Of a DNA stretch of 64,000 bases, positions 1 through 64,000 are shown piece by piece. A program made the translations under genes and the position numbers. Position 1 is the stretch's first letter. The number at the start of each line of letters is the position of its first letter. A model generated the notes under the pieces. That model searched no databases, was not told the DNA's origin, and saw nothing but the letters and a program-made list of their open reading frames with translations. This stretch comes from Comamonas testosteroni ATCC 11996 (GTDB taxonomy: Bacteria; Pseudomonadota; Gammaproteobacteria; Burkholderiales; Burkholderiaceae_C), in the NCBI RefSeq assembly GCF_000241525.1, contig NZ_AHIL01000002.1, positions 434,001 through 498,000 on the forward strand. The letters are read 5' to 3'.

Positions 1-1
1 G

Positions 2-448
2 GGCTGCGGCATAGGCCTGTGGCGCGAGGCGGTGCAGAGGCATTTCCCGGGCGTTCAGTATCAGGGCGTCGAGTTCAGCCCCTATCTGTGCGAGCGCTAT
101 GGTTGGGAGCAGGGCTCGGTGGTGGATTGGCAGCCCAACGATGGCCAGCCTTTCGATCTGGTGATTTGCCAGGGCGTGCTGCCCTATCTGAGCCCGGCCG
201 ATCTGAAAAAGGCGCTGGCCAATCTGGGCCGGCTGTCGCGCGGCGCTCTCTACATAGAGGCGGTGGCACGCGAGGATTACGAGCGCGACATCATTGACGA
301 AGATCTGACCGACCCGCGCCTGTATCGTCACCGCGCCGAGCTGTACCGCCGCGGCCTGCAGCCTTACTTCAAGGAGCTGGGCGGCGGCGTATGGCTGAGC
401 CGTCGGGCGGATATGCCGCTGTTCGAACTGGAGTGCGTTGGGGGCTGA
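2..448 (+). CDS. Class I SAM-dependent methyltransferase, 3' part (start outside window)
   Basis: The open frame enters from the left edge and ends at a TGA at 446-448, giving 148 codons. The first residues read GCGIGLW, which fits the glycine-rich motif I that binds S-adenosylmethionine in class I methyltransferases. It is followed by VEFSPYLCERYG (acidic loop), FDLVICQGVLPYL (motif IV-like) and LSRGALYIEA. The motif order is right for a small-molecule or protein methyltransferase, but the acceptor cannot be predicted. Only a short N-terminal piece seems to be missing, because motif I sits at the window edge. No partner gene is visible. Confidence 0.8.
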   Translation, partial: GCGIGLWREAVQRHFPGVQYQGVEFSPYLCERYGWEQGSVVDWQPNDGQPFDLVICQGVLPYLSPADLKKALANLGRLSRGALYIEAVAREDYERDIIDEDLTDPRLYRHRAELYRRGLQPYFKELGGGVWLSRRADMPLFELECVGG

Positions 449-520
449 AACCTCTTGTTCTTGGTGATTTCGGGGCCTGCACCTATATTGCGGGGCTTGC
501 GAACTCACAAGGATATGCAG

Positions 521-1303
521 ATGCCTCATTGCTGGATCAAACGCTGCGGAGTCTGGACCGTTGCCATGGCTGGCGCAGCCCTGCTGCTGGCCTGCTCGGA
601 CTCCAAGACCGAGGGCGCCGCACCCCCGGCACAGGCCCCGGCCGCTGCGCCGGCCCCCGCGCCTGCACAGCCTGCCACCCAGGCCCAGCGTGTGATTGAC
701 CAGTTGTTCAGCACCGAAACCATAGGCATGAATCTGGCCTATGTGGAAAAGATTGCCGGCCCGGCCATGCGCTCGGAATTCCACCGCCACCAGTTCCGCA
801 CCGACGGCTGCGACATCACCCTGGTCAGCGACGAAGCCGACAAGGTGATCGAGTCTGTCGAGATCGATATCGCACCCAGCTGCAATCTCTCGCTCAAGAG
901 CGTGCTCAATGTGTCCGAGGGTCAGCCCGATATAAAGCTCGGCGATCTGACCTTTGGCGGCTTCGAGCCTTTGCTGGACAGCCGTTACTACGCCGACTGC
1001 CTGACGCTGTGCGGCAATGCCGCCGACCCCGTGGTCTATCTGGAGGCCAAGGGTTCACGTCTGACCAACTTCATCAATTACTCGGTGCAGGCCCCCATGG
1101 TGGACGGCAAGGTGCTGGATGCGACGGCCGCCTGGCGCGATGCCATGGTCAAGGCAGAGTCCGAGGACTATGTGCTGGACACGCGCTTCAACTGCGAGCC
1201 GGATCGCTTCAGGAACGTGATTTCCGCCGGACTCAGGAATGCCAGGCCCACGGTGTTCAGCTTCGGCCGTGGTCCGACCTTCGAGCAGGGGGGCTGTGAG
1301 TAA
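521..1303 (+). CDS. Putative cysteine-containing lipoprotein
   Basis: A 260-residue protein with a positively charged N-terminus, a hydrophobic stretch and the lipobox LLLAC, so it is predicted to be exported and lipid-anchored. An Ala/Pro-rich linker follows (about residues 30-50), then a globular part with cysteines in the contexts TDGCDI, APSCNL, YADCLTLC, FNCEPD and GGCE at the C-terminus. These may form disulfides in the periplasm. The ATG at 521 is preferred over in-frame upstream starts because AAGGA lies about seven bases before it. I do not recognise the family. It stands alone between the methyltransferase and the DTW protein. Confidence 0.7.
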   Translation: MPHCWIKRCGVWTVAMAGAALLLACSDSKTEGAAPPAQAPAAAPAPAPAQPATQAQRVIDQLFSTETIGMNLAYVEKIAGPAMRSEFHRHQFRTDGCDITLVSDEADKVIESVEIDIAPSCNLSLKSVLNVSEGQPDIKLGDLTFGGFEPLLDSRYYADCLTLCGNAADPVVYLEAKGSRLTNFINYSVQAPMVDGKVLDATAAWRDAMVKAESEDYVLDTRFNCEPDRFRNVISAGLRNARPTVFSFGRGPTFEQGGCE

Positions 1304-1375
1304 ACGGCGCTCCTGCAGCATCAGCACTGGATTTGGCAAAGGCGGGACAATCCGGGCATCTGTCTGAACCTGCTG

Positions 1376-2230
1376 GTGTCCGTCTTGCCCGCTTCCACGC
1401 CTTTGTCCCCTGCCGCTCTGACTCCGCAGAAAGCCCTTGCCTCCACGCTGCCCCCGCATGCCGTCTCGCGCTTGCGCCAGGCGCGGCTGGCGCGCAGTAC
1501 GCGTCCGTTTCTAGCGCGTGGCGGCCCCAAGGGTGAACGCTGCGAGGGCTGCCGTTTGCGCCCCTCGCACTGCATGTGCGCGCTGCGCCCCGAGCTGGCC
1601 ACGCGCGCAGCCTTCTGCCTGCTGATGCATGATGCCGAGCCGCTCAAACCCAGCAACACGGGCTGGCTGATTGCCGATGTGGTGAAGGACACCTATGCCT
1701 TTGGCTGGTCGCGCACCGAGGTGGATCCGCAGCTGCAGGCCTTGCTGGCCGATCCGCAATGGCAGCCCTATGTGGTGTTTCCCGGCGAATATGCCGAGCC
1801 TGCCGAGCCTGCCGAGCCTGCCGAGCGTGTGGTGGAGACGCTGGACGGCGGCGACAGCCGCGCGCTGCAGCCCGGCAGGCGCCCGCTGTTCATACTGCTG
1901 GACGCGACCTGGTCCGAGGCGCGCAAAATGTTTCGCAAAAGCCCGTATCTCGATGGCTTTCCCGTGCTCAGTCTGCACCCGGATCTGATCTCTCGCTATC
2001 AGTTGCGCAGATCCAAGCGCGACGACCATTTCTGCACCAGCGAGGTGGCGGCCCTGTGTCTGGAACTGGTGGGAGATGCCGGTGATATGCAGGCCGGCCG
2101 CGTGCTGGAGAGCTATCTGGGCGTGTTCACCGAGCACTATCTGCAGGCCAAGCACCAGCAGCCGGTCGATGAGGCCGACAGTATCCACCAGCGCCTGCGT
2201 GAGCTGATGGGCGCCAAACGCGGCGTATGA
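1376..2230 (+). CDS. tapT: DTW-domain protein, tRNA-uridine aminocarboxypropyltransferase (TapT-like)
   Basis: 284 residues. Family hallmarks are a probable zinc site (Cys 56, 59, 66, 68), HDAEPLKPSNTG around residues 85-96, and the signature DATW at 176-179 followed by SEARKM. Characterised DTW proteins (bacterial TapT, human DTWD1/2) transfer the aminocarboxypropyl group of SAM to uridine in tRNA (acp3U, position 47 in bacteria). The start is uncertain: the GTG at 1376 lacks a convincing Shine-Dalgarno, and no ATG occurs before the Cys cluster. An in-frame 9-bp tandem repeat inserts repeated Ala-Glu-Pro triplets before residue 150, between the substrate region and the DATW motif. Confidence 0.85.
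   Translation: MSVLPASTPLSPAALTPQKALASTLPPHAVSRLRQARLARSTRPFLARGGPKGERCEGCRLRPSHCMCALRPELATRAAFCLLMHDAEPLKPSNTGWLIADVVKDTYAFGWSRTEVDPQLQALLADPQWQPYVVFPGEYAEPAEPAEPAERVVETLDGGDSRALQPGRRPLFILLDATWSEARKMFRKSPYLDGFPVLSLHPDLISRYQLRRSKRDDHFCTSEVAALCLELVGDAGDMQAGRVLESYLGVFTEHYLQAKHQQPVDEADSIHQRLRELMGAKRGV
1793..1826 (+). repeat. 9-bp in-frame tandem repeat (GCCGAGCCT)
   Basis: Three exact copies of GCCGAGCCT are followed by a partial fourth (GCCGAGC, then GT). Each copy encodes Ala-Glu-Pro inside the DTW-domain protein. Because the unit is a multiple of three, slippage would change linker length without breaking the frame. Confidence 0.9.
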
Positions 2231-2337
2231 AGCGCCGTGCAGGCATAAGCATTCCACTCAAAGCAATAAGCGAACACGGACAATCGTGCCAGGGCCTCAT
2301 GAGTGCATGAGGTGTGTGCCGGATCGGGTGGGTGATG

Positions 2338-2374
2338 AGCGCCGATGACCAGAGGTCTCGGCGCTTTTGTTTTT
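2338..2374 (+). terminator. Terminator-like hairpin directly before the binding-protein RBS (candidate attenuator)
   Basis: AGCGCCGA (2338-2345) pairs with TCGGCGCT (2358-2365), extended inward by GACC/GGTC with one bulged base. The stem is followed by TTTTGTTTTT (2365-2374), the layout of an intrinsic terminator. Its U-tract touches the Shine-Dalgarno GGGAG (2376-2380) of the next gene. Upstream, CACG/CGTG (about 2274-2287) and CCTCAT/ATGAGG (2295-2312) form two further small hairpins. It may end transcription from the DTW gene or act as a leader attenuator; sequence alone does not decide. Confidence 0.6.
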
Positions 2375-2385
2375 CGGGAGTGGTG

Positions 2386-3348
2386 ATGGGCAAGTCGTTG
2401 AAATGGGTTGGGCTGGCAGCAGCGCTGGTATGTGCGGGTTCGGCCATGGCTGCGGGCAAGACTGAAGCGGCGAGCTCCACTATCGGTGCCAATATCGACA
2501 CGGCGGTGGATCTGTCCGCATCGCCCACGCTGCAGCGCTGGCAGGCAGGCGGCGCCGTGGTGCTGGGGGTACGGGAGGCTGCGGTTCCCATGTCCTACGC
2601 GATCGGGGCCAACGAGAAGTTCGTCGGCTATCACATGGACCTCTGCGAGCGCGTGGTGCATGCGATTGCGCCCAGGGCCCAGATCAAGTACATGGTGCTG
2701 ACGCCGCAGAACACCATGCCGCTGATCAACAACGGCACGGCCGATTTCAACTGCGCCAGCATGACCAACAACCTCACGCGCCAGAAGCAGGTGGCGTTTG
2801 GTTTGACCACCTATGTCAGCGAGGTGCGCATGGCCGTGCGTGCCGACTCGGGCATCACCTCCTTCAAGCAGCTGCAGGGGCGCAATGTGGGCGCCATCAC
2901 GGGCACGACGGCGGTGCAGATTCTGCGCAAGTACGCCAGCGACAACGAGCTGAACTTCAAGACTCTGATGAGCAAGGACCAGTTCGAGAGCTTTCTGATG
3001 CTGGAGTCGGGTCGCGTCGATGCCTTTGTGCTGGATGACAACATGCTGGCCGGCGTGATCGGCCAGAGCAAGAATCCCAAGGGCTACAAGATCGTGGGCG
3101 AGGTGATTGGTGCCGAGCCGGTTGCCATCCAGTTCAGCAAGAACGACCCGCAGATCAAGAAGGCCGTGGACGGCGCCATTTTGCAGATGATCCGCTCGGG
3201 CGAGCTGCACAAGCTCTACAACAAATGGTTCATGCAGCCCATTGCGCCCAAGAACGTGAACCTGAACCTGCCCATGGGCGAGGTGCTCAAGAAGCAGCTG
3301 GCCGCGCCCAACGACACGCCGCTGGAGCAGTTCGTATTGCCCCAATAG
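2386..3348 (+). CDS. Amino-acid ABC transporter substrate-binding protein (family 3, GltI-like)
   Basis: 320 residues with a cleavable signal peptide (MGKSLKWVGLAAALVCAG, probable cut after AMA). The mature part follows the family 3 periplasmic binding-protein pattern: VVLGVREAAVPMSY, FVGYHMDLCERVV, TMPLINNGTADFNC and a C-terminal LYNKWFMQPI. Relatives capture polar amino acids such as glutamate or aspartate for an inner-membrane ABC importer. No permease or ATPase gene is adjacent, so it must use components encoded elsewhere or act in sensing. The start at 2386 is supported by GGGAG five bases upstream. The leader carries an attenuator-like hairpin. Confidence 0.85.
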   Translation: MGKSLKWVGLAAALVCAGSAMAAGKTEAASSTIGANIDTAVDLSASPTLQRWQAGGAVVLGVREAAVPMSYAIGANEKFVGYHMDLCERVVHAIAPRAQIKYMVLTPQNTMPLINNGTADFNCASMTNNLTRQKQVAFGLTTYVSEVRMAVRADSGITSFKQLQGRNVGAITGTTAVQILRKYASDNELNFKTLMSKDQFESFLMLESGRVDAFVLDDNMLAGVIGQSKNPKGYKIVGEVIGAEPVAIQFSKNDPQIKKAVDGAILQMIRSGELHKLYNKWFMQPIAPKNVNLNLPMGEVLKKQLAAPNDTPLEQFVLPQ

Positions 3349-3407
3349 AGCGGCAGGTCCACATCAGCCGATAGACTGCAAGGCAAACCGCAAGGGGAGT
3401 GTTTGCC

Positions 3408-4169
3408 GTGCTGGAGTACCTGATCTATCCGCTGATTGCGCTGCTGTTCGTGGCGGTTTTCACGCGTGAGGTGATTGCGCCCGCCTCGCGCAATCTCTGC
3501 GACCGGCGCTGGCTGATCTACAGCAGCGCCCTGGGCGCGCTGACACTGGCCTGCACGCTTGCGCTGGGCTGGTTGCTGGAAGACCGGATTCGCCAGCATG
3601 CGCTGCTGGATGTGGGCGCGCGCTGGAGTCCGCTGCTGGTGGGGCTGCTGAGCTTTTTCATCACCAGCTTTGTCTTTTACTGGTGGCACCGCGCCACCCA
3701 TGCCTCCGATCTGCTGTGGCGCGTGTTTCACCAACTGCATCACAGTGCGCGTCGCATCGAGGTGCTGACCTCGTTCTACGCCCACCCGCTGGACTCCTGC
3801 GCTGCCATGCTGCTGAGCGTGATTTCCAGCTACTGGGTGCTGGGCGCCAGCCCGGCGGCGGCAGCCGTGGCCCTGGGACTGACGGCGGCCTTCGATCTGT
3901 TCACCCATGCCGATCTGCGCACGCCGCGCTGGCTCGGCTATGTGCTGCAGCGCCCGGAAATGCATACCGTGCACCATCAGCATGGCCACCATGCGCAGAA
4001 CTACGGCCTGCCGCTGTGGGACATGCTGTTCGGCACCTGGACCAACCCCGCCGAGCGCGCGCAGAAGCTGGGCTTTGATGACGACAAGTCCGAGCGCGTG
4101 GCCGAGATGCTGCTGTGGCGCGATGTGCACCAGAGTGCACCTGCTTGCGGGCGCCGCAAGTCATCCTGA
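3408..4169 (+). CDS. Sterol desaturase / fatty acid hydroxylase family membrane protein
   Basis: 253 residues with hydrophobic segments near residues 5-20, 38-56 and 76-92. It carries the three histidine clusters that bind the di-iron centre of this superfamily: HRATH (94-98), HQLHH (108-112) and HTVHHQHGHH near residue 190. Members hydroxylate or desaturate lipids at the cytoplasmic face of the inner membrane, using O2. The GTG at 3408 is chosen because AAGGGGAG lies eight bases before it; a GTG at 3399 is the alternative. The natural substrate is unknown. It stands alone, followed by a long intergenic region. Confidence 0.85.
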   Translation: MLEYLIYPLIALLFVAVFTREVIAPASRNLCDRRWLIYSSALGALTLACTLALGWLLEDRIRQHALLDVGARWSPLLVGLLSFFITSFVFYWWHRATHASDLLWRVFHQLHHSARRIEVLTSFYAHPLDSCAAMLLSVISSYWVLGASPAAAAVALGLTAAFDLFTHADLRTPRWLGYVLQRPEMHTVHHQHGHHAQNYGLPLWDMLFGTWTNPAERAQKLGFDDDKSERVAEMLLWRDVHQSAPACGRRKSS

Positions 4170-4604
4170 AGCTTCGAAATTGATAGCTGATGGAGCCGAT
4201 GGGTGGAGCGCAGCCTGCTGTTTTTGTTCTTAATTGTTAACACGGCCTGCCAAGACCCTGCCAGAGCCTGGAAAGCTCTGCCACTGGCTTGGGCAGGTGG
4301 CAAAAATCTGTTCAAATTGCCCCGGTCTGTTCACCTGTCAACAGACGCCAAGCCGTCTGGCTGCGGGCATTCATAACATTCTGTGGCCTCACCGCCGGTG
4401 AGATGCAACAGACAAATCGCCTGCCAGGTTCCGGCGCCCCCAAGCGCGTTTTCATGCGCTCTGTGACCCCCGGGTCGCTGCAAAGAGCTGTTACTGCCTC
4501 TTTGCTCAAACTCTGAATACTGCTTCAGCCATGTCTTGTGCATGGCTGTGATTGTTTGTCTGCAAGCCCGGCCTGTGCCTGGGCGAAAGGAAAGGTGTCC
4601 GGTT
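4170..4604. other. 435-base intergenic region with hairpins, no gene recognised
   Basis: No convincing coding frame is present. Near the left end is a degenerate copy of the dispersed GATAGCT-type repeat (about 4181-4225). A structured stretch follows: CAGAGC (4262-4267) pairs with GCTCTG (4275-4280), flanked by the partly complementary CTGCCAAG and CTTGGGCAG. CCATG (4530-4534) and CATGG (4541-4545) form a small inverted repeat shortly before the acyltransferase gene. The left part may terminate the hydroxylase transcript. Confidence 0.5.
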
Positions 4605-5708
4605 TTGGTGGAGTCGGCGTTCAAGCTGCGCTACAACCCAGCGCTCGATGGATTGAGAGGCATAGCCATTGTGCTGGTGCTGCTCTCGCATGCACATGCC
4701 CCGATGTTCGATGGCGCCTTCTTCGGCGTCGATCTGTTCTTCGTGCTCAGCGGCTTTTTGATCACCTCCTTGCTGCTGATGGAGTATCGGCAGCATGGCA
4801 AGCTCGATTACTGGCGCTTTTACCGTCGCCGCTTCTTCCGTCTCATGCCTGCGCTGGCGCTGTTTCTGGTCGCGTACTGTGTGTTTGCGCCTTTTATCTG
4901 GCCAGACCTCACGGATATCTATTCGGACGCCCTGGTCTCCATCCTCTACCTGGCCGATTACGGCATTGCCTTCTTCGACAGTCCGGACACGCTGCTGCAT
5001 ATGTGGTCGCTGTCGGTGGAGGAGCATTTCTATCTGATCTGGCCGCCGCTGCTGGTTCTGCTGCTGCGCAAGGCCACGCCTGGACGTGTCTGGGCGCCGC
5101 TTGCGGCGCTGTGGCTGCTGAGCACGTTGTGGCGCATCTTCTGGGTGGTGCAGGGTCAGCAGTTCTACGAAATCTTTTTCCGCTTCGATACGCGGGCCTC
5201 GGGTTTGCTGGCCGGTGCCTTGCTGGCGGCGCTGATGATGGAGCGTCCCCAATGGATAGAGCGTCTGCAGTCGCTGCGGGCCTACACCATGTGGTTTGTG
5301 CTGGCCGTGCCGCTGATCATGGAGCTGGAGTGGGACAACCAGCACGCCATGGTCTGGGGTATCACGGTGGTGGAATGCGCCGCCCTGGTCGTGCTGCTGG
5401 CTGTGCAAAAGCCCACGGGTCTGGTCTATGAAATGCTGACGGCGCCGCTGCTCATCAAGCTGGGCCAGCTGTCCTACGGCATCTACCTCTGGCATTACCC
5501 GGTGGTGCGCTATCTGCGCGCCGATTACTCCTGGCCTGTGACTGTAGTCGTCGGCCTGCTGGTCTCGACTGCGCTGTCGGCACTGTCGTTCTACACGGTG
5601 GAGCGCTGGGCCATGCGCCACCGCGACCTGGGGGCGGGCAAAAAGCCCGTGCGCCAACCCGAGCCGCGCCAGGAACCCGCGCTGCGCGAGGCTGCGCGCG
5701 GCTCGTGA
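4605..5708 (+). CDS. Acyltransferase family 3 (OafA/YrhL type) membrane protein
   Basis: About 367 residues with roughly ten hydrophobic segments. The N-terminal NPALDGLRGIAIVLVLLSH holds the family's conserved Arg and His, and FFGVDLFFVLSGFLI is the typical next segment. A later WSLSVEEHFYLIWPP is also diagnostic. These proteins O-acylate surface sugars such as O-antigen or peptidoglycan, or other carbohydrate acceptors, using cytoplasmic acyl donors. Start codons TTG 4605 and GTG 4608 follow GAAAGGAAAGG; an upstream TTG at 4536 would add 23 residues without a clear ribosome site. No glycan-synthesis genes are adjacent, so the acceptor is unknown. Confidence 0.85.
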   Translation: MVESAFKLRYNPALDGLRGIAIVLVLLSHAHAPMFDGAFFGVDLFFVLSGFLITSLLLMEYRQHGKLDYWRFYRRRFFRLMPALALFLVAYCVFAPFIWPDLTDIYSDALVSILYLADYGIAFFDSPDTLLHMWSLSVEEHFYLIWPPLLVLLLRKATPGRVWAPLAALWLLSTLWRIFWVVQGQQFYEIFFRFDTRASGLLAGALLAALMMERPQWIERLQSLRAYTMWFVLAVPLIMELEWDNQHAMVWGITVVECAALVVLLAVQKPTGLVYEMLTAPLLIKLGQLSYGIYLWHYPVVRYLRADYSWPVTVVVGLLVSTALSALSFYTVERWAMRHRDLGAGKKPVRQPEPRQEPALREAARGS

Positions 5709-5713
5709 TCGCC

Positions 5714-6385
5714 CTAGAAGCCTGAGCCGGGCTGGGCCAGGTACTCGGCCTCTTCGGCCGTGCTGGCGCGGCCCAGAATGTGGTTGCGGTGCGGAAAGCG
5801 GCAAAAGCGCTCTATCACCACCTGATGGCGATGGGCGTAGTCCAGCGTTCCGGCCAGATATTCGCGCAGCCCGGCGTCCGTGGCGCTTTCCTGCAAAGCC
5901 TCGAAGGCGGCCACGCTGCGTTGCTGCATGGCCGGGTCTTCGGCATGCTCCAGCGGCAGGTACAGGAAGACGCGGGCCACCTCGGGCAGTCGTTGGTCGG
6001 TGCCGGAGTCGATTGCCTGCAGCGCCAGTGCCAGGGCCTGCGCGTCACCGGCAAAGCTCTTGGGGGTGTTGCGGTGGATATTGCGCGTGAACTGGTCCAG
6101 CAGGATCACCAATGCCAGCTGCTGCCATGGACCCTGGGTTGCCCAGTGCTGCAGCGCACCGCCCAGAGCAGCCTCCACCGCAGTGCCAAAGCGCTGGCGC
6201 AGCTCCTCGTCGAAAGCCGCCGATTTGGTGAACCACTGCGCTTTGTGCTTGAGGGCATCGGCATTGCCGGGCCTGGCGCTGCCGAACCACTGGGTCAGAA
6301 CCTGGTCGGGCAGGCTGGTGTCCTGGGCGGCGGCGGTCAGTGCCTCATGGCTGAGGGAAGAAGGATATGCAGTCATGCAAATCAT
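5714..6385 (-). CDS. DUF924 family protein
   Basis: 223 residues matching the DUF924 pattern throughout: LTQWFGSARP near the start, LALVILLDQFTRNI in the middle, FLYLPLEHAED, then RFCRFPHRNHILGR and a C-terminal YLAQPGSGF. It is an all-helical, tetratricopeptide-like soluble protein family of unknown biochemical function, common in proteobacteria. The gene converges on the acyltransferase gene with only five bases between stop codons. Two ATGs (6385 and 6376) are possible and neither has a strong Shine-Dalgarno. Confidence 0.85.
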   Translation of the reverse strand: MICMTAYPSSLSHEALTAAAQDTSLPDQVLTQWFGSARPGNADALKHKAQWFTKSAAFDEELRQRFGTAVEAALGGALQHWATQGPWQQLALVILLDQFTRNIHRNTPKSFAGDAQALALALQAIDSGTDQRLPEVARVFLYLPLEHAEDPAMQQRSVAAFEALQESATDAGLREYLAGTLDYAHRHQVVIERFCRFPHRNHILGRASTAEEAEYLAQPGSGF

Positions 6386-6618
6386 TGTGCATGCACGGCC
6401 GCCATGTGCCGACGGTCAACCCCTGGTGGCGTCGGACGTTAGATAACAGTCTTTTACCTGCAGATTGCGTCAGATGGGGAACTGCCAACATCCATCGAGA
6501 CTCTGTGGAATAGCAGGCTCGGAGACAATGGATTGCTCAAAAATCATAGCTTGAAGCATTGGTTTATCAAGCGTTTGCACGGGTTTTGAATCAGGTTTTA
6601 CGGAGTTCGGTGGTCGTG

Positions 6619-7194
6619 ATGAATCGGCGCTCATGGTTGGCGGTGACAGTATTGGGATTGGGAATGGCTGCCACGGGCTGCTCGGGCAAGTCCGTGCCCA
6701 GCAGCGTGAGCGTGAGCCAGCAGCAGCTGCAGGAGATGCTGGCCAGGCGTTTCCCCAGGCAGTTTCCCGTGGCGGGTTTGCTGCAGCTGGATCTGAAGGC
6801 GCCGCAGCTGAGCATGGTGCCCGAGCGCAATATGCTCAACGCCGTGATCCCGGCCGAGCTCAGCGGCAAGGTGCTCAAGGAGCAGTACAGCGGCCTGCTC
6901 AATGTCGATTTCGCGCTGCGCTATGAACCCACCGACCGCACCTTGCGCGCCTACCAGATCAAGGTCAACCAGCTCAGCATGGACGGGCTGTCGCCCGCGC
7001 TCAGCGATATGCTGGGCACTTATGCCACGGCCTTGGCCGAGCAGGCCATGGGTCAGGTGGTGCTCTATCAGCTGCAGGACCAGGATCTGGCCCTGGTCGA
7101 CGCGCTGGCGATGGAGCCTGGCGCCATTACCGTCACTGCTCAGGGGCTGACCGTGGCCCTGGTGCAGAAAGCCGGCCCGGGCAGCAAGCGCTGA
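6619..7194 (+). CDS. DUF1439 lipoprotein (YceB-like)
   Basis: 191 residues. A basic start (MNRRSW), a hydrophobic stretch and the lipobox MAATGC predict a lipid-anchored protein. The mature part opens with VSVSQQQLQEMLARRFPRQFP and continues with alternating hydrophobic strands, as in the DUF1439 family (E. coli YceB), whose members have a lipid-binding-type fold and no fixed function. GTG codons at 6610 and 6616 are alternative starts. The preceding region carries a dispersed AGCT-type repeat, and a strong two-way terminator follows. Confidence 0.8.
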   Translation: MNRRSWLAVTVLGLGMAATGCSGKSVPSSVSVSQQQLQEMLARRFPRQFPVAGLLQLDLKAPQLSMVPERNMLNAVIPAELSGKVLKEQYSGLLNVDFALRYEPTDRTLRAYQIKVNQLSMDGLSPALSDMLGTYATALAEQAMGQVVLYQLQDQDLALVDALAMEPGAITVTAQGLTVALVQKAGPGSKR

Positions 7195-7207
7195 GCTGCC
7201 AGGCGAC

Positions 7208-7245
7208 AAAAAAGCCCGCAGGCGTATGCCTGGCGGGCTTTTTTT
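7208..7245. terminator. Bidirectional intrinsic terminator
   Basis: AAAAAAGCCCGC-AGGC, loop GTAT, GCCT-g-GCGGGCTTTTTTT: a long stem with one bulge and A/T tracts on both sides. It lies between convergent genes (the DUF1439 lipoprotein and the ModA-like binding protein) and can serve both. Confidence 0.85.
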
Positions 7246-7262
7246 GCGGGGCCGTGCTGCGC

Positions 7263-8072
7263 TCAGCGGGACTTGGCAATGGGCTCCAGGCCGGTGTCAC
7301 GAATCGTCTTGGCGGCGGCGGGCGAGGTGTAGTACTTGAGCAGTTGCTCCAGCCCCTGGGGGTTGGTGGAGGTACTGGCCGTGCCGGCCGAGAAGATGGT
7401 GTAGTGCTGCACCGAATCGGGCAGGGTGCCGACATAGCTGATGCCCTCGATGGGCAGCAGCTCGCTGACCTGCTGCAGGCCGATTTCGGCCTCGCCCCGC
7501 GCCACGATGGTGCCCACACGCTCGGTCACGATCTTCTTGCTCTTGGGCATGACCTGGTCGTGAATGCCGAGTTTCTTGAGCATCTGGGTTTCGTAGTAGG
7601 TACCGCTGGCGCTGGCCGAGTAGGCAATGCTCTTGGCATTGAGCAGCACCTGGCGCAGCTTGTCCTCGCTGCTGATGTCGGGGATGGGGGCACCCTTCTT
7701 GACGGCCACGCCCACGGCAGAGCGCACCAGGTCGATCTGGGTGCCGTTGCGCACCAGGCCCTTGGCGGCCAGATCGTCGAGCGCTCCGCGCGCCAGAATC
7801 ACCACATCGGCCTTCTCGCCCTTGCTCAGGCGATTGGGAATGGAGGTGGGCGAGGCCCCCATGGACGAGCCATAGGCCGACTCCACCGCCAGGCCGGTCT
7901 GGGCCGTGAACTGCGGTGCCAGTAGCTTGTGTGCTGCGGTGAAGCCGCCCGAGGTCATGAGACGCACAGGCTCCTTGGGCGTGCTGCTTGGCTGCTGGGC
8001 GCATCCTGCGGCCAGCGCCGCAGCGCTGATCAGCAGGGCTCGGCGGGCGGTGAAGAGGGTAAACGGCTTCAT
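7263..8072 (-). CDS. ModA-like extracellular solute-binding lipoprotein
   Basis: 269 residues. The N-terminus MKPFTLFTARRALL, a hydrophobic run and the lipobox LAAGC predict an exported lipoprotein. The rest follows the type 2 periplasmic binding fold of the ModA group: LMTSGGFTAAHKLLAPQF, KADVVILARGALDDL, SAVGVAVKKGAP, AYSASASGTYYE and VARGEAEIGLQQVSEL. True molybdate use is doubtful, since no modB or modC is adjacent and ModA proteins are usually soluble. The ATG at 8072 gives the proper signal peptide. It is divergent from a LysR gene that may control it. Confidence 0.75.
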   Translation of the reverse strand: MKPFTLFTARRALLISAAALAAGCAQQPSSTPKEPVRLMTSGGFTAAHKLLAPQFTAQTGLAVESAYGSSMGASPTSIPNRLSKGEKADVVILARGALDDLAAKGLVRNGTQIDLVRSAVGVAVKKGAPIPDISSEDKLRQVLLNAKSIAYSASASGTYYETQMLKKLGIHDQVMPKSKKIVTERVGTIVARGEAEIGLQQVSELLPIEGISYVGTLPDSVQHYTIFSAGTASTSTNPQGLEQLLKYYTSPAAAKTIRDTGLEPIAKSR

Positions 8073-8222
8073 CAATGTCTCTCTGTATTGGGCGGGCCTG
8101 GTCAGGCCTTGAACCCTTATTGAATCGACGCATACAGCTACGGTTGTCATGGCTTCTGCGGCTGACCGGATTGTGAAAAGCTGCGGTCTTTGCGTCCAAT
8201 ACCGTTTGCGTCTGGACTTGAT

Positions 8223-8233
8223 ACGAAAATCGT
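8223..8233. promoter_or_regulatory. Small palindrome in the LysR divergent region
   Basis: ACGA-AAA-TCGT lies four bases before the lysR-type start codon, inside the 164-base region between the divergent ModA-like and LysR genes. Its position suits autoregulation, but the arms are short. Confidence 0.3.
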
Positions 8234-8236
8234 CCT

Positions 8237-9121
8237 ATGGATTTGCGCCGTCTGACCTGTTTTCTGGCTGTGGCTGAGGAGCTGAATTTCAGCCGTGCGG
8301 CCCAGCGCTTGCATATGAGCCAGCCCCCGCTGAGCCAGCAGATCCGTCTGCTGGAGCAGGAGATGGGCGCGCAGTTGTTCGAGCGCTCGCGCCGCGCCGT
8401 GGCGCTGACGCCGGCAGGCCTGTTGCTGCAGGACAAGGCGCGGCAGATCGTGGAGCTGCACCAGCAGGCGGGCGAGCTGGTGCGCATGGCAGCCCATGGC
8501 CTGGCGGGGCGGTTGCGCATCGCCTTCACGGCATCGGTGCCGCTGTTTGACGAGTTCTCCACCATGCTGCGCGACTTTCGCAGCCGTCACCCGCAGGTGG
8601 AGCTGGATCTGCAGCATATGACCACGGGCGAGCAGATCGCGGCGCTGACGGCAGGGCAGATCGACATCGGCTTCATGCGCCCGTCGCCGACGTTTCGCAT
8701 CCCCGTGCCGATCCGGGAGCAGACACTGTGGCGCGATGAGCTGAAGCTGGCCCTGCCGGTGGCACATGCCAAGGCGGCTGCGGGCGAAGCACTGGCTCTG
8801 AGCAGCCTGGCCGACCAGCCTTTTGTGCTGCATCCGGCCGTGCTCGGCGGCGGTCTGCACGAACATATTCTGGCGCTGTGCAGCGAGGCCGGCTTTGTGC
8901 CGCGCATCGCCCAGCCGGCGCGCGAGACCTCGACCATGCTGGCGTTGGTGGCCGCCGGCCTGGGACTGTCCATAGTGCCCAGCGTCTATGAGCGCATCTG
9001 CCCGCCCGGCGTGGTGCTGCAGCCGCTGGCCGATGCTGCGCGCCACTCGCGCATTGCGCTGGTCAGCATGCAGCAGGCGCCATCACCCTGCGTGCAGATG
9101 TTCTGGCAGTTGCTGCGCTGA
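8237..9121 (+). CDS. LysR-type transcriptional regulator
   Basis: 294 residues, the usual length. The N-terminal winged helix-turn-helix is clear: LTCFLAVAEELNFSRAAQRL, then SQPPLSQQIRLLEQ and LFERSRRAVALTPAG. The effector domain has RLRIAFTASVP, DIGFMRPS and a late STMLALVAAGLGLSIVPS. Such proteins usually activate a divergent target and repress themselves, so the ModA-like binding protein is the natural candidate target. The co-inducer is unknown. Confidence 0.9.
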   Translation: MDLRRLTCFLAVAEELNFSRAAQRLHMSQPPLSQQIRLLEQEMGAQLFERSRRAVALTPAGLLLQDKARQIVELHQQAGELVRMAAHGLAGRLRIAFTASVPLFDEFSTMLRDFRSRHPQVELDLQHMTTGEQIAALTAGQIDIGFMRPSPTFRIPVPIREQTLWRDELKLALPVAHAKAAAGEALALSSLADQPFVLHPAVLGGGLHEHILALCSEAGFVPRIAQPARETSTMLALVAAGLGLSIVPSVYERICPPGVVLQPLADAARHSRIALVSMQQAPSPCVQMFWQLLR

Positions 9122-9171
9122 GCGGCCTCTGCCGTTACGATGCGGCAAACCCTTTTTCAGGAGCCAGCCGC

Positions 9172-9888
9172 ATGACCCGCACCCTTGCCGATTTTTCCGT
9201 GACCCGCAAATGGCCCGCGCAGCACCCCGAGCGCATCCAGCTGTACTCGCTGCCCACGCCCAATGGCGTGAAGGTGTCGATTGCGCTGGAAGAAATGCAG
9301 CTGCCCTACGAGGCGCATCTGGTCAGCTTCCAGACCAATGACCAGCTCACACCAGAGTTTGTCGGCACTTTCCCCAACAACAAGATTCCCGCCATCATCG
9401 ACCCGCAAGGCCCGGGCGGAAAGCCGCTGGCGCTGTTCGAGTCGGCGGCCATCCTGATCTATCTGGCCGAAAAGAGCGGCAGCCCGCTGCTGCCCGCAGA
9501 CCCCGCGGCGCGCTACGAGACGCTGCAGTGGCTGATGTTCCAGATGGGCGGCGTGGGACCCATGTTTGGCCAGGTCGGCTTCTTCCACAAGTTCGCGGGC
9601 AAGGACTTCGAGGACAAGCGCCCACGCGACCGCTATATCAACGAATCCAAACGCCTGCTGGGCGTGCTGGAGCAGCGCATGCAGGGCCGCGAGTGGATCA
9701 TGGGCGAGCAGATCACGATTGCCGACATCGCCATCTGGCCCTGGGTGCGCAATATGGTCGACGAGAACGGCTACAACGCCGCCGAGCTGGTGGGCTGGAG
9801 CGGGTTTCCCGAGCTGCAGCGCGTGCTCAAGGCCTTCATGGCCCGCCCGGCGACGCAAAAAGGCCTGAACATTCCGCCGCGCGGCTGA
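9172..9888 (+). CDS. Glutathione S-transferase, YghU/YfcG (nu-class) type
   Basis: 238 residues with an N-terminal thioredoxin-like domain (IQLYSLPTPNGVKVSIALEEM, then FPNNKIPAIIDP and ESAAILIYLA) and a C-terminal helical domain containing ITIADIAIWPWV. TPNGxKVS and NNKIPAI are typical of the E. coli YfcG/YghU class, which binds glutathione without a catalytic Tyr, Ser or Cys and shows disulfide reductase and organic peroxidase activity. AGGAG stands about ten bases before the ATG. It sits beside a pirin gene in the same direction, after a gap of 147 bases. Confidence 0.88.
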   Translation: MTRTLADFSVTRKWPAQHPERIQLYSLPTPNGVKVSIALEEMQLPYEAHLVSFQTNDQLTPEFVGTFPNNKIPAIIDPQGPGGKPLALFESAAILIYLAEKSGSPLLPADPAARYETLQWLMFQMGGVGPMFGQVGFFHKFAGKDFEDKRPRDRYINESKRLLGVLEQRMQGREWIMGEQITIADIAIWPWVRNMVDENGYNAAELVGWSGFPELQRVLKAFMARPATQKGLNIPPRG

Positions 9889-10035
9889 GCGCCGGCCAGG
9901 GCAGCACAGGCTTGCCGTTGTTGCAAAAGCGGCAACTACTGTCCCAGTGGTGATGTCTTTCAAACCCGTGGGCCGGCCTTATCTTCGAGACTTCAGGCCC
10001 TGCAGCTGGCAGCGGCCTCTCAAGAGGAGAACTCC

Positions 10036-11091
10036 ATGACCACGAATCACCCACCCATTCTGGAAAGCGCCCCCCTGGGTCCGCGCTGGCCCTGCCTGGA
10101 CCCCTTTCTGTTCTGTGCTCACCACGATGACAGCTATCCGGCCAGCAACGGCAAGATGGGCGTGCAGGCCGTGGAGTTCGAGGGGCGTGAAATGGGCAGC
10201 GATTTCAGCGCCAGGGACGGCTTCTCGATGTACCACGGCGAGCCGATTCCGGGCTTCCCGGGCCACCCGCATCGCGGCTTCGAGACCGTGACTCTGGTGC
10301 GCAAGGGCCGCATCGACCATGCGGACTCGCTGGGCGCAGCCGCGCGCTTCGGCGGCGGCGATGTGCAGTGGCTCACGGCCGGCAAGGGCATCCAGCACTC
10401 GGAGATGTTTCCGCTGCTGAACAGCGACCAGCCCAATCCGCTGGAGCTGTTCCAGATCTGGCTGAACCTGCCTGCGAGAAACAAGATGGTGGAGCCCCAC
10501 TTCACCATGTTCTGGAACGAGCAGATCCCGCGCCTGAGCTTCAGCGATGCGGCGGGCAGGAAAACCACCGTCACCGTGGTGGCCGGAGCCCTGGACGGTG
10601 CAGACAAGGCCCTGCCGCCACCGCCCGAATCCTGGGCCTCCCAGGCCGACAGCGATGTGGCCATCTGGACGCTGGAGCTGGAGCCCGGCGCTCGCTGGAC
10701 CATGCCCAGGGCCGCAGGCGACCAAACTCACCGCATGCTCTACTTCTTCGTAGGCAAGAGCATGACTGTGGGCGGTGAAGCCGTGAACGGGCATCTGGCC
10801 ATGCATGTCGACGCTCAGCGCGAGCTGGAGCTGGTCAACACCGGCGATGTCAGTGCAGAGCTGGTGCTGCTGCAGGGCAAGCCGATTGGCGAGAAGGTGG
10901 CGCAATATGGCCCCTTCGTGATGAACACGCAGGAGGAGATCATGCAGGCCATGCAGGACTACCGCCGCACCCAGTTCGGCGGCTGGCCCTGGAAGGACAA
11001 CGATCCGGTGCATGGCACCGAGAACCGCCGCTTTGCGCGCTACCCTGGAGCCGATGTCGACGAGCAGCCTCCTGTGCTGGCCATCGTCTGA
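10036..11091 (+). CDS. Pirin family protein (first of two)
   Basis: 351 residues. The N-terminal cupin barrel contains GHPHRGFETVTLV and GGGDVQWLTAGKGIQHSEM, which supply the histidines and glutamate of the pirin metal site. A second cupin-like half follows. Pirins bind Fe or Mn; some oxidise flavonoids such as quercetin and others bind regulators or enzymes, so no single role can be given. It is longer than the second pirin in this window (310 residues) and only distantly similar, so they are not a recent duplication. AGAGGAG precedes the ATG. Confidence 0.88.
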   Translation: MTTNHPPILESAPLGPRWPCLDPFLFCAHHDDSYPASNGKMGVQAVEFEGREMGSDFSARDGFSMYHGEPIPGFPGHPHRGFETVTLVRKGRIDHADSLGAAARFGGGDVQWLTAGKGIQHSEMFPLLNSDQPNPLELFQIWLNLPARNKMVEPHFTMFWNEQIPRLSFSDAAGRKTTVTVVAGALDGADKALPPPPESWASQADSDVAIWTLELEPGARWTMPRAAGDQTHRMLYFFVGKSMTVGGEAVNGHLAMHVDAQRELELVNTGDVSAELVLLQGKPIGEKVAQYGPFVMNTQEEIMQAMQDYRRTQFGGWPWKDNDPVHGTENRRFARYPGADVDEQPPVLAIV

Positions 11092-11248
11092 AATTGCGCT
11101 GCTGGAGGCGGTTGTTCAAACGCTGCGACAATGTGCGCCTGACCGCCATGACCCATGCTGGCCGTGGCGGCTTTGTTTTGGAGCCGCTCAAACCGCCGCC
11201 TGCGATGGGCCGAATGGTGCGAGTCGCTCGCGGAATCTCCAAACTGTC

Positions 11249-11734
11249 ATGAACATCACCAAAGACACTGCCGTCACCATCAACTACAAGATTCACGAGC
11301 TGCTCGCGGGCGGCGTGGCCGTCAAACTGCTGGACAAGGGCGACGTGGCCTATCTGCACGGCGGCTATGACAACATCTTCGCCAAGGTCGAAGCCGCTCT
11401 GGACGGCAAGCAAAAAGGCGATACCGTGACCGTGGACCTGGCCGTGGCAGATGCCTTCGGCGAGCGCGACGAAAGCCTCCAGCGCACCATTCCCAAGGGT
11501 GAATTCCCTGCGGGCGTGAAGGTGGGCGGCCAGCTGCGCGGCACCAATGACCAGGGCCTGCCCCAGATCTACAACGTGGTGAAGATCAAGGGCCCCGTGG
11601 TGCTGCTGGACGGCAACCACCCTCTGGCTGGCTTCGCGCTGCGCTTCAGCGCGGTGGTCAACGAGGTTCGTGAGGCCTCCGAAGAAGAAATTGCGCACAA
11701 GCACGTGCACGGCGGCCACGGCCACCACCACTAA
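11249..11734 (+). CDS. slyD: FKBP-type peptidyl-prolyl isomerase SlyD
   Basis: 161 residues. TAVTINYKIHE opens the FKBP fold, YLHGGYDNIFAKVEAALDGKQKGD is the typical active-site stretch, and the insert-in-flap chaperone domain (AFGERDESLQRTIPKGEFP) follows. The C-terminus ends in the His-rich tail HKHVHGGHGHHH, expected to bind nickel or other divalent metals. SlyD combines prolyl isomerisation, chaperone activity and metal storage, for example in hydrogenase maturation. The ATG at 11249 fits the family start. An upstream in-frame extension overlaps the pirin gene and is unlikely to be used. Confidence 0.93.
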   Translation: MNITKDTAVTINYKIHELLAGGVAVKLLDKGDVAYLHGGYDNIFAKVEAALDGKQKGDTVTVDLAVADAFGERDESLQRTIPKGEFPAGVKVGGQLRGTNDQGLPQIYNVVKIKGPVVLLDGNHPLAGFALRFSAVVNEVREASEEEIAHKHVHGGHGHHH

Positions 11735-11737
11735 AAA

Positions 11738-11819
11738 CATAGCTACAAGCGTATGCAAATAAAGGATTTCAGCATTATTTCTAGCTGAAATCCTTTGTCT
11801 GAAAGCGTAAGCAGCTATC
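11738..11819. repeat. Nested inverted repeat of the dispersed AGCT/AGCG family
   Basis: Outer arms ATAGCTACAAGCG and a matching end near GCAGCTAT enclose a perfect 13-bp inverted repeat, AAAGGATTTCAGC (11761-11773) with GCTGAAATCCTTT (11784-11796). It lies just after slyD. Related elements occur elsewhere in the window (for example 37775-37860 and 44979-45020). Confidence 0.75.
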
Positions 11820-11824
11820 AAAAC

Positions 11825-11860
11825 AAAAAGGCCCCGGATTTCGGTTCCGGGGGCCTTTTT
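11825..11860. terminator. Bidirectional intrinsic terminator between slyD and purC
   Basis: AAAAAGGCCCCGGA pairs with TCCGGGGGCCTTTTT around a short loop, with one bulge. A and T tracts on both sides let it work for both convergent genes. Confidence 0.88.
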
Positions 11861-11880
11861 GTTTGCTTGGGGCTGATCGC

Positions 11881-12798
11881 TCAGGCGGTCAGGCGATCCA
11901 GTGCTTCGCGGTACTTGGCCGCCGTCCTGTCGATCACTTCCTTGGGCAGGCGGGGCGCGGGAGCCTTCTTGTCCCAGGCCTTGCCGTTGACCTGGGCCTG
12001 CTCCAGCCAGTCACGCACGAACTGCTTGTCGTAGCTGGGAGGGTTCTCGCCCTTGGCCAGCGCGTCCTCGTAGCCTTCCACGGGCCAGTAGCGCGAGCTG
12101 TCGGGGGTCAGCACCTCGTCCATCAGCACCAGGGTGCCGTCTTCGGTCAGGCCGAACTCGAACTTGGTGTCGGCAATGATCATGCCCTTGGTCAGCGCGA
12201 TCTCGGCCGCTTCCTTGTAGATGCGGATGGCGGTGTCGCGGATCTGGGCAGCGAGTTGCTCGCCCACCATCTCCACGGTGCGCTCGTAGGTGATGTTTTC
12301 GTCGTGGTCACCCATTTCGGCCTTGGCCGCGGGGGTGTAGATGGGCTCGGGCAGCTTGGCTGCGTTGGTCAGGCCGGCAGGCAGCTTCACGCCGCAGACC
12401 GATTGCGATTCCTGGTATTCCTTCCAGCCGCTGCCGGCCAGATAGCCGCGCACCACGGCTTCGATCAGCACGGGCTTGAGGCGCTTGACCAGCATGGAGC
12501 GGCCTTCGACCTGCTTGACTTCTTCGGGCTTGACCACGGACTCGGGCGCTTCGCCGGTCAGGTGGTTGGGGCAGATATGGCCCAGCTTGTCGAACCAGAA
12601 CAGCGCCATCTGCGTCAGCAGCACGCCCTTGCCGGGAATGGGCTCGCCCATGATCACGTCAAAGGCGGACAGGCGGTCCGAGGCCACCATCAGGATGCGG
12701 TCATCGCCCACGGCGTAGTTGTCGCGGACCTTGCCACGCGCGAGCAGGGGCAGCGAGGCAATGTTGGAGGTATGCAGGGCGGAGGGCTGGGTGGTCAT
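11881..12798 (-). CDS. purC: Phosphoribosylaminoimidazole-succinocarboxamide synthase
   Basis: 305 residues, the long bacterial/yeast-type SAICAR synthase. [13 protein letters not shown] at the N-terminus is the ATP-binding loop, followed by [29 protein letters not shown] and the signature [10 protein letters not shown]-like stretch [11 protein letters not shown] near residue 210, then [12 protein letters not shown]. It joins CAIR and aspartate with ATP hydrolysis, the eighth step of de novo purine synthesis. In several betaproteobacteria purC follows fba; here it lies about 32 kb from fba and stands alone on the minus strand. Confidence 0.95.
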
Positions 12799-13240
12799 GG
12801 TCGAGATAGGGGCTGTCAGGCAATTCAGGCGTGCAGTCGGTCAGCAGGCGCCTGAAAGCCCAAGGGGCTGCCAGCGTCGCAGGCCCGAGAGGCGGCTGCG
12901 TAAAAACGCGATTTTAATGGCGCAGGCAGGGGTTTTGACGGTCACGGTCTTTGCCATTGCGCGCCTGCTGCGATCGAGGCCCTGGGGCATGCAGGCGTAT
13001 CCCTTGCACGCGGGCCAAAGCCACTCATTGTGGCGGCAAAACCGGCTGCCATCAAACCGTCAAACAAGGCCCCTGGCGAGCCTGCGCTATCTCGGTCATT
13101 TCGTTGCCTTTGGCGTGGGGCGGGCGCATAGTGGATTCACAGCAAAGACGAATGCGCATTCCGAACTGCCAGGCTGCGGCACAGCCATCAGGCGCTGTGA
13201 AACCGCAGTGATTTCACCGAGAGCTAAGGAGTGTTTTGTT
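12799..13240. other. 442-base divergent intergenic region (purC / hpf)
   Basis: No coding frame is convincing. A sigma70-like element for hpf may be TTGCCT (13104-13109), a 17-base spacer, then CATAGT (13127-13132). The hpf Shine-Dalgarno AAGGAG is at 13226-13231. No trace of rpoN, which commonly precedes hpf in proteobacteria, is seen. Confidence 0.4.
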
Positions 13241-13600
13241 ATGAATTTGACGATTAGCGGGCATCACCTGGAGGTCACTCCCTCGCTGCGCAGCTATGTC
13301 ATGGCCAAGCTGGAACGCATTCTCAGGCACTTCGATCAGGTCGTGGACGTGAAGGTGCTGCTCACAGTCCACAAGCAAAAGGAAAAAGACAAACGACAGC
13401 GCGCCGGTTGCACAGTGCGCGTGAAAGGGCAAGACTTGTTCGTGGAGACGCAGCATTTCGACCTCTATGCCGCCGTGGACGCCCTGGCTGACAAACTCGA
13501 CCGTGTGGTGATGCGCTACAAGACTCGTCAGCAAGGCCCGCGTGCCACAGCCAAGCGACTCGATGCCGGGGGCTTGCAGCTGGCGCAGGTGTCAGCTTGA
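13241..13600 (+). CDS. hpf: Ribosome hibernation promoting factor, short form
   Basis: 119 residues starting MNLTISGHHLEVTPSLRSYV, with LERILRHFDQVVDVKVLLTVHK and a basic, RNA-binding face, as in short HPF/YhbH. It binds the 30S decoding centre and promotes inactive 100S ribosome dimers in starvation. AAGGAG lies nine bases before the ATG. It is followed by ptsN and hprK, the usual order, but a terminator separates hpf from ptsN. A second HPF/RaiA-type protein is encoded at 21.7 kb. Confidence 0.92.
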   Translation: MNLTISGHHLEVTPSLRSYVMAKLERILRHFDQVVDVKVLLTVHKQKEKDKRQRAGCTVRVKGQDLFVETQHFDLYAAVDALADKLDRVVMRYKTRQQGPRATAKRLDAGGLQLAQVSA

Positions 13601-13674
13601 TGAAAGCGAGGCGCAAAGCTAGCTTTTGCGCCGGTTTGTTGCAGGGCTGTCGCCTTGTTACAACGCTAAAAGCG

Positions 13675-13695
13675 CCGCCCTACGGGGCGGTTTTT
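13675..13695 (+). terminator. Intrinsic terminator after hpf
   Basis: CCGCCC, loop TACG, GGGCGG, then TTTTT. It lies 75 bases after hpf and 62 before ptsN, so ptsN probably has its own promoter or depends on read-through. Confidence 0.8.
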
Positions 13696-13756
13696 GATGG
13701 TGATCAGGGTTTCCCCACGGTTTTCAGCGCTGCGGTGCATAATTGTTGATCACACC

Positions 13757-14230
13757 ATGAATCGCCTAGCTTCTATCCTTCCCGCCGCTCAAGTGCTTGT
13801 GAGCGTTGATGTCACCAGCAAGAAACGCGCTTTCGAGGAAGCGGGTTTGCTCTTTGAGAGCTTGCATGGTCTGTCTCGTGCCCTGATCACCGATAGCCTG
13901 TTCGCACGCGAACGCCTGGGCTCCACCGGTCTGGGGCATGGAGTTGCCATTCCCCATGGCCGCATCAAGGGCCTGACGGCTCCCATGGCGGCAGTGTTCC
14001 AGCTGGCCAACCCCATCGGCTTCGATGCGCCCGATGAGCAGCCGGTCGGCCTGCTGATCTTCCTGCTGGTGCCCGAGGCGGCGACGCAAAAGCACCTGGA
14101 AATCCTCTCCGAGATCGCCGAGCTGCTCAGCGACAGCCAGTTGCGAGAGCGTCTGAAGTCGTCCACCGATGCGCAGCAGCTGCACGGCATGATCGACAGC
14201 TGGCAGTCCTCCATCACCTCCCAGGCCTGA
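13757..14230 (+). CDS. ptsN: PTS IIA-like nitrogen regulatory protein (EIIA-Ntr)
   Basis: 157 residues of the fructose/mannitol EIIA fold. The phosphorylated histidine is His 67 in GLGHGVAIPHGR. QPVGLLIFLLVP and QKHLEILSEIAELL are typical. EIIA-Ntr receives phosphate from NPr in the EI-Ntr relay and regulates potassium transport, metabolism and stress responses according to its phosphorylation state. It stands 36 bases before hprK, whose product acts on the HPr-type partner, so the two are likely co-transcribed. Confidence 0.93.
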   Translation: MNRLASILPAAQVLVSVDVTSKKRAFEEAGLLFESLHGLSRALITDSLFARERLGSTGLGHGVAIPHGRIKGLTAPMAAVFQLANPIGFDAPDEQPVGLLIFLLVPEAATQKHLEILSEIAELLSDSQLRERLKSSTDAQQLHGMIDSWQSSITSQA

Positions 14231-14266
14231 GTCCTGGCCCTTCTTCCTGACTGACAGGGCCTTGCC

Positions 14267-15226
14267 ATGAGACCCAGCGCCATCAGTGCCGACGTACTGT
14301 TCGAGGCATTTCGCAACTCCAGCCTGCGCTGGCAGTGGATAGCCGGGCTGGGCGCCTCCGAGCGCCGCTTTGACGAAATGGCCGTGCGCTCGGCCCGCTC
14401 GGGCGCCGATCTGGTGGGCTACCTCAACTACATCCACCCGTACCGGCTGCAGGTGCTGGGCGAGCGTGAAATCGCCTACCTGACCAATGCCACCTCGCAG
14501 GACTGCCTGCGCCGCATTGCCCGCATCGTCACGCTGGAGCCGCCGGTGCTGGTGCTGGCCGACGGCCAGGATGCGCCTGACGAACTGATCTCCATGTGCG
14601 AGCGCGCGCACATCCCTCTGTTCTCCACCAAGGAGCAGTCGGCCTTCGTCATCGACGTGCTGCGTGCCTATCTGTCCAAGCATTTCGCCGATCGCATCAC
14701 TATGCACGGCGTGTTCATGGATATCTTGGGCATGGGCGTGCTGATCACGGGCGAATCGGGCCTGGGCAAGAGCGAGCTGGGGCTGGAGCTGGTCACGCGC
14801 GGCAACGGTCTGGTGGCCGACGATGCGGTGGATCTGTACCGCATCAACCAGACCACGGTTGAAGGCAAATGCCCCGAGCTGCTGCAGAACCTGCTTGAGG
14901 TGCGCGGCATCGGCCTGCTCGATATTCGCGCCATCTTTGGCGAGACGGCGGTGCGCCGCAAGATGCGGCTCAAGCTCATCGTGCATCTGGTGCGCAAGGA
15001 AACCATGGAGCGCGAATACGAGCGCCTGCCCGCCGAGCCGCTGACCCAGGATGTGCTGGGCGTGCCCGTGCGCAAGGTGGTGATTCAGGTGGTGGCGGGT
15101 CGAAACATCGCCGTGCTGGTGGAAGCTGCGGTGCGCAATGCCATCCTGCAACTGCGCGGCATCGACACCTACCAGGAATTCGTGATGCGCCACCGCCGCG
15201 CCATGGAGAGCGGTGAGTCGTTCTAG
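14267..15226 (+). CDS. hprK: HPr kinase/phosphorylase
   Basis: 319 residues. The N-terminal domain is about 130 residues, followed by the catalytic domain with HGVFMDILG (His 147) and the Walker A loop GESGLGKS at 162-169, then [12 protein letters not shown] and [11 protein letters not shown] (the HprK signature). It phosphorylates a serine of HPr-like proteins with ATP and removes it by phosphorolysis. In betaproteobacteria without sugar PTS it is tied to regulation rather than uptake. Its stop codon overlaps the stop of the convergent DUF1501 gene. Confidence 0.94.
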
Positions 15227-16443
15227 ACCAGCTGCAGCCTGCCGGGCTGCGAGGCCGGAAAGATCTGCTGCAGCTGCGATGCGTTCAAGCCATACATGCG
15301 GGCAAACAGGCCGCCCAGCAGGGAGCGGTATTCGTTGAGCACGGGGTAGTCGCGGTTCTGGAACAGCGCTTTTTCGGTGACTTCGATCTGCTCGCCCAGC
15401 ACCTTGCCGCCGGCCTGGGCCGACAGGCCGCCGCCGAGGAACCAGTAAGCCGTGCCATGGCCGTGATCCGTGCCCTTGTTGCCGTTTTCGCGGAAGGTGC
15501 GGCCGAACTCGCTGATCACTGCCACCACGGTATGCCGCCAGGCCTCGGCTCCCATGGATTCGGCGAACGTCGCCAGGCCCTGGCTCAGATCGCCGAGCCG
15601 GTTGGCCAGATTGCCGCTGGCGGCGCCCTGGTTGACATGCGTGTCCCAGCCTCCGATATCGACAAAGCCCAGGTCGAATTGCTCGCGCATCAGATGCGCC
15701 ATGCGCTGGGCTACCAGGCTGAAACCCTTGGCACTGATTGCATTGCGCCCGGCCTGGTCCATTTCCTCCTGCATGCTGCGCTGCACGGCACGCTGCACCG
15801 CAAAGCCTTCGCGCACCGGGACTTCCAGGCTCGAGCCCTGGTACATGGAGGCAATGATCTGGCTGCGCTGCTCGTCCACGGCCGTCTTGCGCACGGAGGC
15901 CAGTGCCATGTTCGCCACCTGGGCGCTGCCGCGCAGGCATAGCGGCAACTGGGCGGTGAACGCCATGGGGCTGAGACTGATCCGGCTCTGACTGTCGGTT
16001 TGCAGCACCCGGGTCAGCCGGTTCAGAAAGCCGCTCTGAAAGCTCTTGCCGCCTTCTTGCGGTTGTCCCAGCTCGATCGAGTCCTGGGTCTCGAAATGGC
16101 TGCGGGAGAGGTCGTTGCTGCCCGCAAATGGCACAAAGCAGGCTTGGCCCTGCTCATACAAAGGCAGCAGACTGCTTTGCAATGCAGGATGCAGCCCCCA
16201 TTGAGGGTTCAGGGCCAGGGCACCGTCGGCCGATCCCGGGCGCGCTATGGCGATGCTGGGCCTGGCCTGATAGTAGAAGTCGCTATGGGTCGGCACCAGC
16301 AGGCTGTTGCTGTCGTAGGCACCGCGCAGGAAGACCAGCAGAAAACGGGGCGAGCTGCTTTGCAAGGGTGCTGCCAGACCTTGACCCAGCTGGCACAACA
16401 GCGGCAGGGCAGCGCCGAGGCTGAGAAATTGACGTCTTTGCAT
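15223..16443 (-). CDS. DUF1501 family exported protein
   Basis: 406 residues beginning [16 protein letters not shown], which resembles a twin-arginine signal. [17 protein letters not shown] and the late [20 protein letters not shown] with YWFLGGGL are hallmarks of DUF1501, a sulfatase/alkaline-phosphatase-like exported family of unknown activity. It is downstream of a DUF1800 gene on the same strand, 11 bases away. This DUF1800-DUF1501 pairing recurs across bacteria and suggests a common complex or secretion-linked process. The gene is convergent with hprK, overlapping four bases at the stops. Confidence 0.87.
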
Positions 16444-16454
16444 GGCTGCCCTCC

Positions 16455-18050
16455 TTAGCGGTACATCATTTCGGGGGCAGAGAGGAAAAAGCTGTTCCAG
16501 TCCACCGGGTTCCTGGCCTGGGCCAGTGCGGCGCGTGTGGCGGCACCCAAGGCCGGCACACGCGCCTGGACGCTGCTGCGCTTGTCCAGTTCGGGATACG
16601 GCGGCTTTTCCAGCGGCTGCTGCGGGCTGTTGCGAAACAGCAGCGCGCCGCGGCTGCCAATTTGCCTTGCTACATCGAAACGGGCATTCATCTGGCCGGA
16701 GCTGGACCAGTCCGACTGGGCCAGAGGGTAGCCGTCGGGAGTTTCGTGGCCGTACAGTGGCTGGCCCAACTGATTGAGCCAGTTTTGTACCGGCCCCACA
16801 TCACTGGCCACGCGCTGGTCGTAGGCCAGGCGTGTGGCGCTCAGCACATAGTGGACCGGGTCCTTGAAGCCCTTGCCGAATTGCTGAGCCTGAGGGTCGC
16901 TCAGCAGGGCCGCCAGCGTGGCGGCAATATCACCATGACTGCGTTCGAAGGCCTGGGCCGTGTGCTCGACCACGACCGAGGGCGGCTTGTCGCCGAGAAA
17001 ATAGACGGACAGCTTGCGTGCTATGAAGCGTGCAGTGACTGGCGAAGCCACTATGCGGTCTAGCGCCTCGTTGACCTGGGCCAGGCCGCTTTTTTCCAGC
17101 GGCTTGCCAAGCAAGACCTGGGGTGTGTAATCGTGGCGACCGGGATGGAATTCGAAGAAGCCCTGGCGAACGTAGTCGCCCTGGCGTTCGGGGCGCAGCC
17201 TGGGCGGCGGGGCATCGGCTTCCCGGGTGCTGAAGCCCACGCCGGTCAGCACATGGGCCATGGCCTGCACGTCAGCCTGGGTGTAGCCGCTGCCCACGCC
17301 CATGGTGTGCAGCTCCAGCAGCTCGCGCGCATAGTTCTCGTTGATGCGCCCGGCGGCATTGCTTGCATTGTCCAGATACAGCAGCATGGCCGGATGGCGC
17401 ATGCTGGCAGACAGCAACTCGCGGAACTTGCCCAACGCATGAGGGCGAATGGCCTGTTCCTCGTAGTCGCCCACCCACAGGCGTACATCGCCCTTGCGGG
17501 TGCTGACGTTGAAGTGGTTCATCCAGAACCAGGTCATCTGCTCCTGCAACTGGTGGGGCGAGTAGAGCGCGCGCCAGATCTGGCGTTTCTGGGCTTCGGC
17601 GCCCAGCTGATTGAGCTGGCGCTGCAGCTCGCTGCGCAGTTTCGCGGCTTCCTCGGAGCTCTGGCTGTTGCGAATGGCGAGGCGCTGGTCGGCAATCTCG
17701 CGCTGGATCTGCGCCATGGGCTTCTGACTGATGCTCAAGGCATCGATGTGCTGCTGCACCTCGGTCGGCATGGACTCGGATGACGGGCTGAGCTGGGAGG
17801 CCAGCCAGCGCTTGAGGCCCTGCTGCTGCAGCAGGGCCGCATCATGGTCGGTGGCGCCCCAGGTGACCCGGTCCAGCCATTGCTGGCTTTGCAGCGCGCT
17901 GGGCTTGTCGGGCAGGGCGCTGCTGCTCAGCGTCTGCAGCACCTCGGGGCTGGGGCGGCCCGATGAGGGGGCCAGCGGTGCGCAGGCGGTCGAGGCGAGG
18001 GCGGCCAGACAGAGCAGGCCCAGGACAGGTGAAAACGGTAGCAGCCGCAT
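16455..18050 (-). CDS. DUF1800 family lipoprotein
   Basis: 531 residues. MRLLPFSPVLGLLCLAALASTAC gives a lipoprotein signal with lipobox ASTAC. The body shows DUF1800 features: LDRVTWGATDHDAALL, EQMTWFWMNHFNV, LLYLDNASNAAGRINENYARELLELHTMGVGSGYTQADV (in pieces), and a late LARKLSVYFLGD-like stretch. It is a large helical exported protein of unknown biochemical role. A good minus-strand promoter lies upstream, and the DUF1501 gene follows in the same transcript. Confidence 0.87.
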   Translation of the reverse strand: MRLLPFSPVLGLLCLAALASTACAPLAPSSGRPSPEVLQTLSSSALPDKPSALQSQQWLDRVTWGATDHDAALLQQQGLKRWLASQLSPSSESMPTEVQQHIDALSISQKPMAQIQREIADQRLAIRNSQSSEEAAKLRSELQRQLNQLGAEAQKRQIWRALYSPHQLQEQMTWFWMNHFNVSTRKGDVRLWVGDYEEQAIRPHALGKFRELLSASMRHPAMLLYLDNASNAAGRINENYARELLELHTMGVGSGYTQADVQAMAHVLTGVGFSTREADAPPPRLRPERQGDYVRQGFFEFHPGRHDYTPQVLLGKPLEKSGLAQVNEALDRIVASPVTARFIARKLSVYFLGDKPPSVVVEHTAQAFERSHGDIAATLAALLSDPQAQQFGKGFKDPVHYVLSATRLAYDQRVASDVGPVQNWLNQLGQPLYGHETPDGYPLAQSDWSSSGQMNARFDVARQIGSRGALLFRNSPQQPLEKPPYPELDKRSSVQARVPALGAATRAALAQARNPVDWNSFFLSAPEMMYR

Positions 18051-18128
18051 GGACCGGGTCTCCTCAAGCGCGGGGATGACTGCAGCATACGCAGTCCGGC
18101 CCGATATTGGCTTGAGGCTTGATGGAGC

Positions 18129-18157
18129 TATGTAAAGAAGTCTTCACCAAATGTAAA
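18129..18157 (-). promoter_or_regulatory. Sigma70-type promoter for DUF1800-DUF1501
   Basis: On the minus strand, TTTACA (18157-18152), a 17-base spacer and TACATA (18134-18129) match -35/-10 boxes well. The predicted start is about 70 bases before the DUF1800 ATG. The -35 box overlaps the T-tract of the fur terminator. Confidence 0.6.
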
Positions 18158-18185
18158 AAGGGCAAGACATCTGCATGTCCTGCCC
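18155..18185 (-). terminator. Intrinsic terminator of fur
   Basis: Read on the minus strand, GGGCAGGACAT, loop GCAG, ATGTCTTGCCC and then TTTTT. One mismatch in the stem. It lies 28 bases after the fur stop codon. Confidence 0.75.
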
Positions 18186-18212
18186 CTGGGGTCGGTGTCG
18201 CGCTTTGCGTTC

Positions 18213-18638
18213 TTACTTGGCGGCGCGTGTGGCGCATTCGGCGCATTGGCCGTAGAGCGCCATGGAGTGATCCTGGATCACCCAGCCCTTTTCCTTGGCG
18301 ATCAGGTTCTGGCGCTTTTCGATTTCGGCGTCATAGAACTCCTCGACCTTGCCGCAGCTGGTACAGACAAAGTGGTCGTGGTGCTGGCCTTCGTTGAGCT
18401 CATAGACGGCCTTGCCGCTTTCGAAGTTGCTGCGGATCAGGATGCCGGCCTGCTCGAACTGGGTCAGCACGCGGTAAACGGTGGCCAGGCCAATATCCGA
18501 GCGCTCGTCCAGCAGCACGCGGAACACGTCTTCGGCCGTCATGTGGCGCTGGGCGCCCTTCTGGAAGATTTCCAGGATTTTCAGACGCGGCAAAGTGGCT
18601 TTGAGGCCCGTGCTTTTGAGTTCATCAATATTTTTCAT
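18213..18638 (-). CDS. fur: Ferric uptake regulator Fur
   Basis: 141 residues. [15 protein letters not shown] and [35 protein letters not shown] form the winged helix domain. [16 protein letters not shown] gives the metal-binding His cluster and the first CxxC, and CAECA near the C-terminus gives the second pair. It represses iron acquisition genes when bound to Fe(II). It is divergent from bamE; fur next to bamE (omlA) is a common proteobacterial arrangement. exbB-exbD in the opposite cluster are typical Fur-controlled functions, although I could not identify a clear Fur box. Confidence 0.95.
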
Positions 18639-18772
18639 GTCGGCTCTCTTGGTGGACTACGGGCACATGGAAGGCTGGGCTCACTGGTTTAAGGAGAAGC
18701 TTTACACGTAGATAAAGGGAATCTCCAAGTGTCTCCGGGGCCTGCCGCTACAATGAACCCGATCATATCCCT

Positions 18773-19330
18773 ATGCCATTACCCATGCATGTTCAAGCCC
18801 GTAGCCGCGCAGGTCTGGCCCTGACGTTGGCAATCGCAGCGGCACTGGCCGGCTGCAACAGTATCGATGGCGCCGCACACCGTGTCGCCAATGCCGTCAC
18901 TCCCTATAAAGTCGATGTCGTGCAGGGCAATTTCGTGTCCAAGGAGCAGGTCGAGGCCTTGCAGCCAGGCATGAGCCGTCAGCAGATTCGCGACATCCTG
19001 GGCACACCCCTCGTGACCAGCGTGTTCCACGGCGATCGCTGGGAATACGTGTTCACCATCAAACGCCCCGGCGTGGAGTCGCAGATCCGCAAGCTCACCG
19101 TCTTCTTCAATGGCGATGCCTTTGTGCGCGCTGAAGGTGACGAGATGCCGTCCGAGTCCGAGTTCGTGGCCAGCCTCAAAGGCATGAAGGGCACACCCAA
19201 GGTTCCGCAGCTGGAAGCCAGCGAAGCCCAGCTGGCCAAATACCCTGCACGCAATAACGCCGAAGCCGAGCAGGCAGCGGCCAATCTGCCGCCCGCCGCC
19301 GCCAGCTATCCATCACTGGAATCGCGTTAA
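18773..19330 (+). CDS. bamE: Outer membrane assembly lipoprotein BamE (OmlA/SmpA)
   Basis: 185 residues. A signal with lipobox ALAGC precedes the SmpA/OmlA domain: VVQGNFVSKEQVEALQPGMSRQQIRDILGTPLVTS (in pieces) and HGDRWEYVFTIKRPG. BamE is a small lipoprotein of the BAM complex that inserts beta-barrel proteins in the outer membrane. It is longer than E. coli BamE because of an Ala/Pro/Glu-rich tail of about 50 residues. TACAAT (18749-18754) is a likely -10 box shortly before the ATG. A second ATG at 18785 is possible. Confidence 0.92.
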   Translation: MPLPMHVQARSRAGLALTLAIAAALAGCNSIDGAAHRVANAVTPYKVDVVQGNFVSKEQVEALQPGMSRQQIRDILGTPLVTSVFHGDRWEYVFTIKRPGVESQIRKLTVFFNGDAFVRAEGDEMPSESEFVASLKGMKGTPKVPQLEASEAQLAKYPARNNAEAEQAAANLPPAAASYPSLESR

Positions 19331-19436
19331 GCAGCAAAACAGGTTGTTCCCCGCTTGCACAAAGCGGTGGATGCTCTCTTCTTATGACGGCGTGGATGCG
19401 ATCCTGCCGTCTTTCATTTGATCGAGTGATAGCGCC

Positions 19437-20270
19437 ATGACCGCATCCACCACCCATTCCTCCACCCCTCAGCGCGTTGCTGTGGCGGGTGCCTCCGGCC
19501 GCATGGGCCATATGCTGATCGAAGCGATTCTGAACAGCAGCGACTGCGTGCTGGCTGCGGCACTGGACCGCGCCGACAGCCCTTCCATCGGCACCGATCC
19601 TTCTGCATTCCTGGGCAAGCCCAGCGGGCTGAAGATCGAAAGCGATGTCCGCGCAGCCCTGTCGAAGGCAGACTGCCTGATCGACTTCACGCGCCCCGAA
19701 GGCACGATGGAGCACCTGGCCGTTGCGGCCGACCTGGGCGTGGGCGTGGTCATCGGCACCACGGGCTTCTCGGATGAGCAAAAGACGCAGATCGCCGAGT
19801 TCGCCCAAAAAACTTCCATCGTTTTCTCCCCCAATATGAGTGTGGGCGTGAACGTGACCTTCAAGCTGCTGGAGATGGCGGCCAAGGCCTTGCAGCAAGG
19901 TGGCTACGACATCGAAATCGTCGAAGCCCACCACAAGCACAAGGTCGATGCCCCCTCGGGAACGGCCCTGAAGATGGGCGAGGTGATTGCCGAAGCCCAG
20001 GGCACCAAGCTGGCCGACCGAGCCGTGTATGAACGCTTTGGTCACACCGGCGAGCGCAAGGCAGACACCATTGGCTTTGCCACCGTGCGCGGCGGCGATA
20101 TCGTTGGTGACCACACCGTACTGTTTGCAGGTACGGGCGAACGCATCGAGATCTCGCACAAGTCCAGCAGCCGTGCAGGCTATGCCAACGGCAGTCTGCG
20201 AGCAGTGGGCTATCTGGCCGACAAGAAGACCGGCCAGTACGATATGTACGATGTGCTGAAGCTGCGCTGA
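19437..20270 (+). CDS. dapB: 4-hydroxy-tetrahydrodipicolinate reductase
   Basis: 277 residues. The Rossmann motif [12 protein letters not shown] is at the N-terminus; later [25 protein letters not shown] and the signature [18 protein letters not shown] contain the catalytic HHxxK region. It makes tetrahydrodipicolinate with NAD(P)H in lysine and meso-diaminopimelate synthesis in the cytoplasm. It follows bamE after 106 bases and precedes exbB, a bamE-dapB-exbB-exbD order. No strong Shine-Dalgarno is visible at the ATG. Confidence 0.95.
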
Positions 20271-20283
20271 CCGCGCAATTTGC

Positions 20284-20305
20284 AAAGGGGCCGTGACGGC
20301 CCCTT
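20284..20305 (+). terminator. Hairpin after dapB, weak terminator
   Basis: AAGGGGCC, loop GTGAC, GGCCCCTT, followed by a T-rich but interrupted run. It lies 14 bases after dapB and 26 before exbB and may only partly stop transcription into exbB. Confidence 0.5.
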
Positions 20306-20330
20306 GCTGTTTCTGGGAGCGAGGTGAGAG

Positions 20331-20990
20331 ATGTCTGCAGGAATGTGGCAATGGCTGGCAGAGGGCGATGCGGTCACATGGGCGACGGCGGCCTTGATGC
20401 TGCTGATGTCAGTGCTCAGCTGGGTGGTCATCCTCTACAAGCTCTGGTTTATGGCCGTAGCGCGCCGAAGCGTGCCGCAGGCCGTGGCTGCGTTCTGGCA
20501 GATGCCCGATCTGGTCCAGGCGATGGCGCAGGTCAAGGCGCTGGATAGACAGGGGCTGGTGCAGGCCATGGCCGATGCCTTGGGGCAGGGCGCAATGGCT
20601 GCGCAAGGCTCTCTGGCACAAAGCGCGGCGCAGGGGCAGCGACTGTTGCGCAGCCTGCGTGAGGCTCTGGGTCAGGCATCCGTCCAGCTGCAGTGGGGTC
20701 AGACCTTGCTCGCCACCATTGGTGCAACGGCACCGTTTGTGGGTCTGCTGGGTACGGTCTGGGGCATTCACCATGCGCTCGGAACGCTGGCGGGCAGCGG
20801 TCAGGTCGATATCGCTCAGCTGGCCGGGCCTGTGGGTGAAGCCCTGGTCATGACGGCTGCAGGTCTGGCCGTCGCCTTGCCTGCTGTGCTGGCCTATAAC
20901 CTGTTGGGGCGTTCGGCCAGCCAGCTGGAGGCTGTGCTTGAGGGGTTTGCCCATGATCTGCATGCCCAGTTCGGAGTGGATGCTTCATAA
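20331..20990 (+). CDS. exbB: MotA/TolQ/ExbB proton channel family protein
   Basis: 219 residues with three membrane segments (about 15-40, 123-148 and 160-190). The conserved stretches GQTLLATIGATAPFVGLLGTVWGIHHAL and GPVGEALVMTAAGLAVALPAVLAYN identify the ExbB/TolQ family, the channel that energises outer membrane transport with the proton gradient. GAGGTGAG precedes the ATG. It pairs with the ExbD gene 11 bases downstream. No tonB is adjacent, so either TonB lies elsewhere or this is a Tol-like or other ExbBD system. Confidence 0.9.
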   Translation: MSAGMWQWLAEGDAVTWATAALMLLMSVLSWVVILYKLWFMAVARRSVPQAVAAFWQMPDLVQAMAQVKALDRQGLVQAMADALGQGAMAAQGSLAQSAAQGQRLLRSLREALGQASVQLQWGQTLLATIGATAPFVGLLGTVWGIHHALGTLAGSGQVDIAQLAGPVGEALVMTAAGLAVALPAVLAYNLLGRSASQLEAVLEGFAHDLHAQFGVDAS

Positions 20991-21001
20991 AGGATGGTGC
21001 C

Positions 21002-21445
21002 ATGGCATTCGGTCGCATGAGCCGCCGTGAGGGGGCACAAACTCCGATCAACACCATCAATGTCACGCCGCTGGTGGATGTGATGCTGGTGCTGGTTGTG
21101 ATCTTCATTCTGGCTGCTCCCATGCTGGCAGCCACCTTGCGTGTGCAACTGCCCAAGGCGCAGGCAGTAGTGCAGCAGGCTGCCGTGAACAAGAGCGATG
21201 CCTTGATGATTGAGGTCAGCCCTGCCGGCGAAATCTGGATTCAGGGGGCCGTGGCGGACGATGCGGCAGTGCAGCAGCAACTGGAAGAGCTGGGGCGGCG
21301 CAATCCTCAGGCCGAGGTGCAGTTGCGTGCCGACACCAGCGTTCCCTACGGTCGCGTAGTGCAGGTCATGGGCTGGGCCCACGCAGCAGGCCTGACGCGC
21401 ATCGGCTTTGTGGCCGAGCCTGAATCGAAGGCTGGCATTAACTGA
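21002..21445 (+). CDS. exbD: ExbD/TolR family biopolymer transport protein
   Basis: 147 residues. The single membrane helix begins INTINVTPLVDVMLVLVVIF, carrying the conserved Asp in the helix that is essential for proton-driven motion. The periplasmic domain follows, with VQLRADTSVPYGRVVQVM typical of ExbD/TolR. It works with ExbB to energise TonB-dependent transporters. It ends the bamE-dapB-exbB-exbD series. The next 279 bases contain no gene that I recognise. Confidence 0.92.
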   Translation: MAFGRMSRREGAQTPINTINVTPLVDVMLVLVVIFILAAPMLAATLRVQLPKAQAVVQQAAVNKSDALMIEVSPAGEIWIQGAVADDAAVQQQLEELGRRNPQAEVQLRADTSVPYGRVVQVMGWAHAAGLTRIGFVAEPESKAGIN

Positions 21446-21724
21446 CGGGCCGAGGCGTAAGAACGCTTACTTTTTGCAAATCACCGGGCAGCATTTTTTG
21501 CTTTGGCTCAAGGGCAAAGCTCGTGGAGCCTACCCTTGTTGCTATCTCTTTCAAATCAGGGAGAAGCTGCCTCCACAATGGTCAAAGCCCCTGTCCTTTG
21601 CTGGCGTAACAAGCCCCGATGGGCAGAACAAGGTTCTGGCGTTACGATGTTTTCGCCTGCCTTTATGGCACCCCTACAGATTTCGCCGCAGCGGTTGCGG
21701 CATTTGGTGACTAGGAGGATTTGC

Positions 21725-22102
21725 ATGCAAGTACAGGTTCATGCCGACGATTCCATCCAGGGTGGAGAGTCTCTGGCTCAATGGGCGCAGGAGGAGATCA
21801 ATGCCAAGCTGGCCCGCCTGAAGGAGTATGTGGTGCGTGTGGAGGTCTTCCTCACGGGCGTTGATGCCCTCAAGACCACGGGCGGCCCAGGCAAACGCTG
21901 TGTGCTCGAGACCCGGGCCACAGGTCGCCCCCCCATTGCAGTGAATGCGGAAGCCGAAAAGGTCAAGGAGGCCTTCAGCGCTGCGATTGAAAAGCTCAAG
22001 CGCGCGGTGGAGACCGATCTTGGCAAGCTCAAGGACAAAAATCTGCGTGAAAGCGTACGCGGCGTGGATGACCCCAGTGACGAGAATGCCGCAGTGGCTT
22101 GA
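21725..22102 (+). CDS. HPF/RaiA family ribosome-associated protein
   Basis: 125 residues. The pattern MQVQVHADDSIQGGESLAQW, INAKLARLKEYVVRVEVFLTG, KRCVLETRATGRPPIAVN and KEAFSAAIEKLKRAVETDLGKL resembles the S30AE/HPF fold (beta-alpha-beta with a basic helix), although it is less close to canonical HPF than the protein at 13.2 kb. The acidic tail after residue 110 is unusual. A strong AGGAGG stands six bases before the ATG; upstream in-frame codons are not needed. It may be a second stationary-phase ribosome factor. Confidence 0.75.
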   Translation: MQVQVHADDSIQGGESLAQWAQEEINAKLARLKEYVVRVEVFLTGVDALKTTGGPGKRCVLETRATGRPPIAVNAEAEKVKEAFSAAIEKLKRAVETDLGKLKDKNLRESVRGVDDPSDENAAVA

Positions 22103-22171
22103 ACATGAAGCGTTTTTGGCTTCCTGCCCTTTGAATACGGGCATGGAAAGCTATTAAAACCATATCAATCA

Positions 22172-22204
22172 AAAAGGGCATGTTCATGGCGAACATGCCC
22201 TTTT
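22172..22204. terminator. Bidirectional terminator (14-bp perfect stem)
   Basis: AAAAGGGCATGTTC, loop ATGGC, GAACATGCCCTTTT. It lies between the HPF/RaiA-type gene and the convergent aspA and can stop both. Confidence 0.9.
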
Positions 22205-22226
22205 GCATTGTCGATAAAGAGTGTGC

Positions 22227-23627
22227 TTATGCGGCGGTCAAGGCGCCGGCCTGGGTCAGCTTGTCGGCGACCAGCAGCTTGTTCATTTCGGCCCGGCTCA
22301 TGATGCCCAGTTCTTCCGCCACCACGGCAATCTGCTTGCCGTTGGCAATCGCGGTCTTGGCAATCCTGGCGGCCTTTTCGTAGCCGATCAGAGGGTTCAG
22401 TGCCGTCACCAGCGTCACTGACTCGGCAATGCGGGAATCCAGCAGCGCTTCATTAGCCACAATGCCTTCCACGCAGTTGACTTGCAGCGTCTTGCAGGCG
22501 CTGCTCAGGTGGCTCAGGCTTTTGTGCAGAGCCCAGGCCATCAGCGGCTCGAAGGCGTTGAGCTGCAACTGGCCGGCTTCCACGGCCATGGTGATGGCGG
22601 TATCGTTGCCTATCACTTCGAAGCAGACCTGGTTCATCACCTCGGGAATGACGGGATTCACCTTGCCGGGCATGATGGACGAGCCGGCCTGGCGCGCCGG
22701 CAGCTTGATGTCTGCTACACCTGCTTGAGGGCCCGAGGAGAGCAGGCGCAGGTCGTTGCTGATCTTGGATAACTTGACGGCAACACGCTTCAAGATACCG
22801 GAAATGTCGGCAAAGGCGCCGGTATCTCCCGTGGCGGCGATCAGATCGCCGGCTTTGACGACGGGGACGCCCGAAATTTCAGCCAGGGCCTTGGTCACGG
22901 CGCCGGCGTAGCCTACGGGTGCGTTGATGCCGGTGCCGATGGCAGTGCCACCCATGTTCACTTCGGTCATCAGATAGGCGGACTCGCGCAGACGCTTTTC
23001 ATCGTCGGCGATCATGGCTGCAAAAGCGGAAAACTCCTGGCCCAAAGTCATGGGCACGGCATCTTGTAATTGTGTGCGGCCGATTTTCAGGATATGGGCG
23101 AATTCGCCCGCCTTTGCTTCGAAAGCAGAGCGCAACTCGGCCAGGGCGATCAGCAGCTTCTGGATGCCAGCGTAGGTGGCAAGCTTGACGGCGGTGGGGT
23201 AGGAGTCGTTGGTGGACTGCGAAGCATTGACATGATCGTTGGGGTGGATCACGTCGTAAGTGCCTTTGGGCAATCCCAGGTGCTCGAGTGCACGATTGGC
23301 GATCACCTCATTGGCGTTCATATTCGTGGAGGTGCCGGCGCCGCCCTGGATCACATCGACCACGAACTGCTCGTGCAGCTGGCCGGAAATCAGGTCATCA
23401 CAGGCTTGGGAGATGGCAGTGGCTTGTTTGAGATTGATGGCGCCAAACTGCAGATTGGCCTGGGCCGCTGCCTTTTTGACAAAGGCAAACGCGCGGATCA
23501 GCTCGGGCATGTGCGCGACCGAGTGACCAGTGATGGGGAAGTTCTCCACTGCGCGTGCGGAATGAACGCCCCAGTACGCGTCGGGAGGGATGGTTTTGAT
23601 GCCAATGAAGTCATGTTCTTGACGCAT
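22227..23627 (-). CDS. aspA: Aspartate ammonia-lyase (aspartase)
   Basis: 466 residues of the aspartase/fumarase superfamily. The N-terminal QEHDFIGIKTIPPDAYWGVHS, the STNMNANEVIANRA block and the signature GSSIMPGKVNPVIPEVMNQV are seen; VIPEVMNQV after the signature points to aspartase rather than class II fumarase. It deaminates L-aspartate to fumarate and ammonium in the cytoplasm, feeding nitrogen and the TCA cycle. The ATG at 23627 matches the family N-terminus. Upstream lie a -24/-12-like promoter and an NtrC-like palindrome, so control by nitrogen status is likely. It is convergent with the HPF/RaiA-type gene. Confidence 0.92.
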   Translation of the reverse strand: MRQEHDFIGIKTIPPDAYWGVHSARAVENFPITGHSVAHMPELIRAFAFVKKAAAQANLQFGAINLKQATAISQACDDLISGQLHEQFVVDVIQGGAGTSTNMNANEVIANRALEHLGLPKGTYDVIHPNDHVNASQSTNDSYPTAVKLATYAGIQKLLIALAELRSAFEAKAGEFAHILKIGRTQLQDAVPMTLGQEFSAFAAMIADDEKRLRESAYLMTEVNMGGTAIGTGINAPVGYAGAVTKALAEISGVPVVKAGDLIAATGDTGAFADISGILKRVAVKLSKISNDLRLLSSGPQAGVADIKLPARQAGSSIMPGKVNPVIPEVMNQVCFEVIGNDTAITMAVEAGQLQLNAFEPLMAWALHKSLSHLSSACKTLQVNCVEGIVANEALLDSRIAESVTLVTALNPLIGYEKAARIAKTAIANGKQIAVVAEELGIMSRAEMNKLLVADKLTQAGALTAA

Positions 23628-23710
23628 CGATCTGCTTTCTTTGCAAAGTTGAATGAGCCACCGGTCCAAGGACAGGACGTGGCAACGCCCTGGATGAAAA
23701 AGCGGCGGTC

Positions 23711-23726
23711 GCAATCTCGTGGCCAG
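23711..23726 (-). promoter_or_regulatory. Sigma54-like -24/-12 promoter element before aspA
   Basis: Read on the minus strand: TGGCCACGAGATTGC. TGGC and TTGC are kept, and GG and GC are separated by exactly ten bases, as required by RpoN. The expected transcription start leaves a leader of about 70 bases before the aspA ATG. Confidence 0.55.
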
Positions 23727-23882
23727 GGCGTTGGCTCGATTATGAAAGCTTGGCGTGCATGAGTCCAAACGTTTCATGCATAACGTCCTGGTTGCCTTCT
23801 CTTGAAGAGAGTGCGTTGCCTCTAAAAGCTTCCAAAATCCATCAAAAACTTGCAAAAATGCTTTTATTTTTCTTTTTGAGAA

Positions 23883-23915
23883 ATTCAATTCGCACCAATT
23901 TGGTGCGAATTGAAT
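23883..23915. promoter_or_regulatory. 33-base palindrome with NtrC-box core
   Basis: Arms ATTCAATTCGCACCAA (23883-23898) and TTGGTGCGAATTGAAT (23900-23915) are perfect complements around one base. The core GCACCA-ATT-TGGTGC fits the NtrC enhancer consensus (TGCACCA-N3-TGGTGCA) except at the outermost bases. It lies about 175 bases upstream of the -24/-12 element and just after the pirin stop codon. No T-tract follows on either strand, which argues against a terminator. Confidence 0.6.
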
Positions 23916-23928
23916 AAGCGCCGCAGGC

Positions 23929-24861
23929 TTATCTGGAGGCGCGCAGGCTGACGCCAGCCAGTGATGGAGAGTGCAGCGACTTCAGAGGCGAGGCCACGGG
24001 CTTGCCAAAACGGCGTGGCTGGCCGTTGAGGAGCTCCGCATCGGTGGCGGCCTCGGCCTCCCACTGCTTCTGGGCCAGTTGCATCTCTTCGGTGGTGCGG
24101 GCCACAAAGTTCCACCACAGCAAGATGGCTTCATCCATGGGCTCGCCGCCGATGATGATGAGGCGGCTGCCGGGCGCGCACTCCAGTTGCACCTCCCGGG
24201 TGCCGACGGGCAGATAGATCAGCTCCTGCGAGGGCAACACCTGGCCTTCAACCTTCACCTCGCCCGACAGACTCATCACCGCATGCTCGAAGTCGGCGCG
24301 CAGCGGCATGGTGGCGCACGCCTGGCCGGCTGTGCCGTCGGCCAGAAGGTCCACGCCCATCAGCGGGGAGTGGACTTCTGCGGGCGCCGTCAGTCCCAGG
24401 GCTTCACCGGCCAGAACGGTCACGGCAAAGTCGCCGATCTCGGTCCTGGGCAGGTCGGGATAATGCTGGAAGCGGGGCGCAGTATTGCGATGGCTGTCGG
24501 GCAAGGCAATCCACAACTGGGCTGCATGCACGCCCAGTGTCTGGGCTTCTTCGGAATGGGCAATGCCGCGGCCAGCCGTCATCAGATTGACCTGGCCGGG
24601 GCGGATGATCTGCTCGCTGCCCAGACTGTCGCGGTGCAGTACCTCGCCCTCGATCATCCAGGTGAAAGTCTGCAAGCCGATATGAGGATGGGGCCCGACC
24701 TGCATGCCGGGTGGAGGGGGGATGGCCGGGCCGGCGTGGTCGAGGAAGCACCAGGCCCCCACTTTGCGCAGCGCGGCCTGAGGAATGGCACGGTGGATGG
24801 GGATGCCGCCGACATCGGCTATACGGGTGGGCAGACGTTGTAAGTTCTTTGATTCACTCAT
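23929..24861 (-). CDS. Pirin family protein (second)
   Basis: 310 residues. VGPHPHIGLQTFTWM and MTAGRGIAHSEE hold the metal-binding histidines and glutamate of pirins, followed by the second cupin half with ATMPLRADFEHAVMSLSGEV and IIIGGEPMDEAILLWWNFVARTTEEM (in pieces), typical of the YhaK/pirin group. The exact catalytic or regulatory role is unknown. The ATG at 24861 is supported by AGGA about six bases upstream. It is upstream of aspA on the same strand but about 300 bases away, with the NtrC-like palindrome between them. Confidence 0.88.
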   Translation of the reverse strand: MSESKNLQRLPTRIADVGGIPIHRAIPQAALRKVGAWCFLDHAGPAIPPPPGMQVGPHPHIGLQTFTWMIEGEVLHRDSLGSEQIIRPGQVNLMTAGRGIAHSEEAQTLGVHAAQLWIALPDSHRNTAPRFQHYPDLPRTEIGDFAVTVLAGEALGLTAPAEVHSPLMGVDLLADGTAGQACATMPLRADFEHAVMSLSGEVKVEGQVLPSQELIYLPVGTREVQLECAPGSRLIIIGGEPMDEAILLWWNFVARTTEEMQLAQKQWEAEAATDAELLNGQPRRFGKPVASPLKSLHSPSLAGVSLRASR

Positions 24862-24970
24862 GACAAATCCTGACGGCGAAGAGATTCGAGTGTCAGGGAT
24901 ATGCGGTATTCGCGCAATCAGACGGCAGAATGCAGCAACGCCTTGCACGCAGTTACATCACTGTGAGGAT

Positions 24971-25006
24971 TCAGCCAATAGGCTGACAAGGACTCCGCCA
25001 GGAGTC
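24971..25006. promoter_or_regulatory. Two tandem short hairpins in the leader of the 93-residue gene
   Basis: TCAGCC-AATA-GGCTGA (24971-24986) and GACTCC-GCCA-GGAGTC (24991-25006) are both perfect six-base stems with four-base loops, four bases apart. They lie in the divergent region between pirin and the small gene. Neither has a T-tract. Confidence 0.4.
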
Positions 25007-25094
25007 GGCTAAGTTAAAGGCGTAGGCCGCTAGCAGTGGCTTTCACGTGGCGCAATTCGTGCGCAGCGACCTAACAACTGCAGGAGGAATAAAC

Positions 25095-25376
25095 ATGAAC
25101 GAACACAGCACTCAAGGCAACCAGATCTCGGCAGTCGAGATCCAGCTGTATCCCGAGCACTTTGCCGCTCGCGTCACTGGCAAGGTGGAGCATCGTGTCG
25201 GAGATGGTCCGTCCGAGCAGATTCCCATGGGCATAGAGATGAAGGTCGATACCGCCATCGCCAGCTATGTGCTGTCCTGGGTCGACCCCGAGGACCAGCA
25301 GCCCGAAACTGCATCGCTGGCCAAACGTGAGTTCGAACACTATGTGGAAGTGGGTGCGCTGGAAGTGACGGTGTAA
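25095..25376 (+). CDS. Conserved-looking 93-residue protein of unknown function
   Basis: A short soluble protein with a very strong ribosome site (AGGAGG, spacing eight to nine). It is acidic, without signal peptide or membrane segment. Alternating hydrophobic residues (ISAVEIQLYPEHFAARVTGKV, MGIEMKVDTAIASYVLSWV in pieces, FEHYVEVGALEVTV) suggest a mainly beta fold. I do not recognise the family. It has its own leader with two hairpins and its own terminator, so it is a single-gene transcript and probably well translated. Confidence 0.75.
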   Translation: MNEHSTQGNQISAVEIQLYPEHFAARVTGKVEHRVGDGPSEQIPMGIEMKVDTAIASYVLSWVDPEDQQPETASLAKREFEHYVEVGALEVTV

Positions 25377-25402
25377 TCAAGTTACACACAATGGCGTCCA
25401 AG

Positions 25403-25431
25403 GCCCTGCAGGTGACTGCAGGGCTTTTTTT
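25403..25431 (+). terminator. Intrinsic terminator after the 93-residue gene
   Basis: GCCCTGCAG, loop GTGA, CTGCAGGGC, then TTTTTTT. Perfect nine-base stem. Confidence 0.9.
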
Positions 25432-25512
25432 ATCGTCGGGCAGTCCCCAAGATGAAGGCGGCCCTTCCGGAGGAGGCGAGCCTCATGCCGTGTGGGCGTG
25501 AGGTGCCTTTTC

Positions 25513-25929
25513 TCATGCCTGCGCGGCTTCGGTCAAGGCGGTGGGAATGGAAACCTTGCCTTCCAGCAGCTTGTGCACGGGGCAGGCATTGGCAATCTGC
25601 AGCAGGCGCTGGCGCTGCTCGTCGTCCAGCTCGCCATGCAGGGTGATGCTGCGCGTGATCTGGTTGGCATCCGCGGGCTTGCCATCGGGGTTGAGTTGCA
25701 GATCCACATCGACATGGCTTAGCGGCCACTGCTTGCGGCCCGCGTACATATGCAGGGTGATGGCCGTGCAGGCTCCCAGGGCCGAGAGCATGAGCTGCAT
25801 GGGGTTGGGCGCGGTGTCGGCGCCGCCATCATTCACGGGTTCATCGGCATGCCAGACATGGCCTTGGGCATCGGTCAGAGTGATGCGGTACGGGGTGGGG
25901 CTGCTTTGTGCGTGTGCGCTGTGAATCAT
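25513..25929 (-). CDS. OsmC family protein
   Basis: 138 residues. MQLMLSALGACTAITLHMYA and ACPVHKLLEGKV carry the two redox cysteines of the OsmC/Ohr superfamily, which reduces organic hydroperoxides with thiol cofactors. The sequence is closer to the general OsmC (YhfA-like) branch than to Ohr, so peroxidase activity is not certain. The ATG at 25929 has GGAGA eight bases upstream; an ATG at 25944 would add five residues. It converges on the 93-residue gene. Confidence 0.85.
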   Translation of the reverse strand: MIHSAHAQSSPTPYRITLTDAQGHVWHADEPVNDGGADTAPNPMQLMLSALGACTAITLHMYAGRKQWPLSHVDVDLQLNPDGKPADANQITRSITLHGELDDEQRQRLLQIANACPVHKLLEGKVSIPTALTEAAQA

Positions 25930-25944
25930 TCGCTGCTTCTCCAT

Positions 25945-26233
25945 AAAACCTGGGCCACTTTAAGCGCTGCCTGCAATCCTTGCAGTCATATCCGTTATCA
26001 GGTCAAGGCGGCTTGGCCGGCTGGCATGACTGCAAAAGCATTTACGGGGTTTCTGGCAAGCGAAAAAAGCAATATGCCGGATGTTTATCGGTATTTGGAT
26101 TCAGCGCGAATTTCTACCTCAGAATTCCGCAATGACCCGATTTCAAAGAAAAATCGGGCAATACCAGAGCGGATTAGGTCACTGCAAGCGGGCTTGCAGA
26201 TGATTCATCAAACCGAGAGTGGGAGAGCAGGCA
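25945..26233. other. Intergenic leader with three short hairpins
   Basis: CTGCAA-TCC-TTGCAG (25971-25985), CCCGATTT-N7-AAATCGGG (26136-26158) and CTGCAAG-CGGG-CTTGCAG (26182-26199) lie in order before the next gene. No gene of convincing length is present. Base composition is lower in GC than the neighbours, as expected for a regulatory leader. Confidence 0.45.
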
Positions 26234-27553
26234 TTGAATTCGATACATGGTGTTCACCAAAAAGGTGATTCTTCCGAGTGGAAAATCCCTCCGTTCTGGC
26301 AAAGGCTCAATAGCTTTTTTCTGTTTCCTCTGCAGACCGAGCCTTTGCTCTATGCATTGCTGTTGTCGGCATGCAGTTATGGCTTGATGTTCGGGTGGAT
26401 TGGAGTCTTGTTTGTGGGTCTGGGCTTGATGCTGGCAGTCAGCCGTTATGCATTCAAGGTTTCGGCACTCGCATCTCGTGGAATTACCCATAGCTCCGAT
26501 TTCCGCTCCAGTCAGGTCGATGAGGACTGGAAATGGCTGCCCTGGAAATTCTTCGGGGTACTCGTCGTTTTCGGGATATTCGTGGGCTTTATGGCGACCC
26601 GCAGCCTGACCCTGGGCGTGGTTGCCAATCTGCTGGTGGCCTTCCTGATTCCTGCCACCTGGATGGTGCTGATCAATACCAATAGCCTGAGCTCGGCCGT
26701 TAATCCGTTCGAGCTGCTGGCGACGATTTTCGGTATCGGCAAGTCCTATCTGCTGCTGTGCTTTTTCCTGTTTCTGCTGCAGCAGGGCTCGCCCATGGTC
26801 CTGGCGATGCTGCTCAAGGTTGCGGCACCCGGATTGGTACTGCCCCTGGTGAGCTTTGTGATGATTTATTTCAGCTGGGTGATGGCGGCCATGATCGGCT
26901 ATGTCATGTACCAGCACCATGCGGCACTGGATATCGACCCCGTGCAAGCGCCCGAGGGGCCTGCGACCGTGCAGATCGACCCTGCGGCCCTGGAAGCCAA
27001 GCGTCGCGATGCGCTGGTGGCCAGACTGGTGCAGGACAACAAGATGGACGAGGCCGTGAACCAGGCGCGCGAATGGCAGCGGCAGGACTATGAGAGCCTG
27101 CCTGATTGCCGCCGTTACTTCCGGGTGCTCAAGCTGACGGAACGCGCGGATGCCCTGGCGGAGCTGGGCCAGCGTTTCATTCCCATGCTGCTCGCCCAGC
27201 AGCGCGCCAGCGAGGCCCTGGAAGCCTGGGTGAGCTGTGCCAAGCGCAAGCCGGACTTCAAGCCCGACTCGGCCCAGCTCAGTTACGAGCTGGCACAGCA
27301 GGCCTGGAAGGCCGGCAAGCCCAGGTATGTGTTGATCCTTGCCAAGGATTTTGAGAAGCGCTTTGCCGGCAGCACTCTGATTCCGTTCATGCTGGAGCTG
27401 GTGGTACGAGCGTACAAGCAGGGCCTGGAGCAGCCCATGCAGGGGGTGTCGGTGTACATGCGCATGAAGCAGCACTTTCCCGAGCACGCGAGCACCCAGG
27501 AAGCGCAGTGGGTGCTGCGTGATGAGCTGCAGGAGCTGGAGGCAAAGACCTGA
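26234..27553 (+). CDS. Multi-pass membrane protein with helical-repeat C-terminal half
   Basis: About 439 residues. The first 240 hold some six hydrophobic segments (for example LLYALLLSACSYGLMFGWIG, FFGVLVVFGIFVGFM, LLLCFFLFLL). The cytoplasmic C-terminal half, from about 255 on, is helical and resembles TPR-like repeats (RRDALVARLVQDNKMDEAVNQAREWQ in pieces, AWVSCAKRKPDFKPDS). I do not recognise a named family. The TTG at 26234 follows GGGAG by eight bases; a GTG at 26219 is possible. It is convergent with a rhomboid gene that also ends in TPR-like helices; the two may share a function. Confidence 0.7.
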   Translation: MNSIHGVHQKGDSSEWKIPPFWQRLNSFFLFPLQTEPLLYALLLSACSYGLMFGWIGVLFVGLGLMLAVSRYAFKVSALASRGITHSSDFRSSQVDEDWKWLPWKFFGVLVVFGIFVGFMATRSLTLGVVANLLVAFLIPATWMVLINTNSLSSAVNPFELLATIFGIGKSYLLLCFFLFLLQQGSPMVLAMLLKVAAPGLVLPLVSFVMIYFSWVMAAMIGYVMYQHHAALDIDPVQAPEGPATVQIDPAALEAKRRDALVARLVQDNKMDEAVNQAREWQRQDYESLPDCRRYFRVLKLTERADALAELGQRFIPMLLAQQRASEALEAWVSCAKRKPDFKPDSAQLSYELAQQAWKAGKPRYVLILAKDFEKRFAGSTLIPFMLELVVRAYKQGLEQPMQGVSVYMRMKQHFPEHASTQEAQWVLRDELQELEAKT

Positions 27554-27570
27554 GCGCGACAGGGCGTTGG

Positions 27571-29073
27571 CTAGCGCTGCTGTGCCAGCCAGCGTGTGAG
27601 AGCTTCCTCGGGTGCCGATTGCTGCAGCACGGGCAGCCAGACTTTGGCATCCTGAATGCGTCCGGCCTGGGCCATGCCGTTGACCAGCAGCAGCAAGCTT
27701 GCCGGCCATTGGGGGTGGTCTGCCAGCTTGTGCAGGGAGCGGCATAGCTTTTCAGCCTCCGGCAGGGCCCCCAAACGCACGAAACTGCGCACCAGGCCAT
27801 GCATGGTGTCCGCGCTCATGCGCATGCCGGGCTGGGCGCGCTGCTGATAGCTGCGATAGCTGGCCAGTTGCAGCTGGCGTTCGGCGTCCGTGGTGGCCGG
27901 CAGCTTGAAGATGCGTCGCGCCGCAGCATGAAAGTCCTCGCTGGCGGGCTGATGGCGAGAGCTTTCAAACCAGGCCCGCAGAATGGTCAGGTCCGAGGGA
28001 GCCAGACGTGCCGCTTCGCGCCAGGCCGGAGCAGCGCGGTCAAATGCCAGCGCATCGGTATGGCGCTGGGCACGGGCCACGGCCTCGGCCAGCGGCCGGG
28101 CGGCGGCCAGTGCCTGCTCTTCTTCGTTGACCGGCGCCGCGACGGTCTGCAGACGCATATAGCCCCACATCAGCAGGGCGCCCGTCAGCAGGCCGCCAAA
28201 GTGGGCCATATAGGCCACCTGCTTGCCACCCAGCAGATGCTGCAGCAGCTCCACGCCCATCCAGACCGGCAGCATGATCAGGGCCGGCCAGCTTGCGTAG
28301 TTGAAGTAGAACAGCAGCATGTAGAAGAAGCGGATGCGCCGCATGCGGTACATCACCGCATACATGGCCATAAGGGCCGAAATCGCACCCGATGCCCCCA
28401 GGCCGTAACCACCCATGCCGGCATAGAACATCAGCGCGAACAGCGAGGCGCCGATGCCGCCGATCACGTAGAAGGCCAGATAGGTGAAGGCCCCTAAAGC
28501 CAGCTCCAGGGTGAAGCCGAACAGGAACAGAAACACCATATTGCCCAGCAGATGACTGGTGCTGCCATGCAGAAAGATGGAGGTGAAGGCCTGCAGGGGC
28601 TGCCAGCCGGCGCCTCTCTCATAGCTCATGGACCAGCGCTCGGTAAAGCTGCCGCGCGGCTCGTGGGGCGCAAAGGCGGCACGTGCAGCCTGCCACTGCG
28701 CATGGCGCGGGTGGCTGGCAGTGATGATCTGGCCGTCCAGCAGGCGCTGGTGGAATTTCTTTTCCTGCCACAGCAGCGCATAGAGCTGAGCATAGGCCTT
28801 TTGCTGATAGAGCTTTCGCACGGCCTGCAGCGTTCTCTGGTCGAAGCGCTTGCTGCCCTGGGCGGATTGCTCCTCCAGATAGGTCAGGAACGGTGGCAGC
28901 TCCAGCGTTGGCAAAGCGGTCTGGGCATATTGCCGGGCCGCTTTTTCCACGGCATCTTCCTCGGGTGCCTGCCAGCCCCAGAAGATCACGCAGTTGATGA
29001 TGATGAGCAGCACCGTCATCCAGGGCGGCGAGCGCCAGGAAGGCTTGTTCTCAAGAGGAATCGCAATAAACAT
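27571..29073 (-). CDS. Rhomboid family intramembrane serine protease with TPR-like tail
   Basis: 500 residues. One membrane helix near residue 20-33 is followed by a cytoplasmic or periplasmic segment of about 120 residues. The rhomboid core comes next: HGSTSHLLGN (169-178), GLGASGAISAL with nucleophile Ser 228, and YMAHFGGLLTG with catalytic His 291. The C-terminal 190 residues are helical and TPR-like. Rhomboids cleave membrane segments of other proteins within the bilayer. The substrate is unknown. The unusual long insert and tail could select substrates. Confidence 0.88.
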   Translation of the reverse strand: MFIAIPLENKPSWRSPPWMTVLLIIINCVIFWGWQAPEEDAVEKAARQYAQTALPTLELPPFLTYLEEQSAQGSKRFDQRTLQAVRKLYQQKAYAQLYALLWQEKKFHQRLLDGQIITASHPRHAQWQAARAAFAPHEPRGSFTERWSMSYERGAGWQPLQAFTSIFLHGSTSHLLGNMVFLFLFGFTLELALGAFTYLAFYVIGGIGASLFALMFYAGMGGYGLGASGAISALMAMYAVMYRMRRIRFFYMLLFYFNYASWPALIMLPVWMGVELLQHLLGGKQVAYMAHFGGLLTGALLMWGYMRLQTVAAPVNEEEQALAAARPLAEAVARAQRHTDALAFDRAAPAWREAARLAPSDLTILRAWFESSRHQPASEDFHAAARRIFKLPATTDAERQLQLASYRSYQQRAQPGMRMSADTMHGLVRSFVRLGALPEAEKLCRSLHKLADHPQWPASLLLLVNGMAQAGRIQDAKVWLPVLQQSAPEEALTRWLAQQR

Positions 29074-29187
29074 GGCGGCCTTGTCCGAGGAAGTGGCAGC
29101 GCTTCACGCTCTTGGGCGCCGGCGGCAGCTGCGTGTTACAAATGTATCCGAGACATGCTCCGGCCGGCTCCGGTCTTGCGGGACGAA

Positions 29188-29221
29188 AAAAAGCCAGCAT
29201 GGCGTCCCATGCTGGCTTTTT
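29188..29221. terminator. Bidirectional terminator (15-bp perfect stem)
   Basis: AAAAAGCCAGCATGG, loop CGTC, CCATGCTGGCTTTTT. It lies downstream of gapA on the minus strand. A dispersed AGCT-type repeat follows directly at 29221-29252. Confidence 0.85.
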
Positions 29222-29282
29222 GATAGCTCTCAGCGCTTATCTGATAAGCGATTGAGCCTGTTTGGGCATGTAATCGTGAAGA

Positions 29283-30386
<1,104 letters not shown>

Positions 30387-30396
30387 TCAGCCGGAA

Positions 30397-30419
30397 AAAA
30401 GGGGCACGAGGCCCCTTTT
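30397..30419. terminator. Terminator between tkt and gapA
   Basis: AAAAGGGGC, loop ACGAG, GCCCCTTTT. It lies five bases beyond the tkt stop codon on the minus strand and before gapA. Confidence 0.8.
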
Positions 30420-30423
30420 GCGC

Positions 30424-32472
30424 TTACTTGCCAGCGTTCTGCAGGGCGACCTGCACGGTGTCGGCCACATTCTCGGCGGTGAAGCCGAAGTGCTTGAACA
30501 GCACGCCTGCGGGGGCGGACTCACCGTAGGTGTCGATGCCGACCACGGCGGCGCAGCCGTACTTCCACCAGAAGTCGGTCACGCCCATTTCCACAGCGAT
30601 GCGGGGCAGGCCTGCGGGCAGAACGGCCTTCTTGTACTTCACATCCTGCTTGTCGAAGGTCGTGGTGCTGGGCATGGAGACCACGCGCACGGCGATCTTG
30701 CGTTCGGCCAGCTGCTTCTGGGCAGCCAGAGCCAGCTGCACTTCGGAGCCGGTGGCGATGATCACGGCCTGGGCCTTCTTGCCCTTCAGGCCCACATCCT
30801 TGGGCTCGGAGAGCACGTAGGCGCCGCAGGCGATGTCGTCCAGCGCGTCTTCGCTCTTGGGCGAGTAAGCCAGGTTCTGGCGGCTCAGCAGCATGGCTGT
30901 GGGCTTGTTCTTCTGGCTCAGGGCCACAGTCCAGGCCACGGCGGTCTCGGTGGTGTCGGCGGGGCGCCACACGTCCAGACCGGGGATCAGGCGCAGGGAG
31001 GCTGCGTGCTCGATGGACTGGTGGGTGGGGCCGTCTTCGCCCAGACCGATGGAGTCGTGCGTGAAGACGTGGATCACGCGCTGCTTCATCAGAGCCGCCA
31101 TGCGGATGGCGTTGCGGCTGTAGTCGGAGAAGGTCAGGAAGGTGCCGCCGTAGGGGATGAAGCCGCCGTGCAGCGCCACACCGTTCATGATGGCTGCCAT
31201 GCCGAACTCGCGCACACCGTAGTTGATGTGGCGGCCGATCTGGCCTTCTTCGGTCTTGACCACGGCGCCCTTGTCATCCACGCGGAAAGAGGGAGTGGAC
31301 TTGGTGTTGGTCAGGTTGGAGCCGGTCAGGTCGGCAGAGCCGCCCAGCAGCTCGGGCAGAGCGGCTGTCAGGCCTTCCAGGGCCAGCTGGCTGGCCTTGC
31401 GGCTGGCCACGGTGGCGCCGGCGTCATGGGCGTCGGAGGCGATCTTGGCGGCGATTTCACCGAAGTTGGCGGGCAGATCGCCAGCCATGCGGCGAGTGAA
31501 CTCGGCGGCTTGCTCGGGGAAGGCGGCCGTGTAGGCAGCGAACTTCTCGTTCCAGGCGGCTTCGGCCTTGGTGCCCAGATCCTTGGCGTTCCAGTCGGTG
31601 TAGACGTCGGCAGGGATCTCGAAGGGGCCGTAAGTCCAGCCCAGAGCAGCGCGGGTCAGTGCAATTTCTTCGGCACCCAGAGGTTCGCCGTGGGCCTTGG
31701 CCGTGTCCTGGCGGTTGGGCGAGCCCTTGCCGATATGGGTCTTGCAGCAGATCAGCGTGGGCTTGTCTGCGCTCTTCTTGGCAGCGGCGATGGCCTTGTC
31801 CAGGGCGTCCACATTGTGGCCGTCCACGGAGCGGATCACGTTCCAGCCGTAGGCTTCGAAGCGCTCGGGCGTGTTGTCGATGAACCAGGGGGTCACCTTG
31901 CCGTCGATGGAGATGCCGTTGTCGTCGTACAGTGCGATCAGCTTGTTCAGCTTCCAGGCACCGGCCAGGGCGGCGGCTTCATGCGAGATGCCTTCCATCA
32001 GGCAGCCATCACCCAGGAACACATAAGTGTGGTGGTCGACGATCTCGTGCTTGTCCTTGTTGAACTCGGCAGCCAGCAGCTTTTCAGCCAGTGCAAAGCC
32101 CACGGCATTGGTGATGCCCTGGCCCAGAGGGCCGGTGGTGGTTTCCACGCCGGGGGTGATGCCCACTTCGGGGTGGCCGGCAGTCTTGCTGTGCAGCTGA
32201 CGGAAGTTCTTCAGCTCTTCGATGGGCAGGTCGTAGCCGCTCAGGTGCAGCAGCGCATAGATCAGCATGGAGCCGTGACCGTTCGACAGAATGAAGCGGT
32301 CGCGGTTGGCCCAGTGAGGGTTCACGGGGTTGTGCTGGAGGTGGCGGCTCCACAGTGCTACGGCCATGTCGGCCATGCCCATGGGGGCACCGGGGTGGCC
32401 GGAATTGGCTTGTTGAACGGCATCCATTGCGAGTGCACGGATTGCATTCGCCATATTTTGAGTGTTGGCCAT
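30424..32472 (-). CDS. tkt: Transketolase
   Basis: 682 residues, full length. [21 protein letters not shown] at the start, [13 protein letters not shown] (ThDP and Mg2+ site), [20 protein letters not shown] and the C-terminal domain are as in E. coli TktA. It moves two-carbon units in the pentose phosphate pathway. The ATG at 32472 has GGAG about eight bases upstream. It is divergent from the MurU-like gene and heads the tkt-gapA pair; pyk and fba are encoded 6-12 kb away on the opposite strand. Confidence 0.97.
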
Positions 32473-32626
32473 CAGGGCGCTCCGAAAAGGAGGGGGTAAT
32501 TCTGCTAAGCCCATCATTTTAATGGAGGCCCAATTTTCGCAGGCGGCATGCGGGTCAATGCTCTACAGTGCAACCCCAGAAACAGGTGTCTTGCGCACCT
32601 CAAACCGTGTTGAAAAGCTGATTGCA

Positions 32627-33394
32627 ATGACTGTAGAAAACGCTGCTTCCCTCCTGGTGCAACCCCCTGCAATGCTACTGGCCGCAGGCCGGGGCGAGCG
32701 CATGAGGCCGCTGACCGATGTCACGCCCAAGCCGCTGCTCAAGGTGCAGGGCGTGCCGCTGCTGCAGTTGCACATGCAGGCGCTGCTTGCTGCCGGCGTG
32801 CCGCGAGCCGTTATCAACACGGGCTGGCTGGGGGCGCAGATTCCCGCGTATTTCGGCGATGAATTTGTGCCGCAGCCCGATGCGGGCGCGAGCGCGAAGC
32901 TATTGCTTGCCTATTCGGCGGAGCCCGAGAAAGCCTTTGAAACCGCTGGCGGCATCAGTCGCGCCCTGCCGCAGCTGGACCGGGTTTTCTGGCTGGCCGC
33001 AGGCGATGTCTATGCGCCGGATTTCAGCTTTGCGGCGAAGGCTTCCCAAGCGTTTGCGCAAAGCGATGAACTGGCCCACCTGTGGCTGGTGCCCAATCCT
33101 GCACACAATCCGCGCGGCGACTTCGGTCTCAGCGAGGACGGCAAGGCGCTGGATCTGCCTGCCGACGATGAGCGACCACGCTATACCTACAGCACGATTG
33201 CGCTCTTGAAAGCCGAGCTGTTTGCATCACCGTGGTTCGATGTGCAGCCCGGAAACCCCGAAGGCCTGCGCGCACCGCTGGCACCGCTGCTGCGCCGCGC
33301 CATGCAGGCAGGCCGGGTGGGTGCCTCGCTCTACACCGGTCGCTGGGTCGATGTGGGCACGCCCGAGCGACTGGCTGAGCTGAATCAGGGCTGA
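32627..33394 (+). CDS. murU: Sugar-phosphate nucleotidyltransferase, MurU-like
   Basis: 255 residues of the NTP_transferase fold. AMLLAAGRGERMRPLTDVTPKPLLKV (in pieces) is the nucleotide-binding loop, followed by VFWLAAGDVYAPDF with the metal-binding Asp, and a C-terminal WVDVGTPERL. In Pseudomonas and many betaproteobacteria MurU makes UDP-MurNAc from MurNAc-1-phosphate in cell wall recycling, with the kinase AmgK next to it; no kinase gene is adjacent here, so the sugar is an inference. The start at 32627 lacks a strong Shine-Dalgarno. The next gene begins three bases after its stop. Confidence 0.75.
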   Translation: MTVENAASLLVQPPAMLLAAGRGERMRPLTDVTPKPLLKVQGVPLLQLHMQALLAAGVPRAVINTGWLGAQIPAYFGDEFVPQPDAGASAKLLLAYSAEPEKAFETAGGISRALPQLDRVFWLAAGDVYAPDFSFAAKASQAFAQSDELAHLWLVPNPAHNPRGDFGLSEDGKALDLPADDERPRYTYSTIALLKAELFASPWFDVQPGNPEGLRAPLAPLLRRAMQAGRVGASLYTGRWVDVGTPERLAELNQG

Positions 33395-33397
33395 GGC

Positions 33398-34426
33398 ATG
33401 AGAGCACGCAGCATCGACTGGCAAGGCCCGCACATCGTCCACGCCTGCACTGCGCAGGCTGGCTGGGGCCAGTTGCTGCTGCTGACCCGGGACGGCGGCT
33501 TGCATGCGTTGAAGCTGCCAAGCGGCCAGTGCCAGCAACTGGCGCTGCTGGATTTGCCAGAGCCGACACCGCCTACGCCGCACTGGCCGCATGGCTTCAA
33601 AGTACATTGCGCGCTCAGTGGCAACTATGCGGTGATTGCCGATGATGGCGGCACGTTTGGTGTGTTGGTGAACTTGCGTACGGGTGAGCGCATCGTGCAG
33701 CTTTTTGGAGGCGACTACCATCCCAAAACCGTGCCTTTTTCCATCGCCTTTATCCAGCATCGGGGCCGCGATGTGCTGATTCACCGCACGCAGTGGAACC
33801 GGCTCGATGCCATGGATTGCGCGACGGGCGAGAACCTGACCGAGCGCGACGGGCTGGCGTTCGAGCAGCCACACTATCTGGACTATTTTCATGGTCGTCT
33901 TCTGCCGAACCCTGCGCAGCAATGGTTGCTGGACGACGGCTGGGTCTGGGCGCCCGTGGGCATTCCCGCCGTGTGGTCGCTGCCCGCCTGGCTGGATGGC
34001 AACCGCTGGGAGTCCGATGACGGCCCCTCGCGCAAGCGGCTGGCGCAGGGCGAGGGCTGGGACCAGCCCTGCGTGTGGCTGGATGACTCGCGCGTCGCGA
34101 TCTGGAACGTCGGCAACTGGGATGACGATGGTTTTGGCGACTGTCTGCATGCGCCGGGCGTGGTGATCTTCGATATCCATGCGCCTGTGCCCGAGGAAGG
34201 CCATGCGGGCCAGCTCTGGCCAATGCCTGGCTTGCCGCGCGCCCGGTATCTGCACTGCGTGAACGGTCGCTTGCTGGTGGTGGGCGAGGGGCAGTGCTGG
34301 CTCTGGGATGTGCCAACCCGCGAGCTGCTTTGCCACTGGCCGGATTTCGCGCCCCAAGGCTGGCATGCACAGTGCGGCGAGCTGGTCGAGTGGTCGGCGC
34401 AGCAGATCAAAATACTTGCTCCATAA
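33398..34426 (+). CDS. Unrecognised cytoplasmic protein, possible beta-propeller
   Basis: 342 residues without signal peptide or membrane helix. Repeated short strand patterns ending in Trp or aromatic residues (LLLLTRDGGLHALKL, YAVIADDGGTFGVLVNL, DDSRVAIWNVGNWDDDGFGD in pieces, GEGQCWLWDVPTREL) suggest a WD40- or quinoprotein-like propeller. It is rich in Trp and His. I cannot name a family or function. It starts three bases after the murU-like stop, so they are co-transcribed and probably translationally coupled. An inverted repeat follows (34429-34475). Confidence 0.65.
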   Translation: MRARSIDWQGPHIVHACTAQAGWGQLLLLTRDGGLHALKLPSGQCQQLALLDLPEPTPPTPHWPHGFKVHCALSGNYAVIADDGGTFGVLVNLRTGERIVQLFGGDYHPKTVPFSIAFIQHRGRDVLIHRTQWNRLDAMDCATGENLTERDGLAFEQPHYLDYFHGRLLPNPAQQWLLDDGWVWAPVGIPAVWSLPAWLDGNRWESDDGPSRKRLAQGEGWDQPCVWLDDSRVAIWNVGNWDDDGFGDCLHAPGVVIFDIHAPVPEEGHAGQLWPMPGLPRARYLHCVNGRLLVVGEGQCWLWDVPTRELLCHWPDFAPQGWHAQCGELVEWSAQQIKILAP

Positions 34427-34428
34427 AC

Positions 34429-34475
34429 TGCCTTGGAACTCATGCCGGCAATGCGCACGAAGCTATGAGTTAAGG
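34429..34475. repeat. Inverted repeat after the propeller-like gene
   Basis: GCCTTGGAACTCAT and ATGAGTTAAGGC form a stem with a two-base bulge; the loop includes AGCT. It may end transcription of the murU-like pair, although no T-tract follows. Confidence 0.5.
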
Positions 34476-34497
34476 CGCCTCTCTGTGGATTGCACGA

Positions 34498-34517
34498 ATG
34501 CTTGCCATGGCAAGCAT
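34498..34517. promoter_or_regulatory. Perfect 20-base palindrome upstream of the TauE/SafE gene
   Basis: ATGCTTGCCATGGCAAGCAT is its own reverse complement over all 20 bases. It is followed by an AT-rich stretch and lies 81 bases before the TauE/SafE start codon. Length and position suit a dimeric regulator's operator. I do not recognise the regulator. Confidence 0.55.
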
Positions 34518-34598
34518 CTGCTATGCTTTTTAATTTTCTGACTGGCGCAACCGGATGCAAATCCACAGTTCCTCTTGTGGCCGTCATCGGGTGAGTGC

Positions 34599-35429
34599 AT
34601 GCAAATCGTTTTCTTCATGGCTCTGGTGGGGCTGGCCGCGTTCTGCCAGAACCTCACGGGCTTCGCGTTCGGGCTGATCTTTGTGGGCGTCGCAGGCGCC
34701 ACGGGCCTGATGAATATTGCCGATGCGGCCAATGTGGCCTGTCTGCTGTCCATCATCAACGGCGTCAGCTATATGCGCGCCTACCGCTTCGAGCCGGACT
34801 GGGCCATGCTCAAACCCATGCTCATCAGCAGCGTGCTGGGTGTGGTCGGCGGGGTGCTGCTGCTGCACTGGCTCAGCGGCAATACGCTCAACGGTCTGCG
34901 CATGCTGCTGGGCCTGGTGATCGTGCTGTGCGCCATGTTGCTGCTGATGCAAAAGAAGGCGTTGGACCAGCCATCCGGCCCTGTCTCCATGTGGGTGGCC
35001 GGTGTGTCGTCGGGGCTGCTCGGTGGTTTGTTTGCCACGCCCGGCCCGCCCATGGTCTATCACCTCTATCGTCAGCCGCTGGATCGCATGCTGGTGCGCC
35101 ACTGCCTGTTTGCCATGTTTGTTTCCTGTTCCTTGCTGCGCGCTGCCATGGTGGCTGTGGAGGGTCAGCTGAACTGGGCCGTCATGGGCTGGACGGCACT
35201 GGCCTTTCCTGTCGTCACGGGCGTGACCTGGTGGAGTGCCAGACATCCGCCCGCCTGGCCCAAAAGGCTTGTGGAATGGCTGGTCTGTGGCCTGCTGATC
35301 CTGTCTGGGGCAAGCCTGCTCTGGTCGGGCTGGCGCGCGAGTCAGCCCGAGGCCCTGGTGCCCGGTGACGCGACGGCGCTGCTGACCACCGGATTCAGAT
35401 CGACACAGGGGCCAGAGCGCAATAGCTGA
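34599..35429 (+). CDS. TauE/SafE family membrane transporter
   Basis: 276 residues with about eight hydrophobic segments. ALVGLAAFCQNLTGFAFGLI and, after the mid loop, SSGLLGGLFATPGPPMVYHLY are the duplicated motifs of the TauE/SafE (DUF81) family. Relatives export sulfite, sulfoacetate or other organic anions. GGTGAG stands shortly before the ATG at 34599. A perfect 20-base palindrome lies upstream and may bind its regulator. No sulfur genes are adjacent, so the substrate is open. Confidence 0.85.
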   Translation: MQIVFFMALVGLAAFCQNLTGFAFGLIFVGVAGATGLMNIADAANVACLLSIINGVSYMRAYRFEPDWAMLKPMLISSVLGVVGGVLLLHWLSGNTLNGLRMLLGLVIVLCAMLLLMQKKALDQPSGPVSMWVAGVSSGLLGGLFATPGPPMVYHLYRQPLDRMLVRHCLFAMFVSCSLLRAAMVAVEGQLNWAVMGWTALAFPVVTGVTWWSARHPPAWPKRLVEWLVCGLLILSGASLLWSGWRASQPEALVPGDATALLTTGFRSTQGPERNS

Positions 35430-35456
35430 CATCCGCAGATGTAAGCTGATGTACAG

Positions 35457-36866
35457 ATGCCCGGCCAGCATTACGATATGCCCATGACTTCTGTATATGC
35501 CCAACGCCGCGCACGCTTGGCCGCCCAGTTGGGCGACGGCGGTGTCGCCATCATCCCCACGGCTCCCGAGTTGCATCGCAACCGCGATACCGAGTATCTG
35601 TATCGCCACGACAGCTACTTCTACTACCTCACGGGCTTTTCCGAGCCCAATGCCTGCCTGGTACTGACCAGCGACGGCAAAAGCGTGCTGTTCTGTCAGC
35701 CCAAGGATCTGGAGCGCGAGGTCTGGACCGGCTATCGCCTGGGCCCCGAGGCAGCCAAGACCAAGCTGGGCATGGCTCAGGCCTTCTCCAGCGATGAAAT
35801 CAATTCCCGCCTGCCGCGCCTGCTGGAAAACCGCGAGCGCGTCTGGTTTCCCTTCGCCACCCACAAGGGCCTGGCCGAACAGGTCGAAGGCTGGCTGGGC
35901 CAGGTGCGCGCCCGCTCGCGCTTTGGCGTGCTCTGTCCCACACAGCAGGGTGACGCCTGTGCGCTGCTGGACGAGATGCGTCTGCTCAAGGATGAGCATG
36001 AGCAGGACATCATGCGCCGCGCCGCGCAGATCAGTGCCCAGGCCCATGTGCGTGCCATGCAGCGCTCGGCCCGCATGATCCGCAATGGCGAGGAGGTGCG
36101 CGAATACCATCTGGACGCCGAGCTGCTGCACGAGTTCCGCCAGCATGGCTCGCAGTACGTGGCCTATGGCTCCATCGTGGCTGCCGGCGCCAATGCCTGC
36201 GTGCTGCACTATCAGGCCGACAAGGCGCCGGTGCGCGCGGGCGAGCTGGTGCTCATCGACGCAGGCTGTGAGCTGGATGGTTATGCCAGCGACATCACGC
36301 GCACCTTCCCGGCCGATGGCAAGTTCAGCGGGGCGCAGCGCGCGCTGTACGAGCTCGTGCTGGCAAGCCAGGAAGCGGCGATTGCCGTCACCAGGGCCGG
36401 CAAGCGTTTCAACGACCCGCATGAGGCCACCGTGGCCGTGCTGGCCCAGGGCATGCTGGACCTGGGACTGCTGGAGCGTACCAAGTACGGCACGGCCGAG
36501 GATGTGATCGAGTCGCGTGCCTACTTCCAGTTCTACATGCACCGCACCGGCCACTGGCTGGGCATGGATGTGCATGACTGCGGCAGCTATGTGGAGCCCA
36601 GCGAGCTGGGCGTGGTCAGCGAGCGCAAGGACCCGATCTCGGGTGAAACCATTGCCAATCGCCCCAGCCGCATCCTGCGCCCCGGCATGGTCACGACGAT
36701 AGAGCCGGGCATCTATGTGCGACCTGCACCCGGCGTGCCCGAGCAGTTCCACAACATCGGTATCCGCATCGAGGACGATGCCATCGTCACCGAGACCGGC
36801 TGCGAGCTCATCACCCGCGGAGTGCCCGTCAAGCCCGACGAGATCGAAGCTCTGATGCGTGATTGA
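35457..36866 (+). CDS. pepP: Xaa-Pro aminopeptidase P
   Basis: 469 residues. The N-terminal domain contains DSYFYYLTGFSEPNA. The pita-bread metallopeptidase domain supplies the metal ligands: LIDAGCELDGYASDITRTFP (two Asp), MHRTGHWLGMDVHD (His), TIEPGIYV (Glu) and IRIEDDAIV (Glu). It removes N-terminal residues before proline, using Mn2+. The start could be the ATG at 35457, 35478 or 35484; none has a good Shine-Dalgarno. It overlaps or nearly touches the next gene and is 27 bases after the TauE/SafE gene. Confidence 0.94.
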   Translation: MPGQHYDMPMTSVYAQRRARLAAQLGDGGVAIIPTAPELHRNRDTEYLYRHDSYFYYLTGFSEPNACLVLTSDGKSVLFCQPKDLEREVWTGYRLGPEAAKTKLGMAQAFSSDEINSRLPRLLENRERVWFPFATHKGLAEQVEGWLGQVRARSRFGVLCPTQQGDACALLDEMRLLKDEHEQDIMRRAAQISAQAHVRAMQRSARMIRNGEEVREYHLDAELLHEFRQHGSQYVAYGSIVAAGANACVLHYQADKAPVRAGELVLIDAGCELDGYASDITRTFPADGKFSGAQRALYELVLASQEAAIAVTRAGKRFNDPHEATVAVLAQGMLDLGLLERTKYGTAEDVIESRAYFQFYMHRTGHWLGMDVHDCGSYVEPSELGVVSERKDPISGETIANRPSRILRPGMVTTIEPGIYVRPAPGVPEQFHNIGIRIEDDAIVTETGCELITRGVPVKPDEIEALMRD

Positions 36867-36888
36867 GCGACGGGCGCCAGAGTTCAGC

Positions 36889-37668
36889 ATGCCGCAGACC
36901 TTCAACCACCTGTCCCATGGCGCAGCAGCCCGGCCACAGTCTGCCGCGCGCATGGGCTTGCTGCTTTGGTTGCTGGGTCTGCCAGGTGTGGTGGCGCTGG
37001 CCTGGACCACGCCGCCTGTCTGGCTGGCCGTTCTGGCGAGTGGCAGCTCCGACATTGTGGTTGGCTGGGCCGCGACGGCGGGGTTGAGTGTCCTGCTGGC
37101 GCTGAGCGTGGGCCTCGGGGTCCGGCTGGGCCCGAGGCTGGGCTTGAGCGCACCATTGATTCATGCCGTGGCCGAGGGGCGCATGCCCTGGCGCGGCGTG
37201 CGCGTGCTGAGCCTGCCCGGCGTGGCGGGCGGGGTGATCGGCGCGGCCTGGCTGGTGACGTTGGCCGTGGTCTGGCCCGAAAGCATGTCTTTTGTGGACC
37301 CGGTCTACGGCCTGCCGCTATGGCCCAAGCTGCTCTACGGCGCGATCACGGAAGAGCTGCTGCTGAGGCTGGGCATGCTCACGGGCGTGATGTGGATGGT
37401 GTGGAAGGCCTTCGGCAGCCCCCGGCAGCGCCCGGATTGGCGGCTGGGCTGGGCGGCGATTGCATTGGCTGCCCTGCTGTCCGGCTGCATTCCGGTGTTT
37501 CTGGGCTGGAGCGTGGCCGGCGAGCTGTCGGCGCCTGTCGTGCTGCAGCTGCTGATGTGTGAAAGCGTCTATGGGCTGCTGGCGGGCATCGTGTTCTGGC
37601 GCTACGGACTCGAGGCCGCCATGCTTACGCATGTGGTGACCTATCTGCTCTCGCACGGGCTGATCTGA
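36889..37668 (+). CDS. CPBP family intramembrane glutamic endopeptidase
   Basis: 259 residues with about seven hydrophobic segments. The motif EELLLR (155-160) corresponds to the EExxxR of CPBP (Rce1-like, Abi) membrane proteases, and LTHVVTYLLSH near the C-terminus gives the second catalytic motif with His 248. Bacterial members have roles in processing membrane proteins or bacteriocin immunity. A GTG at 36859, overlapping the pepP stop, is an alternative start, and coupling to pepP is likely. The substrate is unknown. Confidence 0.8.
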   Translation: MPQTFNHLSHGAAARPQSAARMGLLLWLLGLPGVVALAWTTPPVWLAVLASGSSDIVVGWAATAGLSVLLALSVGLGVRLGPRLGLSAPLIHAVAEGRMPWRGVRVLSLPGVAGGVIGAAWLVTLAVVWPESMSFVDPVYGLPLWPKLLYGAITEELLLRLGMLTGVMWMVWKAFGSPRQRPDWRLGWAAIALAALLSGCIPVFLGWSVAGELSAPVVLQLLMCESVYGLLAGIVFWRYGLEAAMLTHVVTYLLSHGLI

Positions 37669-37978
37669 GGCCTGCACATTTGAACCTGCCGGGCAAAACT
37701 GTTTCGACGCGCTCATTGATGCGCTGCACAAGGCTTGTCGACTCCCGCGCTAGTTTCCCTCTTATGCTTCCGAATTAGTAGCTGCAAGCGCTTGAAATAT
37801 AGACATTTCAAGCATTATTTGCCCTGATATATAAGATGGGTGGTCGCAAGCAGCTACTGTTTTTTCTGTTCTGCAACTCGCTTGTCTGGTGTCGCATCGC
37901 TGTGCAAGATGCAGTCATGTAACCGCATTCGTGCCAGAATTGAAACCCGATTACATTCCATCGCGAGAGAGACATTTC
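37669..37978. other. Intergenic region before pyk with a large nested repeat
   Basis: No coding frame. AGTAGCTGC (37777-37785) and GCAGCTACT (37850-37858) form the outer perfect arms; inside, CTTGAAAT (37791-37798) and ATTTCAAG (37805-37812) form a second stem. It belongs to the dispersed AGCT/AGCG family. The pyk start has GAGAGAGA close upstream, so the promoter must lie between the repeat and the ATG. Confidence 0.7.
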
Positions 37979-39415
37979 ATGCAAGTGAGTCGTGCTACCA
38001 AGATCGTCGCCACACTGGGCCCCGCTTCCAGCGATCCCCAACTGCTTGAACAAATGGTGCGCGAAGGCGTGAACGTCGTGCGCCTGAACTTCAGCCATGG
38101 CAAGGCGCAGGACCATATCGACCGTGCCACCATGGTGCGTGAAGCCGCCCAGCGTGCGGGCCGCGAAGTGGCCATCATGGCCGACCTGCAGGGTCCCAAG
38201 ATCCGTGTCGGCAAGTTTGCCGAGGGCAAGGTCATGCTCGAGCCCGGCGAGCGCTTTGTGCTCGACGCATCGCGCACCGAACCCGGCGACATCAACGGCG
38301 TGGGCCTTGATTACAAGGAGCTGCCCCGTGATGTGAAGGCCGGCGATGTGCTGCTGCTCAACGACGGCTTGATCGTGCTGACCGTGGATGCGGTGCGCGG
38401 CGAAGAGGTGCACACCATCGTCAAGCTGGGTGGCGAGCTGTCCAACAACAAGGGCATCAACAAGCAAGGCGGCGGCCTGACGGCTCCCGCACTGACCGCC
38501 AAGGACATGGAAGACATCAAGACTGCGATGTCCTTCCAGGCCGACTACGTGGCCGTGAGCTTCCCCAAGAACGCCACCGACATGGAAATGGCACGCCAGC
38601 TGTGCAATGTGGCCGCTGCCCAGTACGGTCACAAGCCCGGCCTGATCGCCAAGATCGAGCGCGCCGAGGCCATTCCGCGCCTGGAAGAAATTCTCAAGGT
38701 CTCCGACGGCATCATGGTTGCCCGTGGCGATCTGGCCGTGGAAGTGGGCAATGCCGCCGTGCCCGCGCTGCAAAAGAAGATGATCCGCATGGCGCGCGAC
38801 ATGGACAAGGTGGTGATCACCGCGACCCAGATGATGGAGTCCATGATCACCAACCCCGTGCCCACCCGTGCCGAAGTGAGCGACGTGGCCAATGCCGTGC
38901 TGGACGGCACCGATGCCGTGATGCTGAGCGCCGAAACCGCCGCCGGCAAGTACCCGCTGGAGACCGTGCGTGAAATGGCCGCCATCTGCGCCGCTGCGGA
39001 AGCGGCCGAAGACCGCGTCAAGGATGCCGATTTCAGCAACAGCCCGTTCAAGCGTACCGACCAGGCCATCGCCATCGGCGCGCTGTTCACTGCGCATCAC
39101 CTGGGTGCCAAGGCCATCGTGGCGCTGACGGACTCCGGCTCGACTGCGCTGTGGATGAGCCGCCATCGCATCCACATCCCCATCTACGCCCTGACGCCCA
39201 AGCTGGCCACGCAGCGCAAGATGGCGCTGTACCGCAACGTGCGTCCCTTGCTGATGGACACCAGCGCCGAGCGCGACATGGCGCTGGACCAGGCCAAGGG
39301 CCATTTGCTGGCCCGCGGTATCGTGCAGTCCGGCGATGTCTACGCCATCACCTGCGGCGAGCCCATGGGCCAGCCCGGTGGTACCAATATGCTCAAGATC
39401 TGCAGGGTGGAGTGA
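37979..39415 (+). CDS. pyk: Pyruvate kinase
   Basis: 478 residues, the usual length. RATKIVATLGPASSDPQLL at the start, RLNFSHGKAQDH, MADLQGPKIRVG, IAKIERAEAIPRLEEIL with the conserved catalytic Lys, GIMVARGDLAVEV and DAVMLSAETAAGKYP are all present. It makes pyruvate and ATP from phosphoenolpyruvate. It belongs to the scattered tkt-gapA-pyk-fba set. The tail after its stop carries one copy of the GC-rich repeat (39418-39493). Confidence 0.97.
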   Translation: MQVSRATKIVATLGPASSDPQLLEQMVREGVNVVRLNFSHGKAQDHIDRATMVREAAQRAGREVAIMADLQGPKIRVGKFAEGKVMLEPGERFVLDASRTEPGDINGVGLDYKELPRDVKAGDVLLLNDGLIVLTVDAVRGEEVHTIVKLGGELSNNKGINKQGGGLTAPALTAKDMEDIKTAMSFQADYVAVSFPKNATDMEMARQLCNVAAAQYGHKPGLIAKIERAEAIPRLEEILKVSDGIMVARGDLAVEVGNAAVPALQKKMIRMARDMDKVVITATQMMESMITNPVPTRAEVSDVANAVLDGTDAVMLSAETAAGKYPLETVREMAAICAAAEAAEDRVKDADFSNSPFKRTDQAIAIGALFTAHHLGAKAIVALTDSGSTALWMSRHRIHIPIYALTPKLATQRKMALYRNVRPLLMDTSAERDMALDQAKGHLLARGIVQSGDVYAITCGEPMGQPGGTNMLKICRVE

Positions 39416-39417
39416 GT

Positions 39418-39493
39418 CCCCTGAGCGGCTATGCCGCTTCCCCCCGAGGGGGACGGCATCTTCGCTGCGAGGCGGCTCTTGCTCGATGCCTCT
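39418..39493 (+). repeat. GC-rich tail repeat, copy 1 (after pyk)
   Basis: Begins CCCTGAGCGGC right after the pyk stop, with CCCCCCGAGGGGGACGGC and ends with TTGCTCGATGCCTC. The same order of blocks recurs in five copies between 53 and 63 kb. A central C-run/G-run hairpin is present. Confidence 0.8.
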
Positions 39494-39515
39494 GACTTGA
39501 AGCATGCCTCATCAA

Positions 39516-39556
39516 AAAAGCTGCCAGTGCTTATGAATAAAGCGCTGGCAGCTTTT
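39516..39556. terminator. Bidirectional terminator (pyk / PAP2)
   Basis: AAAAGCTGCCAGTGCTT pairs with AAGCGCTGGCAGCTTTT around a short AT-rich loop. It stands between pyk and the convergent PAP2 operon and shares the AGCT...GCGCT features of the dispersed repeat family. Confidence 0.85.
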
Positions 39557-39572
39557 GTTTTTGTAGCGTGCT

Positions 39573-40148
39573 TCAGGTGATCTGGGGTTGCAGGCGGTGT
39601 TTGAGTTGTTTGCGGCGCTGCGCTTGTTTGAGCTGCAATGCGCTGCGCCAGACGACTACCGCGCTGACGGAGCCGACCAGCATGCCGGCCAGAACGTCCG
39701 AAGGGAAATGCACACCGAGCACCACGCGGCTCAGTGCCACGCTGGTGGCGAGAAGCCATGCGACAACAACCAGCCAGCGCTGGTGTCTGCCCACGCCCAG
39801 ATTGATGCCCTGTGCCAGGGCAAAGGCGCCAGCGGCATGCATGCTGGGAAAGCTGGCGCTGGCACCATGTGCTATCCACTGCATGCCCATGCCCAGTTGC
39901 GCCGGCCTGGGCATGGGCAGGCCCCAGCGAATCAGACGGCAGGCCAGCCAGGCGCAGGCCATGGACAGCAGGGCTAGCTGCAGGCTGCGCCGCCAGCCCT
40001 TGCCAAGCGCCAGCATGGCAGCAATCACGGGCAGGGCGCACAGGCCGGGCAACCAGTTGGAGGCAAAGCGCGAGGCCTGAATCCACCACAGCGGGCTCTG
40101 GGTGGTGGCATTCAGAAAGTGAAATACGGGGGCATCGAAGAGCAGCAT
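39573..40148 (-). CDS. PAP2 family membrane phosphatase (first of three)
   Basis: 191 residues with about five membrane helices. The three PAP2 motifs are present: RLIRWGLPMPRP, SFPSMHAAG (the usual PSGH, with Met) and SRVVLGVHFPSD, giving the catalytic histidines. Members hydrolyse undecaprenyl pyrophosphate (BcrC/YbjG type) or other lipid phosphates at the outer face of the inner membrane. It closely resembles the third gene of this run (for example RLIRWG, PS.HA.GAFALA, VHLGVHF.SD-like matches), so they are paralogues. It is 26 bases downstream of the second PAP2 gene. Confidence 0.85.
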   Translation of the reverse strand: MLLFDAPVFHFLNATTQSPLWWIQASRFASNWLPGLCALPVIAAMLALGKGWRRSLQLALLSMACAWLACRLIRWGLPMPRPAQLGMGMQWIAHGASASFPSMHAAGAFALAQGINLGVGRHQRWLVVVAWLLATSVALSRVVLGVHFPSDVLAGMLVGSVSAVVVWRSALQLKQAQRRKQLKHRLQPQIT

Positions 40149-40174
40149 GAATGACCTTTGCGTGTGCGCAGAGT

Positions 40175-40930
40175 TCAGTCCGAGGCCAGCAGCTCGTCGG
40201 GAGGCAGGGCTGCATCCGCCTGTGCCTGGCGTGTCAGGCGGCGGGTGGCCAGCAGATCGCAAAACCAGCTGGCCGTCCAGCAAAGCCAGGCGGTCCACAG
40301 GGTGTGGCTCATGAAGTGGGCGCCGCGCATCTGTTGCGCCAGGCCCAGGGCAAAACCTGCGGCCATAGCTGCGGCCAGCCACAGGCGTGCTGCACGCGGC
40401 AGATCGTGACGCAGAGCAAAGTAGCCGCTGATGAAGGCAAAGCCTGCCGAGGCATGACCGGCCGGAAAGCAGTGGCCGCCGCCGCCATCCGTGACACCCC
40501 AGGCCCAGTGCGAGACATAGTGGCCTACACCGCCGAAGTCGGCGAGGTCCCAGGGGCAGCTGGTCACGCTGATGCGTTTCATCAGCGCCATGATGATGAG
40601 CGAGACCAGTGCACCCACCACCAGTTGTATCCGGCGTGGGTAAGGCACTTTTCGCATCCAACCGATGGGCCACCAGATCATCAGGCTCAGCCCCAGCACG
40701 ACGCCCCAGGCCAGTTTGCGTGCACCTTCATGGGCAATGTTGACCATGAACCAGTCATTTTGCAGGGCAAAGCCCTGGCTGCTGCCAAACCAGTGCGCCA
40801 TGGGCATGTCCAGAGCGCTCATGTCCCAGGCCAGTACACAGGCCAGGGCGATGACAGTCCAGCCCAGAAGGGCTGGAGAGGAGGCGGCGCGAAGAGGTGG
40901 GTAAGGGATCGAGGGGGCGGACGACTTCAT
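40175..40930 (-). CDS. PAP2 family lipid phosphatase (second, larger type)
   Basis: 251 residues with about six membrane helices. PAP2 motifs: MKRISVTSCPWDL, GGGGHCFPAGHASAGFAF and the third, GAHFMSHTLW. The KRISVTSCPW and SHTLW forms are of the PgpB/LpxE-like membrane phosphatase type seen beside two-component systems in proteobacteria and may act on lipid A or phospholipids. The ATG at 40930 is chosen; a GTG nine bases earlier is possible. A PmrA-box-like repeat lies 24 bases upstream. Confidence 0.85.
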   Translation of the reverse strand: MKSSAPSIPYPPLRAASSPALLGWTVIALACVLAWDMSALDMPMAHWFGSSQGFALQNDWFMVNIAHEGARKLAWGVVLGLSLMIWWPIGWMRKVPYPRRIQLVVGALVSLIIMALMKRISVTSCPWDLADFGGVGHYVSHWAWGVTDGGGGHCFPAGHASAGFAFISGYFALRHDLPRAARLWLAAAMAAGFALGLAQQMRGAHFMSHTLWTAWLCWTASWFCDLLATRRLTRQAQADAALPPDELLASD

Positions 40931-40953
40931 GCCCGCCACGATAGAAAGCGCTG

Positions 40954-40970
40954 CTTAACAAGCGCTTAAG
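40954..40970. promoter_or_regulatory. PmrA-box-like direct repeat
   Basis: CTTAAC-AAGCG-CTTAAG: two hexamers spaced by five bases, the layout of the PmrA box (HTTAAD-N5-HTTAAD); the first hexamer deviates at its last base. It lies 24 bases before the second PAP2 start, in the short gap to the third PAP2 gene. Confidence 0.45.
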
Positions 40971-40977
40971 AGCACGC

Positions 40978-41568
40978 TCAGCCCTGGGCCGCCCATGCGC
41001 CGCGCAGGCGCTTGAGATGCGGCACGACGCGCAGGTGACGGCGGCGGCGCAGCTGGAAGGCGATATGCCAGACGATGAGAGCGCCGCTGATGCCTACCAG
41101 CGCGCCGGCCATCAGATCGGAGGCAAAGTGCACCCCCAGATGGACGCGGCTCCAGGCAATGCCGATGGCGGCTATCCAGGCCAGCCAGACCAGCGGCTTG
41201 CGGTGGCGGGTTGCGCCCAGGCTGAGGGCCATGGCCAGGGCAAAGGCTCCGCTGGCATGCAGGCTGGGAAAGCCGGCACGTCCGCCATGCTGAATCCATA
41301 GCGTGCCCAGATTGAGCTGGAACGGGCGCGGGGCCGGGAAGCCCCAGCGTATGAGTCTGGCGATCAGCCAGGCCGTGGCCATGGACAGCAGCAGCATCAA
41401 CATGGTGCGGCGTGTTGCCGGTGAGCCGAACACCAGGGCGATGAGGACAAGAATGCCGCTGAGATTGGGCAACCAGGCCGAGAGTGCACGTGCTAGCTGG
41501 ATGCTGAACCAGTGCGTCTGGGCATCGGCATTGAACAGCGCAAACAGAAATGGATCGAAGAAGAACAT
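40978..41568 (-). CDS. PAP2 family membrane phosphatase (third)
   Basis: 196 residues. RLIRWGFPAPRP, GFPSLHASGAFALA and SRVHLGVHFASD provide the PAP2 motifs. The sequence is a paralogue of the first gene and shares its C-terminal basic tail (RRRRHLRV). It may dephosphorylate undecaprenyl pyrophosphate. It is divergent from the response regulator gene with 155 bases between, and the other two PAP2 genes follow it on the same strand 47 and then 26 bases apart, so one operon is likely. Confidence 0.85.
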   Translation of the reverse strand: MFFFDPFLFALFNADAQTHWFSIQLARALSAWLPNLSGILVLIALVFGSPATRRTMLMLLLSMATAWLIARLIRWGFPAPRPFQLNLGTLWIQHGGRAGFPSLHASGAFALAMALSLGATRHRKPLVWLAWIAAIGIAWSRVHLGVHFASDLMAGALVGISGALIVWHIAFQLRRRRHLRVVPHLKRLRGAWAAQG

Positions 41569-41723
41569 GAAGGCGCTGCGGCAGATTGCGGCAATGGAGG
41601 GTGGCAGATGTTAAAGCGAAATCCGCTCTTGCGGATGTCAAGCCCATGCGCAAGCAGGGGAGGTGGGCGTCGGCGTTGACCAGCCAGTTGAGCAGATTGC
41701 GGATTGCCGCGCACAATGCGTGC

Positions 41724-42419
41724 ATGCGAATTCTGGTGGTCGAAGACAACGAAGGCATTGCAGCAGGGCTGCGAGCCAATCTCATGCAGCGCGGCTATGC
41801 GGTGGACGTGTGCACCAGCGTGGCCGAGGCCTGGCATGCCCTGAGCACCGAGCGCTTCGATGCCGTATTGCTGGACCTGGGTCTGCCCGATGCTGATGGC
41901 AGCGAGGTCGTGCGCCGCCTGCGCCTGCAGACAGGCCGTCCCGGTGTGCCGCAACTGCCGGATCCGGCCACGCCAGTGCTGATCCTCACGGCACGCGATC
42001 AGGTGCAGGACCGGGTCGCGGGGCTCAATCTGGGCGCCGATGACTACCTGGTCAAACCTTTTGACATGGACGAGCTGGAGGCACGCTTGCGCGCCATGAT
42101 GCGCCGCGCCGCCGGTCAGGCATCGCCGGTGATCCGCCATGCGGATCTGGAGGTGGACCCGGCTGCCCGCACCATCAGGCAGGCGGGGCAGAAGGTGGAG
42201 GTTTCACCGCGCGAATTTGCCGTGCTCTGGGCCTTGCTGCTGGCGCGCGGGCGGGTGCTGTCACGCCCGCAGATCGAGGAGCATCTCTACAGCTGGGGCG
42301 ATACGGTGGAGAGCAATGCCGTCGAAGTCTATGTCCACCATCTGCGCAAGAAGCTGGGCCAGAAGATCATTGTGACCATGCGCGGCGTGGGCTACTTCAT
42401 GCCGCAGGAGCAGGAATGA
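41724..42419 (+). CDS. OmpR-family response regulator, PmrA/QseB-like
   Basis: 231 residues. The receiver domain has the acidic pair in MRILVVEDNE, phosphorylated Asp 51 in LLDLGLPDADG and Lys 111 in VKPFD; a short insert (residues 70-83, GRPGVPQLPDPAT) is unusual. The C-terminal winged helix is clear (SPREFAVLWALL, VYVHHLRKKLG, MRGVGYFM). PmrA/QseB-type regulators control lipid A and membrane modification. It overlaps the sensor kinase gene by four bases (ATGA). The divergent PAP2 genes are probable targets, as a PmrA-like box suggests. Confidence 0.92.
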   Translation: MRILVVEDNEGIAAGLRANLMQRGYAVDVCTSVAEAWHALSTERFDAVLLDLGLPDADGSEVVRRLRLQTGRPGVPQLPDPATPVLILTARDQVQDRVAGLNLGADDYLVKPFDMDELEARLRAMMRRAAGQASPVIRHADLEVDPAARTIRQAGQKVEVSPREFAVLWALLLARGRVLSRPQIEEHLYSWGDTVESNAVEVYVHHLRKKLGQKIIVTMRGVGYFMPQEQE

Positions 42420-43774
42420 AGGCCATGCCGCAGACCGGCATGCGCCGCAGCTCGCTGCAGCTGAATCTGCTGGCCTGGATGCTGGGCGCGCTGGCGCTGG
42501 TCTGGGGCAGCTTCGTCATCTGGGGTTACCAGACCGGGGTGCACGAGGCCGACGAGTTGACCGACGGACACCTGGCCGGAGTGGCTGCGCTGACCTTGAA
42601 CTGGCATGTGCAGGACGATGTGCCGGCCGGAGAGACCACGGCTGTCCAGCCGCCTGCAGGCCTGCACGCCCACGACTATCAGGAGTCGCTGAGCGTGGTG
42701 CTCTGGAATGCGCAAGGCCTGCTGATCTCGCGCACCGGACAGGCGCCTTTACCGGACTTCGGCATCGAGCAGGGCTTTGCCACGATTGGTGCGGATAAAC
42801 GCCAGGCCTGGCGCAGCTATACCCAGTGGAGTCAAGATAGAAAAGCCAAGGTCACGGTGATGATCGACCTGGCCGAGCGCGACAGTCTGGCCGACGACAT
42901 CGCCATGCAGATGATTGAGCCGGGTTTCTGGCTGCTGCCCGTGATAGTGATTGCGCTGGGTGTTGCCATGCGCCGCGGCATGCGTCCGCTCAATCAGCTC
43001 ACGCAACGCGTGGAGGCACTGGATCTGAGTCGTGACCAGCGCCTGTCCGACGCCCATGTACCGCGCGAGCTCTCGCCCATGGTCAGCTCCATCAACACCT
43101 TGCTCGACCGCCAGCAGCAGGCACTGGAGCGCGAGCGCAATCTGGCCAATGAAGTGGCCCATGAACTGCGCACGCCGCTGGCATCCATCGTTTTGCAGGC
43201 CCAGGCACTGAAGTCGGGGGGGCAGACCGATGCCGCTGTCATGCAGGCCGCGCTGCAGCGCATCGGTCAGGACGCACTGCATGCCGGCCATGTGCTCGAT
43301 CAGTTGCTGACCCTGGCCAGAGCCGGACGCGGCATGCTGGATGCGCCTTTGCAGACCGTAAACTGGGCCGATGTGGTGCGCAGTGTGGCGGCGGCACAGG
43401 CTCAGCATGCCTGGCAGCGCGAAGACATGATCTCCGTGGATGCCCCGCAGGAGCTGCCTGTGCGCGGCAATGCGCTACTGCTCGATTCGGCCCTGCGCAA
43501 TCTGGTGGAAAACGCCGTGCGCCACACGCCGGGCGGCACACAGATCGAGGTGCAGGCCGGTCTTGATTCGATCCGGGCGCTGGCTTGGGTGCAGGTCTGC
43601 GATGACGGCAGGCGTGATGCTGCACCAGAGCATGTGCCGCCCGCGGACAGTCTGCATCTGGGCCATGAAATCGTCAGCCGTGTCATGCAGGCCCATGGCG
43701 GGCGCTTCATGGTGGTCGAGGCACCGCAAGGCTTCACCACCTGCTATCGCATGGAAATACCGCTAGCCGGTTAA
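42416..43774 (+). CDS. Sensor histidine kinase, PmrB/QseC-like
   Basis: 452 residues. Two membrane helices (about 17-38 and 170-188) bound a periplasmic sensor of about 130 residues. HAMP-like linker, then the H-box NEVAHELRTPLAS with His 249, the N-box LRNLVENAVRHTP, and VCDDG; the G2 region (HLGHEIVSRVMQAHGG) is present though compact. It phosphorylates the upstream regulator in response to an unknown envelope signal. Three GGTTA repeats overlap its 3' end and the fba leader. Confidence 0.92.
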   Translation: MKAMPQTGMRRSSLQLNLLAWMLGALALVWGSFVIWGYQTGVHEADELTDGHLAGVAALTLNWHVQDDVPAGETTAVQPPAGLHAHDYQESLSVVLWNAQGLLISRTGQAPLPDFGIEQGFATIGADKRQAWRSYTQWSQDRKAKVTVMIDLAERDSLADDIAMQMIEPGFWLLPVIVIALGVAMRRGMRPLNQLTQRVEALDLSRDQRLSDAHVPRELSPMVSSINTLLDRQQQALERERNLANEVAHELRTPLASIVLQAQALKSGGQTDAAVMQAALQRIGQDALHAGHVLDQLLTLARAGRGMLDAPLQTVNWADVVRSVAAAQAQHAWQREDMISVDAPQELPVRGNALLLDSALRNLVENAVRHTPGGTQIEVQAGLDSIRALAWVQVCDDGRRDAAPEHVPPADSLHLGHEIVSRVMQAHGGRFMVVEAPQGFTTCYRMEIPLAG

Positions 43775-43797
43775 AATACCCGGTTACTAAGCGGTTA
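43769..43797 (+). repeat. Three GGTTA direct repeats before fba
   Basis: GGTTA occurs at 43769-43773, 43782-43786 and 43793-43797, spaced 13 and 11 bases start to start, at the end of the kinase gene and 108 bases before fba. Roughly one helical turn apart, they could be a regulator's binding array. The regulator is unknown. Confidence 0.35.
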
Positions 43798-43904
43798 CAG
43801 AAGCGTGGCCGCTGGTCTTTCCCCGGGCCACAGCTGTCGTGCGGCGCACTGCAGTGATTCATCGCCGGGGGCGTTGCCTCTCAAAACTTTGAACGGAACC
43901 CACC

Positions 43905-44969
43905 ATGCCTTTGATCTCGATGCGCGAAATGCTGGACCATGCTGCTGAAAACGGCTATGGCATCCCCGCCTTCAACGTGAACAACCTGGAACAGGTCCAG
44001 GCCGTGATGTCGGCGGCTGACGAAGTCGGCGCGCCCGTGATCCTGCAGGCCAGCGCCGGTGCCCGCAAGTACGCCGGTGAGCCCTTCATCAAGCACCTGA
44101 TCCAGGCGGCTGCCGAGATGTATCCCCACATTCCCCTGGTGATGCACCAGGACCACGGCACCACGCCTGAAGTCTGCCAGGGCGCGCTGAATCTGGGCTT
44201 CGGCTCGGTGATGATGGACGGCTCCCTGATGAGCGACGGCAAGACCCCTTCGTCCTTCGACTACAACGTGGACGTGACCCAGAAGGTGGTGGCCATGGCC
44301 CACCAGATCGGCGCCACCGTGGAAGGCGAGCTGGGCTGCCTGGGCAACCTGGAAACCGGCGAAGCCGGCGAAGAAGACGGCATCGGTGCCGAGGGCAAGC
44401 TGGACCACAGCCAGATGCTGACCGACCCCGAAGAAGCTGCCGTGTTCGTCAAGGCCACCCAGCTGGATGCGCTGGCGATCGCCATCGGCACCAGCCACGG
44501 CGCCTACAAGTTCAGCCGCAAGCCCACAGGCGACATCCTGGCCATCTCCCGCGTCAAGGAAATCCACGCCCGCATCCCCAACACCCACCTGGTGATGCAT
44601 GGCTCCTCTTCCGTGCCCCAGGAGCTGCTGGCCATCATCAACCAGTACGGCGGCAAGATGAAGGAAACCTACGGCGTGCCCGTGGAAGAAATCCAGGAAG
44701 CCATCAAGTACGGCGTGCGCAAGATCAACATCGACACCGACATCCGCCTGGCGATGACCGGCGCGGTGCGCAAGTTCCTGGCCGAGAACCCCGACAAGTT
44801 CGACGCCCGCGAGTGGCTCAAGCCGGCCCGCGAAGCGGCCAAGCAAGTCTGCAAGGCCCGCTACATCGAGTTCGGCTGCGAAGGCCAGGGCGGCAAGATC
44901 AAGGGCTACAGCCTGGAGCAAATGGCCAAGAAGTACGCCGCCGGCGATCTGGCCCAGCTGGTCAAGTAA
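43905..44969 (+). CDS. fba: Fructose-bisphosphate aldolase, class II
   Basis: 354 residues, of the CbbA/FbaA type common in betaproteobacteria. [31 protein letters not shown] (Asp 83, His 84, zinc site), [20 protein letters not shown] (in pieces), the loop [11 protein letters not shown] and [13 protein letters not shown] are conserved. It cleaves fructose 1,6-bisphosphate in glycolysis or condenses trioses in gluconeogenesis; Zn2+ is required. No purC follows, unlike in several related genomes. A hairpin of the AGCT family and a terminator lie behind it. Confidence 0.97.
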
Positions 44970-44978
44970 TCTCAAGTT

Positions 44979-45020
44979 TGATAGCTTTCAGTGCTTTGCC
45001 AGTAGGCGCTGAAAGCTGAA
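44979..45020. repeat. AGCT-family hairpin after fba
   Basis: AGCTTTCAG (44983-44991) and CTGAAAGCT (45009-45017) are perfect nine-base arms around TGCTTTGCCAGTAGGCG. It starts ten bases after the fba stop and belongs to the dispersed family. Confidence 0.75.
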
Positions 45021-45027
45021 AACACTC

Positions 45028-45060
45028 AAAGCCCGCAGTCTGTTGCCTGCGGGCTTTTTT
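45028..45060 (+). terminator. Intrinsic terminator of fba
   Basis: AAAGCCCGCAG, loop of about eight bases, CTGCGGGC, then TTTTTT. Confidence 0.9.
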
Positions 45061-45068
45061 CATGGGTT

Positions 45069-45107
45069 TTGACTTCTGTTACCAAGGTGACTAGGCTTGT
45101 TTCCTAG
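45069..45107 (+). promoter_or_regulatory. Putative fadD promoter with overlapping inverted repeat
   Basis: TTGACT (45069-45074), a 17-base spacer and TAGGCT (45092-45097). CTAGG (45091-45095) and CCTAG (45103-45107) form an inverted repeat across the -10 region, a suitable place for a repressor. The -10 match is weak. Confidence 0.4.
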
Positions 45108-45182
45108 GGTTACTACAGTATCGAACGACCGTGCTTTTTATCACAATGGCCGGATCAGACGATAAGACACGGAGACAGAAGA

Positions 45183-46859
45183 ATGAGTGACCGTCCTTGG
45201 CTGAATGCTTATCCAGAGGGAGTTCCTGCGGACATTGACGCGTCCCAGTATTCATCGCTGGTGGCCTTGATGGAGGAGGCATTTGCCAAGCATGCCGACA
45301 AGGTGGCCTATTCCTTCATGGGCAAGGAGCTGAGCTTCGCCCAGGTCGATGCGCAGAGCAAGCTGTTTGCCGCCTATCTGCAAAGCCTGGGACTGCAGCG
45401 CGGCGACCGCGTGGCGCTGATGATGCCCAATATTCCTCAGTACCCGGTGGCGGTGGCCGGGGTTCTGCGTGCCGGCTATGTGCTGGTCAACGTCAACCCG
45501 CTCTACACGGCGCGCGAGCTCGAGCATCAGCTCAAGGATTCGGGCGCCAAGGCCATTGTCATCATCGAGAACTTCGCCAAGACCCTGCAGGACGGCATGC
45601 ATGGCAGCGCCGTGCAGCACATCGTGCTCTGCGCCATGGGCGACGAGCTGGGGCTTTTGAAGGGCATGCTGGTCAATTATGTGGTGCGCTCCGTCAAGAA
45701 GTTGGTGCCGCCCTTCAGCCTGCCCGGCGCCGTGCGCTTCAAGGACGCACTGGCCAAGGGGCGCGGTGCGACCTTGAATGCGCCGGTGCTCAAGGCCGAC
45801 GACATGGCGCTGCTGCAATACACGGGCGGCACCACGGGCGTGAGCAAGGGGGCCGTGCTGCTTCACCGCAACATCATCGCCAACGTGCTGCAGTCCGAAG
45901 CCTGGAACGAGCCCGCCATGAAGAAGGTGCCGGCCGGCGAACAACCCACCAGTATCTGCGCGCTGCCGCTCTATCACATCTTCGCGTTCACGGTGAACAT
46001 GATGCTGGCCATGCGCACCGGCGGCAAAACCGTGCTGATTCCCAATCCGCGCGATCTCAAGGCCACGCTCAAGGAGCTGTCCAGGCACCGTTTCCACAGC
46101 TTTCCGGCCGTGAACACCTTGTTCAACGGACTGGCCAACCACCCCGACTTCGGCACCGTGGACTGGAGTCACCTCAAGGTCTCGGTGGGCGGCGGCATGG
46201 CCGTGCAGAGTGCCGTGGCCGAGCTGTGGCTCAAGAAAACCGGCTGCCCCATCTGCGAGGGCTACGGCCTCTCGGAGACCAGCCCTTCGGTGACCTGCAA
46301 TCCGGTCACGGCCACGGCTTACTCGGGCACCATCGGCGTGCCCCTGCCCAGCACCTATGTGAAGCTGGTCGGCAGTGACGGCCAGGACGTGAACGAGCCC
46401 GGCCAGCCCGGCGAAGTCGCCGTGCTGGGCCCCCAGGTCATGGCCGGCTATTGGCAGCGCCCCGACGAAACTGCCAAGGTCATGACGGCCGATGGCTACT
46501 TCCTCACCGGCGACATCGGCACCATGGACGAGCGCGGCTTTGTGAAGATCGTCGATCGTAAAAAGGACATGGTCATCGTCAGCGGCTTCAATGTCTACCC
46601 CAACGAGGTCGAGGACGTGGTCTCCAACTGCCCCGGCGTGCTGGAGTGCGCGGTGGTCGGCGTGCCCGACGAAAAGTCCGGTGAGGCCATCAAGCTCGTC
46701 GTCGTCAAGAAAGACCCGGCACTGACCGAGCAGGCCATTCGCGATTACTGCCAAGCCAATCTGACCGGCTACAAGCGTCCGCGCCACATCGTCTTTCGCA
46801 CCGATCTGCCCAAGACGCCCGTGGGCAAGATCCTGCGCAGGGAGCTGCGCGACGCCTGA
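45183..46859 (+). CDS. fadD: Long-chain-fatty-acid-CoA ligase
   Basis: 558 residues of the ANL superfamily. LLQYTGGTTGVSKGAVLLHRN is the ATP/AMP-binding loop (in pieces about residues 213-233), followed by CEGYGLSETSPSVT and the late VDRKKDMVIVSGFNVYPNEVE hinge, plus TPVGKILRRELR with the catalytic Lys. It activates fatty acids to acyl-CoA in two steps. GGAGACAGAAG precedes the ATG. It has its own promoter and terminator. Because it precedes the catabolic island, activation of an aromatic or aliphatic acid cannot be ruled out, but the sequence fits FadD best. Confidence 0.92.
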   Translation: MSDRPWLNAYPEGVPADIDASQYSSLVALMEEAFAKHADKVAYSFMGKELSFAQVDAQSKLFAAYLQSLGLQRGDRVALMMPNIPQYPVAVAGVLRAGYVLVNVNPLYTARELEHQLKDSGAKAIVIIENFAKTLQDGMHGSAVQHIVLCAMGDELGLLKGMLVNYVVRSVKKLVPPFSLPGAVRFKDALAKGRGATLNAPVLKADDMALLQYTGGTTGVSKGAVLLHRNIIANVLQSEAWNEPAMKKVPAGEQPTSICALPLYHIFAFTVNMMLAMRTGGKTVLIPNPRDLKATLKELSRHRFHSFPAVNTLFNGLANHPDFGTVDWSHLKVSVGGGMAVQSAVAELWLKKTGCPICEGYGLSETSPSVTCNPVTATAYSGTIGVPLPSTYVKLVGSDGQDVNEPGQPGEVAVLGPQVMAGYWQRPDETAKVMTADGYFLTGDIGTMDERGFVKIVDRKKDMVIVSGFNVYPNEVEDVVSNCPGVLECAVVGVPDEKSGEAIKLVVVKKDPALTEQAIRDYCQANLTGYKRPRHIVFRTDLPKTPVGKILRRELRDA

Positions 46860-46893
46860 GAGTTTTCATCTTGTCCTTCAAGGCGAGTTCACA

Positions 46894-46917
46894 GGAGCGC
46901 TTGGCGCTCCTTTTTTT
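46894..46917 (+). terminator. Intrinsic terminator of fadD
   Basis: GGAGCGC, loop TTG, GCGCTCC, then TTTTTTT. Confidence 0.9.
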
Positions 46918-47004
46918 GCGCCTTTTTTCAGCTCGCTGCCCGTGCTGGCCGGGGCGAAACGTCATGCCCAAACCGGTCTCCACCGCACCGACAAGGAAAT
47001 GTGC

Positions 47005-47034
47005 TTGTTGATATCGGGCAAGTCTTCTTATAAT
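47005..47034 (+). promoter_or_regulatory. Strong sigma70 promoter of the cupin operon
   Basis: A consensus -10, TATAAT, is at 47029-47034. The -35 is either TTGTTG (47005-47010, 18-base spacer) or TTGATA (47008-47013, 15-base spacer). It lies 85 bases before the cupin start codon. Confidence 0.7.
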
Positions 47035-47054
47035 TGTTTCGCTAAATGAACCTG

Positions 47055-47090
47055 GTTTTATTAGTAAAACAAAAAGCAGATCGCTTTTTG
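47055..47090. promoter_or_regulatory. Two adjacent inverted repeats downstream of the cupin promoter
   Basis: GTTTTA-TTAG-TAAAAC (47055-47070) and CAAAAAGC-AGATC-GCTTTTTG (47070-47090) are both perfect. They occupy the transcribed leader just after the -10 box, where a repressor such as the IclR protein encoded in the same operon could act; the second could also fold in RNA. Confidence 0.5.
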
Positions 47091-47118
47091 TGTTCACCAA
47101 CGGTTTCAGGAGAGACAT

Positions 47119-47652
47119 ATGAGCGAGATCGCACAAGACAACAGCGCCCGTACTTGGGATCGCCCCGAGGGCTCCAGCTTTGAAGACTGGATGAGCACAC
47201 GCATTGCACGCTTTGCCACGCGCAAGTACGACTTCGATGCCCTGAAGTTCCAGGCCGACTTTGATCCTAAATACCGCCGCGGCCAGATGCGTTACATCGG
47301 CACGGGCGGCACGGGCGTGGCCTCCGACAGCAACACCATTCCGTCGGAAAACTTCACCTTCTCCACCATGGTGATTCCTGCCGGCCATGAAGGCCCTTCG
47401 CATCTGCACACCGATGTGGAAGAAGTGTTCTTCGTGATGCGCGGCAAGCTCAAGCTGGTGCTGGAAAAGGACGGCGAGCGTTTCGAGACCATCCTGACCG
47501 ATCGCGATGTGGTTTCGGTGCCGCCTGGCGTGTACCGCGAAGAGATCAATGTCGGTGATGAAGATGCGCTGATGTGCGTGATGCTGGGTGCCAAAAAGCC
47601 CGTCACCCCGACCTATCCGCCCGAGCATCCTCTGGCCAAGATCAAGCGCTGA
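47119..47652 (+). CDS. Cupin-domain protein
   Basis: 177 residues. A helical N-terminal extension of about 55 residues (EDWMSTRIARFATRKYDFD) precedes one cupin barrel. HEGPSHLHTDVEEVFFVMRG supplies metal ligands His 95, His 97 and Glu 101 or 102, and DRDVVSVPPGVYREEIN gives the second motif. Single-domain cupins of this kind are dioxygenases, isomerases or sensors, so the reaction is open. AGGAGAGA precedes the ATG. It heads the operon with the hydrolase (8 bases apart), IclR 1, aspartate dehydrogenase and Bug 1. Confidence 0.85.
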   Translation: MSEIAQDNSARTWDRPEGSSFEDWMSTRIARFATRKYDFDALKFQADFDPKYRRGQMRYIGTGGTGVASDSNTIPSENFTFSTMVIPAGHEGPSHLHTDVEEVFFVMRGKLKLVLEKDGERFETILTDRDVVSVPPGVYREEINVGDEDALMCVMLGAKKPVTPTYPPEHPLAKIKR

Positions 47653-47660
47653 GCTTTGTC

Positions 47661-48539
47661 ATGCACGAGGATTTGCTGTCGCTGAAACTGCAGCTGCTGC
47701 AGACCGGTTTTCCCGAGCGACTGGTGAAGCTTCCCCAGGGCGTCCAGGTCGCCTGGCGCGAGGCAGGCGACGCCAGCTCCGACTTCGCGGTGGTGCTGCT
47801 GCATGGGATCAGCTCCGGGGCCGCATCCTGGCTGGATGTGGCGCTGCAGCTGGCTGACAAAGTGCGTGTCCTGGCCTGGGATGCCCCCGGTTATGGCGTG
47901 TCGACGCCGCTGGCCCAATCGGCGCCTGCCGATGCCGACTATGCGCAGGCGCTGGCCCAGTCGCTGCTGGTGCTGGGCGTGCGGCGCTGCATCCTGGTCG
48001 GGCACTCGCTGGGCGCCCTGATGGCAGCCAGGCTGGCGCTCATGGCCGCGCCGGGACTGGTCGAGCAACTGGTGCTCATCAGTCCGGCAGGCGGCTACGG
48101 CGCGGCGGCCAAGGCCGAGCAGCAAGCCAAGGTGCGCGAGGGCCGGCTGGCGGCTCTGGCCGACAAAGGCGTCGCCGGCCTGGCGGCCGTCATCGACCAG
48201 CGTCTGGTGTCTTCCGGGGCGCCTGAAGCCGTGCGTGCCTGGGTGCGCTGGAATACGGCGCGCCTGCAGCCGCAGGGCTATGCGCAGGCGGTCGAGTTGC
48301 TTTGCGGCAGCGATCTGGCACAGGCGCAGGGCAGGTTGGGCATGCCGGTCGAGGTTTGGGTCGGCGAGCACGATGTGGTGACTACACCTGCAGCTTGCAA
48401 GTCCTGGTCTGAGTTGCTGGGCGCGCACTACGGTACGCTTGCGGCTGCCGGTCATGCTTCACCCGTGGAACAACCAATGGAGGTCGCGCATAGGCTGGCA
48501 TCTTTGTTGAACCAAAGCTATTGCCCCAATACCAGCTGA
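47661..48539 (+). CDS. Alpha/beta hydrolase
   Basis: 292 residues. VVLLHGISSGAASW contains the oxyanion region, LVGHSLGALMA the nucleophile elbow with Ser 116, GEHDVVTTP the acid and GHASPVEQP the histidine. The fold and length fit the C-C hydrolases and enol-lactonases of aromatic degradation as well as esterases. It starts eight bases after cupin and is followed five bases later by IclR 1, so these are co-translated. A meta-cleavage product hydrolase is a sensible guess in view of the dioxygenase-like protein in block B. Confidence 0.85.
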   Translation: MHEDLLSLKLQLLQTGFPERLVKLPQGVQVAWREAGDASSDFAVVLLHGISSGAASWLDVALQLADKVRVLAWDAPGYGVSTPLAQSAPADADYAQALAQSLLVLGVRRCILVGHSLGALMAARLALMAAPGLVEQLVLISPAGGYGAAAKAEQQAKVREGRLAALADKGVAGLAAVIDQRLVSSGAPEAVRAWVRWNTARLQPQGYAQAVELLCGSDLAQAQGRLGMPVEVWVGEHDVVTTPAACKSWSELLGAHYGTLAAAGHASPVEQPMEVAHRLASLLNQSYCPNTS

Positions 48540-48544
48540 TTGCT

Positions 48545-49351
48545 ATGAGCGAAACCCCTGAGATTTCAACCAACGAACAAGACCGTTACACCGTGCCCGC
48601 TCTGGATCGAGGGCTGCGCCTGCTGGCCTGCTTTGGTCCGACGCAACCGGTCTGGAGCGCGCCCGAGCTGGCGCGCAAGCTCGAGCTGCCGCGCTCCACG
48701 GTGTTTCGCATGTTGACCACGCTTGAAAACTCGGGGTATCTGCAGCGCAGCGGAACCGAATACCGGCTCGGTCTGGCCGTGCTGCGCCTGGGCTATGACT
48801 ATCTGTCCACCCAGCCGCTGGCGCAACTGGCAGAGCCTGTGCTGCAGGCCTTGTGTGATGAGCTGGGCATGACCAGCAATCTTGCATTGCGCGACGGCAC
48901 TTCCGTGGTCTATGTGGCACGCGTCACTCCGTCCGGAGCATTCCAGGGCGCGGTGCGCGTGGGTTCGCGTCTGCCGGCGCATGCGACGGTGCTTGGGCGA
49001 GCCCTGCTGCATGACATGGATGGCGCGCAGCTGCGCTCGGTGTTCGGCGGCGAGGAACTGCCCCAGTTCTCCGAGAGCACGCCGCGCAATGTCGACGAGC
49101 TGCTGCGTCTGCTGGCCGAGGATCGCGAGCGCGGCTATGCCATGGGAGAGGGCTTTTACGAGCCTGGCGTTTCCAGTATTGCAGCGCCGGTGCGCGCCGC
49201 AGACGGGCAGGTGGTTGCGGGGCTGGGTATGGCCATTCCGTTTACCGAGCTGGGGCCCGAAAAAACCCAGCTCTGGGTGCAGAAGGTGCTGGAGGCGGCA
49301 GAGACTCTGTCGGCTCATTTGCGCCAGCAGCACCCGGACCATTTGCGCTGA
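48545..49351 (+). CDS. IclR-family transcriptional regulator 1
   Basis: 268 residues. The winged helix is clear in VPALDRGLRLLACFG and APELARKLELPRSTVFRMLTTLENSGYL (in pieces). The effector domain has SVVYVARVTPSGAF, VRVGSRLPAHATVLGRALL and REERGYAMGEGFYEPGVSSIAAPV-like stretches. It is clearly paralogous to IclR regulator 2 at 53.5 kb in the same island (same order of motifs throughout). Such proteins bind aromatic or glyoxylate-type effectors. It probably controls the cupin operon that contains it. Confidence 0.92.
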   Translation: MSETPEISTNEQDRYTVPALDRGLRLLACFGPTQPVWSAPELARKLELPRSTVFRMLTTLENSGYLQRSGTEYRLGLAVLRLGYDYLSTQPLAQLAEPVLQALCDELGMTSNLALRDGTSVVYVARVTPSGAFQGAVRVGSRLPAHATVLGRALLHDMDGAQLRSVFGGEELPQFSESTPRNVDELLRLLAEDRERGYAMGEGFYEPGVSSIAAPVRAADGQVVAGLGMAIPFTELGPEKTQLWVQKVLEAAETLSAHLRQQHPDHLR

Positions 49352-49393
49352 CCCAGATCACGCCGGGCCAGCGCATTTTTCAGGAGTCTAGAG

Positions 49394-50194
49394 ATGAAAA
49401 ATATTGCTTTGATTGGCTGCGGCGCGATTGGCTCCAGTGTTCTGGAGCTTTTGAGCGGAGATACCCGGTTGCAGGTGGGCTGGGTACTGGTTCCCGAGAT
49501 CACGCCAGCCGTGCGCGAGACGGCTGCCCGCCTGGCGCCACAGGCGCAGCTGCTGCAGGCCTTGCCCAGCGATGCGGTGCCGGATCTGCTGGTGGAATGC
49601 GCAGGCCATGCCGCCATCGAGGAGCATGTGCTGCCGGCGCTGGCGCGTGGCATTCCTGCGGTCATCGCATCCATAGGCGCCTTGAGCGCACCGGGCATGG
49701 CCGAGCGTGTACAGGCTGCGGCCGAGGCCGGCAACACACAGGCCCAGCTGTTGTCGGGCGCCATCGGCGGCATTGATGCCCTGGCTGCGGCGCGTGTCGG
49801 CGGCCTGGAGACGGTGGTCTACACGGGCCGCAAGCCGCCCAAGGCCTGGAGCGGTACCCCGGCCGAGCAGGTCTGCGACCTGGACAGCCTGACCGAGGCC
49901 TTCTGCATCTTCGAGGGATCGGCGCGCGAGGCCGCGCAGCTCTATCCCAAGAATGCGAATGTGGCGGCCACCTTGTCGCTGGCCGGACTGGGGCTGGACA
50001 AGACCATGGTGCGTCTGTTTGCCGATCCTGGCGTTCACGAGAACGTGCACCAGGTCGAGGCCCGAGGCGCCTTCGGCGCCATGGAACTGACCATGCGCGG
50101 CAAGCCGCTGGCGGCCAATCCCAAGACCTCGGCGCTGACGGTGTACAGCGTCGTGCGCTCGGTGCTCAACAACGTGGCGCCGCTGGCCATCTGA
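49394..50194 (+). CDS. nadX: L-aspartate dehydrogenase (NAD(P)-dependent)
   Basis: 266 residues. IALIGCGAIGSSVLEL is the Rossmann start; ASIGALSAPG, LLSGAIGGIDALAAAR and YPKNANVAATLSLAGLGLDKT are typical of the AspDH/NadX family, and HENVHQVEARG holds a conserved His. Known members oxidise L-aspartate to iminoaspartate or aminate oxaloacetate. Inside a catabolic operon a role with an amino-acid-like intermediate or with nitrogen release seems more likely than NAD synthesis. It lies 42 bases after IclR 1, with GGAGTC upstream. Confidence 0.88.
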   Translation: MKNIALIGCGAIGSSVLELLSGDTRLQVGWVLVPEITPAVRETAARLAPQAQLLQALPSDAVPDLLVECAGHAAIEEHVLPALARGIPAVIASIGALSAPGMAERVQAAAEAGNTQAQLLSGAIGGIDALAAARVGGLETVVYTGRKPPKAWSGTPAEQVCDLDSLTEAFCIFEGSAREAAQLYPKNANVAATLSLAGLGLDKTMVRLFADPGVHENVHQVEARGAFGAMELTMRGKPLAANPKTSALTVYSVVRSVLNNVAPLAI

Positions 50195-50386
50195 TCCGGC
50201 GCCAGGCCAGGGGCGCCATGCGCGCCACCGGCCCTGGCACCTCTCTTGCTTGTTGCTGAAACCTGCACGCAGACCTCTCCCACATCAGCATGGTGTCACG
50301 CCTGTGCGAATCTTTCCTTGCGCATCATCAAACAGGGCGCGCATCGAACCTCGGCCGGCTTGACATCTCCATCCTCTGGAACCCTC

Positions 50387-51373
50387 ATGCAACGCTCCGA
50401 CTTTCTCAAATCCTGCCTGGCGCTGGCCAGCGTCCTGGCTCTGCCCGTCGCCCATGCGGCGACTGCCACCGAGCAGCTTTCCGCTGCGCAGTTCACCGTC
50501 ATCGCGCCTTTCCCTGCCGGCGGTCCTGTGGACATCCTGGCGCGCATTCTGGCGACCGGCCTGACCGAGCATTACAAGCAGGCCGCCATCGTCGATAACC
50601 GTCCCGGTGCCAGCGGCAATATCGGCATCGACATGGTCAAGCGCGCCAAGCCCGACGGCCATACGCTGCTGGTCGTGCCTCAGGGCAATCTGACCATCAA
50701 TCCGACGCTGATGCCCAAGCTGCCCTACAGCGTGTTCGGCGACTTCGTGCCCGTGGCTTCCATGGGGCGCACGGCCAATGTCATTGCGGTCAATCCGCAG
50801 GTGCCGGCCAAGTCGGTTCAGGAGCTGGTGGCGCTGTCCAAGGCCAAGCCCAACTCCATCAGCTACGCTTCGCCCGGCGTGGGCTCCAGCCTGCATCTGG
50901 CCGGCGAGCTGTTCAAGGACAAGTCGGGCGCAGACATCATGCATGTGGCCTACAAAGGCTCGGCCCAGGGCGTGACCGATGTGCTGGGCGGCACCATTCC
51001 CATGATCGTGGCCAATCTGCCCACCGTGCTGCCACATTTGCAGTCGGGCAAGCTGCGCGCTCTGGCCGTGACCGATGGTTCGCGCTCGGGCTTTTTGCCC
51101 AATGTGCCGACCCTGGCCGAAGCTGGCGTGCCGGGGATTGCCATTTCCTCCTGGTATGGCGTGCTGGCTCCGAAGAACACGCCTGCAGAGGTGGTCAAGC
51201 AACTGGGCGAGGATATCGACAAGATTCTGAAGACCCCGGCAGCACTGAACCAGCTCAAGGCACAGGGGATGACGCCCTGGGTGGTCAAGGGCGAGGCCTT
51301 CGGCGAGCTGATCCGCAAGGAAACCGGACTCTGGGCGCCCATCATCAAAAGTCATGAGATCGAGGCGCAGTAG
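50387..51373 (+). CDS. Bug family tripartite tricarboxylate-type binding protein 1
   Basis: 328 residues. Signal peptide MQRSDFLKSCLALASVLALP, then VIAPFPAGGPVDILAR, VDNRPGASGNIGIDMV, KPDGHTLLVVPQGN, YASPGVGSSLHLAGELFK and VPTLAEAGVPG, all marks of the Bug receptors that capture carboxylic acids in the periplasm. Most Bug proteins lack linked TctAB membrane genes, as here. It is 192 bases after the aspartate dehydrogenase gene, so it may have a separate promoter. The ligand is probably the island's growth substrate or a close acid. Confidence 0.9.
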   Translation: MQRSDFLKSCLALASVLALPVAHAATATEQLSAAQFTVIAPFPAGGPVDILARILATGLTEHYKQAAIVDNRPGASGNIGIDMVKRAKPDGHTLLVVPQGNLTINPTLMPKLPYSVFGDFVPVASMGRTANVIAVNPQVPAKSVQELVALSKAKPNSISYASPGVGSSLHLAGELFKDKSGADIMHVAYKGSAQGVTDVLGGTIPMIVANLPTVLPHLQSGKLRALAVTDGSRSGFLPNVPTLAEAGVPGIAISSWYGVLAPKNTPAEVVKQLGEDIDKILKTPAALNQLKAQGMTPWVVKGEAFGELIRKETGLWAPIIKSHEIEAQ

Positions 51374-51504
51374 GCCCTCGTGCTCTAATCGCGCCTCTTG
51401 CGCATCCCCCAAAAGCGGCCTGGTGCCGCTTTTGTGCTTTCCTTGTACTTTCTTTTGTGCTTTCACCAGGGCCGCCCGGCCCATGTTCCGGAGTATCCCC
51501 ATCC

Positions 51505-52263
51505 ATGACGCTTGCCATTCTCAGCGCTCTTGCCGAAGAACAACACGGCCTGGTCGACGCCATGCAGGGCATGCAATGCCTGCGCCATGCCGGGCGCGAC
51601 TTCTGGCTGGGCAGGCTGCATGGTCACGAGGTGGTGTGCGCGCTGTCGGGCATCGGCAAGGTGGCCGCTGCCACCACCACCGCCGCGCTGATCGAGCGCT
51701 TCGGCGTGCGCGGCATTCTGTTCACTGGCGTGGCCGGCGGCATCGGCGCGGGCGTGAACGTGGGCGATGTGGTCATCGCGCGGACTTTCCTGCAGCATGA
51801 CATGGATGCCTCGCCGATCTTTCCGCGCTGGCAGTTGCCCGGCTACGGCTGCAGCACCATGGCCTGCGACGCGGCGGCGACGGACAGGCTGGTGCAGGCT
51901 GCCGACTCTGCGGTTCGCTCCGGCATCGTGGCTTCATATGCTTCGGCTCGCGTCCATCAGGGCTTGATTGCCAGCGGCGATCAGTTTGTCAGCTCGCGCC
52001 AGGCCAGCGCCCAGCTCAGAGCCGATCTGGAGGCTGCCGGCCACGCCGTGCTGGCTGTGGAGATGGAGGGCGCCGCCGTGGCCCAGACCTGCCTGGATTA
52101 CGGCACGCCGTTTGCCGCGATGCGAACCATCTCGGACCGGGCGGACGACAGCGCCCATGTGGACTTCTCGGATTTCGTGCGCACGGTGGCAAGCCGCTAC
52201 GCGCAACGCGTGGTACTGGACTTTCTGCGCCAGACACCTGCGAAGAAGCAGGCTGTTTGCTAA
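51505..52263 (+). CDS. mtnN: 5'-methylthioadenosine/S-adenosylhomocysteine nucleosidase
   Basis: 252 residues. LAILSALAEEQHGLVDAM, SGIGKVAAATTTAALIERF, GVAGGIGAGVNVGDVV, LIASGDQFV, VEMEGAAVAQTC and AMRTISDRADD (with the catalytic Asp) are family motifs. It hydrolyses MTA and SAH to adenine and thioribose or ribosylhomocysteine, serving methionine salvage and removal of methyltransferase inhibitor. It separates the two blocks of the catabolic island and is not obviously related to them. It is followed by an AGCT-type repeat and a terminator. Confidence 0.92.
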   Translation: MTLAILSALAEEQHGLVDAMQGMQCLRHAGRDFWLGRLHGHEVVCALSGIGKVAAATTTAALIERFGVRGILFTGVAGGIGAGVNVGDVVIARTFLQHDMDASPIFPRWQLPGYGCSTMACDAAATDRLVQAADSAVRSGIVASYASARVHQGLIASGDQFVSSRQASAQLRADLEAAGHAVLAVEMEGAAVAQTCLDYGTPFAAMRTISDRADDSAHVDFSDFVRTVASRYAQRVVLDFLRQTPAKKQAVC

Positions 52264-52265
52264 TC

Positions 52266-52356
52266 TTTTAGTAGCTGTAAGCTATTGATAGATATGATTT
52301 TTAAGTTGTTTTAAGCCTGAAAGTATTCATTGATAAGCGCTATAAGCTATTGATAT
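52266..52356. repeat. Degenerate AGCT/AGCG-type repeat after mtnN
   Basis: TAGTAGCTGTAAGCTATTGAT begins just after the mtnN stop; GATAAGCGCTATAAGCTATTG closes it. Direct copies of AAGCTATTGATA lie near both ends. An imperfect inverted repeat ATCCGGTCCG (52369-52378) with CGGATCGGAT (52388-52397) follows. Confidence 0.6.
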
Positions 52357-52423
52357 TGATGACCTCTGATCCGGTCCGCCGATAGTTCGGATCGGATACC
52401 TTTTGTTGCCCCGTTTTCCTTTC

Positions 52424-52447
52424 AACCGCGCTTGTCGCGGTTTTTTT
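52424..52447 (+). terminator. Intrinsic terminator after mtnN
   Basis: AACCGCG, loop CTTGT, CGCGG, then TTTTTTTT. Confidence 0.85.
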
Positions 52448-52494
52448 ACGCCTGTGTGTCGCTGTGGGGTGGGGACTACGGGTTTCTCCGGGTA

Positions 52495-52521
52495 TTGACT
52501 CAAAAGAAGGCTCACTAAACT
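52495..52521 (+). promoter_or_regulatory. Putative promoter of block B
   Basis: TTGACT (52495-52500), 15-base spacer, TAAACT (52516-52521). The spacing is short, which is common at regulated promoters. It lies 58 bases before the SDR 1 start. Confidence 0.45.
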
Positions 52522-52527
52522 GCAGAC

Positions 52528-52566
52528 TTGTTTCAAGAAAAAAGTGTCATTTCATATTTGAAACAA
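52528..52566. promoter_or_regulatory. IclR-type operator candidate before SDR 1
   Basis: TTGTTTCA (52528-52535) and TGAAACAA (52559-52566) are perfect complements; the inner TTTCA-TATT-TGAAA (about 52550-52563) is also an inverted repeat. Half-sites TGTTTCA and TGAAACA resemble boxes of the IclR family such as that of KdgR. They follow the -10 box, where a repressor would block transcription. Confidence 0.55.
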
Positions 52567-52578
52567 ACAAGGTTTAAG

Positions 52579-53355
52579 ATGACCCTCAACACCATGCCTT
52601 CCACCGGTCAGCTCGCTGGGCGCCGGATTCTTGTGACCGGCGCTGCGCGCGGCCTGGGTTTTGCTTTTGCGCAGACGCTGTGCCAGCAGGGGGCGCAGCT
52701 TGTGATGGCCGATCTGCGCGCTGAATTGCTGAACGAAGCCGTTGCCAAGCTGCGCGCCATGGGCTTCGAGGCTCACGGCGTCGCCTTTGATGCCAGCAAC
52801 CCGGATTCCATCGAACAGTGCGCACAGCAGGCCGTGCAGACCCTCGGCGGCCTGGACGGCCTGGTCAACAACGCGGCCGTGACGGACTCCGGCGGCAAGG
52901 GCATGGACGACATCGCCCTGGACAAATGGGATCAGGTGATGAACGTCAACGTGCGTGGCGTCTGGCTGATGACCCGTGCCTGCCGCGCGGCTCTCAAGGA
53001 CAGCGGTCGTGGTGCCATCGTCAATCTGGCTTCCGACACTGCCATGTGGGGCGCTCCCAACCTGATGGCCTATGTGGCGAGCAAGGGTGCCGTGATGGCC
53101 ATGACGCGTTCCATGGCGCGCGAGCTGGGCGCGGACGCCATCACCATCAATGCCGTGGCGCCGGGCCTGGTGCTGGTCGAGGCCACCGAGTACGTGCCCG
53201 AGCACCGCCATCGTCTCTATATCGACCAGCGCGCGTTGCAGCGCGAGCAGGGACCCGAGGATGTCTCGGGTGCCGTGTCCTATCTGCTGTCGGACGGTGC
53301 GCGCTTTGTGACGGGCCAGGTGCTGCCCGTCAACGGCGGCTTCGTCATGAACTGA
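52579..53355 (+). CDS. Short-chain dehydrogenase/reductase 1 (classical)
   Basis: 258 residues with all classical SDR elements: LVTGAARGLGFAF (cofactor loop, 19-31), LVNNAAVTDSGG, Ser 152 in NLASDTAMWG, Tyr 165 and Lys 169 in AYVASK, and PGLVLVEAT. AAGG stands six bases before the ATG at 52579. It oxidises an alcohol or reduces a ketone with NAD(P). As first gene of block B it may oxidise a dihydrodiol or side-chain alcohol. A GC-rich tail repeat follows its stop codon. Confidence 0.9.
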   Translation: MTLNTMPSTGQLAGRRILVTGAARGLGFAFAQTLCQQGAQLVMADLRAELLNEAVAKLRAMGFEAHGVAFDASNPDSIEQCAQQAVQTLGGLDGLVNNAAVTDSGGKGMDDIALDKWDQVMNVNVRGVWLMTRACRAALKDSGRGAIVNLASDTAMWGAPNLMAYVASKGAVMAMTRSMARELGADAITINAVAPGLVLVEATEYVPEHRHRLYIDQRALQREQGPEDVSGAVSYLLSDGARFVTGQVLPVNGGFVMN

Positions 53356-53358
53356 TAT

Positions 53359-53440
53359 GAATTGCCCCCTGAGTCGCTGCGCGCCTTCCCCCCAGGGGGA
53401 CGACAGCCTCGCTGCGGGGCGGCCCTTGCTTGCTGTCTCT
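53359..53440 (+). repeat. GC-rich tail repeat, copy 2 (after SDR 1)
   Basis: CCCCCTGAGTCGC, then CGCGCCTTCCCCCCAGGGGG and ACGACAGCCTCGCTGCGGGG, ending GGCCCTTGCTTGCTGTC. It starts a few bases after the stop codon. Confidence 0.88.
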
Positions 53441-53516
53441 GGCGACGGAAACGGTGCATGCAGCGGGGGCGCTTCAAGCTTGGGTGCAACAAGCTGGAAT
53501 GAACCGAAAGTTGGGT

Positions 53517-54389
53517 ATGTCTGCTTCCACTATTCCTGAAGATGCTGGTGGCGCGCCGGACGGCGGCTCCGACAAGTACATGGTGCCCGCGCTGGAGCGC
53601 GGTCTGCGCCTGCTGCAGGAGTTCGGCCGCGACAACGCCACGCTGGGCGCGCCGGAGCTGGCGCGTCGCCTGCAGCTGCCGCGCGCCACGGTGTTCCGCA
53701 TGCTCAACACGCTGGAGAGCATGGGCTTTTTGCAGCGCGCCGAGGGCGGCAACGACTACCGGCTGGGCCTGTCCGTGCTGCGTCTGGGCTTCGAGTTCCT
53801 GTCCTCCATGGACCTGACCGAGCTGGGCCAGCCCGTGATCGCGCGGCTGTGCGAGGAAATCCGCTTCCCCTGCAACATCGTGGTGCGCGACGGCCGCTCC
53901 ATCGTCTATGTGGCCAAGGTCACGCCTCCGACGCCGCTGACCAGCTCGGTGCGCGTGGGCACGCGGCTGCCTGCCCATGCCACGCTGCTGGGCCGCATCC
54001 TGCTGGCCGATCTCTCGCTGCCCGAGCTGCGCGCCCTCTATCCCGAAGAGCATCTGGAAGGCCATTCGCCCAATACGCCCAGGACCGTGGTCGAGCTGTT
54101 CGACCTGGTTCAGTCCGATCGCGAGCGCGGCCATGTGGCCGGTGCCGGTTTCTACGAAAGCTCGATCTCCACCATCGCCGCGCCCGTGCGCGACCACAGC
54201 GGCCGCGTCATCGCGGCCCTGGGCGTGACCCTGGCCTCGGCCCAGATCGATCTCGCGCGCCAGACGGAGCTGGTGCCGCGTGTCTGCGCGGCGGCAGCCG
54301 AACTGTCGGAGCTGCTCAACTACCGGCCGCAGTCCAGCGCGCAGGTTCTGTCCATCACTTCAAGGCGCGCAGGAGGCGGCCATGCATGA
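53517..54389 (+). CDS. IclR-family transcriptional regulator 2
   Basis: 290 residues from the ATG at 53517 (an ATG at 53499 is also possible). MVPALERGLRLLQEFG, APELARRLQLPRATVFRMLNTLES and RLGLSVLRLGFEFLSS parallel IclR 1; SIVYVAKVTPPTPLTSSVRVGTRLPAHATLLGRILL (in pieces) gives the effector domain. The last codons overlap the next gene, whose ATG at 54382 lies inside it, so the two are translationally coupled. It probably regulates block B through the palindromes before SDR 1. Confidence 0.92.
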   Translation: MSASTIPEDAGGAPDGGSDKYMVPALERGLRLLQEFGRDNATLGAPELARRLQLPRATVFRMLNTLESMGFLQRAEGGNDYRLGLSVLRLGFEFLSSMDLTELGQPVIARLCEEIRFPCNIVVRDGRSIVYVAKVTPPTPLTSSVRVGTRLPAHATLLGRILLADLSLPELRALYPEEHLEGHSPNTPRTVVELFDLVQSDRERGHVAGAGFYESSISTIAAPVRDHSGRVIAALGVTLASAQIDLARQTELVPRVCAAAAELSELLNYRPQSSAQVLSITSRRAGGGHA

Positions 54390-55182
54390 TTTCAAACTCG
54401 ACGCGACAGCCGTCGTCACCGGCGGCTCTTCGGGCATAGGCCTGGCCACCGTGGAGCTGCTGCTGGCCCAGGGCTCACGCGTGGCTCTGTGCGGCCGCAA
54501 TCCCGAACGCCTGGAGCAGGCCGTCAAGCAGCTGCTCGAGCGCCACCCCGAAGCCCGCGAGCGCCTGTTCGCCCAGGCCTGCGACGTGCTCGATGCCGAG
54601 CAGGTGCAGCAGTTCGCCCGCGCCAGCGAAGCGGCGCTGGGCCCGGCTTCCATCCTCATCAACAACGCCGGCCAGGGCCGTGTCTCGACCTTCGAGAACA
54701 CCAGCGACGAAGCCTGGACCGAGGAGCTGCACCTGAAGTTCTTCTCGGTGCTGCATCCCACGCGCGCCTTTCTGCCGCAGCTCGAGCGCGGCGAAGGCTC
54801 GGCCATCGTCTGTGTGAACTCGCTGCTGGCCTCCCAGCCCGAGCCCCACATGGTCGCGACCTCGGCGGCGCGCGCCGGCCTCAAGAACCTGGTGCGCTCC
54901 ATGGCCACCGAGTTCGCGCCCAAGGGCGTGCGCGTCAACGGCATCCTGGTCGGCCTCATCGAGTCAGGCCAGTGGCGCCGCCGCTTCGAGGCCCGTGAGG
55001 ACCGCAGCCAGAGCTGGGAGCAGTGGAGCGCCGAGCTGGCCCGCAAGAAGTCCATTCCGCTGGGTCGCCTGGGATCACCCGCTGAAGCCGCGCGCGCCAT
55101 TTTCTATCTCGCCACGCCCCTGTCGTCATACACGACCGGCAGCCATATCGATGTTTCCGGAGGCCTTTCGAGATATGCGTAG
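54382..55182 (+). CDS. SDR-family protein with substituted Tyr/Lys active site
   Basis: 266 residues. Cofactor loop AVVTGGSSGIGLATVELLL and LINNAGQGRVS are normal. The catalytic Ser is kept (Ser 147 in VCVNSLLA), but where YxxxK should stand the sequence is TSAAR: Thr 160 replaces Tyr and Arg 164 replaces Lys, judged by the 13-residue distance from Ser 147 and by alignment with SDR 1. The structure is probably intact (PKGVRVNGILVG, YTTGSHIDVSGG), so it may catalyse a different step or only bind NAD(P). AGGAGG precedes its ATG. A tail repeat follows. Confidence 0.85.
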   Translation: MHDFKLDATAVVTGGSSGIGLATVELLLAQGSRVALCGRNPERLEQAVKQLLERHPEARERLFAQACDVLDAEQVQQFARASEAALGPASILINNAGQGRVSTFENTSDEAWTEELHLKFFSVLHPTRAFLPQLERGEGSAIVCVNSLLASQPEPHMVATSAARAGLKNLVRSMATEFAPKGVRVNGILVGLIESGQWRRRFEAREDRSQSWEQWSAELARKKSIPLGRLGSPAEAARAIFYLATPLSSYTTGSHIDVSGGLSRYA

Positions 55183-55260
55183 CACCCCCTGCGCGGCTTG
55201 CGCCGCTTCCCCTTCTCACGCTTTGTGAGAGGGGGCCGCCTAGGCCCTTGCTTGGCGTCC
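55183..55260 (+). repeat. GC-rich tail repeat, copy 3 (after SDR 2)
   Basis: CACCCCCTGCGCGGCTTGCG, CCGCTTCCCCTTCTCACG, GTGAGAGGGGGCCGCC and CCCTTGCTTGGCGTC. It begins directly after the stop codon. Confidence 0.85.
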
Positions 55261-55310
55261 CGTGCATGAGGCGCGCCGGCTTCGACCACTAACGAAATTC
55301 AGACCAGAAC

Positions 55311-57008
55311 ATGACATCCACCGCAAACCAAATCACCGTCGGCGCCGTCGTTGCCGAATTCCTCGAGCATTGCGACGTGAAGGCCGCCTTCGGGGTGATC
55401 TCCATCCACAACATGCCCATCCTCGACGCGATGTTTGCTCGCGGCAAGGTGCGCTTCGTGATGGCGCGCGGCGAGGCCGGCGCGGGCAATATGGCCGACG
55501 CCTGCGCGCGCTCTACATCCAGCCTGGGCGTGTGCATCACCAGCACCGGCCCGGCTTCGGGCAATATCGCCGGCAGCCTGGTGGAAGCCTATACGGCCGG
55601 CACGCCGCTCTTGCACATCACGGGTCAGATCGAGACCCAGTACCTGGACAAGAAGCTGTCCTATATCCATGAGGCGCCGGACCAGCTGACCATGCTGAAG
55701 TCCGTCTCCAAGGCTGCCTTCCGCGTGCTGAGCGCCGAGACCTGCCTGTCCACGCTCAAGGCTGCGGTGCAGACTGCGATGACCGCCCCCACGGGCCCGG
55801 TCAGCGTGGAGATCCCCATCGACATCCAGCAGGCGCTGATAGACATGCCCGCCGATCTGTCGCCGCTGCCGGTGGCTGTGCTGGCTCCCGGCGAGGCCGC
55901 GCTCGATGCACTGGCCGAGCAACTGGCCAAGGCCAGGCGCCCGCTGCTGTGGCTGGGCGGCGGCGCCCGCCATGCCGGCGCTGCCGTGCAGCGTCTGAAG
56001 GCCCTGGGCTTCGGCATCGTGAGCACCGGCCAGGGCCGCGGCATCGTGCCCGAGGACGATCCTGCCTCGCTGGGCGCCTACAACATCCAGAAGCCCGTCG
56101 AGGCCTTCTATCAGCGCTGCGACGCCATGCTGGCCGTGGGCACGCGCCTGCGCAGCAACGAAACCCTGAAGTACGAACTCAAGCTGCCGCGCCCGCTGCT
56201 GCGCATCGATGTGGACGCTGCCCAGCAAGGCCGCTGCTATATGGATGACGGTTTTGTCTGCGGCGACTCGGCCCTGGCCCTGAACGGTCTGGCCGACCGC
56301 CTGGAAGCGCGGGGCTACAGGGCTGACCCCGAGCTGCTGGCCGACCTGCGCCAGGTGCACGACGAAGTCGTGGCCACCATGCGCGACGGCCTGGGCCCCT
56401 ACAGCGCCCTGGTGCAGCAGCTGCAGCAGGCCGTGGGCCGCAACTTCAACTGGGTGCGTGACGTGACCGTCTCCAACAGCACCTGGGGCAACCGCGAGCT
56501 GCGCTTCTTCGAGTCCAACTCCGGCGTGCACGCCACGGGCGGCGGCATCGGCATGGGCATGCCCATGGCCATTGGCGCGGCCATCGGTGCGGCCGAAAGC
56601 GGCTCGGGCCGCAAGACCCTGGGCCTGGCCGGCGATGGCGGCTTCATCCTGAACCTGGGCGAGCTCGCCACCCTGGTGCAGGAGGAGTGCGACACCATGA
56701 TCGTGCTGATGAACGATCAGCGCTATGGCGTGATCCAGAACATCCAGGATGCCTCCTACGGCGGCCGCCGCTGCTACGTGGAGTTGCACACCCCCGACTA
56801 CGCCCAGCTGTGCGCGTCCATCAAGCTGCCCCATGCCCGCATCAGCGATCTCGAGGATCTGCCTGCGGTGCTGGAAGGCGCCTGGGGCAAGAAGGGGCCC
56901 TTCCTGCTCGAGATCGACATGCGCGCCATCGGCAGCTTCAAGACCACGTTCTCGGGCCCTCCGGTGAACAAGCTGGACCAGATCCCGGCCACCACCAAGG
57001 CTCAGTGA
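55311..57008 (+). CDS. Thiamine-diphosphate-dependent enzyme (acetolactate synthase/benzoylformate decarboxylase type)
   Basis: 565 residues of the three-domain ThDP fold. ARGEAGAGNMADACAR carries the conserved Glu 55 that activates the cofactor; GPASGNIAGSLVEAY and TGPVSVEIPIDIQ are typical. The cofactor motif runs from LAGDGGFILN (GDG at 441-443) to MNDQ (Asn 468). Family members decarboxylate 2-oxo acids or join aldehydes. With an aldehyde dehydrogenase next to it (35 bases), decarboxylation of an arylglyoxylate to an aldehyde is the leading idea. Confidence 0.88.
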   Translation: MTSTANQITVGAVVAEFLEHCDVKAAFGVISIHNMPILDAMFARGKVRFVMARGEAGAGNMADACARSTSSLGVCITSTGPASGNIAGSLVEAYTAGTPLLHITGQIETQYLDKKLSYIHEAPDQLTMLKSVSKAAFRVLSAETCLSTLKAAVQTAMTAPTGPVSVEIPIDIQQALIDMPADLSPLPVAVLAPGEAALDALAEQLAKARRPLLWLGGGARHAGAAVQRLKALGFGIVSTGQGRGIVPEDDPASLGAYNIQKPVEAFYQRCDAMLAVGTRLRSNETLKYELKLPRPLLRIDVDAAQQGRCYMDDGFVCGDSALALNGLADRLEARGYRADPELLADLRQVHDEVVATMRDGLGPYSALVQQLQQAVGRNFNWVRDVTVSNSTWGNRELRFFESNSGVHATGGGIGMGMPMAIGAAIGAAESGSGRKTLGLAGDGGFILNLGELATLVQEECDTMIVLMNDQRYGVIQNIQDASYGGRRCYVELHTPDYAQLCASIKLPHARISDLEDLPAVLEGAWGKKGPFLLEIDMRAIGSFKTTFSGPPVNKLDQIPATTKAQ

Positions 57009-57043
57009 GCCAGCACGACCAGCAAGAACGAAAGAGCTTCACG

Positions 57044-58519
57044 ATGTCGAACCTAGAACTGCTCCCCATCAATATCGGCGGCGAATGGCGTCTTGGCGGC
57101 GGCGACGAGTCCGCCACGCTCTACCCCGCAACCGGCGAGGTGGTGGGCCGCCTGCGCGCTCCCAGCCTGGCCGATGTGCAAGAGGCCATCGAGAAGGCCG
57201 ACCATGCCTTTCGCACCAGCGGCTGGGCCCAGAAGAAGCCCCATGAGCGTGCCGCCGTGCTGCACCGCGTGGCCCAGCTGATCCGCGAGCGTGCCGAGCC
57301 TCTGGCCCAGCTGCAGCGCCTCGATAACGGCAAGCCCATCAGCGAGACGCGCGCCCTGGTGGCCAGCGCCGCCGGCACCTTCCAGTTCTTCGCGGCAGCC
57401 TGCGAGACCATGGAGGAGACCATCACGCCCTCGCGTGGCGACTTCATGACCATGAGCGTCTATGAGCCCATGGGCGTGGTCGCGGCCATCACGCCGTGGA
57501 ACTCGCCCATCGCCAGCGAGGCGCAAAAGCTCGCCCCCGCGCTGGCCGCCGGCAACGCCGTGGTCGTCAAGCCCGCCGAGGCCACGCCGCTGCTGGCGCT
57601 GGAGCTGGCCAAAATCTGCGAAGAGGCCGGCGTGCCCAAGGGCATCGTCAGCGTGCTGCCCGGCCGTGGCTCGGTGATCGGCGACGCCATCACCAAGCAC
57701 CCGCTGGTCAAGCGCGTGTCGTTCACGGGCGGCACTTCCACCGGCAAGCACATCGCCCGCATTGCGGCCGACAAGATGATGCCTGTCTCGCTGGAGCTGG
57801 GCGGCAAGTCGGCCACCATGGTGCTGGAGGACGCCGACCTCGACCATGCCGTCAACGGTGTGCTCTACGGCATCTTCAGCTCCTCGGGCGAATCCTGCAT
57901 CGCGGGCTCGCGCCTGTTCGTGGCACGCAAGCTCTACGGCGACTTCATGGAGCGCCTCACGGCCAAGGCCGCCGCCTTGCGCGTGGGCGATCCGGCCGAC
58001 GAGCGCACCCAGATGGGCCCGCTGATCACCGCCAAGCACCGCGAATCCATCGAGAGCTATGTGCAGCTGGGCCTGTCCGAAGGCGGCCGGCTGCGCACCG
58101 GCGGCCACCGCCCTGAGGGTGCGCTGTACGAGCGCGGCTACTACTACCGCCCGACCATCCTCGAAGGCGTGACCAACAACGACCAGATCTGCCAGCAGGA
58201 GATCTTCGGCCCCGTGCTCGTGGCCATGCCCTTCGATGACGAAGAGGCCTTGCTTGAGCAGGCCAACGACAGCGTCTACGCACTGGCTGCCGGCATCTGG
58301 ACGCGCGACTACAAGGCCGCCTGGCGCATAGGCCGCGCGGTGCAGGCCGGTACCGTGTGGATCAACACCTACAAGCAGTTCTCCATCTCCACGCCCTTCG
58401 GCGGCTGGCGCGACAGCGGCCTGGGCCGCGAGAAGGGACGGCTGGGCATACAGCAGTACATGGAGCAGAAAAGCATGTACTGGGGCTTGAACGAACACCC
58501 GCTGGCCTGGGCAAATTAA
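57044..58519 (+). CDS. Aldehyde dehydrogenase family protein
   Basis: 491 residues. ITPWNSPIASEAQKLAPALAAGNAVVVKPAE (in pieces) holds Asn 153 and the cofactor Lys; SFTGGTSTGKHI, LELGGKS with Glu 251, and SSGESCIAGSRLFV with nucleophile Cys 285 are present, as is the late PFGGWRDSGLGREKG. It oxidises an aldehyde to an acid with NAD(P)+. It directly follows the ThDP enzyme and is nine bases before the VOC gene, so all three form a translationally close module. Confidence 0.94.
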   Translation: MSNLELLPINIGGEWRLGGGDESATLYPATGEVVGRLRAPSLADVQEAIEKADHAFRTSGWAQKKPHERAAVLHRVAQLIRERAEPLAQLQRLDNGKPISETRALVASAAGTFQFFAAACETMEETITPSRGDFMTMSVYEPMGVVAAITPWNSPIASEAQKLAPALAAGNAVVVKPAEATPLLALELAKICEEAGVPKGIVSVLPGRGSVIGDAITKHPLVKRVSFTGGTSTGKHIARIAADKMMPVSLELGGKSATMVLEDADLDHAVNGVLYGIFSSSGESCIAGSRLFVARKLYGDFMERLTAKAAALRVGDPADERTQMGPLITAKHRESIESYVQLGLSEGGRLRTGGHRPEGALYERGYYYRPTILEGVTNNDQICQQEIFGPVLVAMPFDDEEALLEQANDSVYALAAGIWTRDYKAAWRIGRAVQAGTVWINTYKQFSISTPFGGWRDSGLGREKGRLGIQQYMEQKSMYWGLNEHPLAWAN

Positions 58520-58528
58520 GGAGCGATC

Positions 58529-59488
58529 ATGAGCGTACTGGGCATTGACGAAATCAGCTACGGCGCCGACGACCTGGCGGCCTGCCGCCAGTTCTTCCTC
58601 GACTGGGGCCTGAGCCTGGTCGACGAGCAGGCCGACCGGCTGGTGTTCGAGACACTGAACGGCTGCCGCGTGATCGTGGCTGCCACCAATCACCCCGATC
58701 TGCCGCCCGCTATCGAGCCCGGCCCCACGCTGCGCGAGGTGGTCTGGGGAGTGGAAAGCGAAGCAGACCTGGCTTTGTATGCAGATCGCATCCGCGCGCT
58801 TCCAGGCTTCGTCCAGGGCAATGGCCGCATCGGCTGCACCGACCCCAACGGCCTGGCCGTGCGCCTGCAGCTCACGCAAAAGCGCGATGTGCAGATGCAA
58901 AGCGCCGAGTACAACACCTGGGACCGCAAGGGCCGTATCAACCAGGCCAGCCCGGCCTATGAGCGCGCCCAGCCCATCGAGGTCGGCCATGTGGTGTTCT
59001 TCGTCAAGGACGTGCAGGCCTGCGAGCGCTTCTATGTGGAGAACTTCGGCTTTGCGGCCTCGGACCGCTATCCCGAGCGCGGCGCCTTCCTGCGTACCGC
59101 GCCCGATGGCGGTCACCACGACATCTTCTTGCTGCAGCGCCCCGACAAGCATGCGGGCCTGAACCATGTGGCCTTCACCGTGCGCGACATTCACGAGGTC
59201 TTCGGCGGTGGCATGCACATCTCGCGCTGCGGCTGGGACACCCAGCTCGGCCCGGGTCGCCACCCCGTGTCCTCGGCCTATTTCTGGTACTTCAAGAATC
59301 CGGCCGGTGCGCTGGTTGAGTACTACGCCGATGAGGACCAGCTGACTGCCGACTGGCAGCCGCGCGAGTTCGAACCCGGACCGACGGTGTTTGCCGAATG
59401 GGCCATTGACGGCGGCCTGGACGGCAACACCCGACGCCAGAAGGGCGTGGGCGCTGCCGACGGCAAGTTTCTGACCGACAAGAAATGA
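58529..59488 (+). CDS. Two-domain VOC protein, type I extradiol dioxygenase-like
   Basis: 319 residues with two vicinal-oxygen-chelate domains. The C-terminal domain keeps the 2-His-1-carboxylate set: His 154 (VGHVVFFV), His 213 (LNHVAFTV) and Glu 264 (LVEYYAD). In the N-terminal domain the corresponding His is Tyr 11, as in true extradiol enzymes, whose N-terminal half is not catalytic. It may cleave a catechol-like ring with Fe(II) or Mn(II), but similarity to known catechol dioxygenases is only general. GGAGCG precedes the ATG. A tail repeat follows. Confidence 0.82.
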   Translation: MSVLGIDEISYGADDLAACRQFFLDWGLSLVDEQADRLVFETLNGCRVIVAATNHPDLPPAIEPGPTLREVVWGVESEADLALYADRIRALPGFVQGNGRIGCTDPNGLAVRLQLTQKRDVQMQSAEYNTWDRKGRINQASPAYERAQPIEVGHVVFFVKDVQACERFYVENFGFAASDRYPERGAFLRTAPDGGHHDIFLLQRPDKHAGLNHVAFTVRDIHEVFGGGMHISRCGWDTQLGPGRHPVSSAYFWYFKNPAGALVEYYADEDQLTADWQPREFEPGPTVFAEWAIDGGLDGNTRRQKGVGAADGKFLTDKK

Positions 59489-59489
59489 A

Positions 59490-59585
59490 ACACCCTCTGA
59501 GCCGCTTCGCGCCTTCCCCCTCTCTCGCTTCGCGGGAGGGGGACAACACCCTCGCTGCGGGGCGGCCCTTGCTTGGTGTCTCTGA
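59490..59585 (+). repeat. GC-rich tail repeat, copy 4 (after VOC gene)
   Basis: ACACCCTCTGAGCCGCTTCG, CGCCTTCCCCCTCTCTCG, CGCGGGAGGGGGACAACACC and CTCGCTGCGGGGCGGCCC, ending TTGCTTGGTGTC. The central CCCCCTCTCTCG...CGGGAGGGGG forms a hairpin. Confidence 0.9.
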
Positions 59586-59650
59586 TGTGAGCGAATTCTC
59601 CAGATCCTCTGGCTGGCTAGAGGCTTAACCACAACCCCACGGGCTATTTC

Positions 59651-60628
59651 ATGAAAAACATTCGTCGCCAGGTAGTTATCGCTGCTGCATTGCTGGCTGC
59701 AGCCCAGATGTCAGGTTCCGCGCTGGCGCAAGCCTATCCGAGCAAGCCCATCACCATCGTCGTGGCCTATCCGGCTGGCGGCGATACCGATGCCATGGCA
59801 CGCCTGTATGCCGAGAAGCTGGGCCAGCGACTGGGGCAGCCCGTGGTGGTGGACAACCGGCCCGGTGCCAGCGGCACCATCGGCACCGTGCATGTGGCCA
59901 AGGCCGCACCCGACGGCTACACCTTGCTGCTGGCGCCCAATACCTTTGCCATCGCCCAGTTCGTGCTCAAGACCAACGCGGGTTCGAGCTACGACGTGCT
60001 CGGCGGCTTCACGTCCATCGTGCAGACCAGCGTGCAGCCCATGTTCGTGGCCGCCAGTCAGAGCTCGGGCATCAAGGACATCAAGGCCCTGGCGATCCAG
60101 GGCAAGCGCGACGGCCTGACCTATGCCAGCCCCGGCAGCGGCTCGCCCATGCACATCCTGGGCGAGATGTTCAACAAGGCCGCTGGCACCAAGCTGTCCC
60201 ACATTCCCTACAAGGGCGTGGCGCCCGCAGTCAACGATCTGATCGGCGGCCATGTGCCCACGACCTTCATGACCTGGGGGCCCATCGCGCCCTATGCAGG
60301 CGGCAAGGTCAACGTGCTGGCCGTGGCCGATGCGCAGCGCAGCCCGCTGGCACCGAATGTGCCCACACTGGCCGAGCAGGGCGTCAAGGATGTGGAAGTG
60401 TCGGCCTGGCAAGGCCTGTTCGGCCCCAAGGGAATGAAGCCCGAGACCGTCAAGCTGCTGAACACCCACCTCAATGAAATTCTGAGGATGCCGGACGTGG
60501 TCGCCAAGATGGCGGCCTTCGGCGCCCTGCCTGCGGGCGGCGAGCCGGCACGTCTGGAAAAGACCAACGCTGCCGACTACAACCGCTTCGGCAAGCTCAT
60601 CAAGGACCTGGATATCCGGGCCGACTAA
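59651..60628 (+). CDS. Bug family tripartite tricarboxylate-type binding protein 2
   Basis: 325 residues. Signal peptide MKNIRRQVVIAAALLAAAQM, then PITIVVAYPAGGDTDAMAR, VVDNRPGASGTIGTVHV, YTLLLAPNTFAI, TYASPGSGSPMHILGEMF and VPTLAEQGVKDVEV, the Bug pattern. It differs clearly from Bug 1, so the two may bind different acids or the substrate and an intermediate. No membrane components are linked. Tail repeats lie on both sides, which isolates it as a single-gene module. Confidence 0.9.
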   Translation: MKNIRRQVVIAAALLAAAQMSGSALAQAYPSKPITIVVAYPAGGDTDAMARLYAEKLGQRLGQPVVVDNRPGASGTIGTVHVAKAAPDGYTLLLAPNTFAIAQFVLKTNAGSSYDVLGGFTSIVQTSVQPMFVAASQSSGIKDIKALAIQGKRDGLTYASPGSGSPMHILGEMFNKAAGTKLSHIPYKGVAPAVNDLIGGHVPTTFMTWGPIAPYAGGKVNVLAVADAQRSPLAPNVPTLAEQGVKDVEVSAWQGLFGPKGMKPETVKLLNTHLNEILRMPDVVAKMAAFGALPAGGEPARLEKTNAADYNRFGKLIKDLDIRAD

Positions 60629-60633
60629 ATGAC

Positions 60634-60716
60634 CAACCCCCTGAGTCGCTTCGCGCCTTCCCCCATGGGGGACGACACCCTCGGTGCGGGGCGGCCCTTC
60701 CTCGGTGTCCCTGAGG
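60634..60716 (+). repeat. GC-rich tail repeat, copy 5 (after Bug 2)
   Basis: AACCCCCTGAGTCGCTTCGC, GCCTTCCCCCATGGGGGACG, ACACCCTCGGTGCGGGGC and GGCCCTTCCTCGGTGTC. It begins within ten bases of the stop codon. Confidence 0.9.
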
Positions 60717-60812
60717 TCGGGCCGCGCCAGTTTCACGCGATACGGGTGGCACGCAGCGCTCCGGGCGATGAAACCGAACCACGATTCAAGACAGTTTTCG
60801 AAGGAGAGAACC

Positions 60813-61034
60813 ATGGCCGCTGATCGATATCTCGAGCCGCATCAGGCGCGCGAGCGCGCCTCCACCCTGTTTGAGGACCTGCTGGGCGACTCCATTGAGC
60901 GCGCCTTCGGCGAGGGCGTGCAGACGCTGCCCGAGCTGGTGGCCTACATCAACCGCAGCGGCCCCGCCGGCGAGAACGGCGAGCCCTGGACCGAAGACAG
61001 CTTTCAGGCGCTGATGGCCCGTCTGGGCTATTGA
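60813..61034 (+). CDS. 73-residue recombinase-like helix-turn-helix protein
   Basis: A small acidic protein with AAGGAGAGA a few bases before its ATG. It is helical, with LFEDLLGDSIERAFGEGVQTLPELVAYINRSG (in pieces) and PWTEDSFQALMARLG, a spacing like the helix-turn-helix that serine recombinases use. I recall a family of such short proteins encoded next to Rieske oxygenases in betaproteobacteria. It is too small to be a recombinase and may be a regulator or an oxygenase partner. It lies 24 bases before the Rieske gene. Confidence 0.6.
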   Translation: MAADRYLEPHQARERASTLFEDLLGDSIERAFGEGVQTLPELVAYINRSGPAGENGEPWTEDSFQALMARLGY

Positions 61035-61058
61035 GACAGAACAGGACAGGAGTACCCC

Positions 61059-62084
61059 ATGAACGTACAAACCATCACCATCAATCCGGTGGACCGTTTG
61101 CTCAACACGGGTCTGAAGAACCTCTGGTATGCGGTCTGCCCTTCGGATTTCGTCAAGACCGAGCCCGTCTCGCTGCGCCGCTTCGGCCGCAAGATCGCGC
61201 TGTGGCGCGACGCTGCCGGTCAGGTCCATGCGCTGGAAGACCACTGCCCGCACCGCGGCGCGCCGCTGTCCCAGGGCGTGATCCTGGGCGACCGCCTGGC
61301 CTGCCCCTACCACGGAGTGGAAGTGCGCTGCGACGGCACGGTGACCAAGGTGCCCGGCAGCCCCGGCTGCAAGCTCGAAGGCTCGCGTGCCGCGCTGGCC
61401 TTCCATGTGCGCGAGATGCACGGCGCGATCTTCCTCTACAACAGCGACAAGCATGTGGACGAGGCTCCCGATTTCAGCCTGCCCGAGGAACTGAGCTCGC
61501 CCGAGTACTCGAACTTCCTGTGCTATGCCGAGTGGCGCAGCGACTACCGCTACGCGCTGGACAACGTCATGGACCCCATGCACGGCACCTTCCTGCACAA
61601 GCAGTCGCACTCCATGGCCGAGGGCGACAGCAAGGCCAGCTTCCAGGTGCGTGACACCGATCACGGCTTCGTGTTCGAGAAGGTCGGCCAGCGCGGCGTG
61701 AACTTCGACTGGACCGAATATGGCGAAACCGGCGTGCAGTGGATGCGCCTGGAGATCCCGTACCCCAAGACCGGCGGCCCCGGCGGCAACTTCGCCATCG
61801 TCGCCTGCGTCACGCCCATCAGCGCCGATCTGTGCGCCGTGTTCTTCTGGCGCGCGCGCAAGGTGCAGGGCTGGATGCGCGACACCTGGCGTTTCCTCTA
61901 CCGCAACCGCCTCGAGGCGCGCCACTGGGCCGTGCTGGAGCAGGACCGCATCATGATGGAGCAGATGGAAGCCGACGCCAATGAGCGCGAGAACCTCTAC
62001 CAGCATGACATCGGCCTGGTGCGCCTGCGTCGCCACCTGCGTCGTCAGGCCCAGGAACAGATCGACGAAGGCATCGCATCATGA
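61059..62084 (+). CDS. Rieske non-haem iron oxygenase, phthalate/vanillate type, oxygenase component
   Basis: 341 residues. The N-terminal Rieske domain has DHCPHRGAPL and ACPYHGVEV, with ligands Cys 63, His 65, Cys 82 and His 85. The catalytic domain shows YALDNVMDPMHGTFLH, giving mononuclear iron ligands from His 175, His 180 and a later acidic residue, with Asp 168 or 172 bridging to the Rieske centre. The length and absence of a beta subunit fit the single-subunit phthalate 4,5-dioxygenase/vanillate demethylase group, which hydroxylates or O-demethylates aromatic acids. The reductase gene overlaps by four bases. Confidence 0.93.
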   Translation: MNVQTITINPVDRLLNTGLKNLWYAVCPSDFVKTEPVSLRRFGRKIALWRDAAGQVHALEDHCPHRGAPLSQGVILGDRLACPYHGVEVRCDGTVTKVPGSPGCKLEGSRAALAFHVREMHGAIFLYNSDKHVDEAPDFSLPEELSSPEYSNFLCYAEWRSDYRYALDNVMDPMHGTFLHKQSHSMAEGDSKASFQVRDTDHGFVFEKVGQRGVNFDWTEYGETGVQWMRLEIPYPKTGGPGGNFAIVACVTPISADLCAVFFWRARKVQGWMRDTWRFLYRNRLEARHWAVLEQDRIMMEQMEADANERENLYQHDIGLVRLRRHLRRQAQEQIDEGIAS

Positions 62085-63040
62085 GCAACAGCTTGCAGGC
62101 CTTTGTGCACACGCTGCGCTTCGAGGCCCAGGACACCATCAGCGTGGAGCTGCGCCCGGTCGATGGCGGCGAGTTCCCTGCCTTCACGGCCGGCTCGCAT
62201 ATCGACCTGCACCTGCCCAACGGGCTGGTGCGCAGCTATTCCCTGTCCAACGACAGCAGCGAGCGCCATCGCTACGTGGTCGGCGTGCTGCGCGATCGCG
62301 CCAGCCGCGGTGGCTCGCGCTGCGTGCACGAGTCGCTGCGCGTGGGCATGCCCATCACCATCTCCGAGCCGCGCAACCACTTCGCGCTCGACGAGACGGC
62401 AACGCATTCGGTGCTGGTGGCTGGCGGCATCGGCATCACGCCCATGCTGTGCATGGCACGCCGCTTGAAGAGCTTGGGACATTCGTTCGAGATGCTGTAC
62501 TTTGCGCGCGAGCGCAAGAGTGCGGCCTTTCTGGCCGAGCTGCAGGCCCTGGGCATGCCACTGCACCTGCACTTCGATGCCGAGGCGGGCGGGCCGCCCG
62601 ACCTGCGGGCATTGCTGGCGCAGCGCGCCCCCGAGGCGGGCCTGCACCACTATTCCTGCGGCCCGACGCCCATGCTTGATGCCTTCGAGAAGTTCTGCGC
62701 GGAGCTCGGTCATGCCAATGCCCATATCGAGCGCTTCACGCCCGTGGAGGTCAAGGCATCGTCCGATGCGCGCAGCAACTACACGGTGGAGCTCAAGCGC
62801 AGCGGCCGCTTCATCGAGATCACGCCCGAGAAGTCCCTGCTGGACACGCTGCTGGACGCCGGTGTCGATGTGGATCACAGCTGCTGCGAAGGGGTCTGCG
62901 GCTCCTGCGAGACCCGTGTGCTGGAAGGCGTTCCCGACCACCGCGACTCGGTGCTCAGCCCCAAGGAGCGCGCTGGCAACAAGGTCATGATGGTCTGCGT
63001 CTCCGGCTGCAAGAGCGAGCGCCTGGTCCTGGATATATGA
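62081..63040 (+). CDS. Ferredoxin-NAD(P)H reductase of the PDR/VanB type
   Basis: 319 residues in the order flavin domain, NAD domain, plant-type ferredoxin. RSYSLSN (51-57) binds FMN, GGIGITPM (115-122) binds NAD(P)H, HYSCGPTPML follows, and Cys 268, 273, 276 and 306 hold the [2Fe-2S] cluster. This matches phthalate dioxygenase reductase and VanB and supplies electrons to the Rieske oxygenase. The ATGA overlap with that gene means coupled translation. Tail repeat 6 follows the stop. Confidence 0.95.
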   Translation: MSNSLQAFVHTLRFEAQDTISVELRPVDGGEFPAFTAGSHIDLHLPNGLVRSYSLSNDSSERHRYVVGVLRDRASRGGSRCVHESLRVGMPITISEPRNHFALDETATHSVLVAGGIGITPMLCMARRLKSLGHSFEMLYFARERKSAAFLAELQALGMPLHLHFDAEAGGPPDLRALLAQRAPEAGLHHYSCGPTPMLDAFEKFCAELGHANAHIERFTPVEVKASSDARSNYTVELKRSGRFIEITPEKSLLDTLLDAGVDVDHSCCEGVCGSCETRVLEGVPDHRDSVLSPKERAGNKVMMVCVSGCKSERLVLDI

Positions 63041-63160
63041 CACCCCCTGAGTCGCTTCGCGCCTTCCCCCCTCTCTGTATCCGCTTCGCGGGAGAGGGGG
63101 GCGGCACCCTCGGCGCGGGGCTGCGCGGCCGGCCCGCGTCCTTCATCGGTGTCCCTGAGC
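63041..63160 (+). repeat. GC-rich tail repeat, copy 6 (after the reductase)
   Basis: CACCCCCTGAGTCGCTTCGC, GCCTTCCCCCCTCTCTG, CGCGGGAGAGGGGGGCGGC and ACCCTCGGCGCGGGG, then a longer GC-rich insertion and TTCATCGGTGTCCCTGAG. It is the longest copy. Confidence 0.88.
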
Positions 63161-63237
63161 TGGACCATGCTGAATTGACGAGTGAGGCCCTGGGCCAGCA
63201 ACTGAAGACAACCCACCACCCCTAGAGGAGACAAACC

Positions 63238-64000
63238 ATGAAATCCATCCATACGCCGGCCCTCGGCGTGGCGCTAGCCTGCCTGGCATCTTTGCCCGGC
63301 GCCGCTTCGGCACAGTCCAAGGTCGAGCTTTTCGGCGTCGTCGACGTCGGCGTGGCTCATCTGGGCGGCTCGGGAGCCTCCAAGACCGGCCTTTCCACAG
63401 GCGGCGCCAACATCAGCCGCCTGGGCTTTCGCGGCACCGAGGATCTGGGCGGCGGCCTTAAGGCGGGCTTCTGGCTCGAGGCCGGCCTGGACGTGGACAG
63501 CGGCGCCGGCAAGGCCACGGGCGGCGGACTGAGCTTCAATCGCCGCTCCACCGTGAGCCTGATGGGCAACTGGGGCGAGGTGCGCCTGGGGCGCGACGAC
63601 TCGGCCACCTTTCTGAACACGCTGATCTTCGATCCCTTCCTGACCAACGGCGTGGGCGGCACGGGTGCCTTCACCATGCTGGGCATTCCGGGCGTTCCCT
63701 CGACCGGCGGCGCGCCCATACAGATCAGCAATGCAGTGAGCTATTTCCTGCCCCAGAACCTGGGCGGCTTCTACGGTCAGGCTCAGCTGGCATTCGGCGA
63801 GCAGCCCAGCGGCGCGCCCAACAAGCGCGAGGGCGACTATCGCGGCCTGCGCCTGGGCTACCGCCAGGGCGCGTTCAACGGCGCGCTGGCCACGGGCCGT
63901 CTCTACGGCAACACCAGCGACACCAATCTGACGGCGAACAATGTGGGTCTGTCCTACGACTTCGGTGTGGCCAAGCCCATGCTGCTGTGGGCCTCGGAAA
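63238..64000 (+). CDS. Gram-negative porin, 5' part (runs off the window)
   Basis: The frame opens with MKSIHTPALGVALACLASLP and a signal cleavage after ASAQ, then KVELFGVVDVGVAHLGGSG and ISRLGFRGTEDLGGGLKAGFWLEAGLD (in pieces), typical of the first strands of betaproteobacterial trimeric porins (OmpC/Omp32-like, family Porin_4). GSWGEVRLGRDDSA-type text (NWGEVRLGRDDSATF) marks the loop before the constriction. GAGGAG precedes the ATG. About 254 codons are in the window. It probably admits the island's aromatic acid through the outer membrane. Confidence 0.9.
   Translation, partial: MKSIHTPALGVALACLASLPGAASAQSKVELFGVVDVGVAHLGGSGASKTGLSTGGANISRLGFRGTEDLGGGLKAGFWLEAGLDVDSGAGKATGGGLSFNRRSTVSLMGNWGEVRLGRDDSATFLNTLIFDPFLTNGVGGTGAFTMLGIPGVPSTGGAPIQISNAVSYFLPQNLGGFYGQAQLAFGEQPSGAPNKREGDYRGLRLGYRQGAFNGALATGRLYGNTSDTNLTANNVGLSYDFGVAKPMLLWASE

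Follow-up and report, generated by a model that had tools for sequence, protein, structure and literature searches.

What compound is broken down by the gene set that starts at position 47119 of the window (the whole stretch of 64,000 nucleotides of Comamonas testosteroni ATCC 11996 DNA that was analysed), and do its two blocks form one system or two? Open reading frame calls with intact frames give 17 plus-strand genes from 47119 to beyond the end of the window. The porin frame is interrupted by the window end, and the other named genes are intact plus-strand frames. An earlier note on this DNA had listed sixteen genes, all of which are real, but had overlooked the HTH_62 gene. NCBIfam profiles were run on all 17 genes and Pfam on eleven of them, and the coordinates below use chosen start codons.

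47119-47652, plus strand: cupin (PF07883)
47661-48539, plus strand: alpha/beta hydrolase (PF12697/PF00561)
48545-49351, plus strand: IclR-family regulator 1, PcaR/PcaU/PobR-like (TIGR02431, 183 bits, below the cut-off of 284.75)
49394-50194, plus strand: L-aspartate dehydrogenase family, AspDH (NF009827, 472 bits, cut-off 226)
50387-51373, plus strand: Bug-type (tripartite tricarboxylate) receptor 1 (PF03401 TctC, 242 bits)
51505-52263, plus strand: mtnN
52579-53355, plus strand: SDR1 (PF13561)
53499-54389, plus strand: IclR-family regulator 2, PcaR/PcaU/PobR-like (TIGR02431, 171 bits, below cut-off)
54382-55182, plus strand: SDR2 (NF005468, 450.6 bits, cut-off 266)
55311-57008, plus strand: ThDP enzyme (NF005470, 892 bits, cut-off 495)
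57044-58519, plus strand: aldehyde dehydrogenase, ALDH (BADH/HpaE-like, below cut-offs)
58529-59488, plus strand: VOC type I extradiol dioxygenase (HpaD/catechol 2,3-dioxygenase-like, below cut-offs)
59651-60628, plus strand: Bug-type receptor 2 (PF03401 TctC, 186 bits)
60813-61034, plus strand: HTH_62 small protein of 73 aa, 'recombinase-like' (PF20552, 105.9 bits)
61059-62084, plus strand: Rieske oxygenase (PF00355 and PF19112)
62081-63040, plus strand: NAD(P)H/2Fe-2S reductase (Fer2 and NAD-binding domains, reductase families)
63238-64000, plus strand: outer-membrane porin, incomplete at the window end (PF13609, 150.8 bits)
64406-65725 in window-equivalent positions (contig 498406-499725): MFS transporter (PF07690)

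The end of the regulator 2 gene and the start of SDR2 share 8 bases, and the reductase overlaps the Rieske gene by 4 bases. The MFS transporter downstream extends the island beyond the window. The sole gene that looks unrelated is mtnN, already singled out in the earlier note.

A search for the same gene set in other genomes, which that note had proposed, found at least four of six core genes in 103 of the 130 loci examined, each picked for encoding a relative of the ThDP protein, and the set is therefore not a chance assembly. Across 104 related loci the core genes almost always lie on one strand in a similar order, with AspDH as the next cluster gene after the ThDP gene 94 times and ALDH as the next after AspDH 92 times. 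Apart from the C. testosteroni window, only four loci, from Delftia/Paracidovorax, showed the split arrangement. The two blocks are one system, a single operon in many bacteria that is cut in two here; the note was thus right that they belong together, but their separation is a local rearrangement and not a feature of the system. That they form one regulon is indicated by the ThDP-AspDH adjacency in relatives together with a shared 39-bp site.

47034-47072, no strand assigned: operator-like imperfect palindrome A, TTGTTTC-N26-AAACAA, 39 bp, perfect match, 46 bp before the cupin start
52528-52566, no strand assigned: operator-like site B, pattern and spacing as site A, 39 bp, perfect match, 12 bp before the SDR1 start

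Perfect matches to this pattern occur at two places only in the 5.4-Mb genome, upstream of both blocks, with about 0.015 expected from base composition, and 20 shuffles of the window contained none at one mismatch or fewer. Genome-wide, the pattern at one mismatch is no commoner than a reversed control (6 rows vs 9), so the argument for an operator comes from the two perfect sites and from where they lie. Counterparts of site A lie upstream of the cupin gene in Delftia (L021 and L028, 1 mismatch) and Paracidovorax (L023, 3 mismatches), and in the uncut operon of Comamonas sp. BIGb0152 a perfect site lies just before SDR1 (L024:140-178). Sites A and B would presumably be bound by a regulator.

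The description of the locus as an island for the catabolism of an aromatic acid holds, and the reading that appears rather probable is that of a single catabolic regulon, locally split, which would break down kynurenate (4-hydroxyquinoline-2-carboxylate) along the classical quinoline pathway. Kynurenic acid, which arises from tryptophan, has neural and immune activity in animals, and the chemistry of its breakdown by bacteria was described in the 1960s. To our knowledge, the first enzymes of this pathway are still without sequences. In Pseudomonas the pathway begins with dioxygenation and dihydrodiol dehydrogenation, continues with extradiol cleavage and reduction, and ends with decarboxylation and aldehyde oxidation; the present locus has one gene family for each step of that 1960s enzymology. 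Delftia acidovorans, which we take to use the same pathway, has the operon (L021). Passages of PMC11364965, PMC8778235 and PMC10543884 name the intermediates. We infer kynurenate as the substrate and likewise each individual reaction; there is one step for each conserved enzyme, and the 12 reaction equations drawn up are all balanced. The open-licence literature searched yielded no gene assignment or cluster for the quinoline pathway of kynurenate, and we found no characterised cluster with this set of genes, in agreement with the earlier failure to match the island to a named pathway.

The Rieske oxygenase and its reductase would add O2 at C7-C8 of kynurenate, as a proposed kynurenate 7,8-dioxygenase, after which SDR1 would act as the 7,8-dihydrodiol dehydrogenase and restore aromaticity, giving 7,8-dihydroxykynurenate. 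The Rieske and mononuclear-iron motifs are conserved in relatives. SDR1 reached the cut-off of none of the NCBIfam families listed, but is most plausibly a dihydrodiol dehydrogenase that works alongside a dioxygenase, because it and the Rieske oxygenase act as one module. Both are present in 91 of 103 loci, SDR1 directly follows the Rieske gene 30 times in 104, and among loci with ample flanks the three that lack either lack both (L018, L019 and L105). The pair thereby appears to supply the dehydrogenase linked to a dioxygenase that the kynurenate pathway calls for. All three exceptional loci carry a flavin hydroxylase, fitting entry from xanthurenate (8-hydroxykynurenate), which is probably the route in relatives with this enzyme. 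The HTH_62 gene stands directly before the Rieske gene 83 times in 104 loci. The oxygenase has a VanA_C domain and a 2Fe-2S reductase, as in VanAB/VanA-type systems, but differs from these in that its electron partner is exchangeable among relatives, being a ferredoxin with a reductase in Klebsiella and Caballeronia, and a flavodoxin beside an FAD oxidoreductase on three alphaproteobacterial plasmids.

Ring cleavage would fall to the VOC protein, as a 7,8-dihydroxykynurenate 8,8a-dioxygenase cutting the 8-8a bond. It belongs to the type I family, and three of its stretches, conserved in relatives, align with the iron-ligand stretches of homoprotocatechuate 2,3-dioxygenase at what we take to be the ligand positions, as would be expected of an extradiol ring-cleaving enzyme. 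SDR2, for which a close homologue has been solved (3lf1/3lf2, 412 bits), would reduce the side-chain double bond of the product, the ThDP enzyme would decarboxylate the resulting 2-oxo acid, and ALDH would oxidise the formylethyl intermediate to 5-(2-carboxyethyl)-4,6-dihydroxypicolinate. Reductase, 2-oxo-acid decarboxylase and aldehyde dehydrogenase families, as the kynurenate pathway requires downstream of cleavage, are thus apparently all represented; among the 103 loci, which were chosen by ThDP, SDR2 occurs in 101 and ALDH in 97. E55 and the GDG...N cofactor motif are conserved in the ThDP enzyme, and ALDH fell below the cut-off of each of its best 25 NCBIfam families. On plasmids of Pseudosulfitobacter, Paracoccus and Nitratireductor the order is Rieske-SDR1-hydrolase-VOC-SDR2-ThDP-AspDH-ALDH, which equals the proposed reaction order except for AspDH and the hydrolase and suggests that decarboxylation comes after ring cleavage.

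Together with the Rieske-SDR1 module, this gene order speaks against the sequence first suggested for the locus, namely alcohol oxidation, decarboxylation and aldehyde oxidation before Rieske and VOC attack. A related scheme, in which a benzoylformate-like 2-oxo acid is made by an SDR or AspDH through oxidation of an aromatic hydroxy or amino acid and is passed to ThDP and ALDH, and then to Rieske and VOC, is improbable. ThDP enzyme and ALDH are the classic mandelate-type pair, and benzoylformate decarboxylases share the superfamily of the ThDP enzyme, but SDR1 travels with the Rieske oxygenase, and AspDH, which retains its family signature stretch, has no clear task in such a scheme. The best curated family of the ThDP enzyme is the uncharacterised PRK07064, with AruI-like and acetolactate-synthase-like families next, ahead of benzoylformate decarboxylase, which also stands far down the list of solved structures; this speaks against a mandelate-type assignment. 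The operon furthermore differs from mandelate/benzoylformate pathways in lacking a flavin-type mandelate dehydrogenase and in adding Rieske, VOC, AspDH and cupin proteins, with SDR1 tied to the Rieske oxygenase. Naphthalene/biphenyl-type upper pathways share the Rieske oxygenase, the SDR dihydrodiol dehydrogenase and the extradiol dioxygenase, but follow cleavage with hydratase-aldolase or C-C hydrolase chemistry, which ThDP decarboxylation would replace here. In PMC10374108, on the Variovorax auxin (iad) locus, a word search had no match for thiamine, short-chain dehydrogenase or aldehyde dehydrogenase.

It is a tentative proposal, somewhat short of an even chance, that the operon holds the missing kynurenate-pathway genes with a new lower half of metal cupin, alpha/beta hydrolase and AspDH (or RidA), and with xanthurenate entering via the flavin hydroxylase. 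The cupin, with O2, would open the dihydroxypicolinate ring to N-(2-oxoglutaryl)aminofumarate, the hydrolase would split the amide to release aminofumarate/iminosuccinate and leave 2-oxoglutarate, and AspDH would reduce the former to aspartate, so that one kynurenate would yield 2-oxoglutarate and aspartate. A 1961 title in the reference list of PMC11354673 links kynurenate breakdown to glutamate synthesis, which fits 2-oxoglutarate as a product. The cupin conserves H-x-H and E and matches quercetinase QueD best in the PDB (E 3.5e-6), but its ring-opening role is weak because the usual second-motif histidine is replaced by arginine and the predicted structure is of middling confidence (pLDDT 71). 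The hydrolase is PcaD-like but far below curated cut-offs, reaching that of none of the NCBIfam families listed. It conserves GHSLG and a late GHA, and its model (pLDDT 96) matches many alpha/beta hydrolases equally well, amide hydrolases not being singled out in the fold search.

AspDH has the family score and the catalytic stretch expected of an L-aspartate dehydrogenase, its ENxH-stretch histidine aligning with solved AspDH 2dc1, and the suggestion that it marks a nitrogen-containing intermediate is supported. That it is instead a passenger for NAD synthesis or nitrogen assimilation, uninformative about the substrate of an island degrading a nitrogen-free aromatic acid, seems very unlikely: database records do assign the AspDH in such clusters to NAD biosynthesis, and AspDH and ThDP lie in different blocks in the window, but most loci place AspDH between ThDP and ALDH, and it stays in the cluster in hosts as distant as Vibrio, Paracoccus and Klebsiella. 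In 23 of 87 loci the operon also includes a member of the RidA family of enamine/imine deaminases, which in some relatives could dispose of reactive aminofumarate instead of AspDH. Should the kynurenate assignment be true, AspDH would gain a catabolic role, the presence of RidA would have a likely reason, simple assays could link old enzyme activities to sequences, and in many genomes a function could be given to an operon whose labels are now only 'SDR', 'VOC', 'thiamine-binding' and 'aspartate dehydrogenase'.

Tryptophan dioxygenase is encoded in 36 of 43 cluster-bearing genomes, an association confounded by phylogeny, since in the window's family the enzyme is encoded by every one of the seven genomes sampled, of which five lack the cluster. 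Against kynurenate as the substrate, no kynA, kynB or kynU homologue was found in 87 neighbourhoods of up to ~22 kb. The C. testosteroni genome also encodes kynureninase, and tryptophan can therefore go to anthranilate instead. Pseudomonas aeruginosa presumably has a copy of the operon, and if that copy is active, kynurenic acid accumulation in its kynU mutant is awkward for the assignment. The level reported for that mutant was ~100 uM (PMC4938989).

The same chemistry could serve another fused pyridine carboxylate, with quinaldate, another 4-quinolone-2-carboxylate or an analogue as the main substrate and kynurenate as an intermediate or minor one; the enzymes fix bond types and not substituents, and importers differ between lineages. 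This is nevertheless doubtful, as the iminosuccinate end-game requires a 4-oxygenated pyridine-2-carboxylate such as kynurenate or xanthurenate, which are probably the common natural cases. The flavin hydroxylase found in relatives is similar to 6-hydroxynicotinate 3-monooxygenase, although we know of no other gene set that nicotinate/picolinate (nic, pic) clusters share with the operon. The porin, the two Bug receptors and the MFS carrier encoded a little beyond the window end would together take up kynurenate. Homologues of both Bug receptors sit in the operon in relatives, with Bug-like importers in 63, MFS-like in 31 and NMT1-type ABC in 24 of 103 loci. Across 104 loci the reductase is followed by the porin 51 times and the porin by an MFS homologue 20 times; such homologues are present in 28 of 87 loci.

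The island is real and conserved, and it is one unit. Relatives were collected by a ThDP-alignment scan with one genome per species, which gave at least 570 confirmed ThDP relatives; the best 80 were kept, and these include Delftia, Comamonas, Paracidovorax, Variovorax, Cupriavidus, Ralstonia, Herbaspirillum and Pseudomonas. Among these 80 the usual order is importer, SDR1, cupin, hydrolase, IclR, SDR2, ThDP, AspDH, ALDH and VOC, followed by a receptor or flavin hydroxylase in some, HTH_62, Rieske, RidA in some, reductase and porin; in Cupriavidus and Ralstonia, HTH_62 and Rieske precede SDR1. Neighbour pairs among profile-matched genes in 104 loci are dominated by SDR2-ThDP (95 times), ThDP-AspDH (94) and AspDH-ALDH (92). 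AspDH is parted from ThDP, SDR2 and ALDH only in Delftia (L015, L021, L028) and Paracidovorax wautersii (L023), which have the arrangement of the window. The earlier note had left in doubt whether block A (cupin, alpha/beta hydrolase, IclR, AspDH and the first Bug receptor) and block B (SDR1 to porin) belong together, and gene neighbourhoods in relatives settle this in favour of a single operon. Since the order is uncut in relatives, block A is the operon middle, shifted a few kb upstream in this lineage, and in the window mtnN lies between the shifted block and the rest.

All genes that the earlier note listed are present and intact on the plus strand of the window, except that the porin runs past its end, and an MFS transporter lies downstream of the porin, just outside. 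The list had missed a 73-aa HTH_62 protein (60813-61034); this small 'recombinase-like' protein stands immediately upstream of Rieske 83 times in the 104 loci. In Comamonas sp. BIGb0152 (L024), where the operon is uncut, ThDP, ALDH and VOC are 92-95% identical to those of the window, and AspDH, hydrolase and SDR2 only 55-75%, an unevenness that is a sign of recombination within the operon.

The search for the same gene set elsewhere, which had been proposed as a check, recovered the conserved cluster in many genomes: 103 of 130 loci were kept under a rule of at least four of six core genes. Seven of the 27 loci set aside hold several cluster genes, below the rule (L110, L111, L113, L115, L116, L136, L139). 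The other 20 hold the ThDP family, NF005470, in other contexts (L119-L134, L137, L140, L141, L145), and with so many members outside the operon this family mixes at least two functions. Different thresholds in the gene-order count led to its 104 loci, and locus counts are not independent, because L015 and L028 represent one contig and close relatives were left unthinned.

The ThDP family exceeded its cut-off in 9/299 genomes of the phylum, 10/250 of the order, 27/337 of the class of genome G238 (probably Alphaproteobacteria) and 3/247 of the order of genome G166, counts that are upper bounds for the operon, since, for the G238 class, 25 loci were drawn from its 27 positive genomes and 16 of them showed the gene in another context. 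Most or all of the operon is found on large replicons of Vibrio, Novosphingobium, Pseudosulfitobacter, Paracoccus, Caballeronia, Nitratireductor and Klebsiella. Plasmid records of Cupriavidus and Burkholderia gave a ThDP match only, and Variovorax sp. SRS16 carries the ThDP gene in another context. The Klebsiella aerogenes 'plasmid' (L146, LR134124.1) has tktA, pgk, fbaA, rpiA and serA adjoining the operon, and is therefore probably a piece of chromosome.

Each block of the window is preceded by an operator-like site:

47034-47072, site A, 39-bp imperfect palindrome TTGTTTC-N26-AAACAA, upstream of block A
52528-52566, site B, 39-bp imperfect palindrome TTGTTTC-N26-AAACAA, upstream of block B

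These are the only two perfect occurrences of the pattern in the 5.4-Mb genome, where about 0.015 would be expected from base composition, and 20 shuffles of the window yielded none at up to one mismatch. With one mismatch allowed, two further, unrelated places in the genome matched and a reversed control pattern matched nine times, so that the looser pattern is meaningless. Both sites recur in Delftia (L021, L028) with one mismatch each and in Paracidovorax with three and two, and the uncut operon of Comamonas sp. BIGb0152 has one perfect site just ahead of SDR1. The pair was found upstream of SDR1 in 4/89 relatives at up to two mismatches (L024, with its short upstream stretch, lies outside the 89), and the pattern is thus confined to the near lineage. 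The sites may be bound by the two IclR proteins, both of which match the PcaR/PcaU/PobR subfamily of NCBIfam with scores below its cut-off.

Four window proteins did pass NCBIfam cut-offs.

Window proteins above NCBIfam cut-offs (protein, family, score, cut-off)
AspDH, NF009827, 472 bits, 226
SDR2, NF005468, 451 bits, 266
ThDP, NF005470, 892 bits, 495
mtnN, NF004079, 280 bits, 169

As NF005468 ('SDR family oxidoreductase') and NF005470 ('thiamine pyrophosphate-binding protein') bear family-type names only, the pathway is unrecognised by NCBIfam (June 2026). The Pseudomonas aeruginosa counterpart of the operon is taken here to be PA3498-PA3514, and SDR2 is presumed to be tied to this species through a solved structure named after accession Q9HYA2. 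Out of four host-like media, PA3505 was predicted to be essential in three; the available part of that source describes no pathway like this one alongside it (PMC9732424). The literature on the counterpart gave no paper naming two of six further locus tags. Of the routes considered, for 2-aminophenol, anthranilate, nicotinate, picolinate, pyridoxine, quercetin, homarine and auxin, none is known to supply a role for all conserved genes.

The operon appears to combine a constant core with exchangeable modules for ring hydroxylation. Rieske occurs together with SDR1 in 91/103 loci, and nine of the remaining 12 sit at stretch or contig ends. The other three, L105 of Vibrio nigripulchritudo and L018 and L019 from another class within the phylum, have ample flanks and a flavin monooxygenase instead of Rieske and SDR1. 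A flavin monooxygenase occurs in 35/103 loci, 31 of them also with Rieske; among solved structures it is closest to 6-hydroxynicotinate 3-monooxygenase and tropone 2-monooxygenase. The electron partner of Rieske varies, from the reductase of the window to a ferredoxin and separate reductase (Klebsiella, Caballeronia) or a flavodoxin beside an FAD oxidoreductase (Pseudosulfitobacter, Paracoccus, Nitratireductor). These patterns define a core of VOC, SDR2, ThDP, AspDH, ALDH and hydrolase, usually joined by cupin and served by one of two ring-hydroxylating entries; VOC was scored in 92/103 loci, partly because its profile performs poorly in distant hosts. A RidA-family protein (L061:16545-16979, in a relative's locus) and a 105-aa protein with no match in Pfam or NCBIfam (L061:14968-15285) occur in an identical set of 23/87 loci, suggesting a functional pair.

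It is moderately probable that the island degrades kynurenate. A catechol would be formed by the dioxygenase and SDR, or by the flavin hydroxylase acting on a phenol, and its ring would be cleaved by VOC as a type I extradiol enzyme; the iron-ligand stretches of VOC align with homoprotocatechuate 2,3-dioxygenase. The ring-opened 2-oxo acid would then pass to a reductase, the ThDP decarboxylase and the aldehyde dehydrogenase. AspDH retains its family signature in alignment, and therefore suggests iminosuccinate and with it a pyridine that has a carboxyl adjoining the nitrogen and an oxygen at position 4. For kynurenate, the quinoline pathway is proposed because it meets the catechol, 2-oxo-acid and pyridine demands; the order of its intermediates is taken to be that of KEGG. 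The named intermediates of this pathway include 7,8-dihydro-7,8-dihydroxykynurenate (PMC8778235), 7,8-dihydroxykynurenate and 5-(3'-carboxy-3'-oxopropyl)-4,6-dihydroxypicolinate (PMC11364965), and 5-(2'-carboxyethyl)-4,6-dihydroxypicolinate, which is placed under tryptophan metabolism (PMC10543884). A 1963 title on 7,8-dihydroxykynurenic acid is cited in PMC5610271. Oxygenative opening and amide hydrolysis of 5-(2'-carboxyethyl)-4,6-dihydroxypicolinate would give 2-oxoglutarate and iminosuccinate, the steps after the picolinate being a proposal added here. All equations of the route balance, as does a hydrolytic variant ending in glutarate. The weakest of the steps after the picolinate is ring opening by the cupin, in which the second-motif histidine is replaced by arginine and the structure model has a pLDDT of 71. 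The hydrolase gives a confident alpha/beta-hydrolase model, and its fold matches do not choose between amide, ester and C-C hydrolase, because esterases, an enol-lactonase, haloperoxidases, a C-C hydrolase and E-2-(acetamidomethylene)succinate hydrolase score similarly. Open-licence literature, with most subscription journals outside it, gave no paper naming genes of the kynurenate quinoline pathway, and novelty is therefore likely, not proven.

The genomic link to tryptophan breakdown is equivocal. A search of 87 loci, with L105-L147 outside it, found no kynA, kynU or kynB (query identified by eye, matching the Cyclase family) next to the operon. Tryptophan dioxygenase is present in 36 of 43 cluster-bearing genomes, drawn from the best 80 of at least 570 ThDP relatives. 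It occurs in 6/8 cluster-type genomes versus 39/242 others (Fisher), where the eight exclude G303 and G454, ThDP-positive with the gene in other contexts, and include G300 and G423, although their loci fell short of four of six core genes; with G303 and G454 counted in, the figures are 6/10 versus 39/240. As proof, this co-occurrence is ruled out: all seven sampled members of the window's family carry the dioxygenase, which is non-discriminating because it is found there with or without the operon. The dioxygenase is absent from 7/12 genomes with an NMT1-type ABC importer versus 0/31 without, so that all seven cluster-bearing genomes lacking it have this importer; the pattern, post hoc, from few lineages and phylogeny-uncorrected, is suggestive and would fit uptake of an outside substrate. 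The build-up of kynurenic acid in a P. aeruginosa kynU mutant (PMC4938989) would count against the kynurenate reading if the presumed operon of this species is present and active in that strain.

The window genome also has kynureninase. Its tryptophan locus (L103:583-10469, G000:C23) holds kynA and kynU, an MFS carrier and, as the presumed kynB, a gene of the Cyclase family. A flavin monooxygenase of this locus is 32-38% identical to that of related operons and may be a xanthurenate or salicylate hydroxylase that has become detached.
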